From assembly GCA_013176395.1 (NCBI GenBank), contig JABMLP010000008.1:682001-746000 (forward strand): a DNA stretch of 64,000 bases, in the 5' to 3' direction. Each line of letters begins with the position of its first letter. Position 1 is the first letter of the stretch. Below, piece by piece: positions 1-64,000 of the stretch. The translations under genes were made by a program, and so were the position numbers. This DNA is from Venturia oleaginea. Its lineage: Eukaryota; Ascomycota; Dothideomycetes; Venturiales; Venturiaceae. The notes under the pieces were generated by a model. It searched no databases. It saw nothing but the letters and a program-made list of their open reading frames with translations, and was not told where the DNA came from.

Positions 1-23
1 CCTCGAGAAAACACATTGCGACC

Positions 24-2329
24 ATGTTCCAAGGCCAGGAGCTTCTCAAAGCCAAATTCAGCGAGGTTTCTGCGAAGACTATATCGTTGAGCGGAAAGAC
101 ATTCGCGAGAGGGCGTAATGAGAAAAAGGTACAATCACGCGGGTTCCTCATCTAAAAAAAGACACTAATACTGGTCAGATCAAATTCTCCGAAGCATTTG
201 CGTACGAGAAACTAAGTGGGCCAAAGTTTATCAGAGTCCTGAAGATCCACCCAGGAGATGATACCGACGTAGTCTCCTGCGATGTTTTCGAGGTGGATCT
301 TGATTCCAGACCATCATTTGAGGCTCTGTCATACACCTGGGATCTGGATCCGCAATGGGAGACCATGAAATTCGACTTCGTGGGGGATAAAGAAAAAGAA
401 GAGCGGCCTATTCTTTGCAACGGCACGACGCACCATGTTACCATGAATCTTTACCACGCTTTGACAGAACTTCGACGTCAGAAATTAGACACGCCATTAT
501 GGGCCGACCAGATCTGCATCAACCAGCATGACGGGGACGAGAAAATTGCGCAACTAGGAATCATGGTAGATGTCTACAGGTCTGCGAGTCGTGTAACGAT
601 ATGGCTAGGTAAACTGTCTATGCTGCGGAGTAATGCTGTAGATTTTATGGACCAATTGACGGACGAGCCGTATTGGAAGCTTCAACCCAAACCAGATCCT
701 GATTCCTTAGCGAGGATGAACAGTCTCAGTCGTGCTTTTAAGCAAATGAGCTCACTGACGAAAGGAGTTGGTGATCAATATCATTGGCTTGGTGTCATAC
801 TAGTCATTGGTCGGCAGTGGTTTCAAAGAGCTTGGACCTTGCAGGAGTTTCTGCTCGCGACTGAGTTCCGCATTCTGATGGGTGATCGAAAGATATCTCC
901 GAAATCTATCGAGAGAGCATGTTCGCAGGTGGTTGAGTTCTATGCACAAGATCCATTATCGACGCAAGTGGGACTGAACGTCTCCTTTCTTCCGCTGCGC
1001 AGATATATTGAAATCAGAGGCACTCTTTTCAAAGAGCGCGAAGAATTCAAGAATGGCAAGCGGTACTCAGCAGAGGAATATCTGAAGGCCATCCGGGTCA
1101 GACTGGCTAGTGTAATGAAGGATAAAGTCTTTGCGGGTTCTGCACTACTCAAGAAGCATCCATTCCGTACGGTTGATTACCGTTCAACGACCCTCGAAAT
1201 ATACATGGTCTTTGCAACCGACCGTATCTGGCCAGAAATTGGGATCTTCTCACTTTCTCTTGTCGGCGGCGCAGACGCGACAACAGAAGGGCTGCCATCA
1301 TGGGTACCAGATCTCAACAGCCCTCTCCACCCGGAACCTCTCCGATACTGCGGCTGTCCAACTTTCAAAGCACCACTTCTCATCGAGAAGGGCGATTATC
1401 GTATCGACGGCAAGACACTACACCTCAGAGCAGCGAAATGGGACACAGTCAAAGAAGCCGGCGAATCAATCTGGTCCTGGACGCGTTACCATGAGGTACC
1501 CTACAACGAACAGTCTAAACGATGGAAAATGCGTACTTCTACAAGTTCTCAAAAGGAACGCTTCGGCCTCATGTTTTCCCTCCTCAACGATCTTGGAATA
1601 ACATACGCACCAACAGGCGAACGAACAATCGATGCATTCTGGCAAGCCTTGATCAGCGGGATAAATCTGAAAACCGAGGACGGGCTGGATATTTGGCGAC
1701 AGAAGTTTGAGCAATGGTTCGCCTTCACGATTGTGGGTATTAGGGCAGAGTTCTACCTCGAAAAAAATCATGCAGGGAATTATTTGAAGACAGCGTCGAA
1801 AGCTATGAAATGGATGGTACCCTTGATTGCGGATTGGGACGCCATGGAAAAACGTATCTCTACCTTTCTCGATCTACACGATACTGCCATCGCCACGGTC
1901 AACAACACTCCAGGAGAGACTGAACCACCGCTGAGGAAAAATATCTCGCATATCGCAAAACGCCTTTGGGGCACCGAGAAGATCGAAGAAAGCGGATTCT
2001 GGAAGGGGAGTGTCGCAGATCTCCTAGCCACCGTCCGGCGCGAACAATTCTTCGAGAGTATCAGTTTCTTCGGACAGCATTTTGAATCTATTTATGATGG
2101 GAGGCGAATTTTTGTTAGTGAGAAGGGGTATCTAGGGACGAGCACTGAAGGAGTGAAGAAGGGGGATTTGGTCTATTTTGTTGCTGGGGCGGATGTGCCG
2201 TATGTTTTGAGACCTGTGGTGGGGAAGGAGGGGACGTTTGCGTTGGTTGGGGAATCGTATGTTCATGGTATTATGGACGAGGACGGGTTGGGGGTGGGGA
2301 TGGAATTTGCGGAGATTTGTATTGTGTGA
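24..2329 (+). CDS. HET-domain (heterokaryon incompatibility) protein
   Basis: Predicted 751-aa protein from two exons, 24-128 and 179-2329. The ATG at 24 is in a good context (gacc before it). The 50-nt intron 129-178 starts GTACAA, has branch-like ACTAATA and ends GTCAG; splicing is phase 0 and removes the TGA at 119 that would otherwise block the frame. The HET domain spans about residues 80-255, with the hallmark blocks FEALSYTW (about 82-89), LWADQICINQ (about 142-151) and RAWTLQE (about 253). The remaining 500 residues have no domain I recognise and end in a region resembling the usual C-terminal piece of HET/ankyrin-type proteins (YVHGIMDGE-like, here YVHGIMDED). HET proteins trigger cell death when incompatible hyphae fuse. 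No NACHT, WD40 or ankyrin part is visible. Domain confidence is high; biological role is inferred. Confidence 0.9.
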
Positions 2330-2826
2330 ACCTGTTCGGGAACGTTAACCTAACCGAATTCCTTTTGCCAAAATTAAATAACAAGTCGGTGCAAGATTTT
2401 GTTGGGATAGCGATCCAGGATCCAATTCCAGTTGTTCCTTGGATGCTTCCACTTCGCCAATAAGGGCTACGTGGTTAAGTTGCGAGATTGGGCTTGGAGG
2501 ATCCATGGTTGATGCTACGACACAGTCTGGCATAGGCAGCATCTCATAATTGAAGCTAGGGGCATAGTTTAAGAGGTCTGAACATCCATAGCTTAAATTG
2601 ATGTTGGGTCCAGAATTGTTCAATCGAGAAGACACTATTAGATACTTCTTCCAGCGCAATGAAATTGTTTCTATAGACAAGGCAACTTGGAAGATTATTT
2701 GCTCTCGCGGGAAATCAGATCATCGGATACCCGCTTCACTAAGTAGTTATAGTTCCACGCAAGCGATCGCCGCCTTCGCATGGGATAGAGGTAAGAACGG
2801 GAAAAAATGTAAACACCATTCATCTC
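2330..2826. other. Intergenic, no supported gene
   Basis: Only short ORFs without recognisable motifs. It lies between the end of the HET gene and the folylpolyglutamate synthase remnant and may hold more, unrecognisable decay of that gene. Confidence 0.4.
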
Positions 2827-3060
2827 TCAGTTATCTCTTGTTATCCAAAGGACGTTCCCTACAAGTTGCTGACTACCCGTGACCAAAACGCATACACCAT
2901 CGGTTTCTTTACCCAATTTCAAAGCTAGCTCAACGGAACTTTCAACACCGAGCGCTTCGTAGATCTTGGTTGAAGGATGCAGCTTCGCCCATATCGTCTG
3001 ATATTCTTGTTGGTAATCTTTGTTCATTTGTAATGAGCCGGTAAAAAGTGGTACTAGGTC
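2827..3060 (-). pseudogene. Folylpolyglutamate synthase C-terminal remnant
   Basis: An open stretch of about 75 codons ends with CVLVTGSQQLVGNVLW, which matches the conserved C-terminus of folylpolyglutamate/dihydrofolate synthases (VLVTGSLHLVGG in the family). The preceding NKDYQQEYQTIWAKL also fits the segment before it. The frame meets a stop just upstream (about 3063), and the catalytic Mur-ligase domains are absent, so this is a fragment and not a gene. It lies about 80 bp from the left end of the Tc1 element at 3143. No continuation is visible beyond that element, so the transposon may or may not have caused the break. Confidence 0.6.
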
Positions 3061-3142
3061 TCAATTGGCTACTGAGACGGAGAGAGCAGGTATACTTACT
3101 AACCTTTTGAATCACGTGTGTTGATAAAGATAGCGTGGTGTA

Positions 3143-4865
3143 CTATGGTCTCTACGGAATTAAAGGTTAGCTGCACATCATCTGCAGGGGGGTCTCTGGG
3201 GTTATAAATGCTAGTGTCTATCTGGTGGAGCAAGGGCCTCGTCCGACCAAGCGACAACAACAACATGGCGATCTCGCATATCGCACGACTTCTGAGCCCT
3301 CTGAGGCTCGTCTTGTATCTAGATTCCCACCCGCCTACACCCTGTAGTCAACGTCTTATACGTGCGGGCAGTAGGGCACCTCATTTGCCTTCAATCGAGA
3401 AGCAATTGAGCCGTGGGCATGCCATCCTGAGACCTACCCCGTGGCTGAAGCCCCGTGTGGCTGAGGAAGCCTGTATGGCTCAGGGCTCAATGGCTTGCTC
3501 GCTCATAATGAAAATTCACGTGCCCTGGCCTGCGTCCGGCCAATCAACAGATAAACGTGCCAGATGACCGTGATCCGAAGGCGTGGCGAGATGGAGATAG
3601 ATGAAGCTCAAATTACATGATACCATCGATTTTTTGGTGATTTAAACCCGTATTCAGCCATTCTTACCATTAGACATTCTTTTCATCCTCTCTGAAGATG
3701 GCTACACCGAAGAAGAAACGCCGTCAGGAGCTTTCACGCGATACCAGGCTCAAGATTCTTACTCTACGTGACGCTGGCTTCACGTTTGCAGCAATCAGAG
3801 ATTACTTTCTTTCACTCAAACCTCCTCTTCAAGTTGATATCTCTTTACGTCAAATTCAGAAAGCTATCGCTCTTGGCCACCCTACACCGCAGAAAAAGGG
3901 CCATGTGGGATCCAAACCCTTCCTCTCCGTGATGAGCTTGAAGCCTTTGTCACCGCCTGTAAAAAGAACCGCCTCATGTCCTATCTAGAACTCTCAACCC
4001 AATTCGGTCATTTCAAAGTCTCTGGTAGAGTAATTGGAGCAGCCCTTGAAAGGAGAGGCTACTATTGAAGAATTGCACGAGTTAAACCACCACTCAGCGA
4101 AAAAAAACCGCCAAGAGAGACTTGCCTTCGCTCACGAGCACTTGATTTGGTCCCTATACGATTGGACACGTATTCTTTGGACTGATGAGACTTGGGTTAC
4201 AGGAGGGAGACACCGGAGGCAATATGTGACACGAAAAAGGGGTGAATCTCTTCACCCTGACTGTATCCTTGAGAAGTTTGTACGGAAGAAAGGATGGATG
4301 TTCTGGGGCTCCTTTTCAGGCATTGAAAGAGGACCTTCTCTCTTTTGGGAGAAGAGTTGGGGTTCTATCAGTGGTCCTACCTGTACAGAACACCTGGTCC
4401 CTCTGATTTCAGACTACGTACGAGAAAAGGGACTCCTCTTAATGCAGGATGGGGCTCCAGGTCACGGTGCAAAGATAACAAAAGAGGAGTTCTTACGGAG
4501 AGGGATCTACCTCATTTATTGGCCGGCTTTCTCTCCAGATCTGAATCCAATTGAGACCATCTGGAACTGGATGAAGGACTACATTGAAGAGAATTACCCA
4601 GATAAAGAACATGGCTACCCTGAGCTACGTAGGATTGTGCAGGAGGCCTGGGACGTGGTGGTTACAGAGGAGGCTCTTTTTGGATTAATTGCAAGTATGC
4701 ATCAGAGGTGCCTTGACGTGATTGCTGCAAATGGCTGGCATACGAAATGGTAGCCTATTCAGATGTGTATTACACTAAATACAATTGGAACCTACGAGAA
4801 AAATGAAGCCCTGAGGGCCCCTGCGGATGATGTGCAGCTAACCTTTAATTCCGTAGAGACCATAG
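3143..4865 (+). mobile_element. Tc1-type (Tc1/mariner) DNA transposon, full length
   Basis: 1723 bp with terminal inverted repeats starting CTATGGTCTCTACGG. The first 40 bases of the two ends are identical inversely; one mismatch follows and the match then runs to about 48 bp. The element is flanked by TA at 3141-3142 and 4866-4867, the usual target duplication of this superfamily. It carries one DD34E transposase gene with inactivating lesions. The well-kept ends suggest it could still be mobilised in trans if an active copy exists elsewhere. Confidence 0.93.
3698..4753 (+). pseudogene. Tc1-type DD34E transposase, broken
   Basis: Reads as a Tc1 transposase of about 350 aa only across three lesions. 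The N-terminal HTH part (3698 on) is in one frame. A second frame carries the linker from about 3905 (LPLRDELEAFV...SYLELST...ALERRGYY). It meets a TGA at 4066-4068 where the family has Arg (CGA to TGA, a C-to-T change), then shifts at the run of eight A at 4100-4107 back to the first frame. The catalytic core is in the last frame: TDETW (first Asp), LMQDGAPGHG (second Asp) and DLNPIETIW (Glu). There are 34 residues between the second Asp and the Glu, which defines DD34E. The catalytic residues survive; the frameshifts and stop make it a pseudogene. Confidence 0.88.
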
Positions 4866-4955
4866 TATATTTGTTCCTTGCTCTGCTAATGAACGCGCTA
4901 GTACCGTGAAAGGTTTGGTGGACGATCTCCCGAGGGTCTACTATAGTAAAATCCG

Positions 4956-5507
4956 TTGAAAATTCAGACCATCTACAGTAATCTCGCCATAATCATTGAC
5001 CGGCTTGAAAGCATCTCCTACAAATTAAATAGCCAAGACATTCTGTTGGACCTAAATCCAAACATCAATACCTCGATGCGGGTCAGTATCGGTATCGCTA
5101 TTGCGTCACACGCGATAGATCGATCCGACGTGGCTAGCATGAAATGGAACAAGGCTCAGGCGGTCATCGAAGAGGGTACTCAGTCCTGGTCGGTTGAGTA
5201 CGTTATTCTCTACTCGAAAGCCGACCTCGAGAAGAGTAGCTACAGGACGATACTCTCACAAATAGCGGATGAGCGCTACGAAAGCCGTCAAACTTATTTT
5301 ATCGGGCTAGGTACAGTTTGGCCGGATATTCTTTGTATTCGTGTATACGCCGCAAATCGAATAATTCTTCTATCCGATACTAAGTATCATGCTTGTGAAT
5401 CACACAAAGAGAAACCAGCAAGAATTCTTGGCTGGCGTCAAGATTGCTGCTGCGAGCCACAATTGGTGATTGAGGATAGGCCGCGAAATACGAGTGCACA
5501 GCGGTAG
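4956..5507 (+). other. Unassigned open stretch, possibly decayed gene
   Basis: A 184-codon open frame directly right of the Tc1 element. It begins with TTG, and the first in-frame ATGs are internal, so no convincing start exists. The composition is protein-like (for example SYRTILSQIADERYES) but I recognise no family. It could be an exon of a gene disrupted by the transposon or chance. Low confidence. Confidence 0.2.
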
Positions 5508-6024
5508 ATTAGATACTGTAGAGCAAAGAATGCCGCCGGAGTACCATTTTCAATTGATCATTATAAGGAAGAAGAAATAATTTCAAGATCACTGAGCTGG
5601 CTACTGGGCGTGAGAGTCTTAGGTTCGATTCCTCAAAGAAGTTCTTGCATATCCATGCAGGTTTTGCAAGGAATTTCTGTGGATATGTTGCACGGGGCTT
5701 CGGTGTAGTGGCTACATCCTCACCCCAGACTCCAACCCCAGGTTTGATTTCTCTTTGGTCTGAATATCTAGCTAGTCAATTCAGTACTGATTTCCTAATA
5801 ATTATGGTTTCTTCTCATTTCCTAGGAGATGGCCAAACGCCTACTACTTGGTGAAGGAAAGCAATAGGGCCGGATGATCATCGGAACAAATACTGAATCG
5901 ACAGATGGTCGAGGTTTGGACTGCCTTTTCACAATGTCGCAAGAAGAATTCATTTGGCTGGTACGATTTGATGACTGGCTGTCACCAGGATGCCTGTGGA
6001 TATTGAGGTCTCTAACTTGATCAA
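5508..6024. other. Intergenic with tRNA-like scraps
   Basis: No coding region recognised. A B-box-like GGTTCGATTCC lies at about 5620-5630 and a second T-arm-like stretch near 5750, but neither folds into a cloverleaf. Confidence 0.3.
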
Positions 6025-7565
6025 TCATAACCTTTCCAATTGCACAGTCTCCTTCTCCCTCGCCAGCTCCTCCTCGGCTCGCTGATTGTTTCTCTTCCAC
6101 ATCGCGATCCTCCTCAAATGTGCTGCATCAAATTCTGCTCTCCACTCTTTCTCGAATTTCGGTAGTTTCCTGCCTACTCCGTCCTTTGGCTCACCAGCCA
6201 GTAACCTGACCTCCTCGAAATACTCTTCAAAATCGGGATACAAGGCGGAGAAAGGGACACCATCTCCCTTAACCTCTATCCTCCTTTGTTCCCAGGCCTC
6301 TTGCTCTTCCAATGGAGGAAGTTTGATGCGTCCTGCAAGATAACGGGCGGCGAGTACAGCTTGCCATTCAAATACTTTGAAAGTGAAACCTGCAGCCACG
6401 GCACCAACGAAAGTCAAAGTTGGGTCTCTGCGATAGAAAACGTGTTGATAAAGCCCAGGGAGGCGATTATTTCTCAGTTTCACCCCATCTCCTGGGCCCC
6501 AGACATCATGTAAAAAGGGAAGCGTCCACGAATAACCTGTTCCGAAAATGATAGCGTCAGGTGCAGTCACCGAAGTGCCGTCCGCGAAATGTACTGTCCC
6601 ATCACCCGAAGCATCAAAAAGCGAGATCCCATATTTTCGAAGAATCTTCGGGTGCTGAAATGCGTAATCGTAAAAGTAAGGATGGTATTTGCCTCTCACA
6701 ACGCTCAAAAGAGGTGGTTTCACCAACCCAGCAATACTACTCGCGATATCAGGACCAGAAATGGAGGCACCAATCACAACAACTGTCTTATCTTTGTAAT
6801 CTTGCGGATTCCGAAAGGACTTCGAGTGCGAGATAACATTTGGGTGTGCTTCGTGGTATTCGGCCAGTCCTAGAATTTCTGGGAGGAAGGGAACGGTATA
6901 ATGCCCATTTGCGACGACAACGGCATCGAAGTCTTCGGACCACCAGTAATCATCTTCCCCAGCTCTTTCTTTTTTTAGTATCACTTTCCACGCATGTGCG
7001 TCTGCATCCGGATTTCTTCGAACAGATTCAACCGTTGTATTGTATTCCACCATTTCATTATAGCCGTGCCGCGATAGTAATGAGGATATGTAGTCCTTCA
7101 CGACTTTCCAGTGCCGGAAAGGTGTATCTGCGCCGTGATTACGTATTGACCATTCTGATCGTATATCTGGAAAGGGTTCTGCTGAGAAAGACATAGGTCC
7201 AGCTGCAATGTTCGTTTCTAGATGAGGGTATATGGAAGTGTCGCTGAACCGGTATTGGGTGCTCGCTGGTGCAGTAGTTGGTAGTTGAGAAGATACTGGT
7301 AAAGGAACATCTGCAGTACGAGTATTCAGGGCAGGTATCGAAGGGAGGATCTGGGTATGGTTTGGCGGATCTTGAAGCCTGTGTACTATAGTTAGCAGAG
7401 TCCAGATATGGTGAAGATATCGGCCACTCACCAGCATCCTCCTGAATCTTCTCTGCGTTCAAAGACACGTATTGTGTCAAACGCCTTTTCTTGGGCCAAA
7501 GCATCAATAGCAATGGCACCTGCTGGTCCTGCGCCTATCACAGCGACTCTCTTGATAGGACTCAT
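6025..7565 (-). CDS. Flavin-containing monooxygenase-like protein
   Basis: 495 aa from two exons, 7432-7565 and 6025-7378, around a 53-nt intron (7379-7431; donor GTGAGT, branch GCTAAC, acceptor CACAG) that splits a Trp codon. The start ATG at 7565 gives MSPIKRVAVIGAGPAG, so the first FAD-binding GxGxxG lies at residues 8-16. A second dinucleotide fold, VVVIGASISG, lies near residue 240, as in FAD/NADPH-dependent monooxygenases. HS..FRNP before it is the FMO-type linker. An NGHY element (FDAVVVANGHY) and a C-terminal IIFGTGY motif also fit FMO/Baeyer-Villiger-like enzymes. The substrate is unknown. No secondary-metabolite backbone gene is seen nearby. Confidence 0.9.
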
Positions 7566-7670
7566 TGCTGCACAATGGAGACAATGACGGAAAAATAAAT
7601 ATGATGGTGGAGAATTAGAAGCAGGAGGAAAAGGACTTCGAGAATATGGGATCAACTGAATTGCTCTCAC

Positions 7671-7884
7671 AATGCTACACCAGAAAAAGGTGTTTGTGAA
7701 CAGCGGAGGCTTAGGATGATCTGCACTAGAGTCTCATGATGCCATATGCACTAAGACATGATGATTTCTACATGACGAATTTAATTCATTGAGATTATTA
7801 TCGTCTTGTGAAAAGGACGAAGAGTTCAACACGACGCGTACCTTGTCGAGTGTGAGATGGATGAGCGAGAAATCGAGTTGACGC
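7671..7884. other. Intergenic, upstream of the monooxygenase
   Basis: Short AT-rich stretch that should contain the promoter of the minus-strand monooxygenase gene. No specific elements recognised. Confidence 0.3.
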
Positions 7885-8590
7885 ATGAGCGGAATGTGGT
7901 TTCTTCGGATTTTCATTTTGGGAAACCCCACTCCTCCACCTCATCAACAACTGACCACAATCACGTCTCTAGCATCAATCGTCGCTTCGACAACTGCTAT
8001 CAAAGAAACAGCACTTCAAAGTGCGGAAGAGGTCGAGGAGCACTTCTGCTTAAATTACGCGCCCGATATTATCTACATGCATTGGTTGAACAAGCCGAAG
8101 GACATTCTCTATCCATCAGTCATTGACCTACCAGAGATGTGTGACGAGCAGAACACCGTGTTCGAATCCATGGCTGTCAGCATTGATTAGGGTCTAATTG
8201 GGCAATCTGGACTCTTACGCCTCGAGTGTTTGAGCTACCCAGAAGAAATAGTCCTTGGGTATTGGGATCCCCAGATTTACCACTCAAGATTGTGGCCGGT
8301 AACGTGCCTTTTCGGCGCATCCTTCGGCGCCCTCCATCTAATAAGCTGGCATACGCAGTTTCCGACCGTCTTTGAACAGTGGCTGTGGCGAGCCGCAGCA
8401 ATGACCTCGATATTTTCTATGCTCATTTTTATGCAATACCAGAAAGTGGTCTTGAGATGGGTGGCCCTCTTACCTTGATAAGCATTGCGAGTCCCGTTAT
8501 TTATTATCGAGTCGGGTAGTCATGATTGGGGGTGTCTTCGCTGCGTTTCGAGCGATGGATCCGAAGATTTACGATGTGTATGTTGTTAGT
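7885..8590 (+). pseudogene. Relic of a fungal multi-pass membrane protein of unknown function
   Basis: 8230-8478 encodes RLWPVTCLFGASFGALHL followed by WHTQFPTVFEQWLWRAAAM, which resembles a common fungal integral-membrane family (aromatic W.t.FPT.iE..LWR motif). The similarity continues in a different frame (GGPLTLISIASPVIYY at about 8464) and then in a third frame (VMIGGVFAAFRAMDP, about 8520-8570). Two frameshifts within 100 bp therefore separate pieces of one protein. The plausible upstream part (about 7885-8190) ends in TAG. A decayed gene, not a functional one. Confidence 0.5.
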
Positions 8591-8790
8591 AATTATTGGG
8601 TGCATCTGGTGTGATATCTGGGGATTGGCTTGCTTACCATTTTGTAAAACGTTTGGAATGGTCTTGTACATATATGGCTGAAAATAGTCCAAAACAGCAA
8701 AAGGAAATCTATGCTGCTTGGAAACTTAACACAGTTCACCATGGAGTTTCAGCGGCATCAGTCTGAGATCTACTACACCCAATTTCCTGC

Positions 8791-9585
8791 TCACCTGAAT
8801 GCTGGGTCTGCCGCAGTGAGAATCCTCATCACTGCCAAAGTCACCACCGGATCTCCCATAATAACATCGTGCAACCCTGTCTTGAGAATCTCCTCTCTGA
8901 TCACTCCGTTTTCTGTAGACCATTCGAATACCGTACCGGCAGGGCCTAGATCTTGCTTCTTAGAGTGTTTTTCTGCATCGAACTCCGCTCTACTGACGCC
9001 AGAAGCCTTTGTAGCATTTAAAGCGTTCCAATAAAGCTCCCGGCTGTGAGTCCATGGGATGTCGTAGTCGTCCTCCGCATGAATAATTGTGATACGATAC
9101 TTCCCTCCATTCGCTTCATTGGCGTGGATGTATCCTGCAATCCGATCTTTACTGGACCATTGGTGTTGAAGGAAGCGTTTCAAGTAGCCGAAGAGGAGCG
9201 GGATCCTGGCCACAGGTCCGAGCAGTGTGATTGTGCCGGCGACTTTGTATGTTGCCATTAACGTTGCAGCATCGACGAAGAGAGCAACAAGAATGTGGCC
9301 TGCGAATACCATGGGTGATGGCTGCAATGCGAAGTGCTCCGAAACTGCAAGATTCACAGCGGTGCCTAGCGATTGTCCAAAGACAAGGATTCTCGATGGT
9401 GGAATATTGGCTACACTCAATGCCCAATTCACAACTGCCACCGCATCCAAGAATACCCCGCGCTCAGTTGGACCGTATCCGCGATAGGCGAAAGTCAGGA
9501 CGTGAATCTTATTTGGCTGCCCTGCAGATAAAGCGCGATAGTTAGGCACTCTATACTTATGATGATAAACTATATTGAAATTCAT
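8791..9585 (-). CDS. Alpha/beta hydrolase (ABHD12/BEM46-like), N-terminally short
   Basis: 264-aa frame from ATG 9585. The nucleophile elbow is GQSLG (coded about 9363-9377), the acid is probably the Asp in HAEDDYDIP, and the base is His in TGLHDVIM. The segment YRALSA...IHVLTFAYRGYG matches the beta3/beta4 region of ABHD12-like serine hydrolases. The expected upstream HGN/oxyanion strand and membrane anchor are missing. Only about 200 bp separate this start from the stop of the MFS gene, and that gap codes no HG motif. The gene is probably 5'-truncated and may be non-functional. Confidence 0.7.
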   Translation of the reverse strand: MNFNIVYHHKYRVPNYRALSAGQPNKIHVLTFAYRGYGPTERGVFLDAVAVVNWALSVANIPPSRILVFGQSLGTAVNLAVSEHFALQPSPMVFAGHILVALFVDAATLMATYKVAGTITLLGPVARIPLLFGYLKRFLQHQWSSKDRIAGYIHANEANGGKYRITIIHAEDDYDIPWTHSRELYWNALNATKASGVSRAEFDAEKHSKKQDLGPAGTVFEWSTENGVIREEILKTGLHDVIMGDPVVTLAVMRILTAADPAFR

Positions 9586-9781
9586 GATGCATACCTCGTG
9601 CTCTTAGATGCTAGATAGGTTATGAAATGAAGAAGAACAAAATGAACTCGTGATATGCACGTGAGACTCTTCGAAAGAAACTGCCAGATTCTTTGTGGTG
9701 TATCGCTTAGGGGAACATTTCTAGTGGTTGAAATGGAGAGTATAATCTGATGAAATGCAATATGTAAACAGAGAATTTCTA

Positions 9782-11337
9782 TCATAGTAGGAATCCAACT
9801 CTCCTTCGCCGGTAAGTCACAACGTATAGAAGCGCTATAATCGCAGCTCCAATAAGCAGACAAACTCCCGCCCAAAGTTGCGCACCCAAGAAATCCGATC
9901 GCTGTTGTTTCACTCCCTTCCCATGATTTTTCAACAGAGCACCAGCGATAGGCGACCCGATAAGCGAAGCAAACGACGAAATTCCCCAACTCATACCCAC
10001 TCGAGTCCCCAGCCTCGAAGAATCCGGACAAAGACTTGGAAACACAGTAGCAGGAAGCGTGACAAGTCCAGCTGAGCAAAATCCCCACAGCACGCTGAAT
10101 GCTATTAAGCCACTTTGGCTGTTTACCGCCATCCAACATAGTGAAAGAATACCCGAAATCAGCGCGCAGAAGAACCAGCAAAGAAACGGCCCAATCGAGT
10201 GAGCAATCACGCCCGCTGCGAGACGACCGAAAAATGATGCTCCGATCCCCATGACCAGAATATAGAGAGCGAAGGTTTTTGACATGCCGAGCACGTCTTG
10301 TGCAAAGGTAGGGATATAAAAGTAAGGTACGATGTATCCAAGGAAAGTTGCACACGAGCATGCTGTAAATATGTTGAAGTTGGAGTCCTTGAAAGCACTG
10401 AAATCGTAGAGTTTTCTCGCAGGACGAGCTTTCGCTAGCAGGCTCGTTCCATATAAAAGCGCTGGAAAGGCGATGACACAGATTCCAATGGCTATGAAGC
10501 CCATGGTGCGCACTGCCCAGCCGAATCCGCTCGATGTAGTGATATGATCGAATGCAATGATATATGCAACTCCTCCTAGATAAAAGTCAATTTTGTGTCA
10601 TTTGATTTGCAGAAAACACTAACCAACTGCTATTCCCGATGTCACAATGCCTTGCGCTAATGCTCTCTTGTTGGAAAACGAGAGGCCGACCAAAGCCAGA
10701 GACGGTACGTACAGCAAACCGGCGCCCTAATCTGCGTTAGCGTCCAGATATCACAAGATATTGAAGCACATCTTACCAATCCCATACATACTCCTTGTGC
10801 CAAAAACACTTGCCAATAGGTCTTACACAAGCTCAGCATAAAAATACCGAATATAACAAACAAATTGCCGGCAACGAGCATAGGACGAAACCAACCAAGG
10901 TCGAACAGTGGTCCAGAAAGCACTCCGACGAGGATCAATAGCCACGATTGAACAGTACCTATCCAAGATATTGCTGAGGGTGAGGAGTCTTTGAGAAAAT
11001 CGTGTTGGTAATATGTCTGAAAAGCTCCGAAGGTCAATGTAAATCCCCTATACAAAATTAGTGAAAGACAACGTCAAGTACAGTGAGTCAACCACCATAT
11101 ATTCGAGTATATCAAAAAACACCCCAGGACTTTCAACCAGGCGTTCAGACCTCCATCTGGTGGTTTTCCAAATGGATCAATGGCTCCTTTCTTCGCACGT
11201 GATGGGACAGGTTCATGATCAATGTTCAACTTCTTATCGAAACCCAGAGCTTCCTTCTCTTTATGATCCTGTAGAGTCTCATCATGGACAGACGACAAAT
11301 GATCGTTTGAAGATGCGGAAGTTTTGCAGTCTGACAT
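9782..11337 (-). CDS. MFS transporter, monocarboxylate-transporter (MCT/MCH) type
   Basis: 469 aa from four exons: 11096-11337, 10777-11047, 10624-10726 and 9782-10575. The introns are 48, 50 and 48 nt (donors GTGGTT, GTAAGA, GTTAGT) and all phases agree. Start ATG at 11337. The cytosolic N-terminus leads into PPDGGLNAWLKVLGCF, the signature before the first membrane helix of fungal MCT-like carriers, then YSNIWGFTLTFGAFQTYY across the first splice. Twelve hydrophobic segments are expected and most are visible, for example LLYVPSLALVGLSF, FGRLAAGVI and GLVTLPATVFPSL. Probable proton-coupled uptake or export of a monocarboxylate or related acid at the plasma membrane; the substrate cannot be read from sequence. 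Confidence 0.92.
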
Positions 11338-12103
11338 GTCAACGACTTTGCAATAGGGCGTGCTGGTCAGATGGAATGATCAAAGGATAAGAACTCATAG
11401 ACGTCGAAATTCCCGATAATGATCAAAAGAGTAAAAGATGCAAGTAGAAAATTTTGCAGAGTAAGAATCAGGATGGTATTGAAAGAAAGATACCGTCGGC
11501 ACACAGTCCAAAACCCCTGGAAAATTCATCCCCGCAAACGATCCCATCATTCAAAGAGTAGCCGAAGTGACTGTAACAAATGAGCAACGGCTAGCCGGCA
11601 TGGCGAGTGCATATTCTACAGTCCATCCCCGCACGAGTTAGCCAAGATTGGCGGCAATACACCGCTTTCAGGGCGTAGGCAAGGGACGTTAGTGAAGATC
11701 GAAGAGCTGGCATCGAAATCCGATCTGTAGGAAAGAGAATTCTGACTCACTAGTTATGGATATCTTCAACTCGCATCAACGAGGTCAGTCTTGTGATACG
11801 TACAGCAAGGAGACGGACACAGACTTGTAGCCTGGAGCGCAGAAAGGCATAGCAATGGGGTGTTGATGATTGAAATGAAGTTCGGTCTTCTACACTGCCA
11901 GTTGATTCGAAAGTTGTCGATTTCTGCACTCAAGAATAGAAGTAAAGCTGATGGTGTTTCTTTGCGGTGAATCGTGGAACATCGAGGCCTCCCTTGGTGG
12001 AACGTCATAGCATTCGTCGGCAAGCCACATCAGCTCCAATCTCCAAACATACAACTTCAAACCTCGAAAGGAAACTCCCATAACTCTCACAACCCTCAGC
12101 AAA
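11338..12103. other. Divergent intergenic region, no gene seen
   Basis: 766 bp between the divergent MFS and dienelactone-hydrolase genes. Short ORFs overlap the 5' part of the next gene in antisense. It must hold both promoters; no recognisable operator. Confidence 0.4.
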
Positions 12104-13338
12104 ATGGCCGACGAAGAGGTAGCCACCAAAGCTCCCGAGACTGACGCACAGGAAGATGCGGGCAAGAACCCAACCACAGAAGATCCCGTTGCTAGAGCTG
12201 GACCAACAATTGGTGTAAGGCTCGACTGCTCTTTCACCAAGCCTTTCAAAGCTGACATACTTTAGGAACATTGTACAAGCGATAGACCTGCTCGTATGTC
12301 CTCAAGTATTGCGCAAACACAGTATCGCAGTCTAATAACTCGCAGCAACTGGCGAGGTTCCAACTGGTGTCGGTCAGCCTAGTGGTTAATTCGTAGACAA
12401 CATGCTCATGATGCGTTGCAGGAATTGACCAAGCTGGGAGATGTCCATGTAAGGAAGGTCTTCCCACTGCCATCGCAATGCTCTAATGGAACCCAGGTAT
12501 ACATCGCAAAGCCAGCCGATTATCCTCATTCTCCTTCAAAACTCCTCTTGCTATTGACAGGAGGAACCGGTCTAAAATCAGTCAACAATCAGCTCCAAGC
12601 CGACAAATATGCTTCGGAAGGATTTCTAGTTATAATGCCAGATCAGTATGATCTGTCCACCCACTGCATAGCTCAGGACACTGATAGCTTTCCAGATTCG
12701 AAGGCGACCCAGCACCAAATGCAGTCTCAGAACCCCTCCCAGAACACGAACCCTCCTTTCTCGACCGCGTCAAGCACGGCATAGTCGACGGCACAAAATC
12801 ATTCATGATCGATATGTGGCTAGCACGACACACACCTGTCAAAGTGCTTCCGCTATTACACAAGGTCATTTCGGCAGCAAAAGAGGAATTCGCAGATGCG
12901 ATTGCTAACGGCGGGGGTATCTATGGTGTGGGATATTGTTTCGGTGCCAAATACATCCTTCTTCTCGCAGGCGAACATCCAGATAGCATCATTTGGGGAC
13001 AAGAAAACCCTGGTGCTGAGGAAGAAGGCATGGTCAAGAAAGGCCCTTTCATAAAGGTTGGAGCCGTGGCGCATGGGACTGGTGTTCTGCCTACGGACAT
13101 TACAAACGTCAAGGTCCCTATGAGTTTGATCTGCGTACAAGACGACCCTATGTTTCCAGAGGAGATTTGGAAAGCGGGAGAAGAAGCGCTTGTTAAAAGT
13201 GGCGTTGAGCACGAGGTTAAGATATATCCAGGTGTGCCTCATGGCTTCGCCGTGCTGGGCGATTATGAGGATGGGAAGATCAAAGAGGCACAGCAGCAGG
13301 CTTTTGGGGAGATGCTGGGATGGCTGCAGGCCCATTGA
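12104..13338 (+). CDS. Dienelactone hydrolase family protein
   Basis: 342 aa from five exons: 12104-12214, 12266-12293, 12346-12368, 12422-12645 and 12696-13338. Exons 2 and 3 are only 28 and 23 nt. The introns are 50-53 nt. Three have normal donors (GTAAGG, GTATGT, GTATGA); intron 3 needs an unusual GTCGGT donor to give the family sequence GELTKLGDV. Joined, exons 1-4 read GPTIGEHCTSDRPAPTGE. The exon 4/5 joint gives MPDQFEGDPAP. Catalytic Cys about 210 (YGVGYCFGAKY), Asp about 278 (QDDPMFP) and His about 311 (GVPHGFAVL) form the Cys-Asp-His triad of dienelactone hydrolases. Cytosolic hydrolase of cyclic or linear esters; true substrate unknown. Confidence 0.92.
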
Positions 13339-13664
13339 TGCTTCTGTACCAGAGTAGTAGCAGGCTTATGAGTTCAGTATGATACCATGATCGAAATAAA
13401 ATATCGGTTTCACAACCACTGAGTTGCGCACTTTCTGCTGTTCTACAAGATTCTGATCTCGAGACCAGCCGATTGAGGGGCCGTCAACTGAGGTCCCTTC
13501 TTTTACCCGGCTCCACGTATACAGGTATCAAATAGTCGGTCAAGTCGCGATTAGAATCGCTAAATTTCTGGCAATGTGTTTCTCCTAACTTTGCCAGAAA
13601 TGGCTGTCATATTTTCTGCAGTATAATATTGACAATATCAAATTTAATATCTATTATCTTACGC
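13339..13664. other. Intergenic with a small inverted repeat
   Basis: No gene. A 9-bp inverted repeat TTTCTGGCA / TGCCAGAAA (13565-13573 and 13592-13600) lies about 65 bp upstream of the tRNA-Arg gene. The 11-mer CTATTATCTTA just before the tRNA (about 13651-13661) is also found directly upstream of the second tRNA-Arg gene. Confidence 0.4.
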
Positions 13665-13802
13665 GGTCTTCTGGCCCAATGGCAAGGCGCTTGACTACGA
13701 TTTAACACGGTATCAAGAGATTGCAGGTTCAAGTACGTCAGGTTCGGGTTCTAAGCAGCAACGTAGGCGTGCTGACAAATCTCTCAGTCCCTGCGGAGAT
13801 CA
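13665..13802 (+). tRNA. tRNA-Arg(ACG), copy 1, with two introns
   Basis: Anticodon ACG at 13697-13699, loop C-T-A-C-G-A-A closed by CTTGA/TCAAG. Intron 1 (13701-13711, 11 nt) is at the standard 37/38 position. A second insert, 13733-13787 (55 nt), splits the T-loop after TTCAA. It starts GTACGT, has a branch-like GCTGAC and ends CTCTCAG. Without both inserts the gene is a 72-nt cloverleaf: acceptor GGTCTTC/GGAGATC with discriminator A, D-stem GCC/GGC, T-stem GCAGG/CCTGC and loop TTCAATC. A T5 run follows at about 13813-13817 as a Pol III terminator. The A-box (TGGCCCAATGG) is intact, but the B-box is cut by the second insert; another B-box-like GGTTCGGGTTC lies inside that insert. Confidence 0.85.
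13733..13787 (+). other. Spliceosomal-intron-like insert in the T-loop of tRNA-Arg copy 1
   Basis: 55 nt, GTACGT...GCTGAC...CTCTCAG. The branch-to-AG spacing and total length match the spliceosomal introns of the neighbouring protein genes. It has no sequence similarity to the inserts at the same site in copies 2 and 3 beyond the end motifs. Confidence 0.7.
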
Positions 13803-13939
13803 ACGACGAAAGTTTTTCAGTTCTTTTGCTTTCCATCCCTAGGCTGGTCATAGAAACATTCTTTTTTGCCGCGACAAACGCTCCAATCGCAGAGATCCAA
13901 CAGCAAAAACACCACATTACCCATCCAATCAATCGTTAC

Positions 13940-15452
13940 TCAAAACTCCATAGCATCCTCCTCCCTCTCCCGTTTAAAACTTTTCTCCTCCTTCAATAAT
14001 CCACAAACAAAAGCCTTGAAATAATCAACATAAGGCTTCAATTCCGTCTTCTCCCAATCCGGCATCTTCTTCTCCCCCGGCCTCGACCCCTCCATATCCA
14101 CATCCTCTTTCTTATGCTTCCTATCATACTCATCAATCTGCCCCAACAACTCCGTAACAGTCGGCACCTTGAAGGGATCAAAATCATCCAAGTTTCTCGT
14201 ATCAATAGGTACACAGATCCTCCCAGTACCGGGATGAACACAAAACGGGCTCTTCAGTAGATGGTTTAGTTTCTTGGAGACCTCGGCGTCGAGACGGGGG
14301 TAAGTGTATTCGAGGACGATTTCTTTTCTCGCGGCGACAATGGCTTTTGCGTCTTTTTGGTGTTTGAGGACTGTTTCGGCGACGGATTTGATGTCGGCCC
14401 ATTTTCTTTCGCTGGAGCGGCTGGGGGCGGAGTCCCATTTCTTTGCTAGGGCGTCGCGAAGGCCAGCGTCAGGAAGGCGTGTTAGGAGCTCTGTGGCTGG
14501 TTTGTCGTCTAGCCAGGGATCTTGGCCGTCGAGGATGTCGGCGTCGAAGTTGTTGATTAGAACACGGTAGCTGCGGCTGTTTCTTGTCAGTAGAGCTTTT
14601 GCAAGTTCGAATATGTAAAGACACTTACTCGATATGGGGATGCAGCAACTTTCTCGCGTGAAACTTTCTGCTACTTTTGTCTCCGCCCCGTAGCAATTCC
14701 AAGTAACCAGCAATTGCCCTCCTCTTCTTGTCATCCATGTCTCTGGCTTTCTTATCGCAGACCCAAGCGTGAGCACCACGACGTCCAGAGTAAACCCATA
14801 ATATATGTTTGAATCCAAAGTCCGCCCTCAAAGCTTTATCGATGACATCGATAGCCATAGGAATCCACCTCCAGCACAATTTACAGATCTTAGCACCAAT
14901 GCAACACGTTCTGATACCATCGTAATCCGTCAAATCGATATCGAAGACCAATTCTTTGCTCAAAGGTTTGAAAGCTGCCGACTTTCTCAACGTCTTCCGC
15001 TCGCGTGGATCCGAACTGTAGACAGGACCAATCTCGAAACGGGATGGGATCTGTGACATGCACTGTTTCCTCAGCGCATCTGCATCTTTAAACGACTGAT
15101 ATCTTAGATACGCGTCATTGGGGAGTGTAAAGGCGAATTCTCTGTTTGCGAAGTCGTTTGTAGGTATGGCGGCGTGGTGGTTCAGCCATTGGAAGAGGAA
15201 ACGGAAGGGAAAGAGGCGTTGGTAAAAGGCTCGCATTGTTTCTGGGTCTGCGGCGCCATTTCTCGAGGTTTGTATGGGTGCTTTGGGTGCTTGAGGTAGG
15301 CTGGAGGTGAACTCGTCGCTGTCGGAGTCGTCGTCGAAGAGGTCTTCCAGATTTGCTTTCGCGGCTTCGGTTGCTGGGACCTGAGCTGACTGGGGAGCAG
15401 CTGTTGGGAGGTCGACCTCCATGGAGGATTCTGGTGATTCTGTGTGAGGCAT
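13940..15452 (-). CDS. PRI1: DNA primase small (catalytic) subunit
   Basis: 486 aa from exons 14629-15452 and 13940-14576, with a 52-nt intron (14577-14628; GTAAGT, branch TACTGAC, acceptor AACAG). The first ATG in frame is at 15452. Residues 1-70 are an acidic, Ser/Pro-rich extension. The catalytic aspartates are in VFDIDLTDYD (Asp171 and Asp173). The zinc-binding cluster is CC at 183-184, C190 and C193. SGRRGAHAWVCD near residue 227 is the nucleotide-binding SGRRG motif of eukaryotic and archaeal PriS. With the large primase subunit and Pol alpha it makes RNA primers for replication. Divergent from the UPF0696 gene with 236 bp between starts. Confidence 0.97.
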
Positions 15453-15688
15453 CTTGTTGTTGTATGGAGTGTTGGATGCTGAGCTGCGTGTATTTGGTGT
15501 CTGTCTGTCCGACACGCGACGCGTCAAAGGCAATTTACTAGCGTGATGATTTCGGGATCCATTTTACTAGTACCCGTTTCGTCTCATCTTGGACAGAAGG
15601 CTAACTCCGGCAATCCAACAACACTGTGCTACCAATTATGTGAATCGCTTGTATGTACCATTGAGGGCCCCCATGGAAGGATGAAGGA
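15453..15688. promoter_or_regulatory. Shared divergent promoter region (PRI1 / UPF0696)
   Basis: 236 bp between two outward-facing ATGs. It contains ACGCG-type strings: GACACGCGACGCGTC at about 15510-15525 includes ACGCGT, the MCB/MBF (G1/S) motif known from fungal replication genes. The motif is seen; its function here is inferred. Confidence 0.45.
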
Positions 15689-16811
15689 ATGGAGCAACTC
15701 GGTTATGTCAGCGACGAGTCGGACTTCTATGGTAATCGCATCGTAACTTCCATGTTGACTCCAGCTAATCATCTCAGGTGATAGGGAGACACAGCGAAGA
15801 CTAAATCGGAAAGTGAGGGAGGTCGATGTGCATCGATACTGGGCTGATCACGCGCACCTCATCAATGTCATTGCCATCAACAACACCGTTCCAGAAAAGG
15901 ACAAACACATCACCCCGGAGGAAAAAGCATTGAACGTGATGCCAATCAAACTCGAACCCAAGATGGCTGCTACGCAAGAGCCGTACAACCCGTTGTCGCG
16001 TGTAGGATGGGCGAAACAGCTTGGAGAGACTCCCTCCGAGTTCATACGACGCGTCCCTCCACTCACCACTCTGACTTCAGACGGGTGGATATGGTGCGCA
16101 AACCCATACGCGCCCCGCGACAAGAAGCCCGACAATGTCGATGAGGCGTACCTTACTCGTATGAGACAGCTACTGGCCGCGTACATCGACAAGAAGACCC
16201 GAATCGCCCAGCAGAATCCGACCATGGCCCCTGGCACCATCACTAGGAGGTTGCTTCCGGATCGCGAACGTTTGAAGGACGAGATACATGAGGGCGCTAA
16301 GAAGGCCAACATGACTTGCGGGAAGGTAAAACTCCATTCATTCATCGAGCGTGTGGGCCGTGCTAACCAACTAAAGTGGATGCTGTTCCCAACCACAGAA
16401 GACATGCCAAAAGTCTGGCTCCAGGTCGTTGAGGCTGTCTCGGCAGGAAAGCTCGGTGTCATGGCCAAAGTTGCGACTGAGTGCAAGCCGGGTTCGAACG
16501 ATCGTCTGATCTGCATTTACACCGAGGACTTCACCGATGTTGTCGATGTGCGAAAACAACTCGAGATGATGGCTGACCTCCATCTCGTCCAGCGACAGGG
16601 AGGCCGTCCTACTTACTACAAGGCTGACGCTTACACCTACCTCGACATCTACAGCGACAATCCTTACGGCCTCAAAGCGTCCCAATACTCGAGTAAGGAC
16701 ATCTTTGCCATGCCCAAGACGAAGGCTAAGTCAGCAGAGTCCAAGCCACTGAAGAGACTCACAGACGGCGAGTTCTTCAAGACGAGAGAGTCGCCATTCA
16801 AGAAGCGCTGA
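15689..16811 (+). CDS. UPF0696/DUF1917 (C11orf68/BLES03-like) protein
   Basis: 358 aa from exons 15689-15731 and 15778-16811; the 46-nt intron 15732-15777 starts GTAATC, has branch GCTAATC and ends CTCAG. The short first exon reads MEQLGYVSDESDFYG and joins to DRETQRRLN, matching the usual start of fungal members. Later hallmarks are GWIWCANP, RLICIYTEDFTDV and YTYLDIYSDNPYGLKAS near the C-terminus. The fold is related to eIF4E-like cap-binding proteins; cellular role not established. The C-terminal tail is Lys-rich. Confidence 0.85.
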
Positions 16812-17554
16812 GCATATCGATGACATGTCTGAAACGAGTCTCGGTTCAAATTTGAAGCAATAAACACGTCTTGAAGGCCACAAGCTTCGTCAAGCCACCC
16901 GCCTTTGTACACTGAACGAGTCTAACTCTTGCAACGCAGTGGGTTGAAATTTGAAGCCAGACGACACCTATGCAAGATGATTACTCGGATTCATCACAAC
17001 ACTTAGATTGGTATGATATGATTTCAGCTGACGGATCTGGGGAATATGCTTGCCAGAATGATACGATAATCTAAGACTCTTGTATTGATACCAAGTAGAT
17101 GTGGAAATGCAATAATGATTTAGCGATGATTATTATAGTCATAGAAAATGTCGAGTCAGAGAGTGGTGACTTGAGTTGTGTGACTTGACTGACTTCCCTG
17201 CCTCGCCTGCTTCGTCTCCTTGTTCGGGCTCGGTTAAAAGTGGAACAAGATCTTCGACCTCTGAAAAAATATTAAAAATCCGGCACACGACCTTCACTTC
17301 ACTCCAACACATCGTCAATGCGACTTCACTTCGCCAAAATGTCCAAGCGCTGACTTCTTATTATCAGGAGTGCTACTGTCCCAGCCTCCTGCTTCAAAAT
17401 ATTTTCGGACACCACCTCCTTCACCTTCAAAGTCTGCATAGCGACATCAGAGATACCCACCATTGCATACACTTGGAATCTGGTATGGAAATGCATCATC
17501 ACTCTTTCAGGATGCATTGCTCACTAATAAGACCCTTTGGACCGACTTCTCATC
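16812..17554. other. Intergenic, no gene seen
   Basis: No recognisable coding frame. Likely 3' UTR of the UPF0696 gene and promoter of the next gene. An upstream exon of the next gene cannot be excluded. Confidence 0.35.
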
Positions 17555-18733
17555 ATGGCTCATCCACGACGTCTGACAAATGGCCCCGTCGCAACGTTTC
17601 ACTGGAACTCTCCAACGACTGGCCAGGGAAAGCCCGTCTTTGCACCAGCGGGAAGCTCTGTCGTCAACAAGTCCAGGACTGCGCCTCGTCCTTGCGGACG
17701 TGGACGACGATTCAAACCAGCGCGCTCAACTCGACCAACTCGAGACAATCCTCTCCCATTTCTCAAATTCCCAGCTGAAGTTCGAAACCAGATCTATGGC
17801 TATTTACTCACTTTTAAAGGAGATTTGATTCTTATGGACCATTACCACGCAGACAACGTTCGGCGCATCGGAAAAAGCTATGTTGGTAAGTCCAGGAATA
17901 AAGCAACAGTCGAATGGAGCTACGACGACGAGGGTAACTCAATTATGGTGGATAGTGATGAAATTCCGAGCTACACGAAGAAAGACCTCGCCTTCATCGA
18001 TCGATCTATCCTCCTTGTGAACAGGCAGATCTACAACGAGGCGCGAGGGGTCCTCCTAGCGACCAACACACTCAATGTCAGCCTCATCGAATTGGACGCC
18101 ATGAAACCAGCTCGTTGGGAGGCCATGTGCCACTTCACTCGCTTCGGCATTGGCATGGTCGATGAAGCCATGCCCACTATGGTCGATTTGCTCTGCTCCA
18201 CTCACTACGACCTGGTCAATGTCGGAATCACCATGATCATCCCGGGAGCCGAGCGCACCCGGTGCCAATACTGGGTCAAGCAGGTGAAAGAGTTGTTGGA
18301 GCCTTTGCGGGACCTGCATGTGAGAGGGCAAGTGCAATTCTCCTGGATCGATCGATACCTAGTTGATAACCCGGAGGTGAGGAGGGAAACGGTGGAGTGG
18401 CTCGAGAAGTTGGGCATGGACATGATGGGTGGGCCGGGCAACGGGAGTCGGATCGTGACAGGCGAGGAGAAGGATAAGGAGATGGAAGATAGACTTGCGG
18501 CCTATCATGCTTCTGCTATGGCCGCTACGACCGCTGCCTCATCGGTGACCGCGCCTACTCAGCCTGTTGCTGCGCCATTTTCAATTACGCCAGCCGTTAC
18601 TGCACCGACCATCTCTACATCACAAGCAATCGCTACACCATCGGCCACCCAACTACCAGCCATCCCAAAAACAGTCACTTTACCAGGTGTACCTACCACA
18701 GAGGACGACCCTGATGATGATATGAATCCATGA
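17555..18733 (+). CDS. 2EXR/F-box-like domain protein
   Basis: 392 aa from ATG 17555; the open frame extends a few codons upstream without another ATG. PLPFLKFPAEVRNQIYGYLL (about residues 68-87) is the F-box-like 2EXR start typical of large fungal families, followed by LLVNRQIYNEARGVLLATN, its second hallmark. The last 80 residues are Thr/Ala/Pro-rich low complexity ending in an acidic DDPDDDMNP. Function is unknown for the family. No introns are needed. Confidence 0.8.
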   Translation: MAHPRRLTNGPVATFHWNSPTTGQGKPVFAPAGSSVVNKSRTAPRPCGRGRRFKPARSTRPTRDNPLPFLKFPAEVRNQIYGYLLTFKGDLILMDHYHADNVRRIGKSYVGKSRNKATVEWSYDDEGNSIMVDSDEIPSYTKKDLAFIDRSILLVNRQIYNEARGVLLATNTLNVSLIELDAMKPARWEAMCHFTRFGIGMVDEAMPTMVDLLCSTHYDLVNVGITMIIPGAERTRCQYWVKQVKELLEPLRDLHVRGQVQFSWIDRYLVDNPEVRRETVEWLEKLGMDMMGGPGNGSRIVTGEEKDKEMEDRLAAYHASAMAATTAASSVTAPTQPVAAPFSITPAVTAPTISTSQAIATPSATQLPAIPKTVTLPGVPTTEDDPDDDMNP

Positions 18734-19450
18734 TGGCAACGGTTCGGGATGAGGATATTTGGACGGGAAAAGGACAGGGAATAGAAAAGGATACGAGCTG
18801 GAAAGCATGAGTTACGAAAAGCGTCAACAGAGGAAGAAAAGGGTCGGGAGCCCAACACGTTTTCACAAAATCAAGATACCCAAATCGCGCGTTGAAGACG
18901 ACTAGATTCTGGCACATTTAGCTAGCTAGCAGTATTAGAGTAGATATACTTTTAATCTCAATGACGAAGAGACTGAACTTCAATTTCAGTTTTCTCAAGT
19001 TATGATTTTGTGCCGTATTACTCTTGGCGAGCAGTTCCAGAATTGTTTTATCAATCTCTGAGGAGAAACACTGGAACTATTTGGATCGTTTGACTCTTTC
19101 CATCAAGCAAGTCTTGGAGTCTCGATCGAGCCTTGAACGGACCCGGTAAAATCATTACGGATTTTCAAAGATTACGAGACTTTATCTTGCTATAAGGATT
19201 CTCATTTGAGAGCCAACACACTCTTCTATATGGCCTGCTGCATACGAAGCAGCTGAAACGATACGATACGATGTACTGGCTATGGCAGGTACTTCGGCGC
19301 TGTCAAATCATGGGTCGACTAACATCACTCCTTCAGTACAATTACATGGTAAAGTTGCCTATTATACTACCCTGGACAGAGAACCTGTAGGGTCAGTTGA
19401 TCTGATCTTGATCTATTCACTCATCGTTGTGGACATTATAATATTTTATA
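18734..19450. other. Intergenic, no gene seen
   Basis: About 700 bp up to the TA target of pogo copy A. No recognisable coding or RNA gene. Confidence 0.35.
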
Positions 19451-21282
19451 ACGTATTCCACCATCGAGCGGGTCAAAAAGGCTTGGCACGACCAACTTTT
19501 GTTACGACTCTTCAATTTAATCGCTATCAACAATAGATTCTAAGTCCGTCGTGCTGCTATCTGATTCAGAAGATATCTCGATATCTTTTTTACAAGTTCG
19601 CGCATTATGCCCAGTTGCGCCGCAGTTCCTACAGCGCCGTTGAGTTGGTCGGGCTATTTCTTGACCACCACTACCACGAGCCTTCTTTGATCCCTGAGGC
19701 GCGACAGACGCCTCGGCAGCTACCTGCGCTGCTGCAGTCCCATACTCAATAGTACCACCTTGCTGGATCCACTTCCTTTTGCGCCATTTTCGCTTTGTCA
19801 TTACTGCCAATTGCTCTTCAAGCTCGCGGTTGCGCGCAACAAGTAGAGCGTTCTGGTGTAGCATCAATTCAGCGCCCTTGACAAGCTGGGAAAAGCCTGC
19901 CTGCGCAGTAACTGGTGACCGAGTAAAGGACTCGCTTACGAGCTTGGATTGGGATCCAAATTCAAGAGTATTGCTTGGAATCTTCGACTGCCACGGCGTC
20001 TCCTGCGGTGGGGGTGCTGGTGGGGTACGTAGCCGTACTTCAAGGCGATCCAATACCACCTCCGCGTTGATAGAGACTAGCCCTACCATCTCAAAAGCCT
20101 TTCGACAGTTCTCTTCTGTAAACACGTCGAAAAACGCGTCTTTGAAGGCTGGGAGGAAGCCTTCTTTGTTGATATGGTAGACGCGTCGGCGTGCCAAGTC
20201 TCGAACTCGTTGAGAGTACTTGCACTTCAACGGCGAGAAGCAGACCAAATCAAGCGGCTGGAGGATATGCGATGAATGAGGTGGCATACAGAGCGTTATG
20301 ATCTTATGTTCGAGGCAGTAGTCCTTGAAATCCTGGTTGAGATGGCTCTCATGGCCGTCCAAGATGAGCAGCCTATACCCTCCCACTTGACGCGCCTTTG
20401 TATACGCGTCAAAGTGCTTCAACCACTCAAGACCAAGCGCGTTGTTTGTCCAGCCGTTCTCAGAGACCGAGAGCTTCCAATTCCGTGGTATATCTGCCTC
20501 CTCATACCACGCAGAGATACGAACGCGTTCTTTGTAGATAATGAATGACAGGGTCGCATACCCAGCGGCGCAGATGCTCTGGATAACTGTAACCCACTCG
20601 CGATCGCCTGACTGGATCAAATTAGGCCGTGTACGTCTTTCAGAAGCTGTGACGACCTTCATTGACCCAATAACGCCCATCTGGAAGCCAATCTCGTCAA
20701 AGTTGTGCGTATCCTCGTTGTGGATGCCGTACTTTGCCTTAGTGTCTGCAACGAGCTTGAACCACGCGCCAATAATCTCTGGATCTTCCTATAGTATCCT
20801 CTGCCTATCCTTAGCTCGATTGAAGGCCATCTTGAGCTCATCTGAGTGCGTTATGAACCTCTCAGCCCAGTTTTTCCCTACTGGCTCTCCACCGCGTACA
20901 CCTAGTAGTTTATCCGCCATATCTGCCACCTCACACAGCCGGGGCGCGAATCCTCGCGAATCGAGGTCGAGGATGTATTGGAAAATTGTCTGCTCTTCAG
21001 TCGTAGTGAGCTTGTGCTAGGCGTTGCGAGTATCTAGGCGATACGTGATTCCGTTGTATCGGCTAGTCAATGTTGAAGGAGGTACATCAAACGCTTCAGC
21101 AGCGCGCCGGAGGCTTCGGAATTGGTGGGTATTGTAGGCAGAAAGGGCAAGCTGAATTCTGCCTTCTCTGTTAGATAATTGCGCATTTTGTTGTTGAGAC
21201 ATATCGTGTTAATGAGGGAGTTGGTCGTCTTGGCAGAAACTGACCAGCTCGGTGGGTTGACCAGCTCGGTGGTGGAACACAT
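19451..21282 (-). mobile_element. pogo/Fot1-type element, copy A (full length)
   Basis: 1832 bp flanked by TA (19449-19450 and 21283-21284). The left end is ACGTATTCCACCATCGAGCGG; the right end is the inverse with several changes (ATGTGTTCC...). It codes a DD35D transposase with a zinc knuckle on the minus strand. Nearly identical to copy B (51127-52975), so both derive from a recent common source. The right end of A is more mutated than that of B. Confidence 0.92.
19517..21202 (-). pseudogene. pogo/Fot1 transposase copy A, two premature stops
   Basis: Order from the start (ATG 21202): psq-type HTH (RSLRRAAEAFDVPPSTL); a stop TAG at 21017-21019; CENP-B-like second HTH (KNWAERFITRSDEL in copy B); a second stop TAG at 20790-20792 where copy B has CAG; DDE core with NFDEIGFQMG, LLILDGHESHL and QPLDLVCFSPLK (the three Asp); then a C-terminal coiled stretch and the zinc knuckle CRNCGATGHNARTC (C-X2-C-X4-H-X4-C). 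The CAG-to-TAG change is a CpA-to-TpA transition, the type made by repeat-induced point mutation. Catalytic residues remain. Confidence 0.88.
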
Positions 21283-22411
21283 TATTAATAATAATAATCG
21301 GATTTTACGTGGTATGTAATGGCTGCTGTGCCGTATACCTGCAACAACTATTTACAATTGCAAAAACCCAACTCTCGGGGATAAAAAAGCCTCTCGAATC
21401 TATCCTAAGCGGAATCTATACGGTAGGCGTTAGAGAACTAACAATGGTCCGGTCCCTTCTGTTACGGGGAACTCGTTTCTCAACACAGTTGATTATGTCC
21501 AGACCTTCTTGACACCTGTGTTCTCTTGTTCTGGTCCGCGGGTTTGGGGTAAGGGCAATATCAGCCTGGAAGTACTTACCTTAAGTACCTTCCCTTGCTC
21601 AGGTTCTTTGGAGGCTCACTAGATCCTAGCCGTCCGATGTATCTCCCAATTCAATTGTCGTCTAACCGATTTGATCCTCAGATCAATCCTGAACGCTTGT
21701 CGGTTAGTATGAAGGTTGGGGGTGGGCTTGCTTCGTATGCATATGACTTGTGCTTGATTGTATCTAAGTAAAAGGTCGTTACTGTAGTAGGTTGAAGAAG
21801 CTCCTATGTGAGAAACATAACATGAGATAACCACGAAGAGAGAAAGGAAAGTCCGTCCAACGTCCTCCCTATATACCCTTCTGGTTCTGGGTGCCAAGGT
21901 GTATTCCCACACCTCTTGGCCTTTTCCCACACTTCCCACAACTGTAAGCCTTGCCAAGACCTGTGGGAACTATGGGAATATCACGTGACTCCTGCACGTA
22001 CTATTCTCCTTTAGGACTGACTCCGTCGCACCAATAACTTCTTATCATCCAACCATTCTTTGCGAGTCCTGCCTTCCTGCTCTTCAGCCTTGAGGTGATC
22101 TGTAATACGAGGTACTCTCGAGGTTTATATCGTTATCTATTCGTAAGTATAGTCTATATTACTATCTCTTTCACTATGTACTAAGTTTCCTTAGTATAGT
22201 AGGTTGTATCGCCCCGCGGTATAGTAATACAGGTCCCTTACCGAACCTCTGCTGGGCAAACCACCACGCCGTGCTGTCTATTATCTGCGAAGACTGCGAT
22301 TGATTCCATCGGCTCTCCTATCTTCGTCGAGGACGAGATGAAAGGTTCGTAGCCTCCGCCTCGGACAGGCTGGAATTTCGACTTTGGCGGCCTTATAATG
22401 ATACTATAATA
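21283..22411. other. Spacer between pogo copies A and C, no gene seen
   Basis: 1.1 kb with no recognised protein. It may contain older repeat sequence, but I could not define ends or target duplications. Confidence 0.3.
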
Positions 22412-23480
22412 ACGTATTCCACCACCCGAACCGCCACACCACCCAACCCGCCAAAATATGCCAAGACTACCACTTCCCCCATTATCTGATTATGTCTCAA
22501 TAACACAACTCGTTATTACTTGAACACGAAGGGAGACTTCAGCTTACCCTCCAAGCCCTCCAAGCCGGCCAATTCCGAAGCCAACGAGCTGCTGCGCGCG
22601 CCTTTAACGTTAAACACCAGAATCTCTCTGATCGCGCCCGAGGAGTCCCATTTATCCTCGAAAAGCTACCAAACGGTCGGAAACTCACCCTTACCGAGAA
22701 GCAAACGCTTATCCAATATATTCTCGACCTCAATTCGCGAGGATTTGCGCCCCGGCTGTGTGAGGTGGTAGATATGGCGGATAAACTACTGGGTATACGC
22801 GGTGGAGAGCCAGTAGGCAAAAACTGGGCTGAGAGATTCGTAACGCGCTCAGATGAGCTCAAGGTAGCCTTCAATCTACGGATACGTACCCCGCCAGAAC
22901 CCCGTCTCCTAGAAACGCCGTGGCAGTCAAAGACTCCAAGCAATACTCATGAATTTGGATCCCAATCCAAGCTCGTAAGCGAGTCTTTTACTCTGTCACC
23001 AATTACTGCGCAGGCAGGCTTTTCACAGCTTGTTAAAGGCGCTGAATTGATGCTGCACCAGAACGCTCTACTTGTTGCACGAAACCACGAGCTTGAAGAT
23101 CAATTGGCAGTAATGACGAAGCGAAAATCACGTAAAAGAAAGCGGATCCAGCAAGGTGGTACTATGGAGTATGGGACTGCAGCAGCGCGGGTAGCTGCTG
23201 AGGCGTCTGTTGCGCCTCAGGGATCAAATAATACTTGTAGTAGTGGTGATCAAGAAACAGCCCGACCAACTCAAAGGGGCTGTGGGAACTGCGGCGCGAC
23301 TGGGCACAATGCGCGAACGTGTAAAAAGGATATTGAGATATCTTCTGAATCAGATAGCAGCACGACAGACTTGGAATCTATTGTTGATAGCGATAAAATT
23401 GAAGAGTCGTAACATGAGTTGGTCGTGCCAAGGAAAAGTGGCCGGCTCGGTGGTTTGGCCGGCTCGGTGGTGGAATACGT
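22412..23480 (+). mobile_element. pogo/Fot1-type element, copy C (internally deleted)
   Basis: 1069 bp flanked by TA (22410-22411 and 23481-23482), ends ACGTATTCCACCACC / inverse. The left subterminal region is degenerate relative to the right, which keeps two GAGCCGGCC units. It belongs to the same superfamily group as A/B but is a distinct lineage. The catalytic domain is deleted, so it is non-autonomous. Confidence 0.88.
22492..23412 (+). pseudogene. Deleted pogo transposase in copy C
   Basis: ATG 22492 is followed by a stop TAA at 22501-22503 where related copies have CAA (C-to-T). The frame is then open to 23412. It holds the psq HTH (GQFRSQRAAARAFNV), the second HTH (GKNWAERFVTRSDEL) and then, after AFN at about 22877, jumps in frame to LRIRTPPEPRLLETPWQSK. 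That point lies after the catalytic domain in copies A and B. About 260 residues with all three Asp are therefore missing, while the C-terminal zinc knuckle CGNCGATGHNARTC is kept. Confidence 0.82.
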
Positions 23481-24433
23481 TACTCGTATAATACAAATAT
23501 TATTCCTCATGGAGATTTTTGGCCAAGGAGTACCCTACCCAAGTTCACCCACCGCGATTCCCCTTGCTCAAAGTACCTCCGCCATAAACTTCTCCACACC
23601 ATTTCCTATCACCATCTGAGACTCTTTTCGGTCCAAGCACGTATCATCGAGTTAGAGGATGCATCTTCAGTTCATTTTGGGTGCTCTGCCTATTGGCACC
23701 GACCATGAGCTCTTGCCCAGCAATCTCGACGACGTGTATGAAAGTACAATCTTTACGCTGTATTATATGTATCCCACTACGGGCTCAAGATATGCACGTA
23801 CCAACCAGAACGAATCGAGACGTCTTCAGAAACGGACGGAATACTGCTATAGCGGCTATCCTACATCCCGTTCTAGGTTATCGGTTTGTAAAAAGGTGAC
23901 ATGGGTGAAGATATACGAACAATTTCGCAGTATGATGATTCAGGTTTGGAATGTAGACTCGAGGCATGGGTCTGCGTGTTCAACTGTATACTCTGCTCAT
24001 CGGTGTGATAATTGGTCGAGGAGGAAGGAAGGGAAGATATAGGGATGACAACTTGTCTACTTGGCTATATATTGAGGCTGTCGAAATTGGCTGCGTTGCG
24101 TTAGGAATGAGAAGCTGTTACTGCATGATCTCGCTCGTGTTGAGAAAACAACTTTCTTTACATTGAGAATTTAGTGAGCATATCTTTTTTAAAGAATTGG
24201 TTATGAAGAGCAGTAAGTCTGTTGCTTGGTATCAGCTCAACTCAGTGCACGCTTGAGAACCCTCGCCTATTGGTTAGAGTTTGCGGTGCCTCGAAGCAAA
24301 GTAGAGGCGAAGACATGCTTCATAAGCTGATAAGTCGAGAGTGATGGCTTTTATTTCCTAGAAACACTGGATTGAAAGGTTGTCTGAAATTCATAGTTCA
24401 TAACGTGCCTTCAACCTTTAATATGACCCGAAT
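23481..24433. other. Intergenic, no gene seen
   Basis: About 950 bp between pogo copy C and the stop of the small F-box-like gene. ORFs here lack recognisable motifs. Confidence 0.3.
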
Positions 24434-25213
24434 TCATAATATCCTCGCCGTCGTGATACCACCGCTGCTGAACCCAATGGCCACCTTGACATCGCCGGTC
24501 ATTTCTTCCACTGGCTCCCGGAAGCATTCTCCTGATTTGGCAGCCGCTGCACATTTTCTCTGTAGTTCGGGGATGAACTTATCGACTTGAAGAGAGGTCT
24601 GCACAATGTCAGCTATAAATCCTCTTTCTATCGCAGCAGTGTCTCTCTGATATTGGGTGATCGTCACGCGTCTACATGAGTAAACGACCAATATAAATAT
24701 ATATTCCGAGGAGTCATGAAAGCGCGATCGAGCCCCGTTTCTTGGAAGAGCTTGCTTACCTTCTGTCCTTTCTTTCCACACACTTGGAAAGTCTCGAAGA
24801 AATCCTTGCCCTGTATACGAAGACAGCCATCATTGTAGCTCAAAAGCCGATTAATCAATTGGCCCATGATCGGATCCGTGCTGGTTAGGCGATTGGAATC
24901 ACTTCGACGGTTGGCCCTGTATAGTAGCCGGTTACCTCTGTATTTCAGCGAGCAACGCCTGGGTCTCATCTCTCGGGCAGAGGGCGGTGTCGTGATCTTG
25001 AACATGCTCAATGTCGCCGTATGCGAGAAAGGGGATGACCTTTTGAAGCCTTATAGATACACCCAACGTCAAAGGGATGTGGTTTGTGCCAGCGTAGTCA
25101 TCGAATGGAAGTTTATAAAGTGGTTTCCCAAAAGAAAGGAGGTATTTGAAGATGGCCTCCCTCAATTCAGGTGGAATTCCCATCAAACTGGGCGTCGTCT
25201 CCGAATTTGACAT
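24434..25213 (-). CDS. Small F-box-like (2EXR-type) protein
   Basis: Predicted 203 aa from exons 24936-25213, 24760-24880 and 24434-24646. Intron 1 (24881-24935, 55 nt) has donor GTAACC and acceptor AACCAG; intron 2 (24647-24759, 113 nt) has donor GTAAGC and acceptor ATATCAG. Phases agree. The start ATG 25213 gives MSNSETTPSLMGIPPELREA, with the LMGIPPELREAIFKYLL F-box-like start at about residues 10-26. The rest shows no domain I know. Divergent from SLD5 with 160 bp between starts. Intron 1 has its only branch-like CTAAC unusually close to the AG, so that joint is the least certain. Confidence 0.6.
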
Positions 25214-25373
25214 GTCGATGAAATGGTGGACAGAAGAGGGCGATGCGTTGATGATATCCACCGCGAAAGCATCGCCGAGTCACGTTTGATATTTCCGTCT
25301 GCTTCGCGACCATGTTCAAGCCCAACAAAATAATACCAGATTGAAGGCCCGATGTCCTACTCACCAGCACGCC

Positions 25374-26147
25374 ATGGATATCGATGACATCCTCGCGGAT
25401 CTCGACAACGACCACGTCCCGCAAGAGTCGCAAGACCTCCAAGCCCTTACGCGATCATGGGTCGCCGAACGCGTCGCGCCGGAGCTTTTGCCATGGCCAG
25501 AAGGGTCAATGGATAGGATTCTTGCCAGGATCGCGAGGCAGGTTCGTCGGCGCTAAACACTCGCGAAGCTCGAAATTGAAGCAGAGCTGATTGGAACACC
25601 CTTACAGATAGAAGTCATAGAAGACCAAACTGGTTCCATGGACCCAAAGACTAACTTCAAACTCATTATCCTCCAGACGGAATTGGAGAGATTTAAGTTT
25701 CTAGTAAGGTCATTTTTAAGAGCTAGGATAGCAAAGGTATTGATATGAAAACTCCCGGAGACGATACGAGCAACGACTAACACTCCACAGATCGACGCAC
25801 ACCCTCTCCACTACCAGACCCATGAACTCAGCGATACTCTCCTCTCGCAATCAGAAACGCAATATTTACAAGCTCATCAAACGCTCCTCACAACGCACTA
25901 CCAAACCTCCTTCCTCTCCTAATTTCCACAATCTCTACAACGGCTCGATGATACGACAGGTGGTATCAATATGATTGATAGACCTGATGCTGAGAAGGCT
26001 GTCTTTGTACGAGCGCTGAGAGATTGTGGAGCTGTGACTGTGGAGGGCGCGGATGTGAGATGCGAGTTCAGAAAAGGCGACGTTTGGGTTATACGGTGGA
26101 ATGCTGTCAAGGAAATGGTTCAATTAGGCGATGTGGAATTGATATGA
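25374..26147 (+). pseudogene. SLD5: GINS complex subunit SLD5 with in-frame stop
   Basis: Exons 25374-25541, 25608-25736 and 25791-26147; introns 66 nt (GTTCGT...TTACAG) and 54 nt (GTATTG...CCACAG). Joined, it reads as SLD5: [28 protein letters not shown] (A-domain start), [31 protein letters not shown] and a C-terminal B domain ending VQLGDVELI. All intron phases fit and the frame would give 217 aa. Codon 143 is TAA (25920-25922), between FLS and FPQSLQRLDD, where relatives appear to have a Ser codon. SLD5 is essential for CMG helicase function in yeasts. This is therefore either a real null allele with another copy elsewhere, a sequence error, or a readthrough stop. Everything else looks conserved. 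Confidence 0.8.
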
Positions 26148-26649
26148 ACTGGCATATATGTACATAGGTATATGGGCATAGGAAGGCGTTGTCGAAGCAT
26201 TTCAGGGGCGGTGGGGCATCGTAAAGCGCTTCGTGAGGAATTTGGTTTCACAGACGGAAGCGATGGGCGATGTACAGGACGAGAAATGGTTCATGTAACG
26301 GTAGACTAGAAGATACTATTTATACCACCATCTATAACGTTCGGGTTGCGAACGCTCTTCATAATAGTTCTGAACTGCTTATAGCCATACCAAATTGATG
26401 AGAACTCCAGCAAAGCTTTCAGAATTCGAACTGATCCCAATTCCTAAAGAAGGAACAACGTCAAAGAGTGGAAAGTTTGCAGTACTGACAATGACGCCGA
26501 CGCCAAAACTTTCTATTCCCCGCCAAAAATCGTAAAATACATATCAACAAGAGGATAAAAGGGTTCAAATACTTCTCATGAACAAAAGAGAACCATCATG
26601 TCGTGACCAGCAACGTAGGCATTGACGTACCAAACAAAAAGTTACCTTT
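26148..26649. other. Intergenic, no gene seen
   Basis: Contains the T5 run (26636-26640 read on the minus strand) that would end tRNA-Arg copy 2. No coding region recognised. Confidence 0.35.
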
Positions 26650-26780
26650 TGATCTCCGCAGGGACTTAATATATCATTAGCTTTGGAGTCATGCATTTAG
26701 TAGGCTCAACTTACTCGAACCTGCAATCTCTTGATTTCGTGTCATCGTAGTCAAGCGCCTTGCCATTGGGCCAGAAGACC
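26650..26780 (-). tRNA. tRNA-Arg(ACG), copy 2, with two introns
   Basis: Same 72 mature positions as copy 3, and one T-loop base different from copy 1. Anticodon ACG at 26746-26748 (minus strand). Intron 1 is 9 nt (26736-26744) at 37/38. The second insert, 26665-26714 (50 nt), splits the T-loop after TTCGA. It starts GTAAGT, has branch-like GCTAATG and ends TTAAG. Removal gives T-arm GCAGG-TTCGATC-CCTGC. TTTTT lies 10 nt downstream. The upstream 11-mer CTATTATCTTA is shared with copy 1. Confidence 0.87.
26665..26714 (-). other. Spliceosomal-intron-like insert in the T-loop of tRNA-Arg copy 2
   Basis: 50 nt with a perfect GTAAGT 5' end, GCTAATG about 10 nt before the terminal AAG, and no similarity to the copy 1 or copy 3 inserts outside the ends. 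Confidence 0.7.
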
Positions 26781-27621
26781 ATAAGATAATAGTAAGATCC
26801 TGATTTTGTTTAAATAACCAGAAACAAATCTATACTCAATCCTCCATTCCCGAAATAGCATAACTACCTAAGATATGCTATCAGTGCGTACGAAAACAGG
26901 CCGATTTTTCGCGTTCCAGCCTAGCAACGAATTTGCCTTTCTGATACCACATCGACCAGAATAAATTCTGAAAATTTATCTCTATTCTTATCACAGAGAA
27001 CAAGTTCCGAGGGTGAGGAATCTGTTTTGCTTGAGTTGTCACGAACTTGGTGGTGGTTGGGGTATATCAAAAAGCAACCGCATCTCGTACGATGTGGGAA
27101 AGTTTGGGGGCTGGAACTCCAAAGCTGGAGGTTGTGGATTTTTGCCGAGGGCTTGGCTGTCCCCTGAACGACTCCATTTCCAAGAGATATCGCTCTGCTC
27201 TATCCACGATTTAAGAAAACATTACCGGTGGCCCTTGCGCCTAACCCTCTCCGAAATCGATCCGTTATCTTGCTGGGATTATGTCCATCACCCGACTCCT
27301 CTCTCACCTATAATAATCAGTCTAGACTCCAGTGTCTCCCACCGAATATATCTCCTACTATCTTGAGCGTGAATCGAATTCTCCGATCGAGACACCTTTG
27401 GCTTCAATTTAATACGGCTGTCATAGAAATTCATCACACAAGTGGGCACTTACTACTACTATGTTTCCAGAGGATCAGTAGACGACTTCTCGAAAGCTTC
27501 CTCGGTCTAGCTTTTGTACGGCGGAAATTTTCTGGTCGCTTCCATTATATATTGCCTATAATTGCTATAGTATAGGCAAGAGTAATAGATACTCTTCTTA
27601 GTAGCTTCTCTGCTATATTAC
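26781..27621. other. Intergenic, no gene seen
   Basis: Sequence between tRNA-Arg copy 2 and the left LTR. The ORFs have no recognisable motifs. Confidence 0.3.
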
Positions 27622-27932
27622 TGTTAAGGGATGGAATCCTTCTCTCTAGCTTATCCATGACTGGATTTCCAATTGTTCTCTTGTTATTCTGCAAGCTGTC
27701 ATGTTCTATTTTGCAAGCTGTCATGTTCTATTTCGCAAGCTGCCATGTTCTATTTCGCAAGCTGTCACGTTTCCATTTAAAGATACTTTCTAGAAGGATC
27801 TATTGTAAGAGGAGGATTATTTATACGAGCTATCCTTCCTGTATTTACACTTTCTTCTCTGTACTTAGATACTTTGAAATACAAGCAGTCTTCTCTCACT
27901 TGCGAAACACCTTTGAGGGTTGAACTCTTACA
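27622..27932 (+). repeat. Left LTR
   Basis: 311 bp. U3 holds four tandem units of about 22 bp (GCAAGCTGTCATGTTCTATTT-like, about 27691-27778). A TATA-like TTTATA is at 27820-27825, and GTACTTAGATA at 27861-27871 is a likely transcript 5' end. Confidence 0.93.
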
Positions 27933-27933
27933 T

Positions 27934-27944
27934 TATCTAAGTAC
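27934..27944 (+). promoter_or_regulatory. Primer-binding site, self-priming type
   Basis: TATCTAAGTAC one base after the LTR is the exact 11-nt complement of GTACTTAGATA at 27861-27871 inside the LTR, about 40 bp after the TATA box. This is the arrangement of Tf1/sushi-like elements that prime reverse transcription from the folded 5' end of their own RNA. The complementarity is seen; the priming mode is inferred. Confidence 0.6.
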
Positions 27945-27984
27945 CTCAATCTTACAAAGGAAGAAAGGCTCACAGAGAGCAAGC

Positions 27985-28330
27985 TCCAAAAAGGAATTTC
28001 AAGAAGAGGACACTTGTCCTAATCCAAGAAGCGAGGGCCAACCTCAAGGGCCAAACAGAAAGGAATTTCAAGAAGAGGACACTTGTCCTAACTCAAGAAG
28101 CAAGGGCCAACCTCAAAGGCCAACTTCAAGGGCCAACCTCAAGGGCCAACCTCAAGGGCCAAACAAAAAGGGAATTCAAGAGAATTCAAGCTGAGATTTT
28201 CTAGAAGGTGCTAGAATCTCCAAGAAGCAAGGGCCAACCGAAAGGGCCAATCCAAAAAGGGAATTCAAGAGAATTCAAACTGAGATTTTCTAGAACGTGC
28301 TGGAATCTCCAAGAAGCAAGGGCAGGTCAT
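27985..28330 (+). repeat. Leader-region direct repeats
   Basis: Imperfect repeats of GGAATTTCAAGAAGAGGACA-type units (two), AAGGGCCAACCTCAA-type units (about six) and a 60-bp block containing GAATTCAAGAGAATTCAA then CTGAGATTTTCTAGAA (two copies). They lie between the primer-binding site and gag, in the untranslated leader. Confidence 0.7.
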
Positions 28331-28608
28331 CCTAAGACAGCGTAGTCTTAGGAGTTGAAGCTGTAATAAGCTGAGGAAAGAAAGAGCTAGGAAGAGAGAT
28401 TTAATACACTTGGCCTTCACAGTCCCTGGGAGCTCTGTCCTTAGTAATAAGGATTGCAGAGCGGACTATAGTGTAAAAATCCTTCTGGGATTCTATAGTC
28501 ACCTTCCTATACTAATAGGCATTGACTCTATACTGCCTAGCAAATCTCTAGAGTAGAGCCTAGGAGTGTGTATAGTAGTGCTCTCTATTATCTCTCATAG
28601 GTGAAAAT

Positions 28609-29631
28609 ATGGAAGGAGAAGATCAGGAACAAAGAGTTCCTCAAGAACCCCAAGCCCTACAAGAAGCTATGGCAGCATTACAACATCAACTAGCCATTCA
28701 GAACGATGCTATTACGCGTATTCTTACAATCTTACCTAACACTACTCGCTCTGAGAACGTAGTAGAAGGACAAGAGACTAAGAATTCACAAAAAGACAGA
28801 ATACATAGGAAGAAAGCTGTACTTCCTAAGCTCCAAGAATTTGATGGCAAGCGTTCTGAATGGGCTCAGTGGTTTCAACAAGCAAGGATGAAGTTGGAGA
28901 TAGACGCAGAGTCTATAGGGGATAGTAGGAACCAATTTGCCTACATCTTCTCCTCTCTACGAGGCTCCGCAGCTCAGGCTACTCTGGCCTACGTAAAGAC
29001 AGCTCCAGAGGAAGATAAAACGGGACAGAAATTGTTACAGTATATGGACAACTTCTATGGCGATCCAGTACAACAACAAAGAGCTACTGTAAGCCTGTCC
29101 ACAATCAAACAAAAAGAGAAAGAACCCTTCTTCTCTTTTCTTCCCCGTTTTGAAACCACTCTTGCTAATGCTGGAGGAATGACTTGGCCTGACGCTGTTA
29201 AAATTGCATTTCTACACAAAGCAATAAATCAAGAGCTGCGAAACCAGAGAATAGGCCAATCTCAGAGTACCTCCTACCAGCAGTTTGTGTCCGATCTTTT
29301 GAATACAAGTATGCAAATCACTACAGCAAAGATGCTCTCTTCCTCAGAAGATAAGTTACGATTCAGAGATAAAGAGAAGTCTTTTAAAGATCTGAACGCT
29401 ATGGACTGGGAGCCTACACGCGTAAACAAGTTAAAAATTTCGTCTAAAGCCTATGAATATAGGAAGGCAAATAACCTCTGCTTACGCTGTGGGAAGGCCG
29501 GCCATAGAATGAAAGACTGCTGGTTGGATACAGAGGTAGAAAGAGTCACGCAACTTGGTTCAAAAAGGGCCAAAGGAACCACTGAGGAGAATGAAGAAGT
29601 TGAAGAAGAGGACTACTCGGAAAAAGAGTAG
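28609..29631 (+). CDS. gag: Retrotransposon Gag
   Basis: 340 aa from ATG 28609. A coiled-coil-prone N-terminus is followed by the retrotransposon gag capsid region (about residues 75-250, with WAQWFQQARMKL and FYGDPVQQQRAT), then a CCHC zinc knuckle CLRCGKAGHRMKDC (about 289-302) and an acidic tail ending EEDYSEKE. The stop TAG is at 29629-29631. Gag forms the particle and binds RNA. Its last 28 nt overlap the open pol frame. Confidence 0.93.
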   Translation: MEGEDQEQRVPQEPQALQEAMAALQHQLAIQNDAITRILTILPNTTRSENVVEGQETKNSQKDRIHRKKAVLPKLQEFDGKRSEWAQWFQQARMKLEIDAESIGDSRNQFAYIFSSLRGSAAQATLAYVKTAPEEDKTGQKLLQYMDNFYGDPVQQQRATVSLSTIKQKEKEPFFSFLPRFETTLANAGGMTWPDAVKIAFLHKAINQELRNQRIGQSQSTSYQQFVSDLLNTSMQITTAKMLSSSEDKLRFRDKEKSFKDLNAMDWEPTRVNKLKISSKAYEYRKANNLCLRCGKAGHRMKDCWLDTEVERVTQLGSKRAKGTTEENEEVEEEDYSEKE

Positions 29632-32600
29632 CCTCTATCCAAAGTCGTGGATGGAGGCGTAGAGTAGATAGAGCAAAATTGTCAAAGGAGTCAATTGAGA
29701 GAGTAAATAGTATTTTGAATTCGAACAAAGACACTGATTCACACCGTTCTCGGATAGAAAAAGAATGGGAGCAGTTCAGACCCAAGATGCTCTCCCGCCT
29801 TTTCTACACAAATACTATAGTGAACGATATATACTCTCTTAAAACTCTCCTTGATAATGGATCTAGCTGCTACGCATCAATAAACGAGGAGAAAGCTTCG
29901 CAGATGGACCTTGAAGTACTCCCTATTAGTCCGCGTACTATAGGTGGAGTTCTTAAGGAAGAAGGACAGACCCAAGTGACAAAAATTGCGAAGTTGAACC
30001 TAGATTTAGGGGGACTTATATGCAACGCTTTTGCTTATATAGTCCCGGGACAATTTGAGGATCTTCTACTAGGCAGGCCTTTTCTCAAGGACACCAAAGC
30101 CGTTATCAATGAATCTAAAGGTACTCTTACCTTTGCAAACGGGATTAGCATTCGCGATGCTAAATTTGAAGACAAACTTGATATACAACAAGTAGCGCCC
30201 GTAAGATTCCACCGCCTTGTCACTTCTACACTTGAGAAAATCAAAGACGCGTCTAGAGTATTTGCTGTTACTCTTCGAGATATTGATATTGCCTTGAAGC
30301 CGAAAGTCCCTTTGACAACAGAGCAAATACTGGAATTGCTACCTAAGAGGTTTCATAAGTACGCTGCTGTCTTTGATCCTAAAAGGGCCGAGAGACTACC
30401 ACCGCATCGCCCTGGGATTGATCACGAAATACCTATAGAAGAAGGAAAACCACTTCCTTGGGGACCTCTATATGGTATGGGTCGAGAACAACTCCTTGTT
30501 TTGCGAAGGACTCTTACAGAGCTACTAGATAAAGGCTTTATCCGAGAGAGTAAATCAGTTGCTGCGTCTCCAGTTCTCTTTGTGAAGAAACCAGGAGGGG
30601 GCTTACGCTTTTGCGTAGACTACCGAGCCTTAAACGCAATTACTCGAAAGGATAGGTACCCGCTACCGTTAGTAAAAGAGACTTTACTAACCTTAGCTCG
30701 TGCTAAGTATCTTAGTAAGCTTGATGTAAATGCTGCCTTCCACAAGATTCGAATCGCAACGGGAGATGAGTTCAAAACTGCCTTTCGAACTAGATATGGT
30801 CTATTTGAATGGCTAGTTACTCCCTTTGGCTTAACCGGTGCACCTGCGTCTTTTCAACGGTATATAAACTATATCCTTCGACGATACCTAGACGAGTTCT
30901 GCTCAGCTTATCTAGACGATATAGTAATATACTCTTCAAAGAACCTTAAAGACCATGAAGAAAAGACTGAAAAGATACTTCAAAGCTGCCTTAACGCTGG
31001 GTTATACCTTGATATTCGGAAGTGCGAGTTTAATACCAAACGAGTCAAGTATCTAGGCTTCGTTATAGATACTGAAACGGGCCTACACATGGATCCGGAG
31101 AAGATCAAAGCAATTAAAGAATGGGAACGTCCTACTACTCTACGAGGAGTACGTGGCTTCCTAGGCTTTACAAACTTCTACCGTGACTTTGTAAAAGATA
31201 ACTCAACAATAAGGGAGCCTCTGGTTCGCCTTACAAAGAAGAATACTCCATTTTTATGGGGAAAGGAGCAAGAAGAATCTTTTCAAAAACTTAAGGCAGA
31301 GTTTTGCAAAGAACCTGTCCTGTCTGCACTTGATGAAGATAAGCCTACGCGAGTAGAACCTGATGCTTCAGGCTGGGCTTCCGGAGCAGTACTTAGTCAA
31401 AAAGATGAGCTAGGTAACTGGAAACCATGTGCTTTCTTCTCTACTAAGCACTTGCCAGCCGAATGCAATTATGATATCCACGACAAAGAACTTATGGCTA
31501 TAGTCAAAGCTCTAGTCCATTGGACTAGCGAGCTACTAAGCCTAAGTAAGCCATTCATTATCCTCACAGATCACAAGAACCTTGAGAAGTTTATGGTAAA
31601 AAGGGAACTAAATGAAAGGCAAATGAGATGGGCGCAGATACTAGCTAAGTTTAACTTCAAACTAGGCTATCGCCCAGGCTCTGAATCTGTAGTTCCAGAC
31701 GCCTTAACTCGAAGGGATCAAGATCTCCCAAAGGATATTCAAGACCCAAGAATCGTTGAAAGAACTAGAACGTTATTACCTCCAAAGCTTTGGATTAACG
31801 TTCTAGAGGATAAGACTCCTGCAAGAGAAGAAGCTGCCCAAGAAAATGCTCAAGAAGTAGACAAAGAACCTATCCCCTTTATACAAAATCCCTTTCTCTC
31901 AGGTGATCTAAGGGATAGATGGGAAACTGCACTCGAAGGAGATCTAGACTACAGACGTATTTTCCAAAGCGTTCTAAAGCAAGATAGGCAGTTCCCATCT
32001 AAGCTAAAGGTTCCTACTTCTATAGGAGATTGTAAAGTCGAAAACAACCAGCTCTACTATAGAGACCGAATCTGGTTGCCCTCCTACGAGCCTCTCTTAA
32101 CAGGAGTAATTCAAGAAATACACGATTCAGTCCTATCAGGGCATCCTGGACGAGAAGCTACTATTGCTATTCTCTCCAGACAGTTCTACTGGCCGGGATT
32201 TGCTCAAGATATACGTCAGTTTATACGCAATTGTGACGTCTGCGGAAGAACTTCAGTCTGGCGAGACAAAAAGAAAGGTTTACTTAAACCTCTTCCTGTC
32301 CCTAGCCGTATCTGGCAAGATATTTCAGTAGACTTCATAGTCGAATTACCAGAGAGCCAAAGATGCACAAGACTCTGCGTTATTACTGACCGCTTGGGTA
32401 AAGGAACTATCCTGTTCCCAGTGCCTAAAGAACAGTTTGGAGCTGAAGGATTTGCAAAACTATTTATGCAGAACTACGTAAGATTACACTGGCTTCCTAG
32501 ATCTCTAGTCTCAGATAGGGACACGCAATTTGTTAATGCTTTCTGGAAAGAAGTTTGTCACCTTCTTAAGATAGAGAGAAGACTCTCTACAGCGTATCAC

Positions 32601-33464
32601 CCTGAGACTGATGGATCTACGGAAAGAAGAAATCAAGAAGTTGAAGCCTATCTACGTAAGTTCTGTACATTTAGTCAGGACGACTGGGTTGAGCTCCTGC
32701 CTATTGCTCAAATATGCCTCGATAATAGACCAAACCAAGCTACGGGCCTATCGCCTTTCTTCTTAACCCACGGTTATAACATTGAGCATATAGGAACTGT
32801 TGAAGCTCCCCAGAAAACCCCTGAGAATCCAAAAGAAAAAGCACAAGATCTTGTAGCAAAATTGAAGGACGCACAAGAATGGGCAGAAACGTCAATGGTA
32901 TCAGCTCAGCAACAGCAAGAATACTACTCTAATAGAGATCGTGCTCCGGCTGACTCTTTTAAAGTGGGAGACAAAGTCTGGCTCAACCTAAAGAACGTAA
33001 AAACCCTACGTCCTTGTAAGAAACTAGACTGGATTCATGGGAAGTATACAGTTACACGAGTTATCAACTCAATGTCTTACGAGCTTGATACACCCAGAGG
33101 AATCCACAACCGATTTCATACGTCTTTACTTAGGAGAGCTGGCACAGATCCCCTACCTTCACAAATACAAGATAATACACAGCCGCCTCCTATAGTAACT
33201 GAACAAGGAGACGAGGAATACGGTATCGAGGCTATTCTAGCCGCAAGATGGCGCCGGCGAGGTCGACAACAAACACGAGAAGTCTTAGTTAAGTGGGTAG
33301 GCTACGTTGATCCTACGTGGGAACCCCTTAGCGAACTCCAACAAACTACAGCTCTGGACGCTTTTGAAAGTGCCTACGGCAACGTTCTTGAAAACGACGG
33401 ACCTATACTACGCCCTCAGAGACTACGCTCACATCGATCTACAAGAGAGGGGGGGAGGGGATAA
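29604..33464 (+). CDS. pol: Retrotransposon Pol (PR-RT-RH-IN-chromodomain)
   Basis: The frame is open from 29604 to the stop at 33464 in the -1 frame relative to gag and has no ATG near its start, so it is probably made by -1 frameshifting. GGAAAAAG at 29619-29626, just before the gag stop, is the likely slip site. Domains (residues counted from 29679): protease active site LLDNGSS (about 53-60, DNG rather than DSG/DTG); reverse transcriptase with YRALNAI (about 312) and YLDD (about 409); RNase H with DASGWASG (about 563) and TDHKN; integrase zinc finger HHCC (about 814-855), Asp about 884, Asp about 945 and Glu about 980; chromodomain EAILAARW...VLVKWVGY...TWEPLSEL (about 1183-1225). The chromodomain is known to guide chromoviruses to heterochromatin. 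Confidence 0.94.
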   Translation, partial: RRGLLGKRVASIQSRGWRRRVDRAKLSKESIERVNSILNSNKDTDSHRSRIEKEWEQFRPKMLSRLFYTNTIVNDIYSLKTLLDNGSSCYASINEEKASQMDLEVLPISPRTIGGVLKEEGQTQVTKIAKLNLDLGGLICNAFAYIVPGQFEDLLLGRPFLKDTKAVINESKGTLTFANGISIRDAKFEDKLDIQQVAPVRFHRLVTSTLEKIKDASRVFAVTLRDIDIALKPKVPLTTEQILELLPKRFHKYAAVFDPKRAERLPPHRPGIDHEIPIEEGKPLPWGPLYGMGREQLLVLRRTLTELLDKGFIRESKSVAASPVLFVKKPGGGLRFCVDYRALNAITRKDRYPLPLVKETLLTLARAKYLSKLDVNAAFHKIRIATGDEFKTAFRTRYGLFEWLVTPFGLTGAPASFQRYINYILRRYLDEFCSAYLDDIVIYSSKNLKDHEEKTEKILQSCLNAGLYLDIRKCEFNTKRVKYLGFVIDTETGLHMDPEKIKAIKEWERPTTLRGVRGFLGFTNFYRDFVKDNSTIREPLVRLTKKNTPFLWGKEQEESFQKLKAEFCKEPVLSALDEDKPTRVEPDASGWASGAVLSQKDELGNWKPCAFFSTKHLPAECNYDIHDKELMAIVKALVHWTSELLSLSKPFIILTDHKNLEKFMVKRELNERQMRWAQILAKFNFKLGYRPGSESVVPDALTRRDQDLPKDIQDPRIVERTRTLLPPKLWINVLEDKTPAREEAAQENAQEVDKEPIPFIQNPFLSGDLRDRWETALEGDLDYRRIFQSVLKQDRQFPSKLKVPTSIGDCKVENNQLYYRDRIWLPSYEPLLTGVIQEIHDSVLSGHPGREATIAILSRQFYWPGFAQDIRQFIRNCDVCGRTSVWRDKKKGLLKPLPVPSRIWQDISVDFIVELPESQRCTRLCVITDRLGKGTILFPVPKEQFGAEGFAKLFMQNYVRLHWLPRSLVSDRDTQFVNAFWKEVCHLLKIERRLSTAYHPETDGSTERRNQEVEAYLRKFCTFSQDDWVELLPIAQICLDNRPNQATGLSPFFLTHGYNIEHIGTVEAPQKTPENPKEKAQDLVAKLKDAQEWAETSMVSAQQQQEYYSNRDRAPADSFKVGDKVWLNLKNVKTLRPCKKLDWIHGKYTVTRVINSMSYELDTPRGIHNRFHTSLLRRAGTDPLPSQIQDNTQPPPIVTEQGDEEYGIEAILAARWRRRGRQQTREVLVKWVGYVDPTWEPLSELQQTTALDAFESAYGNVLENDGPILRPQRLRSHRSTREGGRG

Positions 33465-33775
33465 TGTTAAGGGATGGAATCCTTCTCTCTAGCTTATCCA
33501 TGACTGGATTTCCAATTGTTCTCTTGTTATTCTGCAAGCTGTCATGTTCTATTTTGCAAGCTGTCATGTTCTATTTCGCAAGCTGCCATGTTCTATTTCG
33601 CAAGCTGTCACGTTTCCATTTAAAGATACTTTCTAGAAGGATCTATTGTAAGAGGAGGATTATTTATACGAGCTATCCTTCCTGTATTTACACTTTCTTC
33701 TCTGTACTTAGATACTTTGAAATACAAGCAGTCTTCTCTCACTTGCGAAACACCTTTGAGGGTTGAACTCTTACA
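33465..33775 (+). repeat. Right LTR
   Basis: 311 bp, identical by eye to the left LTR, followed by the ATTAC duplication. The pol stop is immediately before it (pol ends at 33464). Confidence 0.93.
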
Positions 33776-33780
33776 ATTAC

Positions 33781-34480
33781 CCCGATAGATCTTTACAAAT
33801 GCGACAGGACTAGTTCGAAAAATCCTCTATATATCTTCATTCGCCTAGAAAGTTAGTTGCTATTGATGTATCCTCTAGAATGTTCTATAAATATCTCAAC
33901 ATCACCTCCTTCAGCTTCTTTCTTTCTATAACCTCTACAATACCTTTAGAATAACATTCACCAATTCGCCAGTTTACGGTTTGGCTGTTCGAGATCTCCA
34001 AGATAAAGCCTTTCGCTGACTCATAGTGTACCCAACTCACTAATCCATTTCTTCATCACCTCTCGATTGAACTCACCAACCCCTTAATCCCCCCATCTTA
34101 TATCTTTCAGCTATTCGCCAAATCGACTCTCCACCAATTCACCTAGTCAGGCTTCAGGTATGATCTCGACTAGAGCAAACAAACAACTTAGCTAATTTGT
34201 CTCTAGCGGCCAACATGCTCCCAGAATGGAAATGAGATCGAACGAATAAGGGCGACTGGTGGTCGTATTCAAATTCAGAACTTTCGCGAAGATACACAAA
34301 GTGGTTGCTGCTCACCAAGCCGAGCATAAGCGCGACATGTACTTCCAGGCCAATTTCGAGCAGCTTTTGAAGCCAGTGAAAAGCTCAAGCCAGTACAGTA
34401 AGTTTTTGTGATCTAAGCATCATTCAATGATTCAATTTTGACACTCATGTAGAATGAATTCTGCGAGGAGCTTATCCGCA
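33781..34480. other. Intergenic, no supported gene
   Basis: AT-rich sequence right of the retrotransposon. A GTAAGT...TAG intron-like stretch at about 34400-34452 does not join open frames. Confidence 0.3.
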
Positions 34481-34997
34481 AGACAAGAAAGTCAAAGACG
34501 ACATAACAACGTTCCGCCGCTGGTTCGACGATAAACATGACGACGACGATTATGGGGAAGCCATGGAGACGTTGAGACTCGGACTATCCATGCTCCTCGA
34601 CGGCGATGAAAAACCGGGCTATCAAGTTCAAGCGCCAATTCCCACCATGGAGCACTCATTCGAAGTATCGGACCACCGGATGAGACATGCTTCATGGATG
34701 CTTGAAGACCAACTTTGCGATACTGAGCAGATATCAGATTGTCTCAATTTGGCGACACGATTACCACGAACATCGGCCAGCATCGAGTCTGTCACGAAGG
34801 CTCTCAGTCGACTCAATCCAGAAGGGCCCGCTCAGTGGGATCGATGTTTCTCTCCTGCTGAGGGGTGGATCGGGTGTCCGACCGGCGGTTATCCCACGAA
34901 GCATGTTCTTGTGTCGACTTCTTCCAAACATATGACTTCTTCCAACTCAAGACCGCGTGTCAGGAAATCTCTAAGGGAAGAACCAGAGAAGAATTGA
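34481..34997 (+). pseudogene. Unrecognised coding-like stretch, no usable start
   Basis: A frame open from about 34455 to the TGA at 34995-34997 (includes ATG 34563, 144 aa from there) reads VKDDITTFRRWFDDKHDDDD, then ETLRLGLSMLLDGDE and DHRMRHASWMLEDQLCD. The open region continues upstream of its first ATG and is cut by a TGA, and no splice acceptor joins it to an upstream exon. Probably part of a broken or unrecognised gene. No family assigned. Confidence 0.3.
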
Positions 34998-35460
34998 GCT
35001 CAATCACGCTCATGAAAACTCTGGAATAAAAGTTTTCGCGAAGCTCGGCTGGGCCAGTCTTGCACAAAACTGGTGTGGCAGCAAGAAGGAGTTAAAGAAA
35101 CATAATGGAAGCGGGCAAGAACATGACTTGTAATATACAGCGATCAACAAAACTGAGGAGTTATTTGCTTGTTACGCAGTGCTTCACCATTGCGTCATTA
35201 CAAACGACTCAATCATGTGGAAGTCGAGTTACCGACATAGTGGTGGTAAACATTCATTGTTGAGAAGAATCCAAAGATAGATGCAGACCATGTGGCTGAA
35301 ATTGGCTGCGGAACCACAGCCTTGTACAGAACCCACAAATACCAACCCCACCATTTCTTGACCTCCTTGTGAGATTATTGCTTTAAAAGAATGCTGTCGA
35401 CCTTCTAATCATTCCCGACTACATTAATTGCGTGCTTCATTCTGCTGTAGACAGATAGAA
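34998..35460. other. Intergenic, no gene seen
   Basis: Nothing recognisable between the unassigned stretch and the tRNA half-relic. Confidence 0.3.
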
Positions 35461-35496
35461 TCGTAGTCAAACGCCTTCCCATTGGGCCAGTTTGCC
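35461..35496 (-). pseudogene. tRNA-Arg 5'-half relic
   Basis: Matches the first 36 positions of the nearby tRNA-Arg(ACG) genes (CTGGCCCAATGG A-box region and GACTACGA anticodon region). It has a changed acceptor strand (GGCAAAC) and anticodon stem (GTTTGA). No matching 3' half follows. Confidence 0.6.
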
Positions 35497-35827
35497 TTGT
35501 TTTTTAAATGATAGTTGTAGATACGGTTGGCTTCGTTGATGTTATGGCGGGGACGAGGAGATTTCCTTTGGGGGCAAACATCAAATTGAATAGTCACAAG
35601 AAGCAAAAAGATGGAAAGATGGAAATATTTGCCTACTATTTGTAATAGGGTTGGATGGAGGTGAAAACGCTATTCGAGGCTGAACTTGTTTTTAGTTCAC
35701 AAACAAACGCCAACACTCCAAGACGTACAGCACAGTAGGGAGGGAGACGAAAAGAGAGTAAAAAGGATGATTCCTATGACCAACGTAAAACTCGAAAGGG
35801 GTCGAACAAAAATGAAACTTCTACTTC

Positions 35828-35962
35828 TGATCTCCGCAGGGACTTGAAACTTGTGAGTGCGTGTTTATTGATATCGAAGAAGTGTACTTACTCGAACCTG
35901 CAATCTCTTGATGGGCTTATTATAAGTCGTAGTCAAGCGCCTTGCCATTGGGCCAGAAGACC
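35828..35962 (-). tRNA. tRNA-Arg(ACG), copy 3, with two introns
   Basis: All 72 mature positions equal those of copy 2. Anticodon ACG at 35928-35930 (minus strand). Intron 1 is 14 nt (35913-35926) at 37/38. The second insert, 35843-35891 (49 nt), splits the T-loop after TTCGA; it starts GTAAGT and ends TTTCAAG. TTTTT for Pol III termination lies about 16 nt downstream (35808-35812). The insert and flanks differ from copies 1 and 2. Confidence 0.87.
35843..35891 (-). other. Spliceosomal-intron-like insert in the T-loop of tRNA-Arg copy 3
   Basis: 49 nt, GTAAGT...CACTCAC...TTTCAAG. The branch-like motif is weaker than in copies 1 and 2. Confidence 0.65.
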
Positions 35963-36268
35963 TGTATCATGTTTGATGGTGGTAATGCCCCTGGGTATGA
36001 ATAAGTAGTGTAGAGCCAGGGAGGAGACGGCGTTGAAAAGGAAATTTTGCAGAATGTGATGGTGCTGTGGGGTTGGTCGTGAAGATTTTTCTTCGGTAGA
36101 AAGGGTGAGGGCAAGGATGTGGTATCGATAGGAGCGGTTATGATATCGATAGGCTGTTCTTCCCTCTAGCAATACAAGAGAGCAGAAAACTAGAAAACGA
36201 GGCTTATAAACCTAACAACAGTTTCCATGGACTTTTCAAAGACGAAGCGATCATCCCGTTGATCTATT
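35963..36268. other. Intergenic, no gene seen
   Basis: Short ORFs here merely read through the tRNA gene. No independent feature. Confidence 0.35.
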
Positions 36269-37801
36269 TCACTCAGCAGTAGGAGCATAAACGAACCACT
36301 CCTTTACCCCCAGTCCCGCCTTCTTACCCCCTCCACTCGCCATCAACACAGCCTTTACACTCTTTGTCTTAATCTCCTTCCCAAACTTGACCTCTTCAGG
36401 TGTGTCACTAACCTTCGTCCCGTACCCCGCTACGATCTTCACCCACGCCCCGCCAGCATCAAGATACTCCAAATGCCATTCCTTAGGCGGTGCAACACCA
36501 ATACTAGCACCGGCCTTTTGGTCCGCAAAAAATGCCATTGCGGTACCTGAAATCGTCACTTGTGACGGCCACGTTAGTGTCAACGTCGCAGAAGCAGGAG
36601 ACCGATCTCCATCGTACGAAGACCAATACTCCGGTGGCAAAGGATTCTGACGCACGATACCGTCATTAACTGCTTTTATCCAATATTGGATCGGTACCTT
36701 TCCGGCACTTTTTGCGATAGCTTTTGTTGCAATATTACGTGTCGGGGCAACTTGGGCTTTGGGTCTGTGTGTTTGAATGACTTTTTTGATCTTTGGTGGG
36801 GAGGAGGAATCGTCAAAGTCGAGTTTGTCAAGGGCTACTGAGCGACGGAAATGGCCTGAGCCGATGGCGTCGGCGGTGTGGTAAGCGAGATACCATTGGC
36901 CTTTGAATTCGACGGCACCAGAATGAGAAGTTGTTGATGAGACGATATCGAGGAAGACACCGTGGTAAGTCCACGGTCCCAATGGCGAGGAAGCCGTGGC
37001 ATATGCTTGACAGGCATGGTAGGATGTTGGTGTGCATGGAGAGGTTGGTCCTGCATTATTTGCTGCATATAGCAAATAGTATGTACCTTTTCTTTTCATG
37101 AGCCATGCTGCTTCGAAGAAACCTGGGAGGTCAAACGTCTTCAGGGTCGAAGCTCTCGGCGTGATCATGTCGGCTTCGAGTTCGTAGGCGCGAAGCTCGC
37201 CAAAAGTACCATAGTAGATATAGATTCTTCCATCAGTGTCAATGAGCACAGTTGGATCGATGTTTTGAATTGTGTTTCCTGGCGCTGGAACTCTTTGGGA
37301 AAGAATTGGTCCAGCGGGGTGGAGATCTGTCCATGGTCCAACAGGTGTATCTGAAATGGCGACGCCTATTGCGAAGGGATCTTTGTCGCTGGTTTTGGCT
37401 TGGAAGACTGGCGCGTACATGTAAAACCTCCCGTTCTTGCCAGGAACAATTTGTGAAGCGTATGCTCGTGCTTTGGCGGCCCACTTGAATACTTGGTTTG
37501 GTTTGGTGATGGCTGGATAGTGCGTCCAATTGCCTTTGGCTGGATCTGATGTCTTAAGCACTTGCCACTCGTTCATGATGAAGTCGTTAACCAATGCTGG
37601 AGCCTCGTCTCTTCCGCAAACGATATAGAGAGTATTGTTATAGACGAATGGGGCTGGGTCTGCTGAAAAATAGGTTCCATCGTAGAGAATCGGATTTCCT
37701 GGTGAGTTGAACGAGATTGGCCCCGGTACCCCTGTGTCAGCTGTCACTGCTGTTAAGAGCGTGACCAGAATAGCCGCTCTCTTCCACATTGTTTCCACCA
37801 T
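36269..37801 (-). CDS. Secreted glycoside hydrolase family 43 enzyme
   Basis: 510 aa, single exon, ATG 37801 (a second ATG four codons on would give an equally good signal peptide MWKRAAILVTLLTAVTA). The GH43 five-bladed propeller residues are visible: catalytic base Asp48 in ADPAPF, pKa-modulating Asp182 in NIDPTVLID and acid Glu230 in FFEAAWL. The extra C-terminal part (about 360-510) looks like a beta-sandwich carbohydrate-binding domain. Probably an extracellular arabinofuranosidase or xylosidase acting on plant hemicellulose. It faces away from NAA30 with a 560-bp gap. Confidence 0.92.
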   Translation of the reverse strand: MVETMWKRAAILVTLLTAVTADTGVPGPISFNSPGNPILYDGTYFSADPAPFVYNNTLYIVCGRDEAPALVNDFIMNEWQVLKTSDPAKGNWTHYPAITKPNQVFKWAAKARAYASQIVPGKNGRFYMYAPVFQAKTSDKDPFAIGVAISDTPVGPWTDLHPAGPILSQRVPAPGNTIQNIDPTVLIDTDGRIYIYYGTFGELRAYELEADMITPRASTLKTFDLPGFFEAAWLMKRKGTYYLLYAANNAGPTSPCTPTSYHACQAYATASSPLGPWTYHGVFLDIVSSTTSHSGAVEFKGQWYLAYHTADAIGSGHFRRSVALDKLDFDDSSSPPKIKKVIQTHRPKAQVAPTRNIATKAIAKSAGKVPIQYWIKAVNDGIVRQNPLPPEYWSSYDGDRSPASATLTLTWPSQVTISGTAMAFFADQKAGASIGVAPPKEWHLEYLDAGGAWVKIVAGYGTKVSDTPEEVKFGKEIKTKSVKAVLMASGGGKKAGLGVKEWFVYAPTAE

Positions 37802-38363
37802 GAAGGCTATGGAGGTTGAAAGTACGACAAGTCATTTTTTTAATATATTTTCCCAGAACCCAAGGTGTTGAAATCTGGTGGGGGCTTGCCAGAGGCGAGT
37901 AGTCCGGTCGTGATTTAATTTATCCCACATCGGAGTAATTAACGAACGAGTCTAATTTGGGGACATGGGCAGAGACAAGATGATCCGGCGGACAGGAAAA
38001 CTATTGTATAAGCTGAAAATAGTATCAACGCCATGAATACGTGACGGGGTATCTAGAAGCTGTAGCTCACTTTCTGACCACACAAAGTCCAATCTGTACA
38101 TCTCTACACATCTTTGCTAAAGTTGGAGTAGCGTCTTGGGAATATTCGTAGCCCGCGCCTCAGTTGCGCCGAATCCTGAGTCTCTCGGAGTCATTGATGG
38201 CGATTTGACGTGATCACGTGATCTATCGCTTGCTTTGGGGGTGTTTTCCTGAGTCTGCCAAGCTGCTGGATGAGCGAGGGAGGATTCGAGCCGCGGCCGG
38301 TGTTGCCAAAGATTGACCGATGTCCTGTGGCATTATTCAAGGCATACCTCGTAGCTGGAAAAT
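37802..38363. other. Intergenic, GH43 promoter region
   Basis: No gene seen. It contains a palindromic ATCACGTGAT at about 38213-38222 (CACGTG core), a possible bHLH site. Confidence 0.35.
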
Positions 38364-39065
38364 TCAAGGTGGGAGGATTGGGCCGGGCTCTTCCGGAGGA
38401 GGACCAGATGCCGTATTCTTGTCGAGATCAGACGGCTTTTTGAGAGCAGTGCCTGCCTTGAGATAGAGGATAAGTCGAAATGCAGTGTTGCCGTTGAGAT
38501 AGTATCGATGCAGCTTCTTGCTTCTCAAGAAGCCGAGTCGTTCGTACAATCTAAGAGAAGCGGTATTGCTGTCTTCGGTCTCCAACACAACCTTCATTGA
38601 GTCAGTAAAAAAGGGTAGGTAGAGCATCAGTGATAGTTGTAGATACCTCATCAGCATCTCTTGACTGCATCGCTTCGATAGCCAATTTGACCAAATTAGT
38701 GGCGATGCCTTTCCCTCTGAATTCCTGTACGGTTGCCAGCATGGCTATGTAGCCTCTGTACGTCCCACTCCGATGATTTTCGAGCTTGCAGACAACCACG
38801 CCACGTAGTTCATCAGAATTTTCGTCAAGTGCCTGTTGATTGTGAGCGAGTGTCGAGGGTCGATATGCTTGCGGCTTCTTACCAAGTAGCACAGGTCGCC
38901 CCACTGGTTCAAGAAATATCTGTAGACATAGATACTGTAGGGCTCGGACAGATCTTTCGAAATCAGCTGCCTGATGGCGTCGAGGTATATATGCTCCTTT
39001 GCCAGCTCGTACTGAACATAACGCAAACATCCCTGATTTGGCTGGGGTTTATTATCCTGGCTCAT
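38364..39065 (-). CDS. NAA30: N-alpha-acetyltransferase 30 (NatC catalytic subunit, MAK3)
   Basis: 198 aa from exons 38883-39065, 38647-38832 and 38364-38591; introns 50 nt (GTAAGA...AACAG) and 55 nt (GTATCT, branch ACTGAC, ends GAAG), both phase 0. It opens [20 protein letters not shown] and has [21 protein letters not shown] as in MAK3. The acetyl-CoA loop is [12 protein letters not shown], followed by [19 protein letters not shown], the GNAT C-terminal motif. NatC acetylates N-termini beginning Met-hydrophobic. The C-terminal tail is Pro-rich. Head-to-head with LRO1, 236 bp apart. Confidence 0.95.
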
Positions 39066-39301
39066 TGCCACAGCCGAGATTGGAATAATAGTGTAGCTTG
39101 CTAGGCTATAGGATGGGTCGACTATTGCAAAAGCAAGTGGAGTTGTTGTTGTGGTGTTGGACTCCCATCACATGGGAATGAAGCTCCAAGTGCCCACTGC
39201 AGCCCATGACGTGAGACGTGCCTCCAAACAAAACAAAGTTCGATTTATCCGTATTGCCAACACTCGTCGCGCCCCTTCCCCCCCTCACCAATGACCATAA
39301 C

Positions 39302-41300
39302 ATGAATTTTCTGCGTCGCAGAAATGTGGGGGACCAGCCGAACAACAAGGCCAATGTCACTGCCAGCGAATCAGAAGCACCCGAGACAGATGGCGAGTTC
39401 CACATACTCGGCAACAGGAAGCTGGAGGATCTGGTGAAGAAGCCAAAGGGCGGCAAGAGAAGGACAGCATGGATTTTCGCTCTGGGAGGCATTTTCGGCC
39501 TCGCGGTAGCTGCTTTCTTCGTGGGATCCAACGAGTACGTGGATCTCACCATGTTCCAGGATCTGAACATGGACTCGATATTCGATGTGCTGCCTGCTGG
39601 CATGCTTCGGGAGGCAAAAGACTTCCAGGTTGGTGACCGAGACAATGAGACGACTAGGAGAGTCTGCAGCTGATTCACCTGTCTAGAAACAAGAAAAAGC
39701 TGCCGTCGCATACGACTCGTTTGCCATCGGGCTGCAAGCCAAATCCGAAGGGGTCGAAGCTGTTCACCCTGTAATCATGATACCCGGCGTGATATCGACT
39801 GGTCTAGAGAGCTGGAGCACCGAGGAGGATGAGCGCCAGTACTTCAGAAAGAGGTTATGGGGTTCTTGGTCCATGATGCGCTCTCTGGTCTTGGACAAAG
39901 CCGGATGGAAGCGTAATATCATGCTGGACAAGATAACTGGGCTAGACCCTCCTGGTGTAAAATTGCGTGCCGCTCAGGGCTTTGACGCGACAGACTTTTT
40001 CATAACTGGTTACTGGATCTGGAATAAGATACTGGAGAACCTGGCTACAATTGGATACGATCCAACAAACGCTTTCACTGCAGCTTACGACTGGCGACTC
40101 TCGTACATGAACATGGAGGTTCGGGATCAGTACTTCACAAGATTGAAGTCTCACATTGAGGTCGCTTCCAAGGTCTCTGGCAAAAAGGTCACTTTGCTCT
40201 CCCACAGCATGGGCTCCCAAGTCCTTTACTACTTTTTACATTGGGTCGAAGCTGAAGGCTACGGAGATGGCGGACCGGCATGGGTCGAAGAACACATCGA
40301 CTCCTGGATCAACATCAGTGGTTGTATGCTTGGAGCGTTGAAAGGTTTTCCAGCTGTGTTATCAGGTGAAATGAAAGATACAGCACAGCTTAACGCTTTT
40401 GCTGTGTACGGTTTAGAGAAATTTCTTAGTCGCACTGAACGTGCTGAGATCTTCCGTGCTATGCCTGGCGTGTCGAGCATGCTCCCAATTGGTGGCAACG
40501 CAATCTGGGGCAACGAGTCTTGGGCTCCTGACGACAAGTCTGGACAAGTCGTCAGTTATGGCTCGTTCGTCCGCTACAAGGACACGAATTCGACAGCGCC
40601 AAAGCGGCATAATCTGACTGTGGATGAAACTTTTCCATTTCTCTTGAGCGAGACGGAAGGCTGGTACAAAGATATGCTGCAACGTAGCTATTCCCAAGGT
40701 GTCGCTCACACTAAACATGAGGTCGAAGACAATCAGCTTCTGCCCGCCAAATGGATCAACCCGCTCGAGACGCGACTTCCTCTCGCTCCCAACCTGAAAA
40801 TCTACTGCTTCTATGGCATAGGCAAACCGACCGAGCGCGCTTACTTCTACAAGGACGATAGCGACCCACTGAGCGCGCTAAACGTGACTCTCGACACTAG
40901 CGTTACAGAGGGTGAGATAGATCATGGCGTAGTTATGGGTGAAGGCGATGGTACAGTCAATATCCTGAGTGCTGGATACATGTGCACAAAAGGATGGAAG
41001 ATGAAGCGTTATAATCCTGCAGGGGTCAAGATTATCACTCACGAAATGGCCCACGAACCTGATCGATTTTCTCCCAGAGGCGGTCCCAACAGTATGTCAT
41101 CACTTTCCATCATTATATATTCTTGCTGCAACCCACTAACACCCTTTCCAGCTGCCGACCATGTAGATATTCTAGGTCGCTCCTCACTAAACGACTTGAT
41201 CTTGAAGGTTGCAGGTGGGAAAGGCGATCTCGTGGACGAGAAGATCGAATCCAATATCCTTGAATATGGTAGCAAGATCGAAATCTACGACGAAGAATAA
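39302..41300 (+). CDS. LRO1: Phospholipid:diacylglycerol acyltransferase (PDAT)
   Basis: 626 aa from exons 39302-39628, 39687-41091 and 41152-41300. Intron 1 (58 nt) has donor GTTGGT and acceptor GTCTAG. Intron 2 (60 nt) has donor GTATGT, branch CACTAAC and acceptor TTCCAG, and is itself stop-free and in frame. A basic cytosolic N-terminus is followed by one membrane helix (TAWIFALGGIFGLAVAAFF, about residues 55-74) and the lumenal LCAT-type hydrolase fold: HPVIMIPGVISTGLESW lid region, nucleophile Ser about 283 in SHSMGS, Asp about 530 in GDGTVN and His about 581 in DHVDILG. It makes triacylglycerol from phospholipid and diacylglycerol in the ER. Confidence 0.96.
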
Positions 41301-42086
41301 TCTTATTCTTGCTGGCAATTCCAGCGGCGCATGTAATGGCAGAAACGATTTACTAGTAATTATGATACCAATAGACTGTTTAGGACTTCTTGGGTAGGCA
41401 GGCAGAGTATGGTAATCTACAGACTGATTACGTCTATAATTTTCACACGCTTGACTTCATTCCAAGTTCGCACTGACGAGGGCCGCTGATCGGATGCACG
41501 CTTTCTTGCTTTTGCATAGCCTGCCTCAGACTCGACATCGACATTGGAATTGCATCTGACAGGAATATTCGCCGTCAAGCTGGGCTTCGGCAGTCTTCTG
41601 AATATTTTTTCACAAGTTACTCCCTCTCGCTCTCCACCAAAACGGTAGTGATTTTCACTTGAGAGAAAGAGTAGGTATATATGTTGCAGGGCAACAAACG
41701 AAAATTTCGCTGTTGTAGTTCCGCGGGCCGGAAAGATAGTCCGGTTGCTAGGTACACAAATGCAGCTGATGCGACAGACAAGACAAGCGAGTTTCACATT
41801 TCGACCTCATTTGCAGCTATACGTTGCTAATTGCAAGGTTCGATTTAGATTGAGCGATGGCAGAGTTCGAATGATTCTGCCACTGTTTATGGAACTTTTA
41901 CGACAGCTCGCGACGCCACTGTTCATTGCTTTAAGCCCTTACGAAGTTCAAGGTAGTTCACTTTCACGGCCAAGGCAAAAGCAGCTGGTCTACTCCTTAT
42001 ACGTAGTAGTTATTGATCTCCACTAGGTCCAGGATAGCTTCACATTCGTTTTTGTCTATTGTTGCCATTCGATCAAGGTATCCAAG
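41301..42086. other. Intergenic, no gene seen
   Basis: LRO1 3' region and cutinase promoter. No recognised element. Confidence 0.35.
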
Positions 42087-43071
42087 ATGGGGCGATTGCA
42101 CTTGGTAACACTCTTTGGCCTATCTACAGCACTCCCGAATCCATTACCAGCACCACAAGCCGTTGCAACAGGCGGAAATAGCACTGGTACATTATTTGGT
42201 GCCATTGCTTCTCTTATTCCTACACTGTCGCTTACAACGAATAATCCGCACGAATTAACAGAAGGCACACAATGCAAATCTATCTACTTCCTCATGGCGC
42301 GTGGATCTGATGAGTGGGGCACTCTTGGCGTGACGATTGGACCTCCTGTCTGTAAAGGACTGAAAGATGTTTACGGGGAAAAGCTGGGGTGTGATGGGCT
42401 GGGACCTGCGTATTCGGGTGGTGAGTGCATGATCGTTCTGAGGATATGATATGATGAAGTGCTCATGAATGGTAGCGTTACTGGATAATGTGAGTGAGAA
42501 GGGAACAACGGACGCAGCTATCGCGGAAGGCGTCAAAATCTTCACATTGGCACATTCGAAATGTCCAAATAGCACCTTGGTCTTTGGCGGTTACAGGTCC
42601 GTCTTCCTTTTCCTTCCCTACCAAAGGGAACTCTAAGTTACCTAACGTACAACGAATAGCCAGGGCGCAGCAGTAATGCACAACGTCATCTCCTCCTTAG
42701 GCCCGGATATTCAATCCCAAATCGCCGGCGGTGTCCTCTGGGGTGATACGAGAAACAAACAATCCGATGGTATGATCAAGGGCTTTCCGAAAGAGAAGCT
42801 TCTTATTCTTTGTACGCCGGATGATGGCGTTTGTTGGGGAGACTTGGATGTCACAGCAGGACATTTGGCGTATACGCATAACGGGGATGTAGCGAGGAGT
42901 GTGGCGTGGTTGAAGGGGAGGATTGATGGAGCTTTGGGAGGAGAAAAAGGGGGAGCTCCTATGGTGGGGACTGGGGGAAGTGCTAGGGGAAGTGCTGTTA
43001 GGGCGCCGCCTTTTGCTTCAGGGGCTGTGAGGGCGCGGAGGATGGTCTTTCTGAGTGCCTTATATCGATAA
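42087..43071 (+). CDS. Cutinase (carbohydrate esterase family 5)
   Basis: 288 aa from exons 42087-42420, 42476-42596 and 42660-43071; introns 55 nt (GTGAGT...GGTAG) and 63 nt (GTCCGT...GAATAG). Signal peptide MGRLHLVTLFGLSTA, then a Pro-rich stretch. The catalytic Ser152 sits in GGYSQGAAVMH and is formed across the second splice. CTPDDGVC (Asp about 205/206, with flanking Cys) and HLAY (His219) complete the cutinase triad. The C-terminal 50 residues are Gly/Ala/Arg-rich, beyond the usual domain. An extracellular esterase that cuts plant cutin polyesters. Confidence 0.94.
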
Positions 43072-44274
43072 GAGCATTGCAATAGTTGGACTTGTTTGGT
43101 CTTATATGGGTATCTACTGGAGATATGAGTGAAGAGACGATGACGGAGATTTGGGCTCTTCGAAACTGACGCGGTGGCAATAGGGAAAAATCAGCCAACT
43201 TTAACGAAACATAACGATAGCTTGTATGTACTTTAATTATTCGATAGGTTTAGCTTACTCGATAGGCCAGACTATAGCAGAATTTGAGAGGCACTCTATC
43301 GACCTTATATACGGACTCGATTAATAGGCTCCCCGTTTCTAGACCACTACGACCCGATTTCACATCTCGTTTCACTCCTGAGTTCTAGCTCCAAAATCTT
43401 TAAGGTATTACTCGTACCCTCCAACCCACCTCTCTCATCCAAAATAACGCGGCTTCAATCGTCCATCCTAAGCAATATAGTAAAGTTTTTAAACTTCACA
43501 TACCCAATGGCTTGATCATTATCAGATATACCAGTATCAAGGACATTGCTAACCCATGTTGAAGGTCTCCCGCACTCTATCAGGATACTTGAAGTCTTTT
43601 TGACGCGAACATAGACAACGAAACGACACGTCCTGCCTTTGCTTTCGTTGAAACGATGACAACGGCGATGTCAGCTAGTAAATGGTCTTCCTAGACAGCA
43701 TCGAAGACAAACGTTAGGTCATCTGTTCGAGTCCCGCGACGCTGAGAGCTTCTTTGATATCGTTGACTACAGCCTCATCGCCTTTCGAAAGTCGATGATG
43801 GCTACTGTCAAATAGACTCATTTTATTCTATCCACATTTGTACTAGCTCGAATACGAGTCTCTCAATTGTATAAATATGCGGATAGCCCACACATCAATT
43901 CAGACTTCAGTCTGCTTCATCTTTTGCAGCTACAACTAATCATAAGATACAATCTGGTCACTGGAAGTCGAAGTTGGCCCTAACTACCATTCACGATGTC
44001 TAATATCATTGAGGGGCAGAGTCGACTTAGGTACACGGAATTTGCCGTGGGCCATCGATAGGTATACGGGTAGAAAAGCTAGGTCTCGTCATACCCGGAG
44101 TTAGTACAATTGAATATTTCACTCGCGTCAAGGTCAACTCTGCTTCACGCATATGACAGGGCTCACAAACAAATTAGAGACGTAAGGTGTAAAAAAGAAC
44201 GTCCATAAATTGCCCACAGTTACATTATCAAAACATAACCAAGAGACCAAAAGAAATCCAGATCAACTGAGAAT
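43072..44274. other. Intergenic, no gene seen
   Basis: 1.2 kb AT-rich sequence. A T-arm-like TGTTCGAGTCCCGCG near 43725 does not belong to a foldable tRNA. Confidence 0.35.
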
Positions 44275-47055
44275 CTACACAGCAACATCTTCCGCACCAT
44301 CGGCAATAACGTTAGACTTTGAGTTAGACTTAGATCCACCGAACAAGCCACCGAACATCGATCCGAGCTTGGCCCATGAGAATCCTGTGGACTTTGCAGC
44401 TTCAGTATTGGGCGTGGTAGTTGCTGGCTTTGAAGCTGGAACAACGGGAGCCGGGGCGACGACTGGAGCAGGGACGACTGGAGCAGGGACGACTGGAGCA
44501 GGGACGACTGGAGCAGGGACGACTGGAGCAGGGACGGCTGGAGCAGGGACGGCTAGAGCAGGGGCGGCTGCTGCTGGTGCCACTGGAGCTACTGCTGGAG
44601 CAGCGGCCGCAGGTGCTGGGGCCGAGGCACCATGACCCATTCCACCGTCACTATGACCATGACCCATACCTGCCATACCGGCCATTGGTGCGGGGGCAGC
44701 AGCGGCAGGAGTGGGGGCAGCAGCGGCAGGGGAAGCTGAACCCTCATCGGCCTTTGCGAGCTTCTGGCCTGGGTTGTAGGGATCCATATCAGCGAATTTA
44801 CCACCAGCACTTCCACCCTCACCCATGGCAATCTTAAAGAAGTTGGACTTTGGCATCGCGTCTGGAATTGTCTTGTTCACCATGTAGGCTTTGATGATTG
44901 GCAGCATTGGGTTGGGAATACCAGCCTCACCTGGGAGAGCAGCAATACCAACCTTAGTATTCTTGTTGGGGTAGGTCTGTGGAGCTGGACCGGCTTGTGG
45001 GTAGTTGGCATTCTTGCAAATACGTTCGTCGTCGTAGGTGAGCATGTCAGCACCTACACAAGGAGAGCACCAGAAAACATTGGTGGGATCAACCTTCTTC
45101 TTGATGGTCTCGAGCTTCTCGTAGTGAGAGCCCCAGTAGCTCTTCTTCCAGTTGGTGTCCTGAGGAGCAGCTTCGTTGACGTATCCACCAGCCTCTGGGA
45201 AGAGCTTCGCGATTGGAGTGATATCGTAGTCGTGACGAATGTTACCCGGAACGGCGTTGATAATGTAGTGGAAGGTCATGTCTCTCCATGCTGGATTGAG
45301 ACCCATAGCATCCTTATCGGGCTTGGCTTGTTCACCTCCTCCATACAAGAAACCACGTACATGATTACCATCGAAGCGAGGAAAGGTGGCATTGACAGCA
45401 GCTGCAAGCTGCTTGAGGGGAACAGAGTTGACCATTTTGTCACTGAGAAGGCGGGAATCGAGGTAGGTACGGGCCATTGCTTGACTGCGCATGACAGCGG
45501 CTTCGGAGGCACCAGCATATTCGGCGCTAATGTCTCGCTTCTGTGGACCAGCTGGGTATTTGGTTGCCCATGGAAGCATCACCAATGGATTCATCATGGC
45601 GTCGGAGGCAGCAGGAACGGATCCATCGCTACCGTCGTAGTAGGAAAGGAATTTCCCACCCATATCTTCCATGGACTCATCACCCATCTCGGCCACGTAC
45701 CACTCCTTGTAAGTCTTATACTGGTAGTACTGAGGCTCGATGTGCTTAGCCTTGGCTAGTTTCTCCATCTCAGCCATCAGTGGCTCAGTTGCCTTTTTAG
45801 CAGTCTCGAGTGTGGCAAACTCCGCTGGCATGTGGAGAACAGACTGGAAGCCCTTCTCGTAGGCGTAGAAGTACCCCTGCATTCCGTATTTTTCTCTCAG
45901 TTTGGCACCTTGTTGGAGGAAGTGAGCAGTAGCCTCGTGTATACCTGGGTCTGAAGAATTGACAAAGAAGCGGGAGACGACAATTGGGAAAGTTGGGAAG
46001 ACCTTGACGGTAGCACCAGTAACGACACCGAAAGTGGATCCACCACCACCGCGAAGAGCCCAGTACAGTTCAGGATTGTTGCAAGCTGACACCTTCTGGA
46101 ATTTACCATCGGCAGTAACGACTTCGATTTCCATTAGGGCATCGACTTGCATACCAAGTCTATTGGCAAAGGGGTTGTGACCACCAGCCTGTGCCCATCC
46201 GCCGAGCACGGAAACACCACCATGTTGGGCACCAAGGGTCATCAGACCACTCTTGTCGGCTTGGTCGAAGAAAAGCTCGTTGTACATGCCAGCAGAAATA
46301 CGAGCGTAAGCGTGACCGCCGGCTTTGGGTGGAGTGATGGTGTTGTAATCCTTGACTTGGGATGGCATGTTCATGCCTTCGTGGCCTTCCATACCAGCCA
46401 TCTGTCGCTTGTGAAGCTTGAGAGTCTCTTCACACGTAGCATCGCCTCGCTTCTCGAAGAATTTGTAGTCGTGGTTGCGTTGAGGAATAGTTTCGCTCCA
46501 CATTCGCTTGTTGAGTTTGGGAACTTTGCAAGCGAGGACTTCGTCGACCACTTTTCCAGCTACGGTGGTTGGCTTGAGAGTGTCACCACACTTCCACTCA
46601 TTGGCGAATACCGTTGGCTCCCTCAGAGAAGCAAGATCAAGACGGAGACCTGAACGACCAGTCTCTCTGTTCTAGGTTAGCAAGATAAGTTAAGTAGGAA
46701 TTCCAATGACTGACCTTCCATGGAAGTCGTGGCCAGTGGTGATTATCGTCAGGCGAACGTTGTGTTCGCGTGCAAAATTGACAACGTTCTGCACATCTTG
46801 AACCGATTTGGCCTGAACCATGTAATCTGGAGCCTCAGTACCCTTGAGCTTCCTGAACACACCTGGGAAGGCCTTCCTCCAGACAGCATCGGCTGGCCAT
46901 TGCTTGTCAGATAACAGAGCCTTGCATCCAGCTGGAGTGTTGACGCTATTGGGTGTCAACGCCTTATCGGGACTTGGTGGTTTGATAGCAGCGTGTCCCA
47001 GCACTGGTGCGGCCAGCAGAGCCGCTTCTAAGAGCGTTGTTAATGTGCCCTTCAT
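44275..47055 (-). CDS. Secreted FAD-linked (BBE-like) oxidoreductase with repeat tail
   Basis: 910 aa from exons 46715-47055 and 44275-46666; 48-nt intron 46667-46714 (GTCAGT, branch GCTAACC, acceptor AACAG) splitting the Arg of HDFHGR. Signal peptide about residues 1-20 (LEAALLAAPVLG). The FAD-binding PCMH domain has DYMVQAKSVQDVQNVVNFAR, TGHDFHGR, GVSVLGGWAQAGGHNPFANR and WALRGGGGSTFGVVT. The berberine-bridge C-terminal motif is around NVFWCSPCVG. A long tail (about residues 690-910) is Ala/Pro-rich. It has a Met/His/Gly stretch (MAGMAGMGHGHSDGGMGHG) that could bind metal, then VPAPV pentapeptide repeats, and a Gly/Ser end. The oxidation substrate is unknown. Confidence 0.9.
44455..44572. 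repeat. 15-bp tandem repeat coding VPAPV
   Basis: About seven copies of GGGACGACTGGAGCA (plus-strand reading), the last ones with C/T or A changes, within the 3' part of the oxidoreductase gene. Period 15 keeps the reading frame. Confidence 0.85.
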
Positions 47056-48882
47056 TCTTGTGCTAAAGAGTGGCTGTAGAAGGTAAAACGAAAGACTAAC
47101 TGGCGGCTAATGACAGTGTATGGCCCGCCTACCGTTCGACTTGATGTAGAAAGGAAAGTATGGAAGGAATGTCTTGAATCGAAGACGGTCCAATCGACCT
47201 CGACAGATGACTTATACATCGGCAAAATTTCCCTGGAAATTCCCGAATAATTGCTCTTAACCTAAAGTGGTATTTCTCATCCCTAGTACGCTACGCCGCC
47301 AGGGACAAGGCTGTTGTAACTGGGTGTGAGATGCAGTGACAATGATGGGACGAATCAGGAATAGGTACAATAAGGGCCCCTGTGTGGATCCAGATAAATG
47401 CAGGACGTTGAGATGGGCGTGTGTCGCGGGTTTAGCCATCTAGATACTACAATGTCGGTGGAGCGGCCGCTGATGCCAAGGTTACCATCAAGCGAATATA
47501 GTTGTGGAGTACAGGATCCGGGGGAAGGCAGTCAGAGCGTTCGAGATTTATGTCCTAATCCACTCTATGCAGACGTCAATTTCGAGTATACGATTTAGAA
47601 TGATCAGTCAAGGACGCGTCCATTGCCTAGAACAAGATGGATGTATAAGAAGGCTAGTGGAGAAAGTTGCTCAAATGTTGACGAGAGCATACGGCGACGC
47701 GAAATCCGGAGAATCTCATCAATATAGATAGGAAATCATAGAATGAAAATTTAAATCCCGGTATGTGTCGCAGAAAGGACGGATCTCGGACAGGTACATT
47801 CGCGAAGTGGTTCAAGCTGAAACGTCGAGCAGCAGCGCCAGGTGACGGACAACACAACCAATTTCATTGACCTCGGAGAAAAAATCCAACGACAGGAATA
47901 CGTTGGCTCCCGTGTTTCTAGAAGGATCTGAAAGACAAAGAAGATTCTATTCTTGTACCCGACAATGCTTGCCTCTCCGCTTTGAGGCTGTGGTGTAGCA
48001 TTTGTCCGTAATGCAAATCGTATAACCGCGGAGTGTGTTCGACGTTCCCGATGAGCGATTTGGGGCGATGAGGGTATGGATGGGAGGTCTACGGTACAGA
48101 CGCAGACTGCTGCGTAGTAGATGAAACGACATTGCTGGTTGCCTGTCAGCTGGGCGATCACAAAAGCGAGGTTCGTATCCTTCGGTCCAGCCACACGCAG
48201 GCGTGCCGTGGAGTGATTAATTCTTAAACGAGGGCTCTTAAGAATTGGAGTTGTTAAGAGAGGGATACGCAGTTGAACAGCAGCCAGGGGTAGGTAATCA
48301 TGATGGAGCTATCATCGACGAACGCTTTAAGGCAGATCAGAAATTCTATTAAATATTATTTATTATTTTCAACTTCTCGTTTAGGGACCATCGACGAAGA
48401 TCAATTCTCTATCGTTATTTTCGGTGATGATGTGTTGCATACTATAGTACTGGTACTGTGTACAGCACGTGTGCTCAGGGTCCAGGAGTCTTACCCTTGA
48501 TGCCATCCCCACCCATCCCCACCCATCACTCTATATCTTTTCACAGTCCAGATAGGTGTCGGTCAATCCTTAATCAATAGTTGGAGACGCTGATCAAAGC
48601 GTTGTCAGCGGATGCCGATGGGCGTAAACTCGACAAGCCACACGTATCGTGACATCGCGAACAGGCACAATAACGGGAACGCACCGAGATGCTACCTAGG
48701 TACAACTTACTCCATCAGCTTTCGGTCCGCGTCTCTGACACCGCTTTGTCCCCTTGCACCGATTCGGCCGACAACCTGATTGATCTCGAAGCGCTTTAGA
48801 ACTTCATCGACCGGATCTTCAGTAATGAAACGAAGCATGTGTATGTAAGCTTTTTCAAGCCCATCGCGGCTGTGGCTTGACC
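47056..48882. other. Intergenic, no supported gene
   Basis: 1.8 kb. Contains the promoter of the oxidoreductase and several motif-less ORFs (for example 48707-48907 minus). A short CCCATCCCCA repeat lies at about 48503-48528. Confidence 0.35.
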
Positions 48883-48934
48883 TACAAGTACAAGACATGC
48901 AAGTCACCGGGCAGTCGTCATACTCGTAGCACTA
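48883..48934 (+). repeat. 48-bp satellite unit, divergent upstream copy
   Basis: Contains AGACATGCAAGTCAC then GTCGTCATACTCGTAGCAC, matching the units at 53088-53245 with several changes. It ends at the TA into which element D is inserted. Confidence 0.7.
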
Positions 48935-50062
48935 ACGTAATTCACTAGCGAGCGGGCCTCACCACCGAGCGGGCCACCGAATCGATCATCTCATCTTGCA
49001 AGCTTACACCACCACAACGCCTTAATTAATCAAGACCATCTATTATACAGAAGATTATCGATATTTAGGGCAATCGCTCGCAGCATGGTCAAAGCCCTTA
49101 CATACAAAACAACTAGGTAAACCAAAGCAATTCCCTTGACTTGCACTACTTGATGACAAGGTTGTTGCAACAACTGTTTGCTGTATAGGAGCAACACTTG
49201 CCTGTATAGGCTGCTGTACAGTATTCTCCATCAGGCCTTGTGCCTCTGCAACTGTAAGTGTTATTTTCTTTGAGATCTGCTTTTTTTTGACTGCTCTCTT
49301 CCTCTTTTGCCTCTCATTCGCTGCTCTCAATTTCTCATTCTCATCTGCCAGCAGTCGCTTCAATTGCTGTAACCCACTCCCGATCGCCTGGCTGTAATTG
49401 AGGTGGCTTGCCCCGTTGATCTGAGGTAGTAACGACGCGTGAGGTGCTTGCAATACCCATTGCAAAGCCAGTCTCATCGAAGTTATAGATATCCTCCTCT
49501 TGAATGCCGTATTTCTGAATTGTATTACTCACAAGCCGAAACCAGGCTCCGATAAGCTCTGGATCTTCGCATTGAGCACGCTGATAATCGTACTTGCGAT
49601 TGAATCTCGATTGCAGGGTAGGCTGTCGCTTGATGAACCTGGCAGACCAGTTGATACCGATTGAGGCTGAGGGACCGACGCGTTGTTGAAGCAGTAATTT
49701 CGCCGCATTCTGTACTGCACAGACTCGAGCAGGATAGCCTCGATTATCCATTGAGATAATCCATTGAGTTAAGACTTCTTCCTCTGTGGGAGTAAGTTTG
49801 TGGCTGTTTGCGCGCGTTTCGACGCGTGCAACGCGTCCAGAGAGGCGATACTTGAGGGTACTGTATGGTACATTATAAGCTAATGCAGCTTGGCAAATAG
49901 TTGTGATTTGGCCTTTTTGATAGGCTTGAAGAGCAAGAAGTAATCGGCCTTCTTGCTGGGCTTTAGAAGGCATGAGGTGGTGGTGTAGAGGCTTGCAAAG
50001 ATGAAATGATCGATTCGGTAGCCCGCTCGGTGGTGTGGCCCGCTCGCTAGTGAATTACGTTA
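48935..50062 (-). mobile_element. pogo-like element D (deleted, non-autonomous)
   Basis: 1128 bp, flanked by TA (48933-48934 and 50063-50064). The ends start ACGTAATTCACTAGCGAGCGG, followed by a second GAGCGGGCC about 20 bp inside. Its transposase gene, on the minus strand, lacks the later catalytic part. Nearly identical to element E in inverted orientation. Confidence 0.9.
49055..49973 (-). pseudogene. Deleted pogo-like transposase in element D
   Basis: Starts MPSKAQQEGRLLLALQAYQK (ATG 49973) with a psq HTH, then a CENP-B-like HTH (GINWSARFIKRQPTLQSRF) and the first catalytic Asp in NFDETGFAMG. After GDREWV (about 49375) the frame breaks and the sequence jumps to a coiled segment (RLLADENEKLRAANERQK) and a C-terminal zinc knuckle CFVCKGFDHAASDC ending at 49055. 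The middle of the catalytic domain with the other two Asp is missing. Confidence 0.82.
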
Positions 50063-50110
50063 GTGCTACGAGGATGACGCCTACCCCGTGACTTGCATGT
50101 CTATTATGTA
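50063..50110 (-). repeat. One inverted 48-bp satellite unit between elements D and E
   Basis: Exactly 48 bp from TA to TA. It is the reverse complement of the units at 53088-53231 (TAGTGCTACGAGG...CTATTATGTA). Confidence 0.88.
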
Positions 50111-50197
50111 ACGTAATTCACTAGCGAGCGGGCCACACCACCGAGCGGGCTACCGAATCGATCATTTCATCTTTGCAAGCCTCTACACCACCACCTC

Positions 50198-51115
50198 ATG
50201 CCTTCTAAAGCCCAGCAAGAAGGCCGATTACTTCTTGCTCTTCAAGCCTATCAAAAAGGCCAAATCACAACTATTTGCCAAGCTGCATTAGCTTATAATG
50301 TACCATACAGTACCCTCAAGTATCGCCTCTCTGGACGCGTTGCACGCGTCGAAACGCGCGCAAACAGCCACAAACTTATTCCCACAGAGGAAGAAGTCTC
50401 AACTCGATGGATTATCTCAATGGATAATCGAGGCTATCCTGCTCGAGTCTGTGCAGTACAGAATGCGGCGAAATTACTGCTTCAACAACGCGTCGGTCCC
50501 TCAGCCTCAATCGGTATCAACTGGTCTGCCAGGTTCATCAAGCGACAGCCTACCCTGCAATCGAGATTCAATCGCAAGTACGATTATCAGCGTGCTCAAT
50601 GCGAAGATCCAGAGCTTATCGGAGCCTGGTTTCGGCTTGTGAGTAATACAATTCAGAAATACGGCATTCAAGAGGAGGATATCTATAACTTCGATGGGAC
50701 TGGCTTTGCAATGGATATTGCAAGCACCTCACGCGTCGTTACTACCTCAGATCGACGGGGCAAGCCATCTCAATTACAGCCAGGCGATCGGGAGTGGGTT
50801 ACAACAATTGAAGCGACTGTTGGCAGATGAGAATGAGAAATTGAGAGCAGCGAATGAGAGGCAAAAGAGGAAGAGAGCAGTCAAAAAAAGCAGACCTCAA
50901 AGAAAATAACACTTATAGTTGCAGAGGCACGAGGCCTGATGGAGAATACTGTACAGCAGCCTATACAGGCAAGTGTTGCTCCTATACAGCAAACAGTTGT
51001 TGCAACAACCTCGTCATCAAGTAGTGCAAGTCAAGGGAATTGCTTTGGTTTACCTAGTTGTTTTGTATGTAAGGGCTTTGACCATGTTGCGAGCGATTGC
51101 CCTAAATATCGATAA
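50198..51115 (+). pseudogene. Deleted pogo-like transposase in element E
   Basis: Same structure and same internal junction as the gene in element D. Extra changes: DETG of the first catalytic motif has become DGTG, and one A is lost from the A-run near 50884 (seven versus eight in D). Ends with zinc knuckle CFVCKGFDHVASDC and TAA at 51113-51115, 11 bp before element B. Confidence 0.82.
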
Positions 51116-51126
51116 TCTTCTGTATA

Positions 51127-52975
51127 ACGTATTCCACCATCGATCGGGTCAACCCATCGAGCGGGTCAAAAAGGCTTGGCACGACCAACTTATGTTACGA
51201 CTCTTCAATTTAATCGCTATCAACAATAGATTCTAAGTCCGTCGTGCTGCTATCTGATTCAGAAGATATCTTGATATCTTTTTTACAAGTTCGCGCATTA
51301 TGCCCAGCTGCGCCGCAGTTCCTACAGCGCCGTTGAATTGGTCGGGCTGTTTCTTGACCACCACTACCACGAGCCTTCTTTGATCCCTGAGGCGCGACAG
51401 ACGCCTCTGCAGCTACCTGCGCTGCTGCAGTCCCATACTCAATAGTACCACCTTGCTGGATCCACTTCCTTTTGCGCGATTTTCGGTTCGTTGTTACTGC
51501 TAATTGCTCTTCAAGCTCGCGGTTACGCGCAACAAGCAGAGCGTTCTGGTGTAGCATCAATTCAGCGCCCTTGACAAGCTGGGAAAAGCCTGCCTGCGCA
51601 GTAACTGGTGACCGAGTAAAGGACTCGCTTACGAGCTTGGATTGGGATCCAAATTCAAGAGTATTGCTTGGAATCTTCGACTGCCACGGCGTCTCCTGCG
51701 GTGGGGGTGCTGGTGGGGTACGTAGCCGTACTTCAAGGCGATCCAATACCACCTCCGCGTTGATAGAGACTAGCCCTACCATCTCAAAAGCCTTTCGACA
51801 GTTCTCTTCTGTAAACACGTCGAAAAACGCGTCTTTGAAGGCTGGGAGGAAGCCTTCTTTGTTGATATGGTAGACGCGTCGGCGTGCCAAGTCTCGAACT
51901 CGTTGAGAGTACTTGCACTTCAACGGCGAGAAGCAGACCAAATCAAGCGGCTGGAGGATATGCGATGAATGAGGTGGCATACAGAGCGTTATGATCTTAT
52001 GTTCGAGGCAGTAGTCCTTGAAATCCTGGTTGAGATGGCTCTCATGGCCGTCCAAGATGAGCAGCCTATACCCTCCCACTTGACGCGCCTTTGTATACGC
52101 GTCAAAGTGCTTCAACCACTCAAGACCAAGCGCGTTGTTTGTCCAGCCGTTCTCAGAGACCGAGAGCTTCCAATTCCGTGGTATATCTGCCTCCTCATAC
52201 CACGCAGAGATACGAACGCGTTCTTTGTAGATAATGAATGACAGGGTCGCATACCCAGCGGCGCAGATGCTCTGGATAACTGTAACCCACTCGCGATCGC
52301 CTGACTGGATCAAATTAGGCCGTGTACGTCTTTCAGAAGCTGTGACGACCTTCATTGACCCAATAACGCCCATCTGGAAGCCAATCTCGTCAAAGTTGTG
52401 CGTATCCTCGTCGTGGATGCCGTACTTTGCCTTAGTGTCTGCAACGAGCTTGAACCACGCGCCAATAATCTCTGGATCTTCCTGTAGTATCCTCTGCCTA
52501 TCCTTAGCTCGATTGAAGGCCATCTTGAGCTCATCTGAGCGCGTTATGAACCTCTCAGCCCAGTTTTTCCCTACTGGCTCTCCACCGCGTACACCTAGCA
52601 GTTTATCCGCCATATCTGCCACCTCACACAGCCGGGGCGCGAATCCTCGCGAATCGAGGTCGAGGATGTATTGGAAAATTGTCTGCTCTTCAGTCGTAGT
52701 GAGCTTGTGCTAGGCGTTGCGAGTATCTAGGCGATACGTGATTCCGTTATATCGCCTAGTTAATGTTGAAGGAGGTATATCAAACGCCTCAGCAGCGCGC
52801 CGGAGGCTTCGGAATTGGTGGGTATTGTAGGCAGAAAGGGCAAGCTGGATTCTGCCTTCTCTGTTAGATGATTGCGCGTTTTGTTGTTGAGACATATTGT
52901 GTTGATAAGGGAGCAGCTGGTCTTGGCATAAACTGACCCGCTTGATGGGTTGACCCGCTCGATGGTGGAATACGT
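51127..52975 (-). mobile_element. pogo/Fot1-type element, copy B, nested in element E
   Basis: 1849 bp flanked by TA (51125-51126 and 52976-52977). Both ends are ACGTATTCCACCATCGA-type and well kept, each with two CGAGCGGGTC-like motifs spaced about 17 bp. Near-identical to copy A, but with one fewer stop in the transposase and better ends. Confidence 0.93.
51210..52895 (-). pseudogene. pogo/Fot1 transposase copy B, one in-frame stop
   Basis: About 560 codons from ATG 52895. Single TAG at 52710-52712 after RLDTRNA, between the psq HTH and the second HTH. From there the frame is open to 51210 with all three catalytic Asp (NFDEIGF, LILDGHESH, QPLDLVCF). A C-terminal coiled part and zinc knuckle CRNCGAAGHNARTC follow. 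Copy A has the same TAG; element D has Ser at the corresponding place. Nearly intact otherwise. Confidence 0.88.
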
Positions 52976-53087
52976 TAATAGATAGTCTTGATTAATAAAG
53001 GCGTTGTGGTGGTGTAAGCTTGCAAAGATGAGATGATCGATTCGGTGGCCCGCTCGGTGGTGTGGCCCGCTCGCTAGTGAATTACGT

Positions 53088-53245
53088 TATATAATAGACA
53101 TGCAAGTTACGGGGTAGGCGTCATCCTCGAAGCACTACATAATAGACATGCAAGTCACGGGGTAGGCGTCATCCTTGTAGCACTACATAATAGACATGCA
53201 AGTCTCGGGGTAGGCGTCATCCCCGTAGCACTACATAATAGACAT
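53088..53245 (+). repeat. 48-bp satellite array, three units plus a partial one
   Basis: Units start at 53088, 53136, 53184 and 53232 with an exact 48-bp period (TACATAATAGACATGCAAGT then ACGGGGTAGGCGTCATCC, ending GTAGCAC), differing by a few bases. Not CRISPR: adjacent units without spacers, in a eukaryote. Confidence 0.9.
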
Positions 53246-53652
53246 AATACCATTGGATGCAGGTGCAGGCTCGGCATCGTGTGCTCACTTTCCCATTGCA
53301 GACCCAGTATGCTGTTCTCTGACTGTCGTGATAATTGTCCTCTCGCCTTGACAATTAAAAAAATATACACTTTCTAAACAAAATGGAATAGAAGCTATTC
53401 TTCTTGCCCTGTTACCCATCTGCATCATCATCATCGCAGACTGCCAGTGCCAGTGCTAGTGCCAGTGCCCGCGAGCTACGAGGGAGGGGACCGCCTGTAT
53501 TTTGATTCCGTTTCGACATCTTCGAACCTCCACTTCTCTCATCCCAATCCCATCCTACTCCTATTCTACCATCCAGACCGCACCGCCAAAAAACATTCCA
53601 CCCTATCGGGCTCCATCCTTGTCAACTGCCAGCACCTCGCACATCGCTTCCA
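53246..53652. other. Intergenic, upstream of the CorA-type gene
   Basis: Short GCCAGT-type tandem repeats at about 53441-53469. Likely promoter and 5' UTR; no gene seen. Confidence 0.35.
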
Positions 53653-56589
53653 ATGGCCCCCCCTCCACCGCGCCAGAGTGGGGCCTCCAGTCCGCCTACT
53701 GAAATCCCTTCCAATGCACAAGCTACAGCCAATTCCTCTGCACAAAACCCGACGGGCGCCCAAGCTTCGGCTGCAATCGCATCAGCTTCCAGACGAGGCA
53801 TCGAGAACCAACAACCTTCCCTCCAGACCAGCGAGCCCATTGCTAGGAAGAAGCGGCACAGAGGAGGCAAGAAGCACAGGAAGAGACGTCAAAGTTTTGC
53901 TGCAGATCCCGAGCCGAATGAGCCCTCGTCAGGACGCCCGACTCTGATGGACTTGCCGGAGCGGGCGAGCGAAGAGGCTCGAGATAGCTTTTATCGCCTG
54001 GGACGAGGTCAAAGGGGGAGTGCCACAAGTCTCGAGAGTGAGGCTCTGCTCGATCATCGGTACGTTGATTCTCTCGTTTCCCAATCCCTGCCGTGGCAGC
54101 TCTAGGCTCGATTGTCGACAATTTACGGAGGTGGACCGCGGGAATACCCGAGACAATGACTTCGCGAATCACGTTGCTAATACAATGCAGAGATCAGGGT
54201 CCCCTACAGGCACGTCGCCAAAGCATAGCTCAAGGTGGTAATGCTGGACGGCTGGGAAGCCAGCCGTCTCTTCGAACCTCCACACATCGCCCCTCGATGT
54301 ACTCCAATGGACCTCAAAGCCGATCACGATTGCATAGGGCACAGAACGTCTCGGACAGCGAAGATGGTACTGCAACCGATAGGGCGCCTTTGCTTAGTCG
54401 CTCATACAGAACTAAGGCGGATCCCCCTCGAGGTGTGACAAGTGGCTATGGGGGAGTGTCAGCTTCTCCAAATGCCTTACGCCATGACCCATTCCATGAT
54501 CGTCGGCTATCCAGGAACTCTTCAAGATCCAGCCATCGGAGGATTGACCAATTCCAGCGCCCAAAGTCTCCTGAAGAAGAATACGATGTCAACAATCCTC
54601 CATCCGTCCCTGCGAGCCCCAAGTTTGGCGCTGAAATGGGATACGACGATGTAATGATGGCAGGAGCAGATCTCGGCCGCGGAAGAGCATCCGATCGCGG
54701 CGATACCTCTCACGATGCTTTGATTGATATCGACAATGTCACCCCTATCGATCTTGTCGCTGGCGCTGCGTCACCATCTCTTGGAGGGTTCCACCGCCGC
54801 ATGACACTGAATCCTGCGGAAGATGATGTCTGTTTCCCGCACGAGGCTCTTACCGAAGTTGATGAATCAGTCATTGGAGATGAGGATAAACAGGACTACA
54901 CACGGCCAAGACGGCGAGGCAGGAGAGTGTGGCCAGACCTAGGAATATTACAGGACTGGACGGATGAAGAGAAAGAGCATCGCACGACAGAACGCATCCG
55001 AGCCAGGAAAGTCAGCGAACCACTGATGGTAGGAGGAAGACTTCGTCCTCAGAAGTTCGCATGGCATCGAGCTGAGGAGGAAGAACCGATGAGGTTCACA
55101 TACTTCAATGAAGACTTCCAAGCGACTCTTCACAGTCAGTCTATGTCTGAATTACCTCAAGAGGGGCAAAGTTTCCGGAACTTGTTCATTCCAGATCCAC
55201 CACTCCTTTCCGACAGTGAGTCGGATGATGACGATGATGCCGATCCTTTCTTGCCGCATGACAGCGGCAACACCAGAGATAACGGCAGTATTCGAAGAAA
55301 GGCTTCTATGCTAAGTCCTGGTCCTCTCGGCAGAAGGTCAAGAACCGAGTTTGACAGAAACAGCTCGAGGGCAGCATCAGATCGAAAACCAGAGGCATCC
55401 AAAACCAACTCATCAGACAATACCGGCGAAAATACTCGCGAGAACACGCCGCTCCCGAAGTTGGCTGTCGAAAAAGAGGAGAGCCCGAAGCGTTATGGCA
55501 CACGGCCCATCTGGTGGCTCGACGTGCTCTCTCCGACCGATGCAGAGATGAAGCTTCTTTCAAAGTCATTTGGTATACATCCCTTGACAGCAGAAGACGT
55601 GATGATGCAAGAGCAACGCGAGAAGGTGGAGCTATTCAGCAACTACTATTTTGTCAACTATCGAACCTTTGAACAAGACACGAATAGCGAAGATTACATG
55701 GAGCCCATCAACATGTATGTTGTAGTTTTCCGAGAAGGTGTTATCAGCTTCCACTTCTCGCAAACGCCACATCCGGCCAATGTGCGGAGACGCATTCGTC
55801 AACTGAAGGACTATTTGGTCTTAACTACGGACTGGATTTCGTACGCTATCATTGATGATATTACGGATGCCTATGCACCTCTCATCCAGCGTATCGAGGA
55901 AGAGGTAGATGTCATCGACGAGGCTATCTTAACCTTGCATGCGCAAGAGGAATCGTCCAAATCCGAGGGGAAGTACAAAAAGACTGTGCAACGGTACCTG
56001 GACTATCCTGGCGAAAAGGAGTCCGACTCTGGAGATACAGCGATTGAACCCGGAGACATGTTGCGTCGCGTGGGTGAGTGCAGGAAGAAGGTTATGTCAC
56101 TCTACCGTCTTCTTGGCAATAAGGCGGACGTCATTAAGGGATTTGCAAAGAGGTGTAATGAGCAATGGGAAATTGCGCCAAAGAGTGAGATTGGGTTGTT
56201 TCTGGGCGATATCCAGGATCATATTGTGACTATGACTGGTAATCTGTCGCATTATGAGAAGTAAGTCCACCTCCGCTCTCACATCTACGTACACCACGCT
56301 AATCCCCTGTCACAGTCTCCTTTCCCGCGCTCACAGCAATTACCTTGCTCAGATCAACATTCGCATGAACGAACGCGCCGAAAAGACCAACGATGTCCTG
56401 AGCAACCTGACCGTTCTTGGTACCATCGTCCTGCCCATGAACATCGTAACAGGTATGTGGGGCATGAACGTGATGGTCCCAGGACAGACAGTTGAGAGTC
56501 TTACGTGGTTCTGGAGCATTACTGCTGGCCTCCTCATCTTTGGGGTCAGCTGTTTCTTCATTGCCAAGAGGACGTATGGTATTGTTTAG
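53653..56589 (+). CDS. CorA-type Mg2+ transporter (fungal MNR2/ALR-like)
   Basis: 916 aa from exons 53653-54059, 54191-56260 and 56316-56589; introns 131 nt (GTACGT, branch GCTAATA, ATGCAG) and 55 nt (GTAAGT...TCACAG). Residues 1-440 are Ser/Arg/Pro-rich with a basic KKRHRGGKKHRKRR stretch. The cytosolic CorA domain follows (WWLDVLSPTDAEMKLL, FGIHPLTAEDVM, YFVNYRTFE). Near the C-terminus are two membrane helices around LGTIVLPMNIVTGMWGMN, with the pore GMN at 874-876, and WFWSITAGLLIFGVSCFFIA. The long N-terminal extension and PRRRGRRVWPDLG block are as in vacuolar MNR2-type proteins. Moves Mg2+ across the vacuolar or plasma membrane. Confidence 0.93.
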
Positions 56590-57462
56590 TTTTATGTACA
56601 GTGGGGGAAAAAACCTAGTTCTTAGTTTTTCAGAAATCGTGGATGGCGTTTTTCGTTTGTTTGCTTTGTTTTATCGCGAGGCGTTCGCAAAGCTAGATAT
56701 ATACGAGAGCTCTGAACAGTAATTTCTTGAGTGAGTATCTACGTTGTTGAGAACCTCTCTTTCTCTCTTTCTCCATCTATGCAATACATGTTGCTGGACT
56801 ACTATGTTTACAACATCGGCTCACCGATTCATTGTAAGCCTAGACACACGACCAAAAAACTATTGGGACAGGGCTATATTTACATCCATTGAATGGAGTC
56901 TAAGTGGCTCAGGATTAAGGTACCTTATCATCGTGCAATTGATCCTTTCCCAGGTCCCCTCCCACTCACTCGGTGAGTGAGAAAGCTTCTCATCGACGGA
57001 GTGTCGATCTCGCCTTGCCTTTTCCCGACTTGGAATGGATCTTGATGGACTTCCTAGGCGGTTCCTCCTCTTTTGTTCCGAATGGCACCGGAGATCGAAC
57101 GCCGTTTCGATTTCCCATTTTCAGCGGGGGGTTTTTCTTCTACATGGAGTTCGAGAATTGATGCAACTGAGTTGATGAGTCGAGTTTGGTTTGTATTCCT
57201 CTTCACTCACTCGCTCACTAATTAAGAGTGACTCTTGTTCTGCGTTCTTTATGCAAACCCGACATCGCAATTGAGGTTACGTCACAAGTTCTGTCGTCCA
57301 TTGAGAAACTTAAGAGTTGTATTTCTCTCTTTCGAGGTATGGTATCATTGCTAGTTTAAATCATGAATTCTTCTCAAGTTCCATCCAACGGAACTCAAAG
57401 ATATAGGCACCCCTTCTCCTCTCCTTATCGCACTCTGTTTGCTGCCGGCTCATTTTGTGACA
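56590..57462. other. Intergenic between convergent genes, no gene seen
   Basis: 3' regions of the CorA-type and Cir_N genes. ORFs lack motifs. Confidence 0.35.
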
Positions 57463-58758
57463 TTAGCTTTCTATTGGGCTCGAGTGATGGGAACGGGATT
57501 GGCGGTAACGATCCTTTGAATGTGGTGAGTACTTAGAAGATTTGTGTCTTGTTGGGTCCGCAGGAGAGTCTAGGGAGAAGGGTTCGAGGTCGTCCAGGTC
57601 TGGGATTCGGGAAGGATCGTGTCTTCTCTCCTTGACTCTGTGGTTGTAGTCTCTTTCTGGTCGTGAGAGTTTACGATACCGGTCGTCTCGGTCTTCCTTG
57701 TCGTGACCGTGGGAGTCCTTGGTTGAGCGGCGATGCTCTCTTTCTGGAGATCTCGAGTGTCTGCTCTTCCTGTGTCGACGATCCCTTCTTTCGGAGGCGT
57801 CATCGTCCTCGTGTGCATGTCGATGCCGCCGTTCTCTAGTGTAGATGCCATCTTCCAGCTTGCGCGAACGCTCCCTCTTCTGGCGATGCTTCCGCTCCTC
57901 CCTTTCTTGCTCACCTTTTAGCTGTGCCAACTCTTTCTCCCTCTGCTCTGACCAAGCCTGCTTATCTTTCTCTGATCTCTTAAGTTGGCTCTGAGCCTTC
58001 CGCATCATGGCAAAGGGATCAGACGCATTGGCCCTCTGCTTCTCCCGATCCTTAGCTTTAGGATCCGGTCTCCCCCAGAGATTCTTATATTCCATATACG
58101 TCAACCTCGCGTCCTCACCTGCCTCGTCCTCCTGCCGCTTCTTCTTCTCGTCCTTGTTTATATACCAAGGTCCCTCCTGCGTTAGTCCATCCCGTCCCGC
58201 AGCATTGGAGAAACGCATAGTATATTGGTCCTCTAACTCCTTATTCTTCTTGGCCTTTTCAGCCTCGGCTTCAGCGTTCTTTTGCTTCGCGGCATCGCGT
58301 GGGTCGATTGGGAAAAGGTTGATATGGCCATTTGGATCTGTAATGGGCGCATCGATCTTCCGCCTCTTGTCCCGAGACCCACGTTCTTTTTTCTCAGATT
58401 CACCATATCTCTCCTCTGCTGCTTCTTTGGCAAGTCGAAGCTCCATGTCTGTCTCATCCTCGCCTTTGAGTTTCCTCTTCTTCTTCATGGCACCTCGGCC
58501 TTCGGCATCTGCCTGGCGGTCCCCTTTGGCTTCGTCACGCACTCGCTGTTCTATCTCATCCGTGGAGAGAATCCTAGGAGGTGTCGGAGGAACATCACCG
58601 CGGAGCAGAGCGAGTTGGCGTAAGGAATCATATTCGCGTAGTGCTTGATGTTGCTCTTCTTCTATTTGTTCGCCTCTTGCAATGTCCCGGTCGACGCGTG
58701 AGATATTGTCTGTATTCCAGACGTTCCATGACTTCTTGCTGAGAAGGTGGAGGGGCAT
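57463..58758 (-). CDS. Cir_N domain protein (LENG1/CWC25-like splicing-associated)
   Basis: 431 aa, single exon, ATG 58758. N-terminal LLSKKSWNVWNTDNISRVDRD (about residues 5-25) is the Cir_N motif shared by LENG1, CIR and Cwc25 proteins. The rest is highly charged: Glu/Lys/Arg coiled coil, a KKKRKLKGEDE nuclear-signal-like stretch and an Arg/Ser/His/Asp-rich tail (RRHRHAHEDDD, SRSPEREHRR) as in splicing factors. Likely nuclear. LENG1 is the closest fit by its start; the exact orthologue is uncertain. Divergent from the next gene, 248 bp apart. Confidence 0.8.
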   Translation of the reverse strand: MPLHLLSKKSWNVWNTDNISRVDRDIARGEQIEEEQHQALREYDSLRQLALLRGDVPPTPPRILSTDEIEQRVRDEAKGDRQADAEGRGAMKKKRKLKGEDETDMELRLAKEAAEERYGESEKKERGSRDKRRKIDAPITDPNGHINLFPIDPRDAAKQKNAEAEAEKAKKNKELEDQYTMRFSNAAGRDGLTQEGPWYINKDEKKKRQEDEAGEDARLTYMEYKNLWGRPDPKAKDREKQRANASDPFAMMRKAQSQLKRSEKDKQAWSEQREKELAQLKGEQEREERKHRQKRERSRKLEDGIYTRERRHRHAHEDDDASERRDRRHRKSRHSRSPEREHRRSTKDSHGHDKEDRDDRYRKLSRPERDYNHRVKERRHDPSRIPDLDDLEPFSLDSPADPTRHKSSKYSPHSKDRYRQSRSHHSSPIES

Positions 58759-59006
58759 AACTTCGGAAGCTCGCCCATGAAGGTGAGTTTGATGTCGAGG
58801 ACGTGGGGGTTGAAGAAGAAGTGAGGCTCAAAAAGAGGGATCGACCATCATGCTACAACAAAATTTGTGGAACGAAGAAACATCCGCATAATTTGAACAA
58901 CTCGACTGTCGATATTCGATCTATTATATCAATTGTTCCTACCAGCTGATTTCCAGACATTGGCAATTCAATCCTTCAACTCTTCTCATTACCAAAGCTT
59001 TGCACG

Positions 59007-59723
59007 ATGCTCAACGCCAAAATCGTCTTGCCTCAAAAGCTCCTCCGCTCTGCGATAACGCCTCGATCTTTTCAAACCCAATGTCGCCGGTTACAAGCGA
59101 ATTTGACACCCGCCCAGCAACTCCTCGTTCAACAAAACCAAGAATCGTTACCACCACTGAAGCGACCGCAATTTGAAAAGGCAGTTGGCGGGAAGGCACC
59201 GTCCAATGAACCAGATGCACAATCATTCCATCCAGCACTTGCCGGATTCTTCGCAGGGGCTATGGTCGCCTTCACAGCCTCATATCTGTTATACCTCTAC
59301 AGTGGGACCTACAATATGCGAAGAGCAGCCACAGAATCTATGACCAAGATGAACAAGGAACAAGATCGAGTTTCTGGAACACTGGACAAGAAGTTGGGCG
59401 AGATATCACCGGAACAAGCTCGAGATTGGTTCTATAGGATGGCCATGCACTACTCGGCGTTCATGCCCAATTCGGACCAGTACGTGGAGAGAGTGAAAGC
59501 AATAATGCAGGAGCATCTTCAAGCGGGAAAAGAGAAGGAGCAGAAGATTGCGCAGATTATAAAAGAGTGCGCTACAGAACTGAGGCAGGAGAGTGGGGGT
59601 GGCATATTTGAATCGAGCATCATGAATGGGTTGGGTCTTGGGAAGAAGGGATGGAACATCGTTGTGAAGCATCTAGAGAGAATAAGATACCTAGACGGAA
59701 AGTCTGAAGACAAGAAAGAGTGA
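59007..59723 (+). CDS. Probable mitochondrial inner-membrane protein, unknown function
   Basis: 238 aa, single exon. The basic, hydroxylated N-terminus (MLNAKIVLPQKLLRSAITPR) looks like a mitochondrial presequence. One membrane helix, FFAGAMVAFTASYLLYLYSG (about residues 81-100), is followed by a soluble helical part with ARDWFYRMAMHYSAFMP and coiled segments. Length and layout resemble small fungal conserved proteins of unknown role. No family name assigned. Confidence 0.7.
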   Translation: MLNAKIVLPQKLLRSAITPRSFQTQCRRLQANLTPAQQLLVQQNQESLPPLKRPQFEKAVGGKAPSNEPDAQSFHPALAGFFAGAMVAFTASYLLYLYSGTYNMRRAATESMTKMNKEQDRVSGTLDKKLGEISPEQARDWFYRMAMHYSAFMPNSDQYVERVKAIMQEHLQAGKEKEQKIAQIIKECATELRQESGGGIFESSIMNGLGLGKKGWNIVVKHLERIRYLDGKSEDKKE

Positions 59724-60285
59724 GTAACACCAGACGAGGCCAGGCTGGTTGTAAGAATAGACCAATGACAGTGAGCTTGATATATCAGTAGATTTGTCAG
59801 GGCAAGCGTCGGATTTACAAGGCTGAGGCAATCAAGTAAAGCGGATATGTGACACTGGGTACTCCTAGCACGGCTCGGAGCAGAATAAGGCACACTTTCA
59901 TTCAATGGTATGGTATTGTATTGAGGCAGCCTTATGCTTGGTGGCGGCTGAGCCGGTGCAGCCCAATGGATATATTCCACCAACACCTGAGCGAATCCTC
60001 ACGCCCAACTTGACCGTGCTTCTCTCAAACAACTTTCCTCGTGACCTGCACACAATATCCTCTCAGTCCTTTCAACATTGCAAACGGCATCCCTAACGTG
60101 CTACACGTCATCTCGTGGATATAGGATATAAAAAGGGTTGGAGCCCAGCCCCACACAGACGAAGCACTCACTGCCCACCTCTTGAAGTTTCGACATAACT
60201 TCCCCAAAACAACTCCAAACAACAACAACCACCTCAACTTCTCCAATACCAACAACCAACACACAACCACATACACTCCCTCGGA
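59724..60285. other. Intergenic, UBC promoter region
   Basis: CA-rich pyrimidine-poor 5' leader (ACAACAACAACCACC-type) directly before the ubiquitin-conjugating enzyme start. TATAAAA-like sequence at about 60126-60132. Confidence 0.4.
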
Positions 60286-61096
<811 letters not shown>

Positions 61097-62230
61097 TATC
61101 GCACGGGATGCGAAGAAGTGATGATGAGCTGGCAATAGTAGTTTAGGCGGCAAAATTGGTACACATACTGATTGTTGTAATCCTTCACGATAAACTTGCT
61201 GTGGGAAGTACATCTGCATCACAGCGAAAATGACGTGGCATGGAGGCTATCTAGAGTTATTATGAATCATGATAGGCGGACAGGTCTGTTATCACACATG
61301 GAATGGAGCGGTCTCTTTTCTCTTAACATACATTGCGAATTCACAAACCACAGAATCACATCTTTCCTACCCAACTCTGAATTGCCTATTTCCTCGTGGA
61401 AGGGGTTTTTGACATGGTTTTGCCTTCATTTCCTTCACTCTGCGGAATCAAGTTTCGCGTTTGGATTATGGCTAATTAACTACAATACATAGTCCTCGGT
61501 TCCTCGTCTTGATGGTCCTCGTGTGAAACTAGCTGACTATCCTACAAACCGTTTGCTCTACATCTCCACAGTTTGCTGTCTCCTTGAAAAACCTTTCCAC
61601 CTCATCTCTATTTTTCTTATCGTGACGATGGCCTTTCGAAACTTTTCTGTGGAGACGACATGCCGTCTTCGGCCCTGGGATTCACTCAAGATTTTTTATT
61701 AACAGTTTGGTCATGTCTAAGCAGGTGCATTCGAGGATACATTGTACTAGGCGTGGACACTCTTCACCTGAGTTTGACATCTTTGAGTCAATATGAATGG
61801 CGACAAGTTTCTGACGACTTACACAGATACGTAGCGCCGGGATTGTTTGGCTCTTGCTCTTATGCTGGGAATATGCGTTTAGGCTTGAGGTCATTCGCTA
61901 GAAGGACTAGGAGGAAGGGTGTAGATTCACAGATACCACGATGGCGCTCAAGATGGCTTCTGGTGCCTACTGTACCGTTCTCGATTGAAGTTCAGAAATG
62001 CAGTATCAAGTCAAGGTTTGGTATTTCGATTTTGACAATGTCCTGTCCTGATATGTAGCCATCTCAAAGTAGCTATGAACCAAATGCATAACGCTCCGAT
62101 CCCATCGTCTTCCTTCATTTTGCTGAATTTGGGATGTCCAGATACACGAAGTGAACGCGCAAATCCAGTAACCCAGCCAAGGTCGAAGTTGAAATAGTAC
62201 TCCACACCCGTATATGTGAGGGCACCGCAT
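61097..62230. other. Intergenic between convergent genes, no supported gene
   Basis: 1.1 kb; the longest ORF (61660-62058 plus) has no recognisable motif and no family resemblance. Confidence 0.35.
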
Positions 62231-63095
62231 CTAGACCTTGAAACCTCTGGACCGTCTGCGACCACGGGCACGCTCGAACTTGCGTCCCTTGCTGGCAACG
62301 TATGGCTTCTTGTGCGAGTGTGGTCCGAATCCGAAATGCTTGACGGCCTCACGGGCGTTCTTGGGGCCACGGAGGAGGAGGGTGTTGGCACCAGTTGGGG
62401 AGCGCTGTGCGAGCTCATCGAGAGTGAGGCATTCACCTCCGGCCTTGATGATGCGGGCACGGGCGGTGGCGGTGAAGCGGAGGGCAGCGATGGAGAGCTT
62501 GGGGACTTCGAGTAGACTATAGTAAATTTGACGTTAGATGTATGGTTTCGAGAGTATTGAGGTGGGAAGCAACAAACCGGGTGTCATCGGTGATCTTGGC
62601 AACAACGACAATGGTCTTGTCCTTGTGTGTCTTCTGTGCGTGCTCGTTGCCAGCAGTGGCTACGATGCGAGAGATCGACATTGGTGGTCCTGTGATAGCA
62701 AGCTCAATGGACGCCCTACTGACAATCATGGCAGATGGACTCGCTTACTGTTGATTTTGGACATCTTGAGCCTTCGCAGAACAACAGAGTTGAACGGGCT
62801 GTCCGTACCTGTTGAGCGTGTTAGCCAATTCCATAGTCTTGGAGGGTGTAAAGGTTGTGCAATCGGGGCTTACGGCGGGCAAGGAAAGCGTAAAGCTTGA
62901 CGAGGAGCTTGATATAAGGGTCATCACTCTTTGCGACCTTTCGGTGCGAGTTCTTGACGTGGTGGTTGTCGAGACTGGAGTTGGAGGTTAGCTGTTGTGC
63001 GGGTTGCGCGCAATCCTTTTCTTCTCAGGTGGAATCGAGGATACTAGAGTCTGTTGCTGTATTGATGCAGATGGATGTACTCACTCGATACCCAT
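62231..63095 (-). CDS. RPL18: 60S ribosomal protein eL18 (L18)
   Basis: 189 aa from five exons: 63085-63095 (only 11 nt), 62874-62974, 62749-62808, 62578-62689 and 62231-62516. Introns are 110, 65, 59 and 61 nt; all phases agree. Joined start: [20 protein letters not shown], then [31 protein letters not shown] and [18 protein letters not shown], with the end [11 protein letters not shown]. All are eL18 hallmarks. A very short first exon is common in fungal ribosomal protein genes. Confidence 0.97.
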
Positions 63096-64000
63096 GGCTG
63101 CTGGTTAGTTGGAGTTGTTGACTTTGAGGTAATCTAGAAATGTGAAGGTCGCAATTTTAGAGCGAAAAGTTGGCTGTGGGTTTCACGTGATCAGCAAATG
63201 CCCAATTCAACCACAACCACTTTCGAAGGTATACGTACACGCCGGCTGAATCTCATCTCTGAACCTCTGCTCCATTGCTCTCTTGATATCGCCGAGTCGG
63301 AATATCAACCAATTCTTATGATTCACTTTCCTAACCGGGCATTTCTACAAAGAGATGTGTAGGGATCGATCAGCATAAATTCTAGTTTTTACAAGTAGGA
63401 ACCAACTCAAGTATTCAATATCACGAATTCGGAATTCAAACCAGGGAGAAAAGGCTTCACGTCCCTGAAATTGATCATCCAAGATTCATCTTGAAACGAA
63501 GAAAGGTGGCGGCGACAACACGAAGAATGGTACAGGCCTTTCCATGAGTGCGGGTAGCAGAATACGCAGCGTTTGTTCCAGCGATCCAGAAATCCAGAGG
63601 AAACGGATCGTGCAAGAGAATTGATTCTCAAACCAAGCTTTGTATAATTCCAGCCCCCGCTGGTTGAGCGAGACAATGAGCACGAAGAGAAGCATACCAT
63701 ATTCTTTCAGACAAAGGATCCCCCACACACACCGTATGGTCTGCAACCGGACATGGAGCACAACCCTGTAGAAATCAAGGCAACAACATCATATCGATAG
63801 ATATCTGCAATCCTTTCCGTTTTCACCCCGCCCATCGGGAACTTCCGGACCTTTGCTTCCTGCTTCCGATACTTGACGATTACCCAATACTCGCAATCCT
63901 AAAAGATCGACTTGTCATGAATCATGGAGTTCTTCTACACCGCTCCACACCGCTTCTTTGAGAGGGTTTAAGAATAGTGATTGGCGAAGTTTAAAATGTT
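63096..64000. other. Right edge, no supported gene
   Basis: Upstream region of RPL18, then sequence without recognised coding. An ATG at about 63928 followed by MEFFYTAPHRFFERV-like codons could be the first exon of a gene beyond the window; not supportable alone. Confidence 0.3.

Follow-up and report, generated by a model that had tools for sequence, protein, structure and literature searches.

Likely spliceosomal introns in the T arm of nuclear tRNA genes of Venturia oleaginea

Interrupted tRNA-Arg(ACG) genes in the window

The window, by which we mean the whole stretch of 64,000 nucleotides analysed here, carries three genes for tRNA-Arg(ACG), each of which is interrupted twice: by a short intron at position 37/38, and by a longer insert with the ends GT and AG that lies at 58/59, directly after the TTCRA of the T-loop (Table 1). 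The coordinates given for the three genes in a preliminary description of this DNA proved correct on re-reading, and its account of their anatomy held as well. The genes are alike over 72 positions (71 nt of mature sequence and the discriminator A) with T-loop base 57 as the sole difference, the anticodon introns, measured anew, and the T-loop inserts have the lengths reported before, and the inserts start with GTACGT or GTAAGT and end, in copies 1 to 3, with CAG, AAG and AAG. Only the branch-like motif had been described too narrowly: it is present in copies 1 and 2, as claimed, and also in copy 3. Copy 3 sits in a 3,036-nt stretch, and an identical stretch is found on contig C14. As they stand, none of the three genes is detected by either ARAGORN or Rfam.

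Table 1. Interrupted tRNA genes of the window, their parts, and protein-gene introns used as reference (positions counted from the first letter of the window)
Feature	Position	Strand	Length (nt)	Remarks
tRNA-Arg(ACG) copy 1, incl. discriminator A	13665..13802	+		ARAGORN on spliced form: tRNA-Arg(acg)
Copy 1, 37/38 intron	13701..13711	+	11	
Copy 1, GT...AG insert at 58/59	13733..13787	+	55	Branch-like CTGAC, A 12 nt before end
Copy 1, TTTTT	13813..13817	+		Likely Pol III terminator
tRNA-Arg(ACG) copy 2, incl. discriminator A	26650..26780	-		ARAGORN on spliced form: tRNA, anticodon misplaced
Copy 2, 37/38 intron	26736..26744	-	9	
Copy 2, GT...AG insert at 58/59	26665..26714	-	50	Branch-like CTAAT, A 12 nt before end
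Copy 2, TTTTT	26636..26640	-		Likely Pol III terminator
tRNA-Arg(ACG) copy 3, incl. discriminator A	35828..35962	-		ARAGORN on spliced form: tRNA-Arg(acg)
Copy 3, 37/38 intron	35913..35926	-	14	
Copy 3, GT...AG insert at 58/59	35843..35891	-	49	Branch-like CTCAC, A 11 nt before end
Copy 3, TTTTT	35808..35812	-		Likely Pol III terminator
Reference: DNA primase small-subunit gene, intron	14577..14628	-	52	CTGAC, A 10 nt before end
Reference: CorA-type transporter gene, intron 1	54060..54190	+	131	CTAAT, A 10 nt before end
Reference: CorA-type transporter gene, intron 2	56261..56315	+	55	CTAAT, A 13 nt before end
Reference: PDAT gene, intron	39629..39686	+	58	CTGAT, A 13 nt before end

Interrupted tRNA genes across the genome

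We found six tRNA-Arg(ACG) genes in the genome, two of them identical and thus five distinct, and all six are interrupted. No uninterrupted tRNA-Arg(ACG) gene was found genome-wide, either by pattern search (up to 3 mismatches) or by BLAST (to E 10); according to the preliminary description, many such copies elsewhere together with an absence of RNA joined at the insert site would make the window genes non-functional, and a count of intact genes yielded none. The mature sequences of the tRNA-Arg(ACG) genes are kept at an identity of 0.99-1.00, and their upstream flanks are unrelated (0.52, shuffled 0.53). The inserts had been said to differ completely between copies, which is nearly right: their identity averages only 0.57 among the five distinct genes, against 0.48 in shuffles, with 0.68 for the best pair. 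That this tRNA is interrupted in every copy found suggests, as far as the sequence can tell, that the cell needs its mRNA-splicing machinery to make it.

Similar T-arm inserts occur in four further isoacceptors. Both Arg(TCT) copies and the one Gly(CCC) copy found are interrupted, as are three of five Ser(AGA) genes, the others being uninterrupted; two of five Ser(GCT) genes read as interrupted and a third probably is, and uninterrupted copies exist here too. The inserts are located at 52/53, 53/54 or 58/59 of the T arm, and one Ser(GCT) gene contains an additional insert in the anticodon stem, so the inserts are not bound to a single tRNA site. Removal of the insert from one interrupted gene (L107) yields the sequence of an uninterrupted gene (L108), identical over 81 nt. 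ARAGORN calls a tRNA in all 13 distinct interrupted genes once the inserts are removed, with the anticodon misplaced in two, and in 2 of 13 before removal; the program tolerates many junctions displaced by 1-2 nt, and the exact junction is therefore not fixed by it.

According to a review (PMC4090602), a T-arm insertion in most eukaryotes affects a single gene among many synonymous ones and is presumed to mark a pseudogene, and the genes described here might likewise be pseudogenes or insert-bearing copies that yield no tRNA. Some of our observations fit such a reading, as one gene (L110) seems decayed by eye, another interrupted gene (L105) has A at position 33, and Ser(AGA) and Ser(GCT) have uninterrupted copies that would make the interrupted ones dispensable. 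For Arg(ACG), Arg(TCT) and Gly(CCC), no better uninterrupted copy was found. Pseudogenes were set aside as a complete explanation of the Arg(ACG) genes, of which no uninterrupted copy was found, though CGU, CGC and CGA make up 134 of 265 Arg codons in eight stretches of the window. The mature sequence, moreover, is conserved although the flanks are unrelated, and the splice signals stay intact as the inserts drift, both of which argue against pseudogenes and make this reading very unlikely.

A generic tRNA search, in which 63 of 1,697 candidates were scored, does not amount to a full tRNA inventory. The pattern HAGGTTCRANTC gave 94 matches. Fifty of them were read and examined in both spliced and unspliced form; three were called tRNAs (none of 50 with shuffled flanks), namely the interrupted Gly(CCC) gene and a Ser(GCT) gene (L137 and L153) and an uninterrupted gene (L147). 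This test is not fully sensitive, since it missed L111, by eye an uninterrupted Ser(CGA) gene. The other 44 matches include five nuclear tRNA genes that had been read before, four sites on contig C38, which we judge from its tRNA set to be mitochondrial, and one site in the window, in which no tRNA was seen by eye. Among the 65 matches of the pattern GGTTCRAGTRNG, six are the Arg(ACG) genes, and 30 were tested without a single tRNA call. Both patterns are blind to inserts at other positions and to B boxes of other sequence.

Splice signals and transcription signals

The 14 distinct inserts from the 13 distinct genes of the genome all begin with GT and end with AG. Their donors have A at +3 and G at +5 in 13 of 14 cases each, with GTRNG in 12 and GTRNGT in nine; at the acceptor, six inserts have AAG instead of the CAG or TAG with which the four protein introns of the window end. 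Thirteen inserts are 49-57 nt long and one has 89 nt. A CTNAY motif whose branch A lies 11-12 nt from the end of the insert is present in 11 of the 14, whereas 20,000 shuffles gave a mean of 0.30 and a maximum of 4, so that chance cannot account for the spacing. Three inserts depart from this spacing: the A lies 15 nt from the end in L105 and 18 nt in Gly(CCC), and the anticodon-stem insert has its sole CTNAY 41 nt from the end, besides a TTAAT whose A is found at 10. Introns of like build are found in two U6 genes of the genome (52 and 58 nt, branch A at 12), and the four protein introns of the window share it as well (52, 55, 58 and 131 nt; A at 10-13).

The inserts could also be tRNA introns in ectopic positions that rely on the tRNA endonuclease (SEN) for their removal, like those of Archaea and Cyanidioschyzon; GT, AG and the branch motif would then have arisen by chance. 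SEN catalytic domains are present in the genome (two matches), and T-arm introns, including some at 53/54, are described for Archaea and a red alga (PMC4090602, PMC9602550). We regard this origin as extremely unlikely, since the branch spacing exceeds chance and identical signals recur in U6 and protein introns. BHB/SEN introns were set aside after a simplified test detected no BHB-like central helix among 13 cases, with 1.7 expected, a low expectation that makes the test weak by itself. The precursors of the three window tRNAs fold no more stably than shuffled sequences, which also speaks against SEN introns; a special folding of the precursors was set aside on the same grounds. The statement of the preliminary description that eukaryotic tRNA introns sit at 37/38 needs qualification, as a few exceptions, in nucleomorphs and Cyanidioschyzon, are on record (PMC4090602). 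As far as the two sources describe them, the introns of Archaea, Cyanidioschyzon and nucleomorphs resemble the present inserts in occupying the T arm and the anticodon stem, with several per gene, but they are associated with SEN-type enzymes and BHB motifs or, in a nucleomorph, are 3-24 nt long with an unknown mode of removal (PMC4090602, PMC9602550). The inserts reported here differ from them by their GT, branch-site and AG signals and by the lack of BHB.

A run of at least four T follows closely 3' of all 13 distinct interrupted genes, while shuffled trailers reach a mean of 5.4 and none of 5,000 did as well. The A box is standard, as judged by eye, and the TTCRA of the B box is intact in all interrupted genes; the conserved B-box base C61 is lost with the insert at 58/59, and G52 with the insert at 53/54. 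The usual substrate of the spliceosome is Pol II RNA, and the inserts might be spliceosomal with the working RNA derived from a Pol II transcript that reads through the tRNA, not from a Pol III gene. The preliminary description had named a Pol II origin as one possibility, which we regard as extremely unlikely. The T-runs and the unsplit TTCRA render it unnecessary and make a Pol III transcript, spliced like the U6 RNA of fission yeast, the likelier source; the unrelated upstream flanks also argue against Pol II, and U6, a Pol III gene, carries such introns both here and in fission yeast (PMC8917221).

Proposed maturation and its consequences

The T-loop inserts are thus very likely true spliceosomal (mRNA-type) introns within functional nuclear tRNA genes transcribed by Pol III. 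Several observations weigh against this view: the three inserts with deviant branch spacing, the six AAG acceptors, the B-box bases lost at 58/59 and 53/54, the decayed look of some interrupted copies, and the uninterrupted genes for Ser(AGA) and Ser(GCT). On sequence grounds, the involvement of the spliceosome put forward in the preliminary description is the best supported reading, with the same signals seen in two U6 genes and, at different sites, in four further isoacceptors, and with no exception among the Arg(ACG) genes found. We propose that Pol III transcribes each gene with both introns, guided by the A box, a readable B box and the T-run terminator. The spliceosome would take out the GT-AG intron first and thereby restore the T arm, after which the folded pre-tRNA would be open to trimming by RNase P and tRNase Z. 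For the 37/38 intron, the ordinary tRNA endonuclease would suffice. At 52/53, 53/54 and 58/59, inserts may be tolerated because TTCRA stays unsplit and the AG or GT of the intron replaces the bordering B-box bases, which would keep the B box readable.

In this fungal lineage, the essential Arg-ACG tRNA, which decodes CGU, CGC and CGA, is likely to depend on the spliceosome for its entire supply, and the same probably holds for Arg(TCT) and Gly(CCC). Two unrelated machines would act one after the other on a single Pol III transcript: the spliceosome would splice the T arm or anticodon stem, and the tRNA endonuclease would splice the anticodon loop. Translation capacity would thereby be coupled to mRNA splicing, and new tRNA introns would be retained only at sites that spare the B box. 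In the textbook division of labour, the spliceosome removes mRNA introns, and an endonuclease and a ligase deal with tRNA introns. If our reading is true, spliceosomal introns have moved into a class of essential Pol III RNA and made the supply of that RNA dependent on mRNA splicing. Direct tests then become possible of how introns are gained, how the spliceosome gains access to Pol III transcripts and in what order the steps of tRNA maturation follow.

Fission yeast is not the only fungus with introns in U6, and the action of U6 in the spliceosome itself is taken as their explanation. The mRNA-type intron in the U6 snRNA gene of Schizosaccharomyces pombe is, as described, a short GT-AG intron in an essential Pol III RNA that the spliceosome removes (PMC8917221); for the present tRNAs such removal is our proposal. 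They differ from U6 in having no role in the spliceosome, in comprising several isoacceptors and in the additional SEN-type intron in the tRNA. The rDNA of lichen fungi, with spliceosomal introns reported at about 57 nt (PMC8527467), offers a further likeness in an ascomycete RNA not made by Pol II, but there the host is a Pol I ribosomal RNA and here a tRNA.

In Dothideomycetes, introner-like elements may give rise to new spliceosomal introns. In 0.36 Mb of genome sequence compared, we found no near-copies of the inserts save one 19-nt match and thus no sign of their recent multiplication, and recent spread as introner-like elements was set aside. An exact copy of a 28-base tRNA pattern was absent from viral and prokaryote sequence collections, and the literature matches listed, all open-licence papers, include none on spliceosomal introns in tRNA genes. 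The failure of both programs run on the window to see its three genes reveals a blind spot in annotation, and genomes with 'missing' tRNAs may therefore hide similar introns.

tRNA-Arg(ACG) genes in the window and the genome

On re-reading the sequence, we confirmed the three window tRNA-Arg(ACG) genes of the preliminary description in their coordinates and in both inserts of each. Copies 1, 2 and 3 contain 37/38 introns of 11, 9 and 14 nt, and between positions 58 and 59 further inserts of 55, 50 and 49 nt, which start with GTACGT or GTAAGT and end with AG. Their product is one tRNA-Arg(ACG) of 71 nt plus discriminator A, and the single T-loop difference noted earlier is base 57. Within the window, ARAGORN called no tRNA, and an Rfam search at E 5 found none.

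In the whole genome (46.08 Mb, 61 contigs), a pattern search allowing three mismatches found six matches to the 36-nt 5' half of tRNA-Arg(ACG), each with 0 mismatches, and all six genes carry the 58/59 insert. Window copy 3 and the gene on C14 share 3,036 nt without a difference, leaving five distinct genes; either the stretch was recently duplicated or two parts of the assembly overlap. No genomic match to the uninterrupted T-arm (28 nt) was found at 3 mismatches, and BLAST with the fully spliced tRNA (E 10) returned only the same six genes, with no match extending past query base 57 of 71. The count of intact genes suggested earlier, made over the whole assembly by pattern and BLAST, therefore stands at 0 uninterrupted and 6/6 interrupted. 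tRNA-Arg(ACG) reads CGU, CGC and CGA via inosine at base 34, and these make up 134 of 265 Arg codons in eight window stretches with provisional gene models.

The window's CorA-type transporter matches V. effusa at 91% and V. inaequalis at 90%, its primase small subunit V. inaequalis at 93%, and its PDAT V. nashicola at 92%. By these proteins the sequence belongs within Venturia (Venturiales, Dothideomycetes) or close beside it. The tRNA genes are surrounded by mobile elements: an LTR-retrotransposon-type gag/pol pair, its gag recognised by a Gag-like match and its pol judged by eye, and two reading frames that are nearly identical, of which one matches a DDE_1 transposase. A weak U6atac match (22 bits, gathering score 33) is probably due to chance.

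Coordinates of features in the window and at loci (L) on other contigs (C) of the assembly
Feature	Locus	Position	Remark
tRNA-Arg(ACG), copy 1		window 13665-13802 (+)	
tRNA-Arg(ACG), copy 2		window 26650-26780 (-)	
tRNA-Arg(ACG), copy 3		window 35828-35962 (-)	
Duplicated 3,036-nt stretch	L009	C14:1146140-1149175	
Duplicated 3,036-nt stretch	L013	C60:716427-719462	around window copy 3
U6 snRNA gene with insert	L101	C12:1178091-1178250	insert at a different place from L102
U6 snRNA gene with insert	L102	C36:59841-60006	insert at a different place from L101
tRNA-Ser(GCT)	L153	C15:899733-900184	two GT...AG inserts
Weak tRNA-like sequence	L085	C19:646150-646550	at very end of C19
Weak tRNA-like sequence	L086	C60:820650-821050	
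gag/pol pair		window 28609-33464 (+)	
Reading frame		window 19517-20680 (-)	
Reading frame		window 51210-52622 (-)	
U6atac weak match		window 24693-24781 (-)	

Interrupted genes of other isoacceptors

Inserts of the same type are present in Arg(TCT), Ser(AGA), Ser(GCT) and Gly(CCC) genes, reached through long matches of a generic tRNA search in an inventory that is partial (34 and 29 B-box pattern matches were left unread). Both Arg(TCT) copies found at up to 3 mismatches are interrupted at 53/54, and one of them, L105, has A at position 33; the one Gly(CCC) copy found (1/1) holds an 89-nt insert at 52/53. Three of five Ser(AGA) copies are interrupted at 52/53, and one copy, L110, seemed decayed on visual inspection. 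Of the five Ser(GCT) matches, two (L084 and L153) carry an insert at 52/53, L055 is uninterrupted, C23:503759 would hold a 53-nt insert judging from the spacing of two matches with the letters unread, and C5:1338789 was left unread. The second insert of L153, 52 nt long, lies in the anticodon stem, which is uninterrupted in its paralogue L055; this gene suggests that inserts could also lie at tRNA positions beyond the reach of the T-arm search patterns.

The tRNA-like sequence of L085 and L086 (35.7 bits, near-identical flanks), in which ARAGORN called no tRNA, looks like a decayed tRNA within duplicated sequence. On the AT-rich contig C58 (18,945 nt), perhaps a mitochondrial plasmid, tRNA-Arg(tcg) was called twice, the two calls being oppositely oriented (L057, with 28.4% GC, and L058).

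Splice signals and functional state

The 14 distinct inserts from 13 distinct genes all start with GT and end with AG; 13/14 have A at +3, and 13/14 have G at +5. Thirteen measure 49-57 nt and the remaining one 89 nt. CTNAY with its branch A 6-35 nt before the end occurs in 13/14 (shuffles: mean 3.8, 0/5,000 as good), and exactly 11-12 nt before the end in 11/14 (shuffles: mean 0.30, maximum 4 in 20,000). L105 (15 nt) and Gly(CCC) (18 nt) depart from this spacing, and the anticodon-stem insert has its sole CTNAY at 41 nt and TTAAT with A at 10 nt. The small reference set of four protein introns comprises primase (52 nt, branch A at 10), PDAT (58 nt, 13) and CorA (131 nt, 10; 55 nt, 13). At acceptor -3 the inserts have A in 6, T in 5 and C in 3 cases, and their frequent AAG ends are unlike these protein introns (3 CAG, 1 TAG). 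Seven U6 matches were found in the genome: four uninterrupted, one short, and two with GTAAGT...CTAAC...CAG inserts of 52 and 58 nt, A lying 12 nt before the end.

By sequence criteria, we file the inserts as putative spliceosomal introns. T-arm introns of Archaea and a red alga involve SEN-type enzymes (tRNA endonuclease) and bulge-helix-bulge motifs (PMC4090602), and ectopic introns of this kind could be considered here; the central helix appeared in 0/13 in a simplified test (expected 1.7, weak alone), and such an origin leaves the GT-AG and branch regularities unexplained. The spliceosome proposed in the preliminary description fits the signals best, while its possible Pol II origin of the spliced RNA is not needed.

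The five distinct Arg(ACG) genes have an identity of 0.99-1.00 in their mature sequence, compared with 0.57 for T-loop inserts (shuffled 0.48), 0.45 for 37/38 introns (shuffled 0.45), 0.52 upstream (shuffled 0.53) and 0.58 downstream (shuffled 0.50). A constant mature tRNA with drifting introns and kept splice signals is the pattern that functional spliced genes would show. In 13/13 genes a T-run of at least four begins no more than 32 nt from the 3' end, in L104 with the last two tRNA bases; shuffled trailers average 5.4/13 and never reach 13 in 5,000, and random 37-nt stretches of read loci have one in 13%. Once the inserts were taken out, ARAGORN called 13/13 tRNAs, misplacing the anticodon in two, against 2/13 before; this supports removal without fixing the exact base, because many junctions shifted by 1-2 nt are tolerated. 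The interrupted Ser(AGA) gene L107 and the uninterrupted L108, equal in 81 mature bases, are the better junction evidence, save for a few ambiguous bases where exon and intron ends repeat. Eukaryotic T-arm insertions mostly affect one of many synonymous genes and are regarded as pseudogenes (PMC4090602); such a reading may apply to individual copies of Ser or Arg(TCT) genes and is difficult to maintain for Arg(ACG).

Known introns and a probable removal route

T-arm tRNA introns are known from Archaea, a red alga and nucleomorphs (PMC4090602; also PMC9602550), and the nucleomorph removal route is called unknown (PMC4090602). In a 2026 review devoted to unusual splicing, tRNA splicing is presented as a spliceosome-independent process (PMC13149111). 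Spliceosomal introns are described in U6 of fission yeast (PMC8917221) and in lichen rDNA (PMC8527467), whereas here the hosts are tRNA genes. Among the papers listed by the literature searches, none dealt with spliceosomal introns in tRNA genes, and the novelty lies in this class of host gene.

In the simplest account, Pol III would transcribe the gene and the spliceosome would take out its GT-AG insert in the way described for fission-yeast U6. The insert sites suit the B-box promoter: at 52/53 the intron's AG ahead of GTTCRANTC recreates the box, at 53/54 G52 is its sole change, and at 58/59 GGTTCRA stays intact, with the intron's GT occupying 59-60 and C61 lost. TTCRA is unsplit in 13/13 T-arm inserts; with perhaps five independent insertions by our estimate, the fit is suggestive only. 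SEN, RNase P and tRNase Z rely on the folded tRNA body, so spliceosomal removal should precede their steps. SEN would then cut out the 37/38 intron, and its catalytic domains have two matches in the genome.
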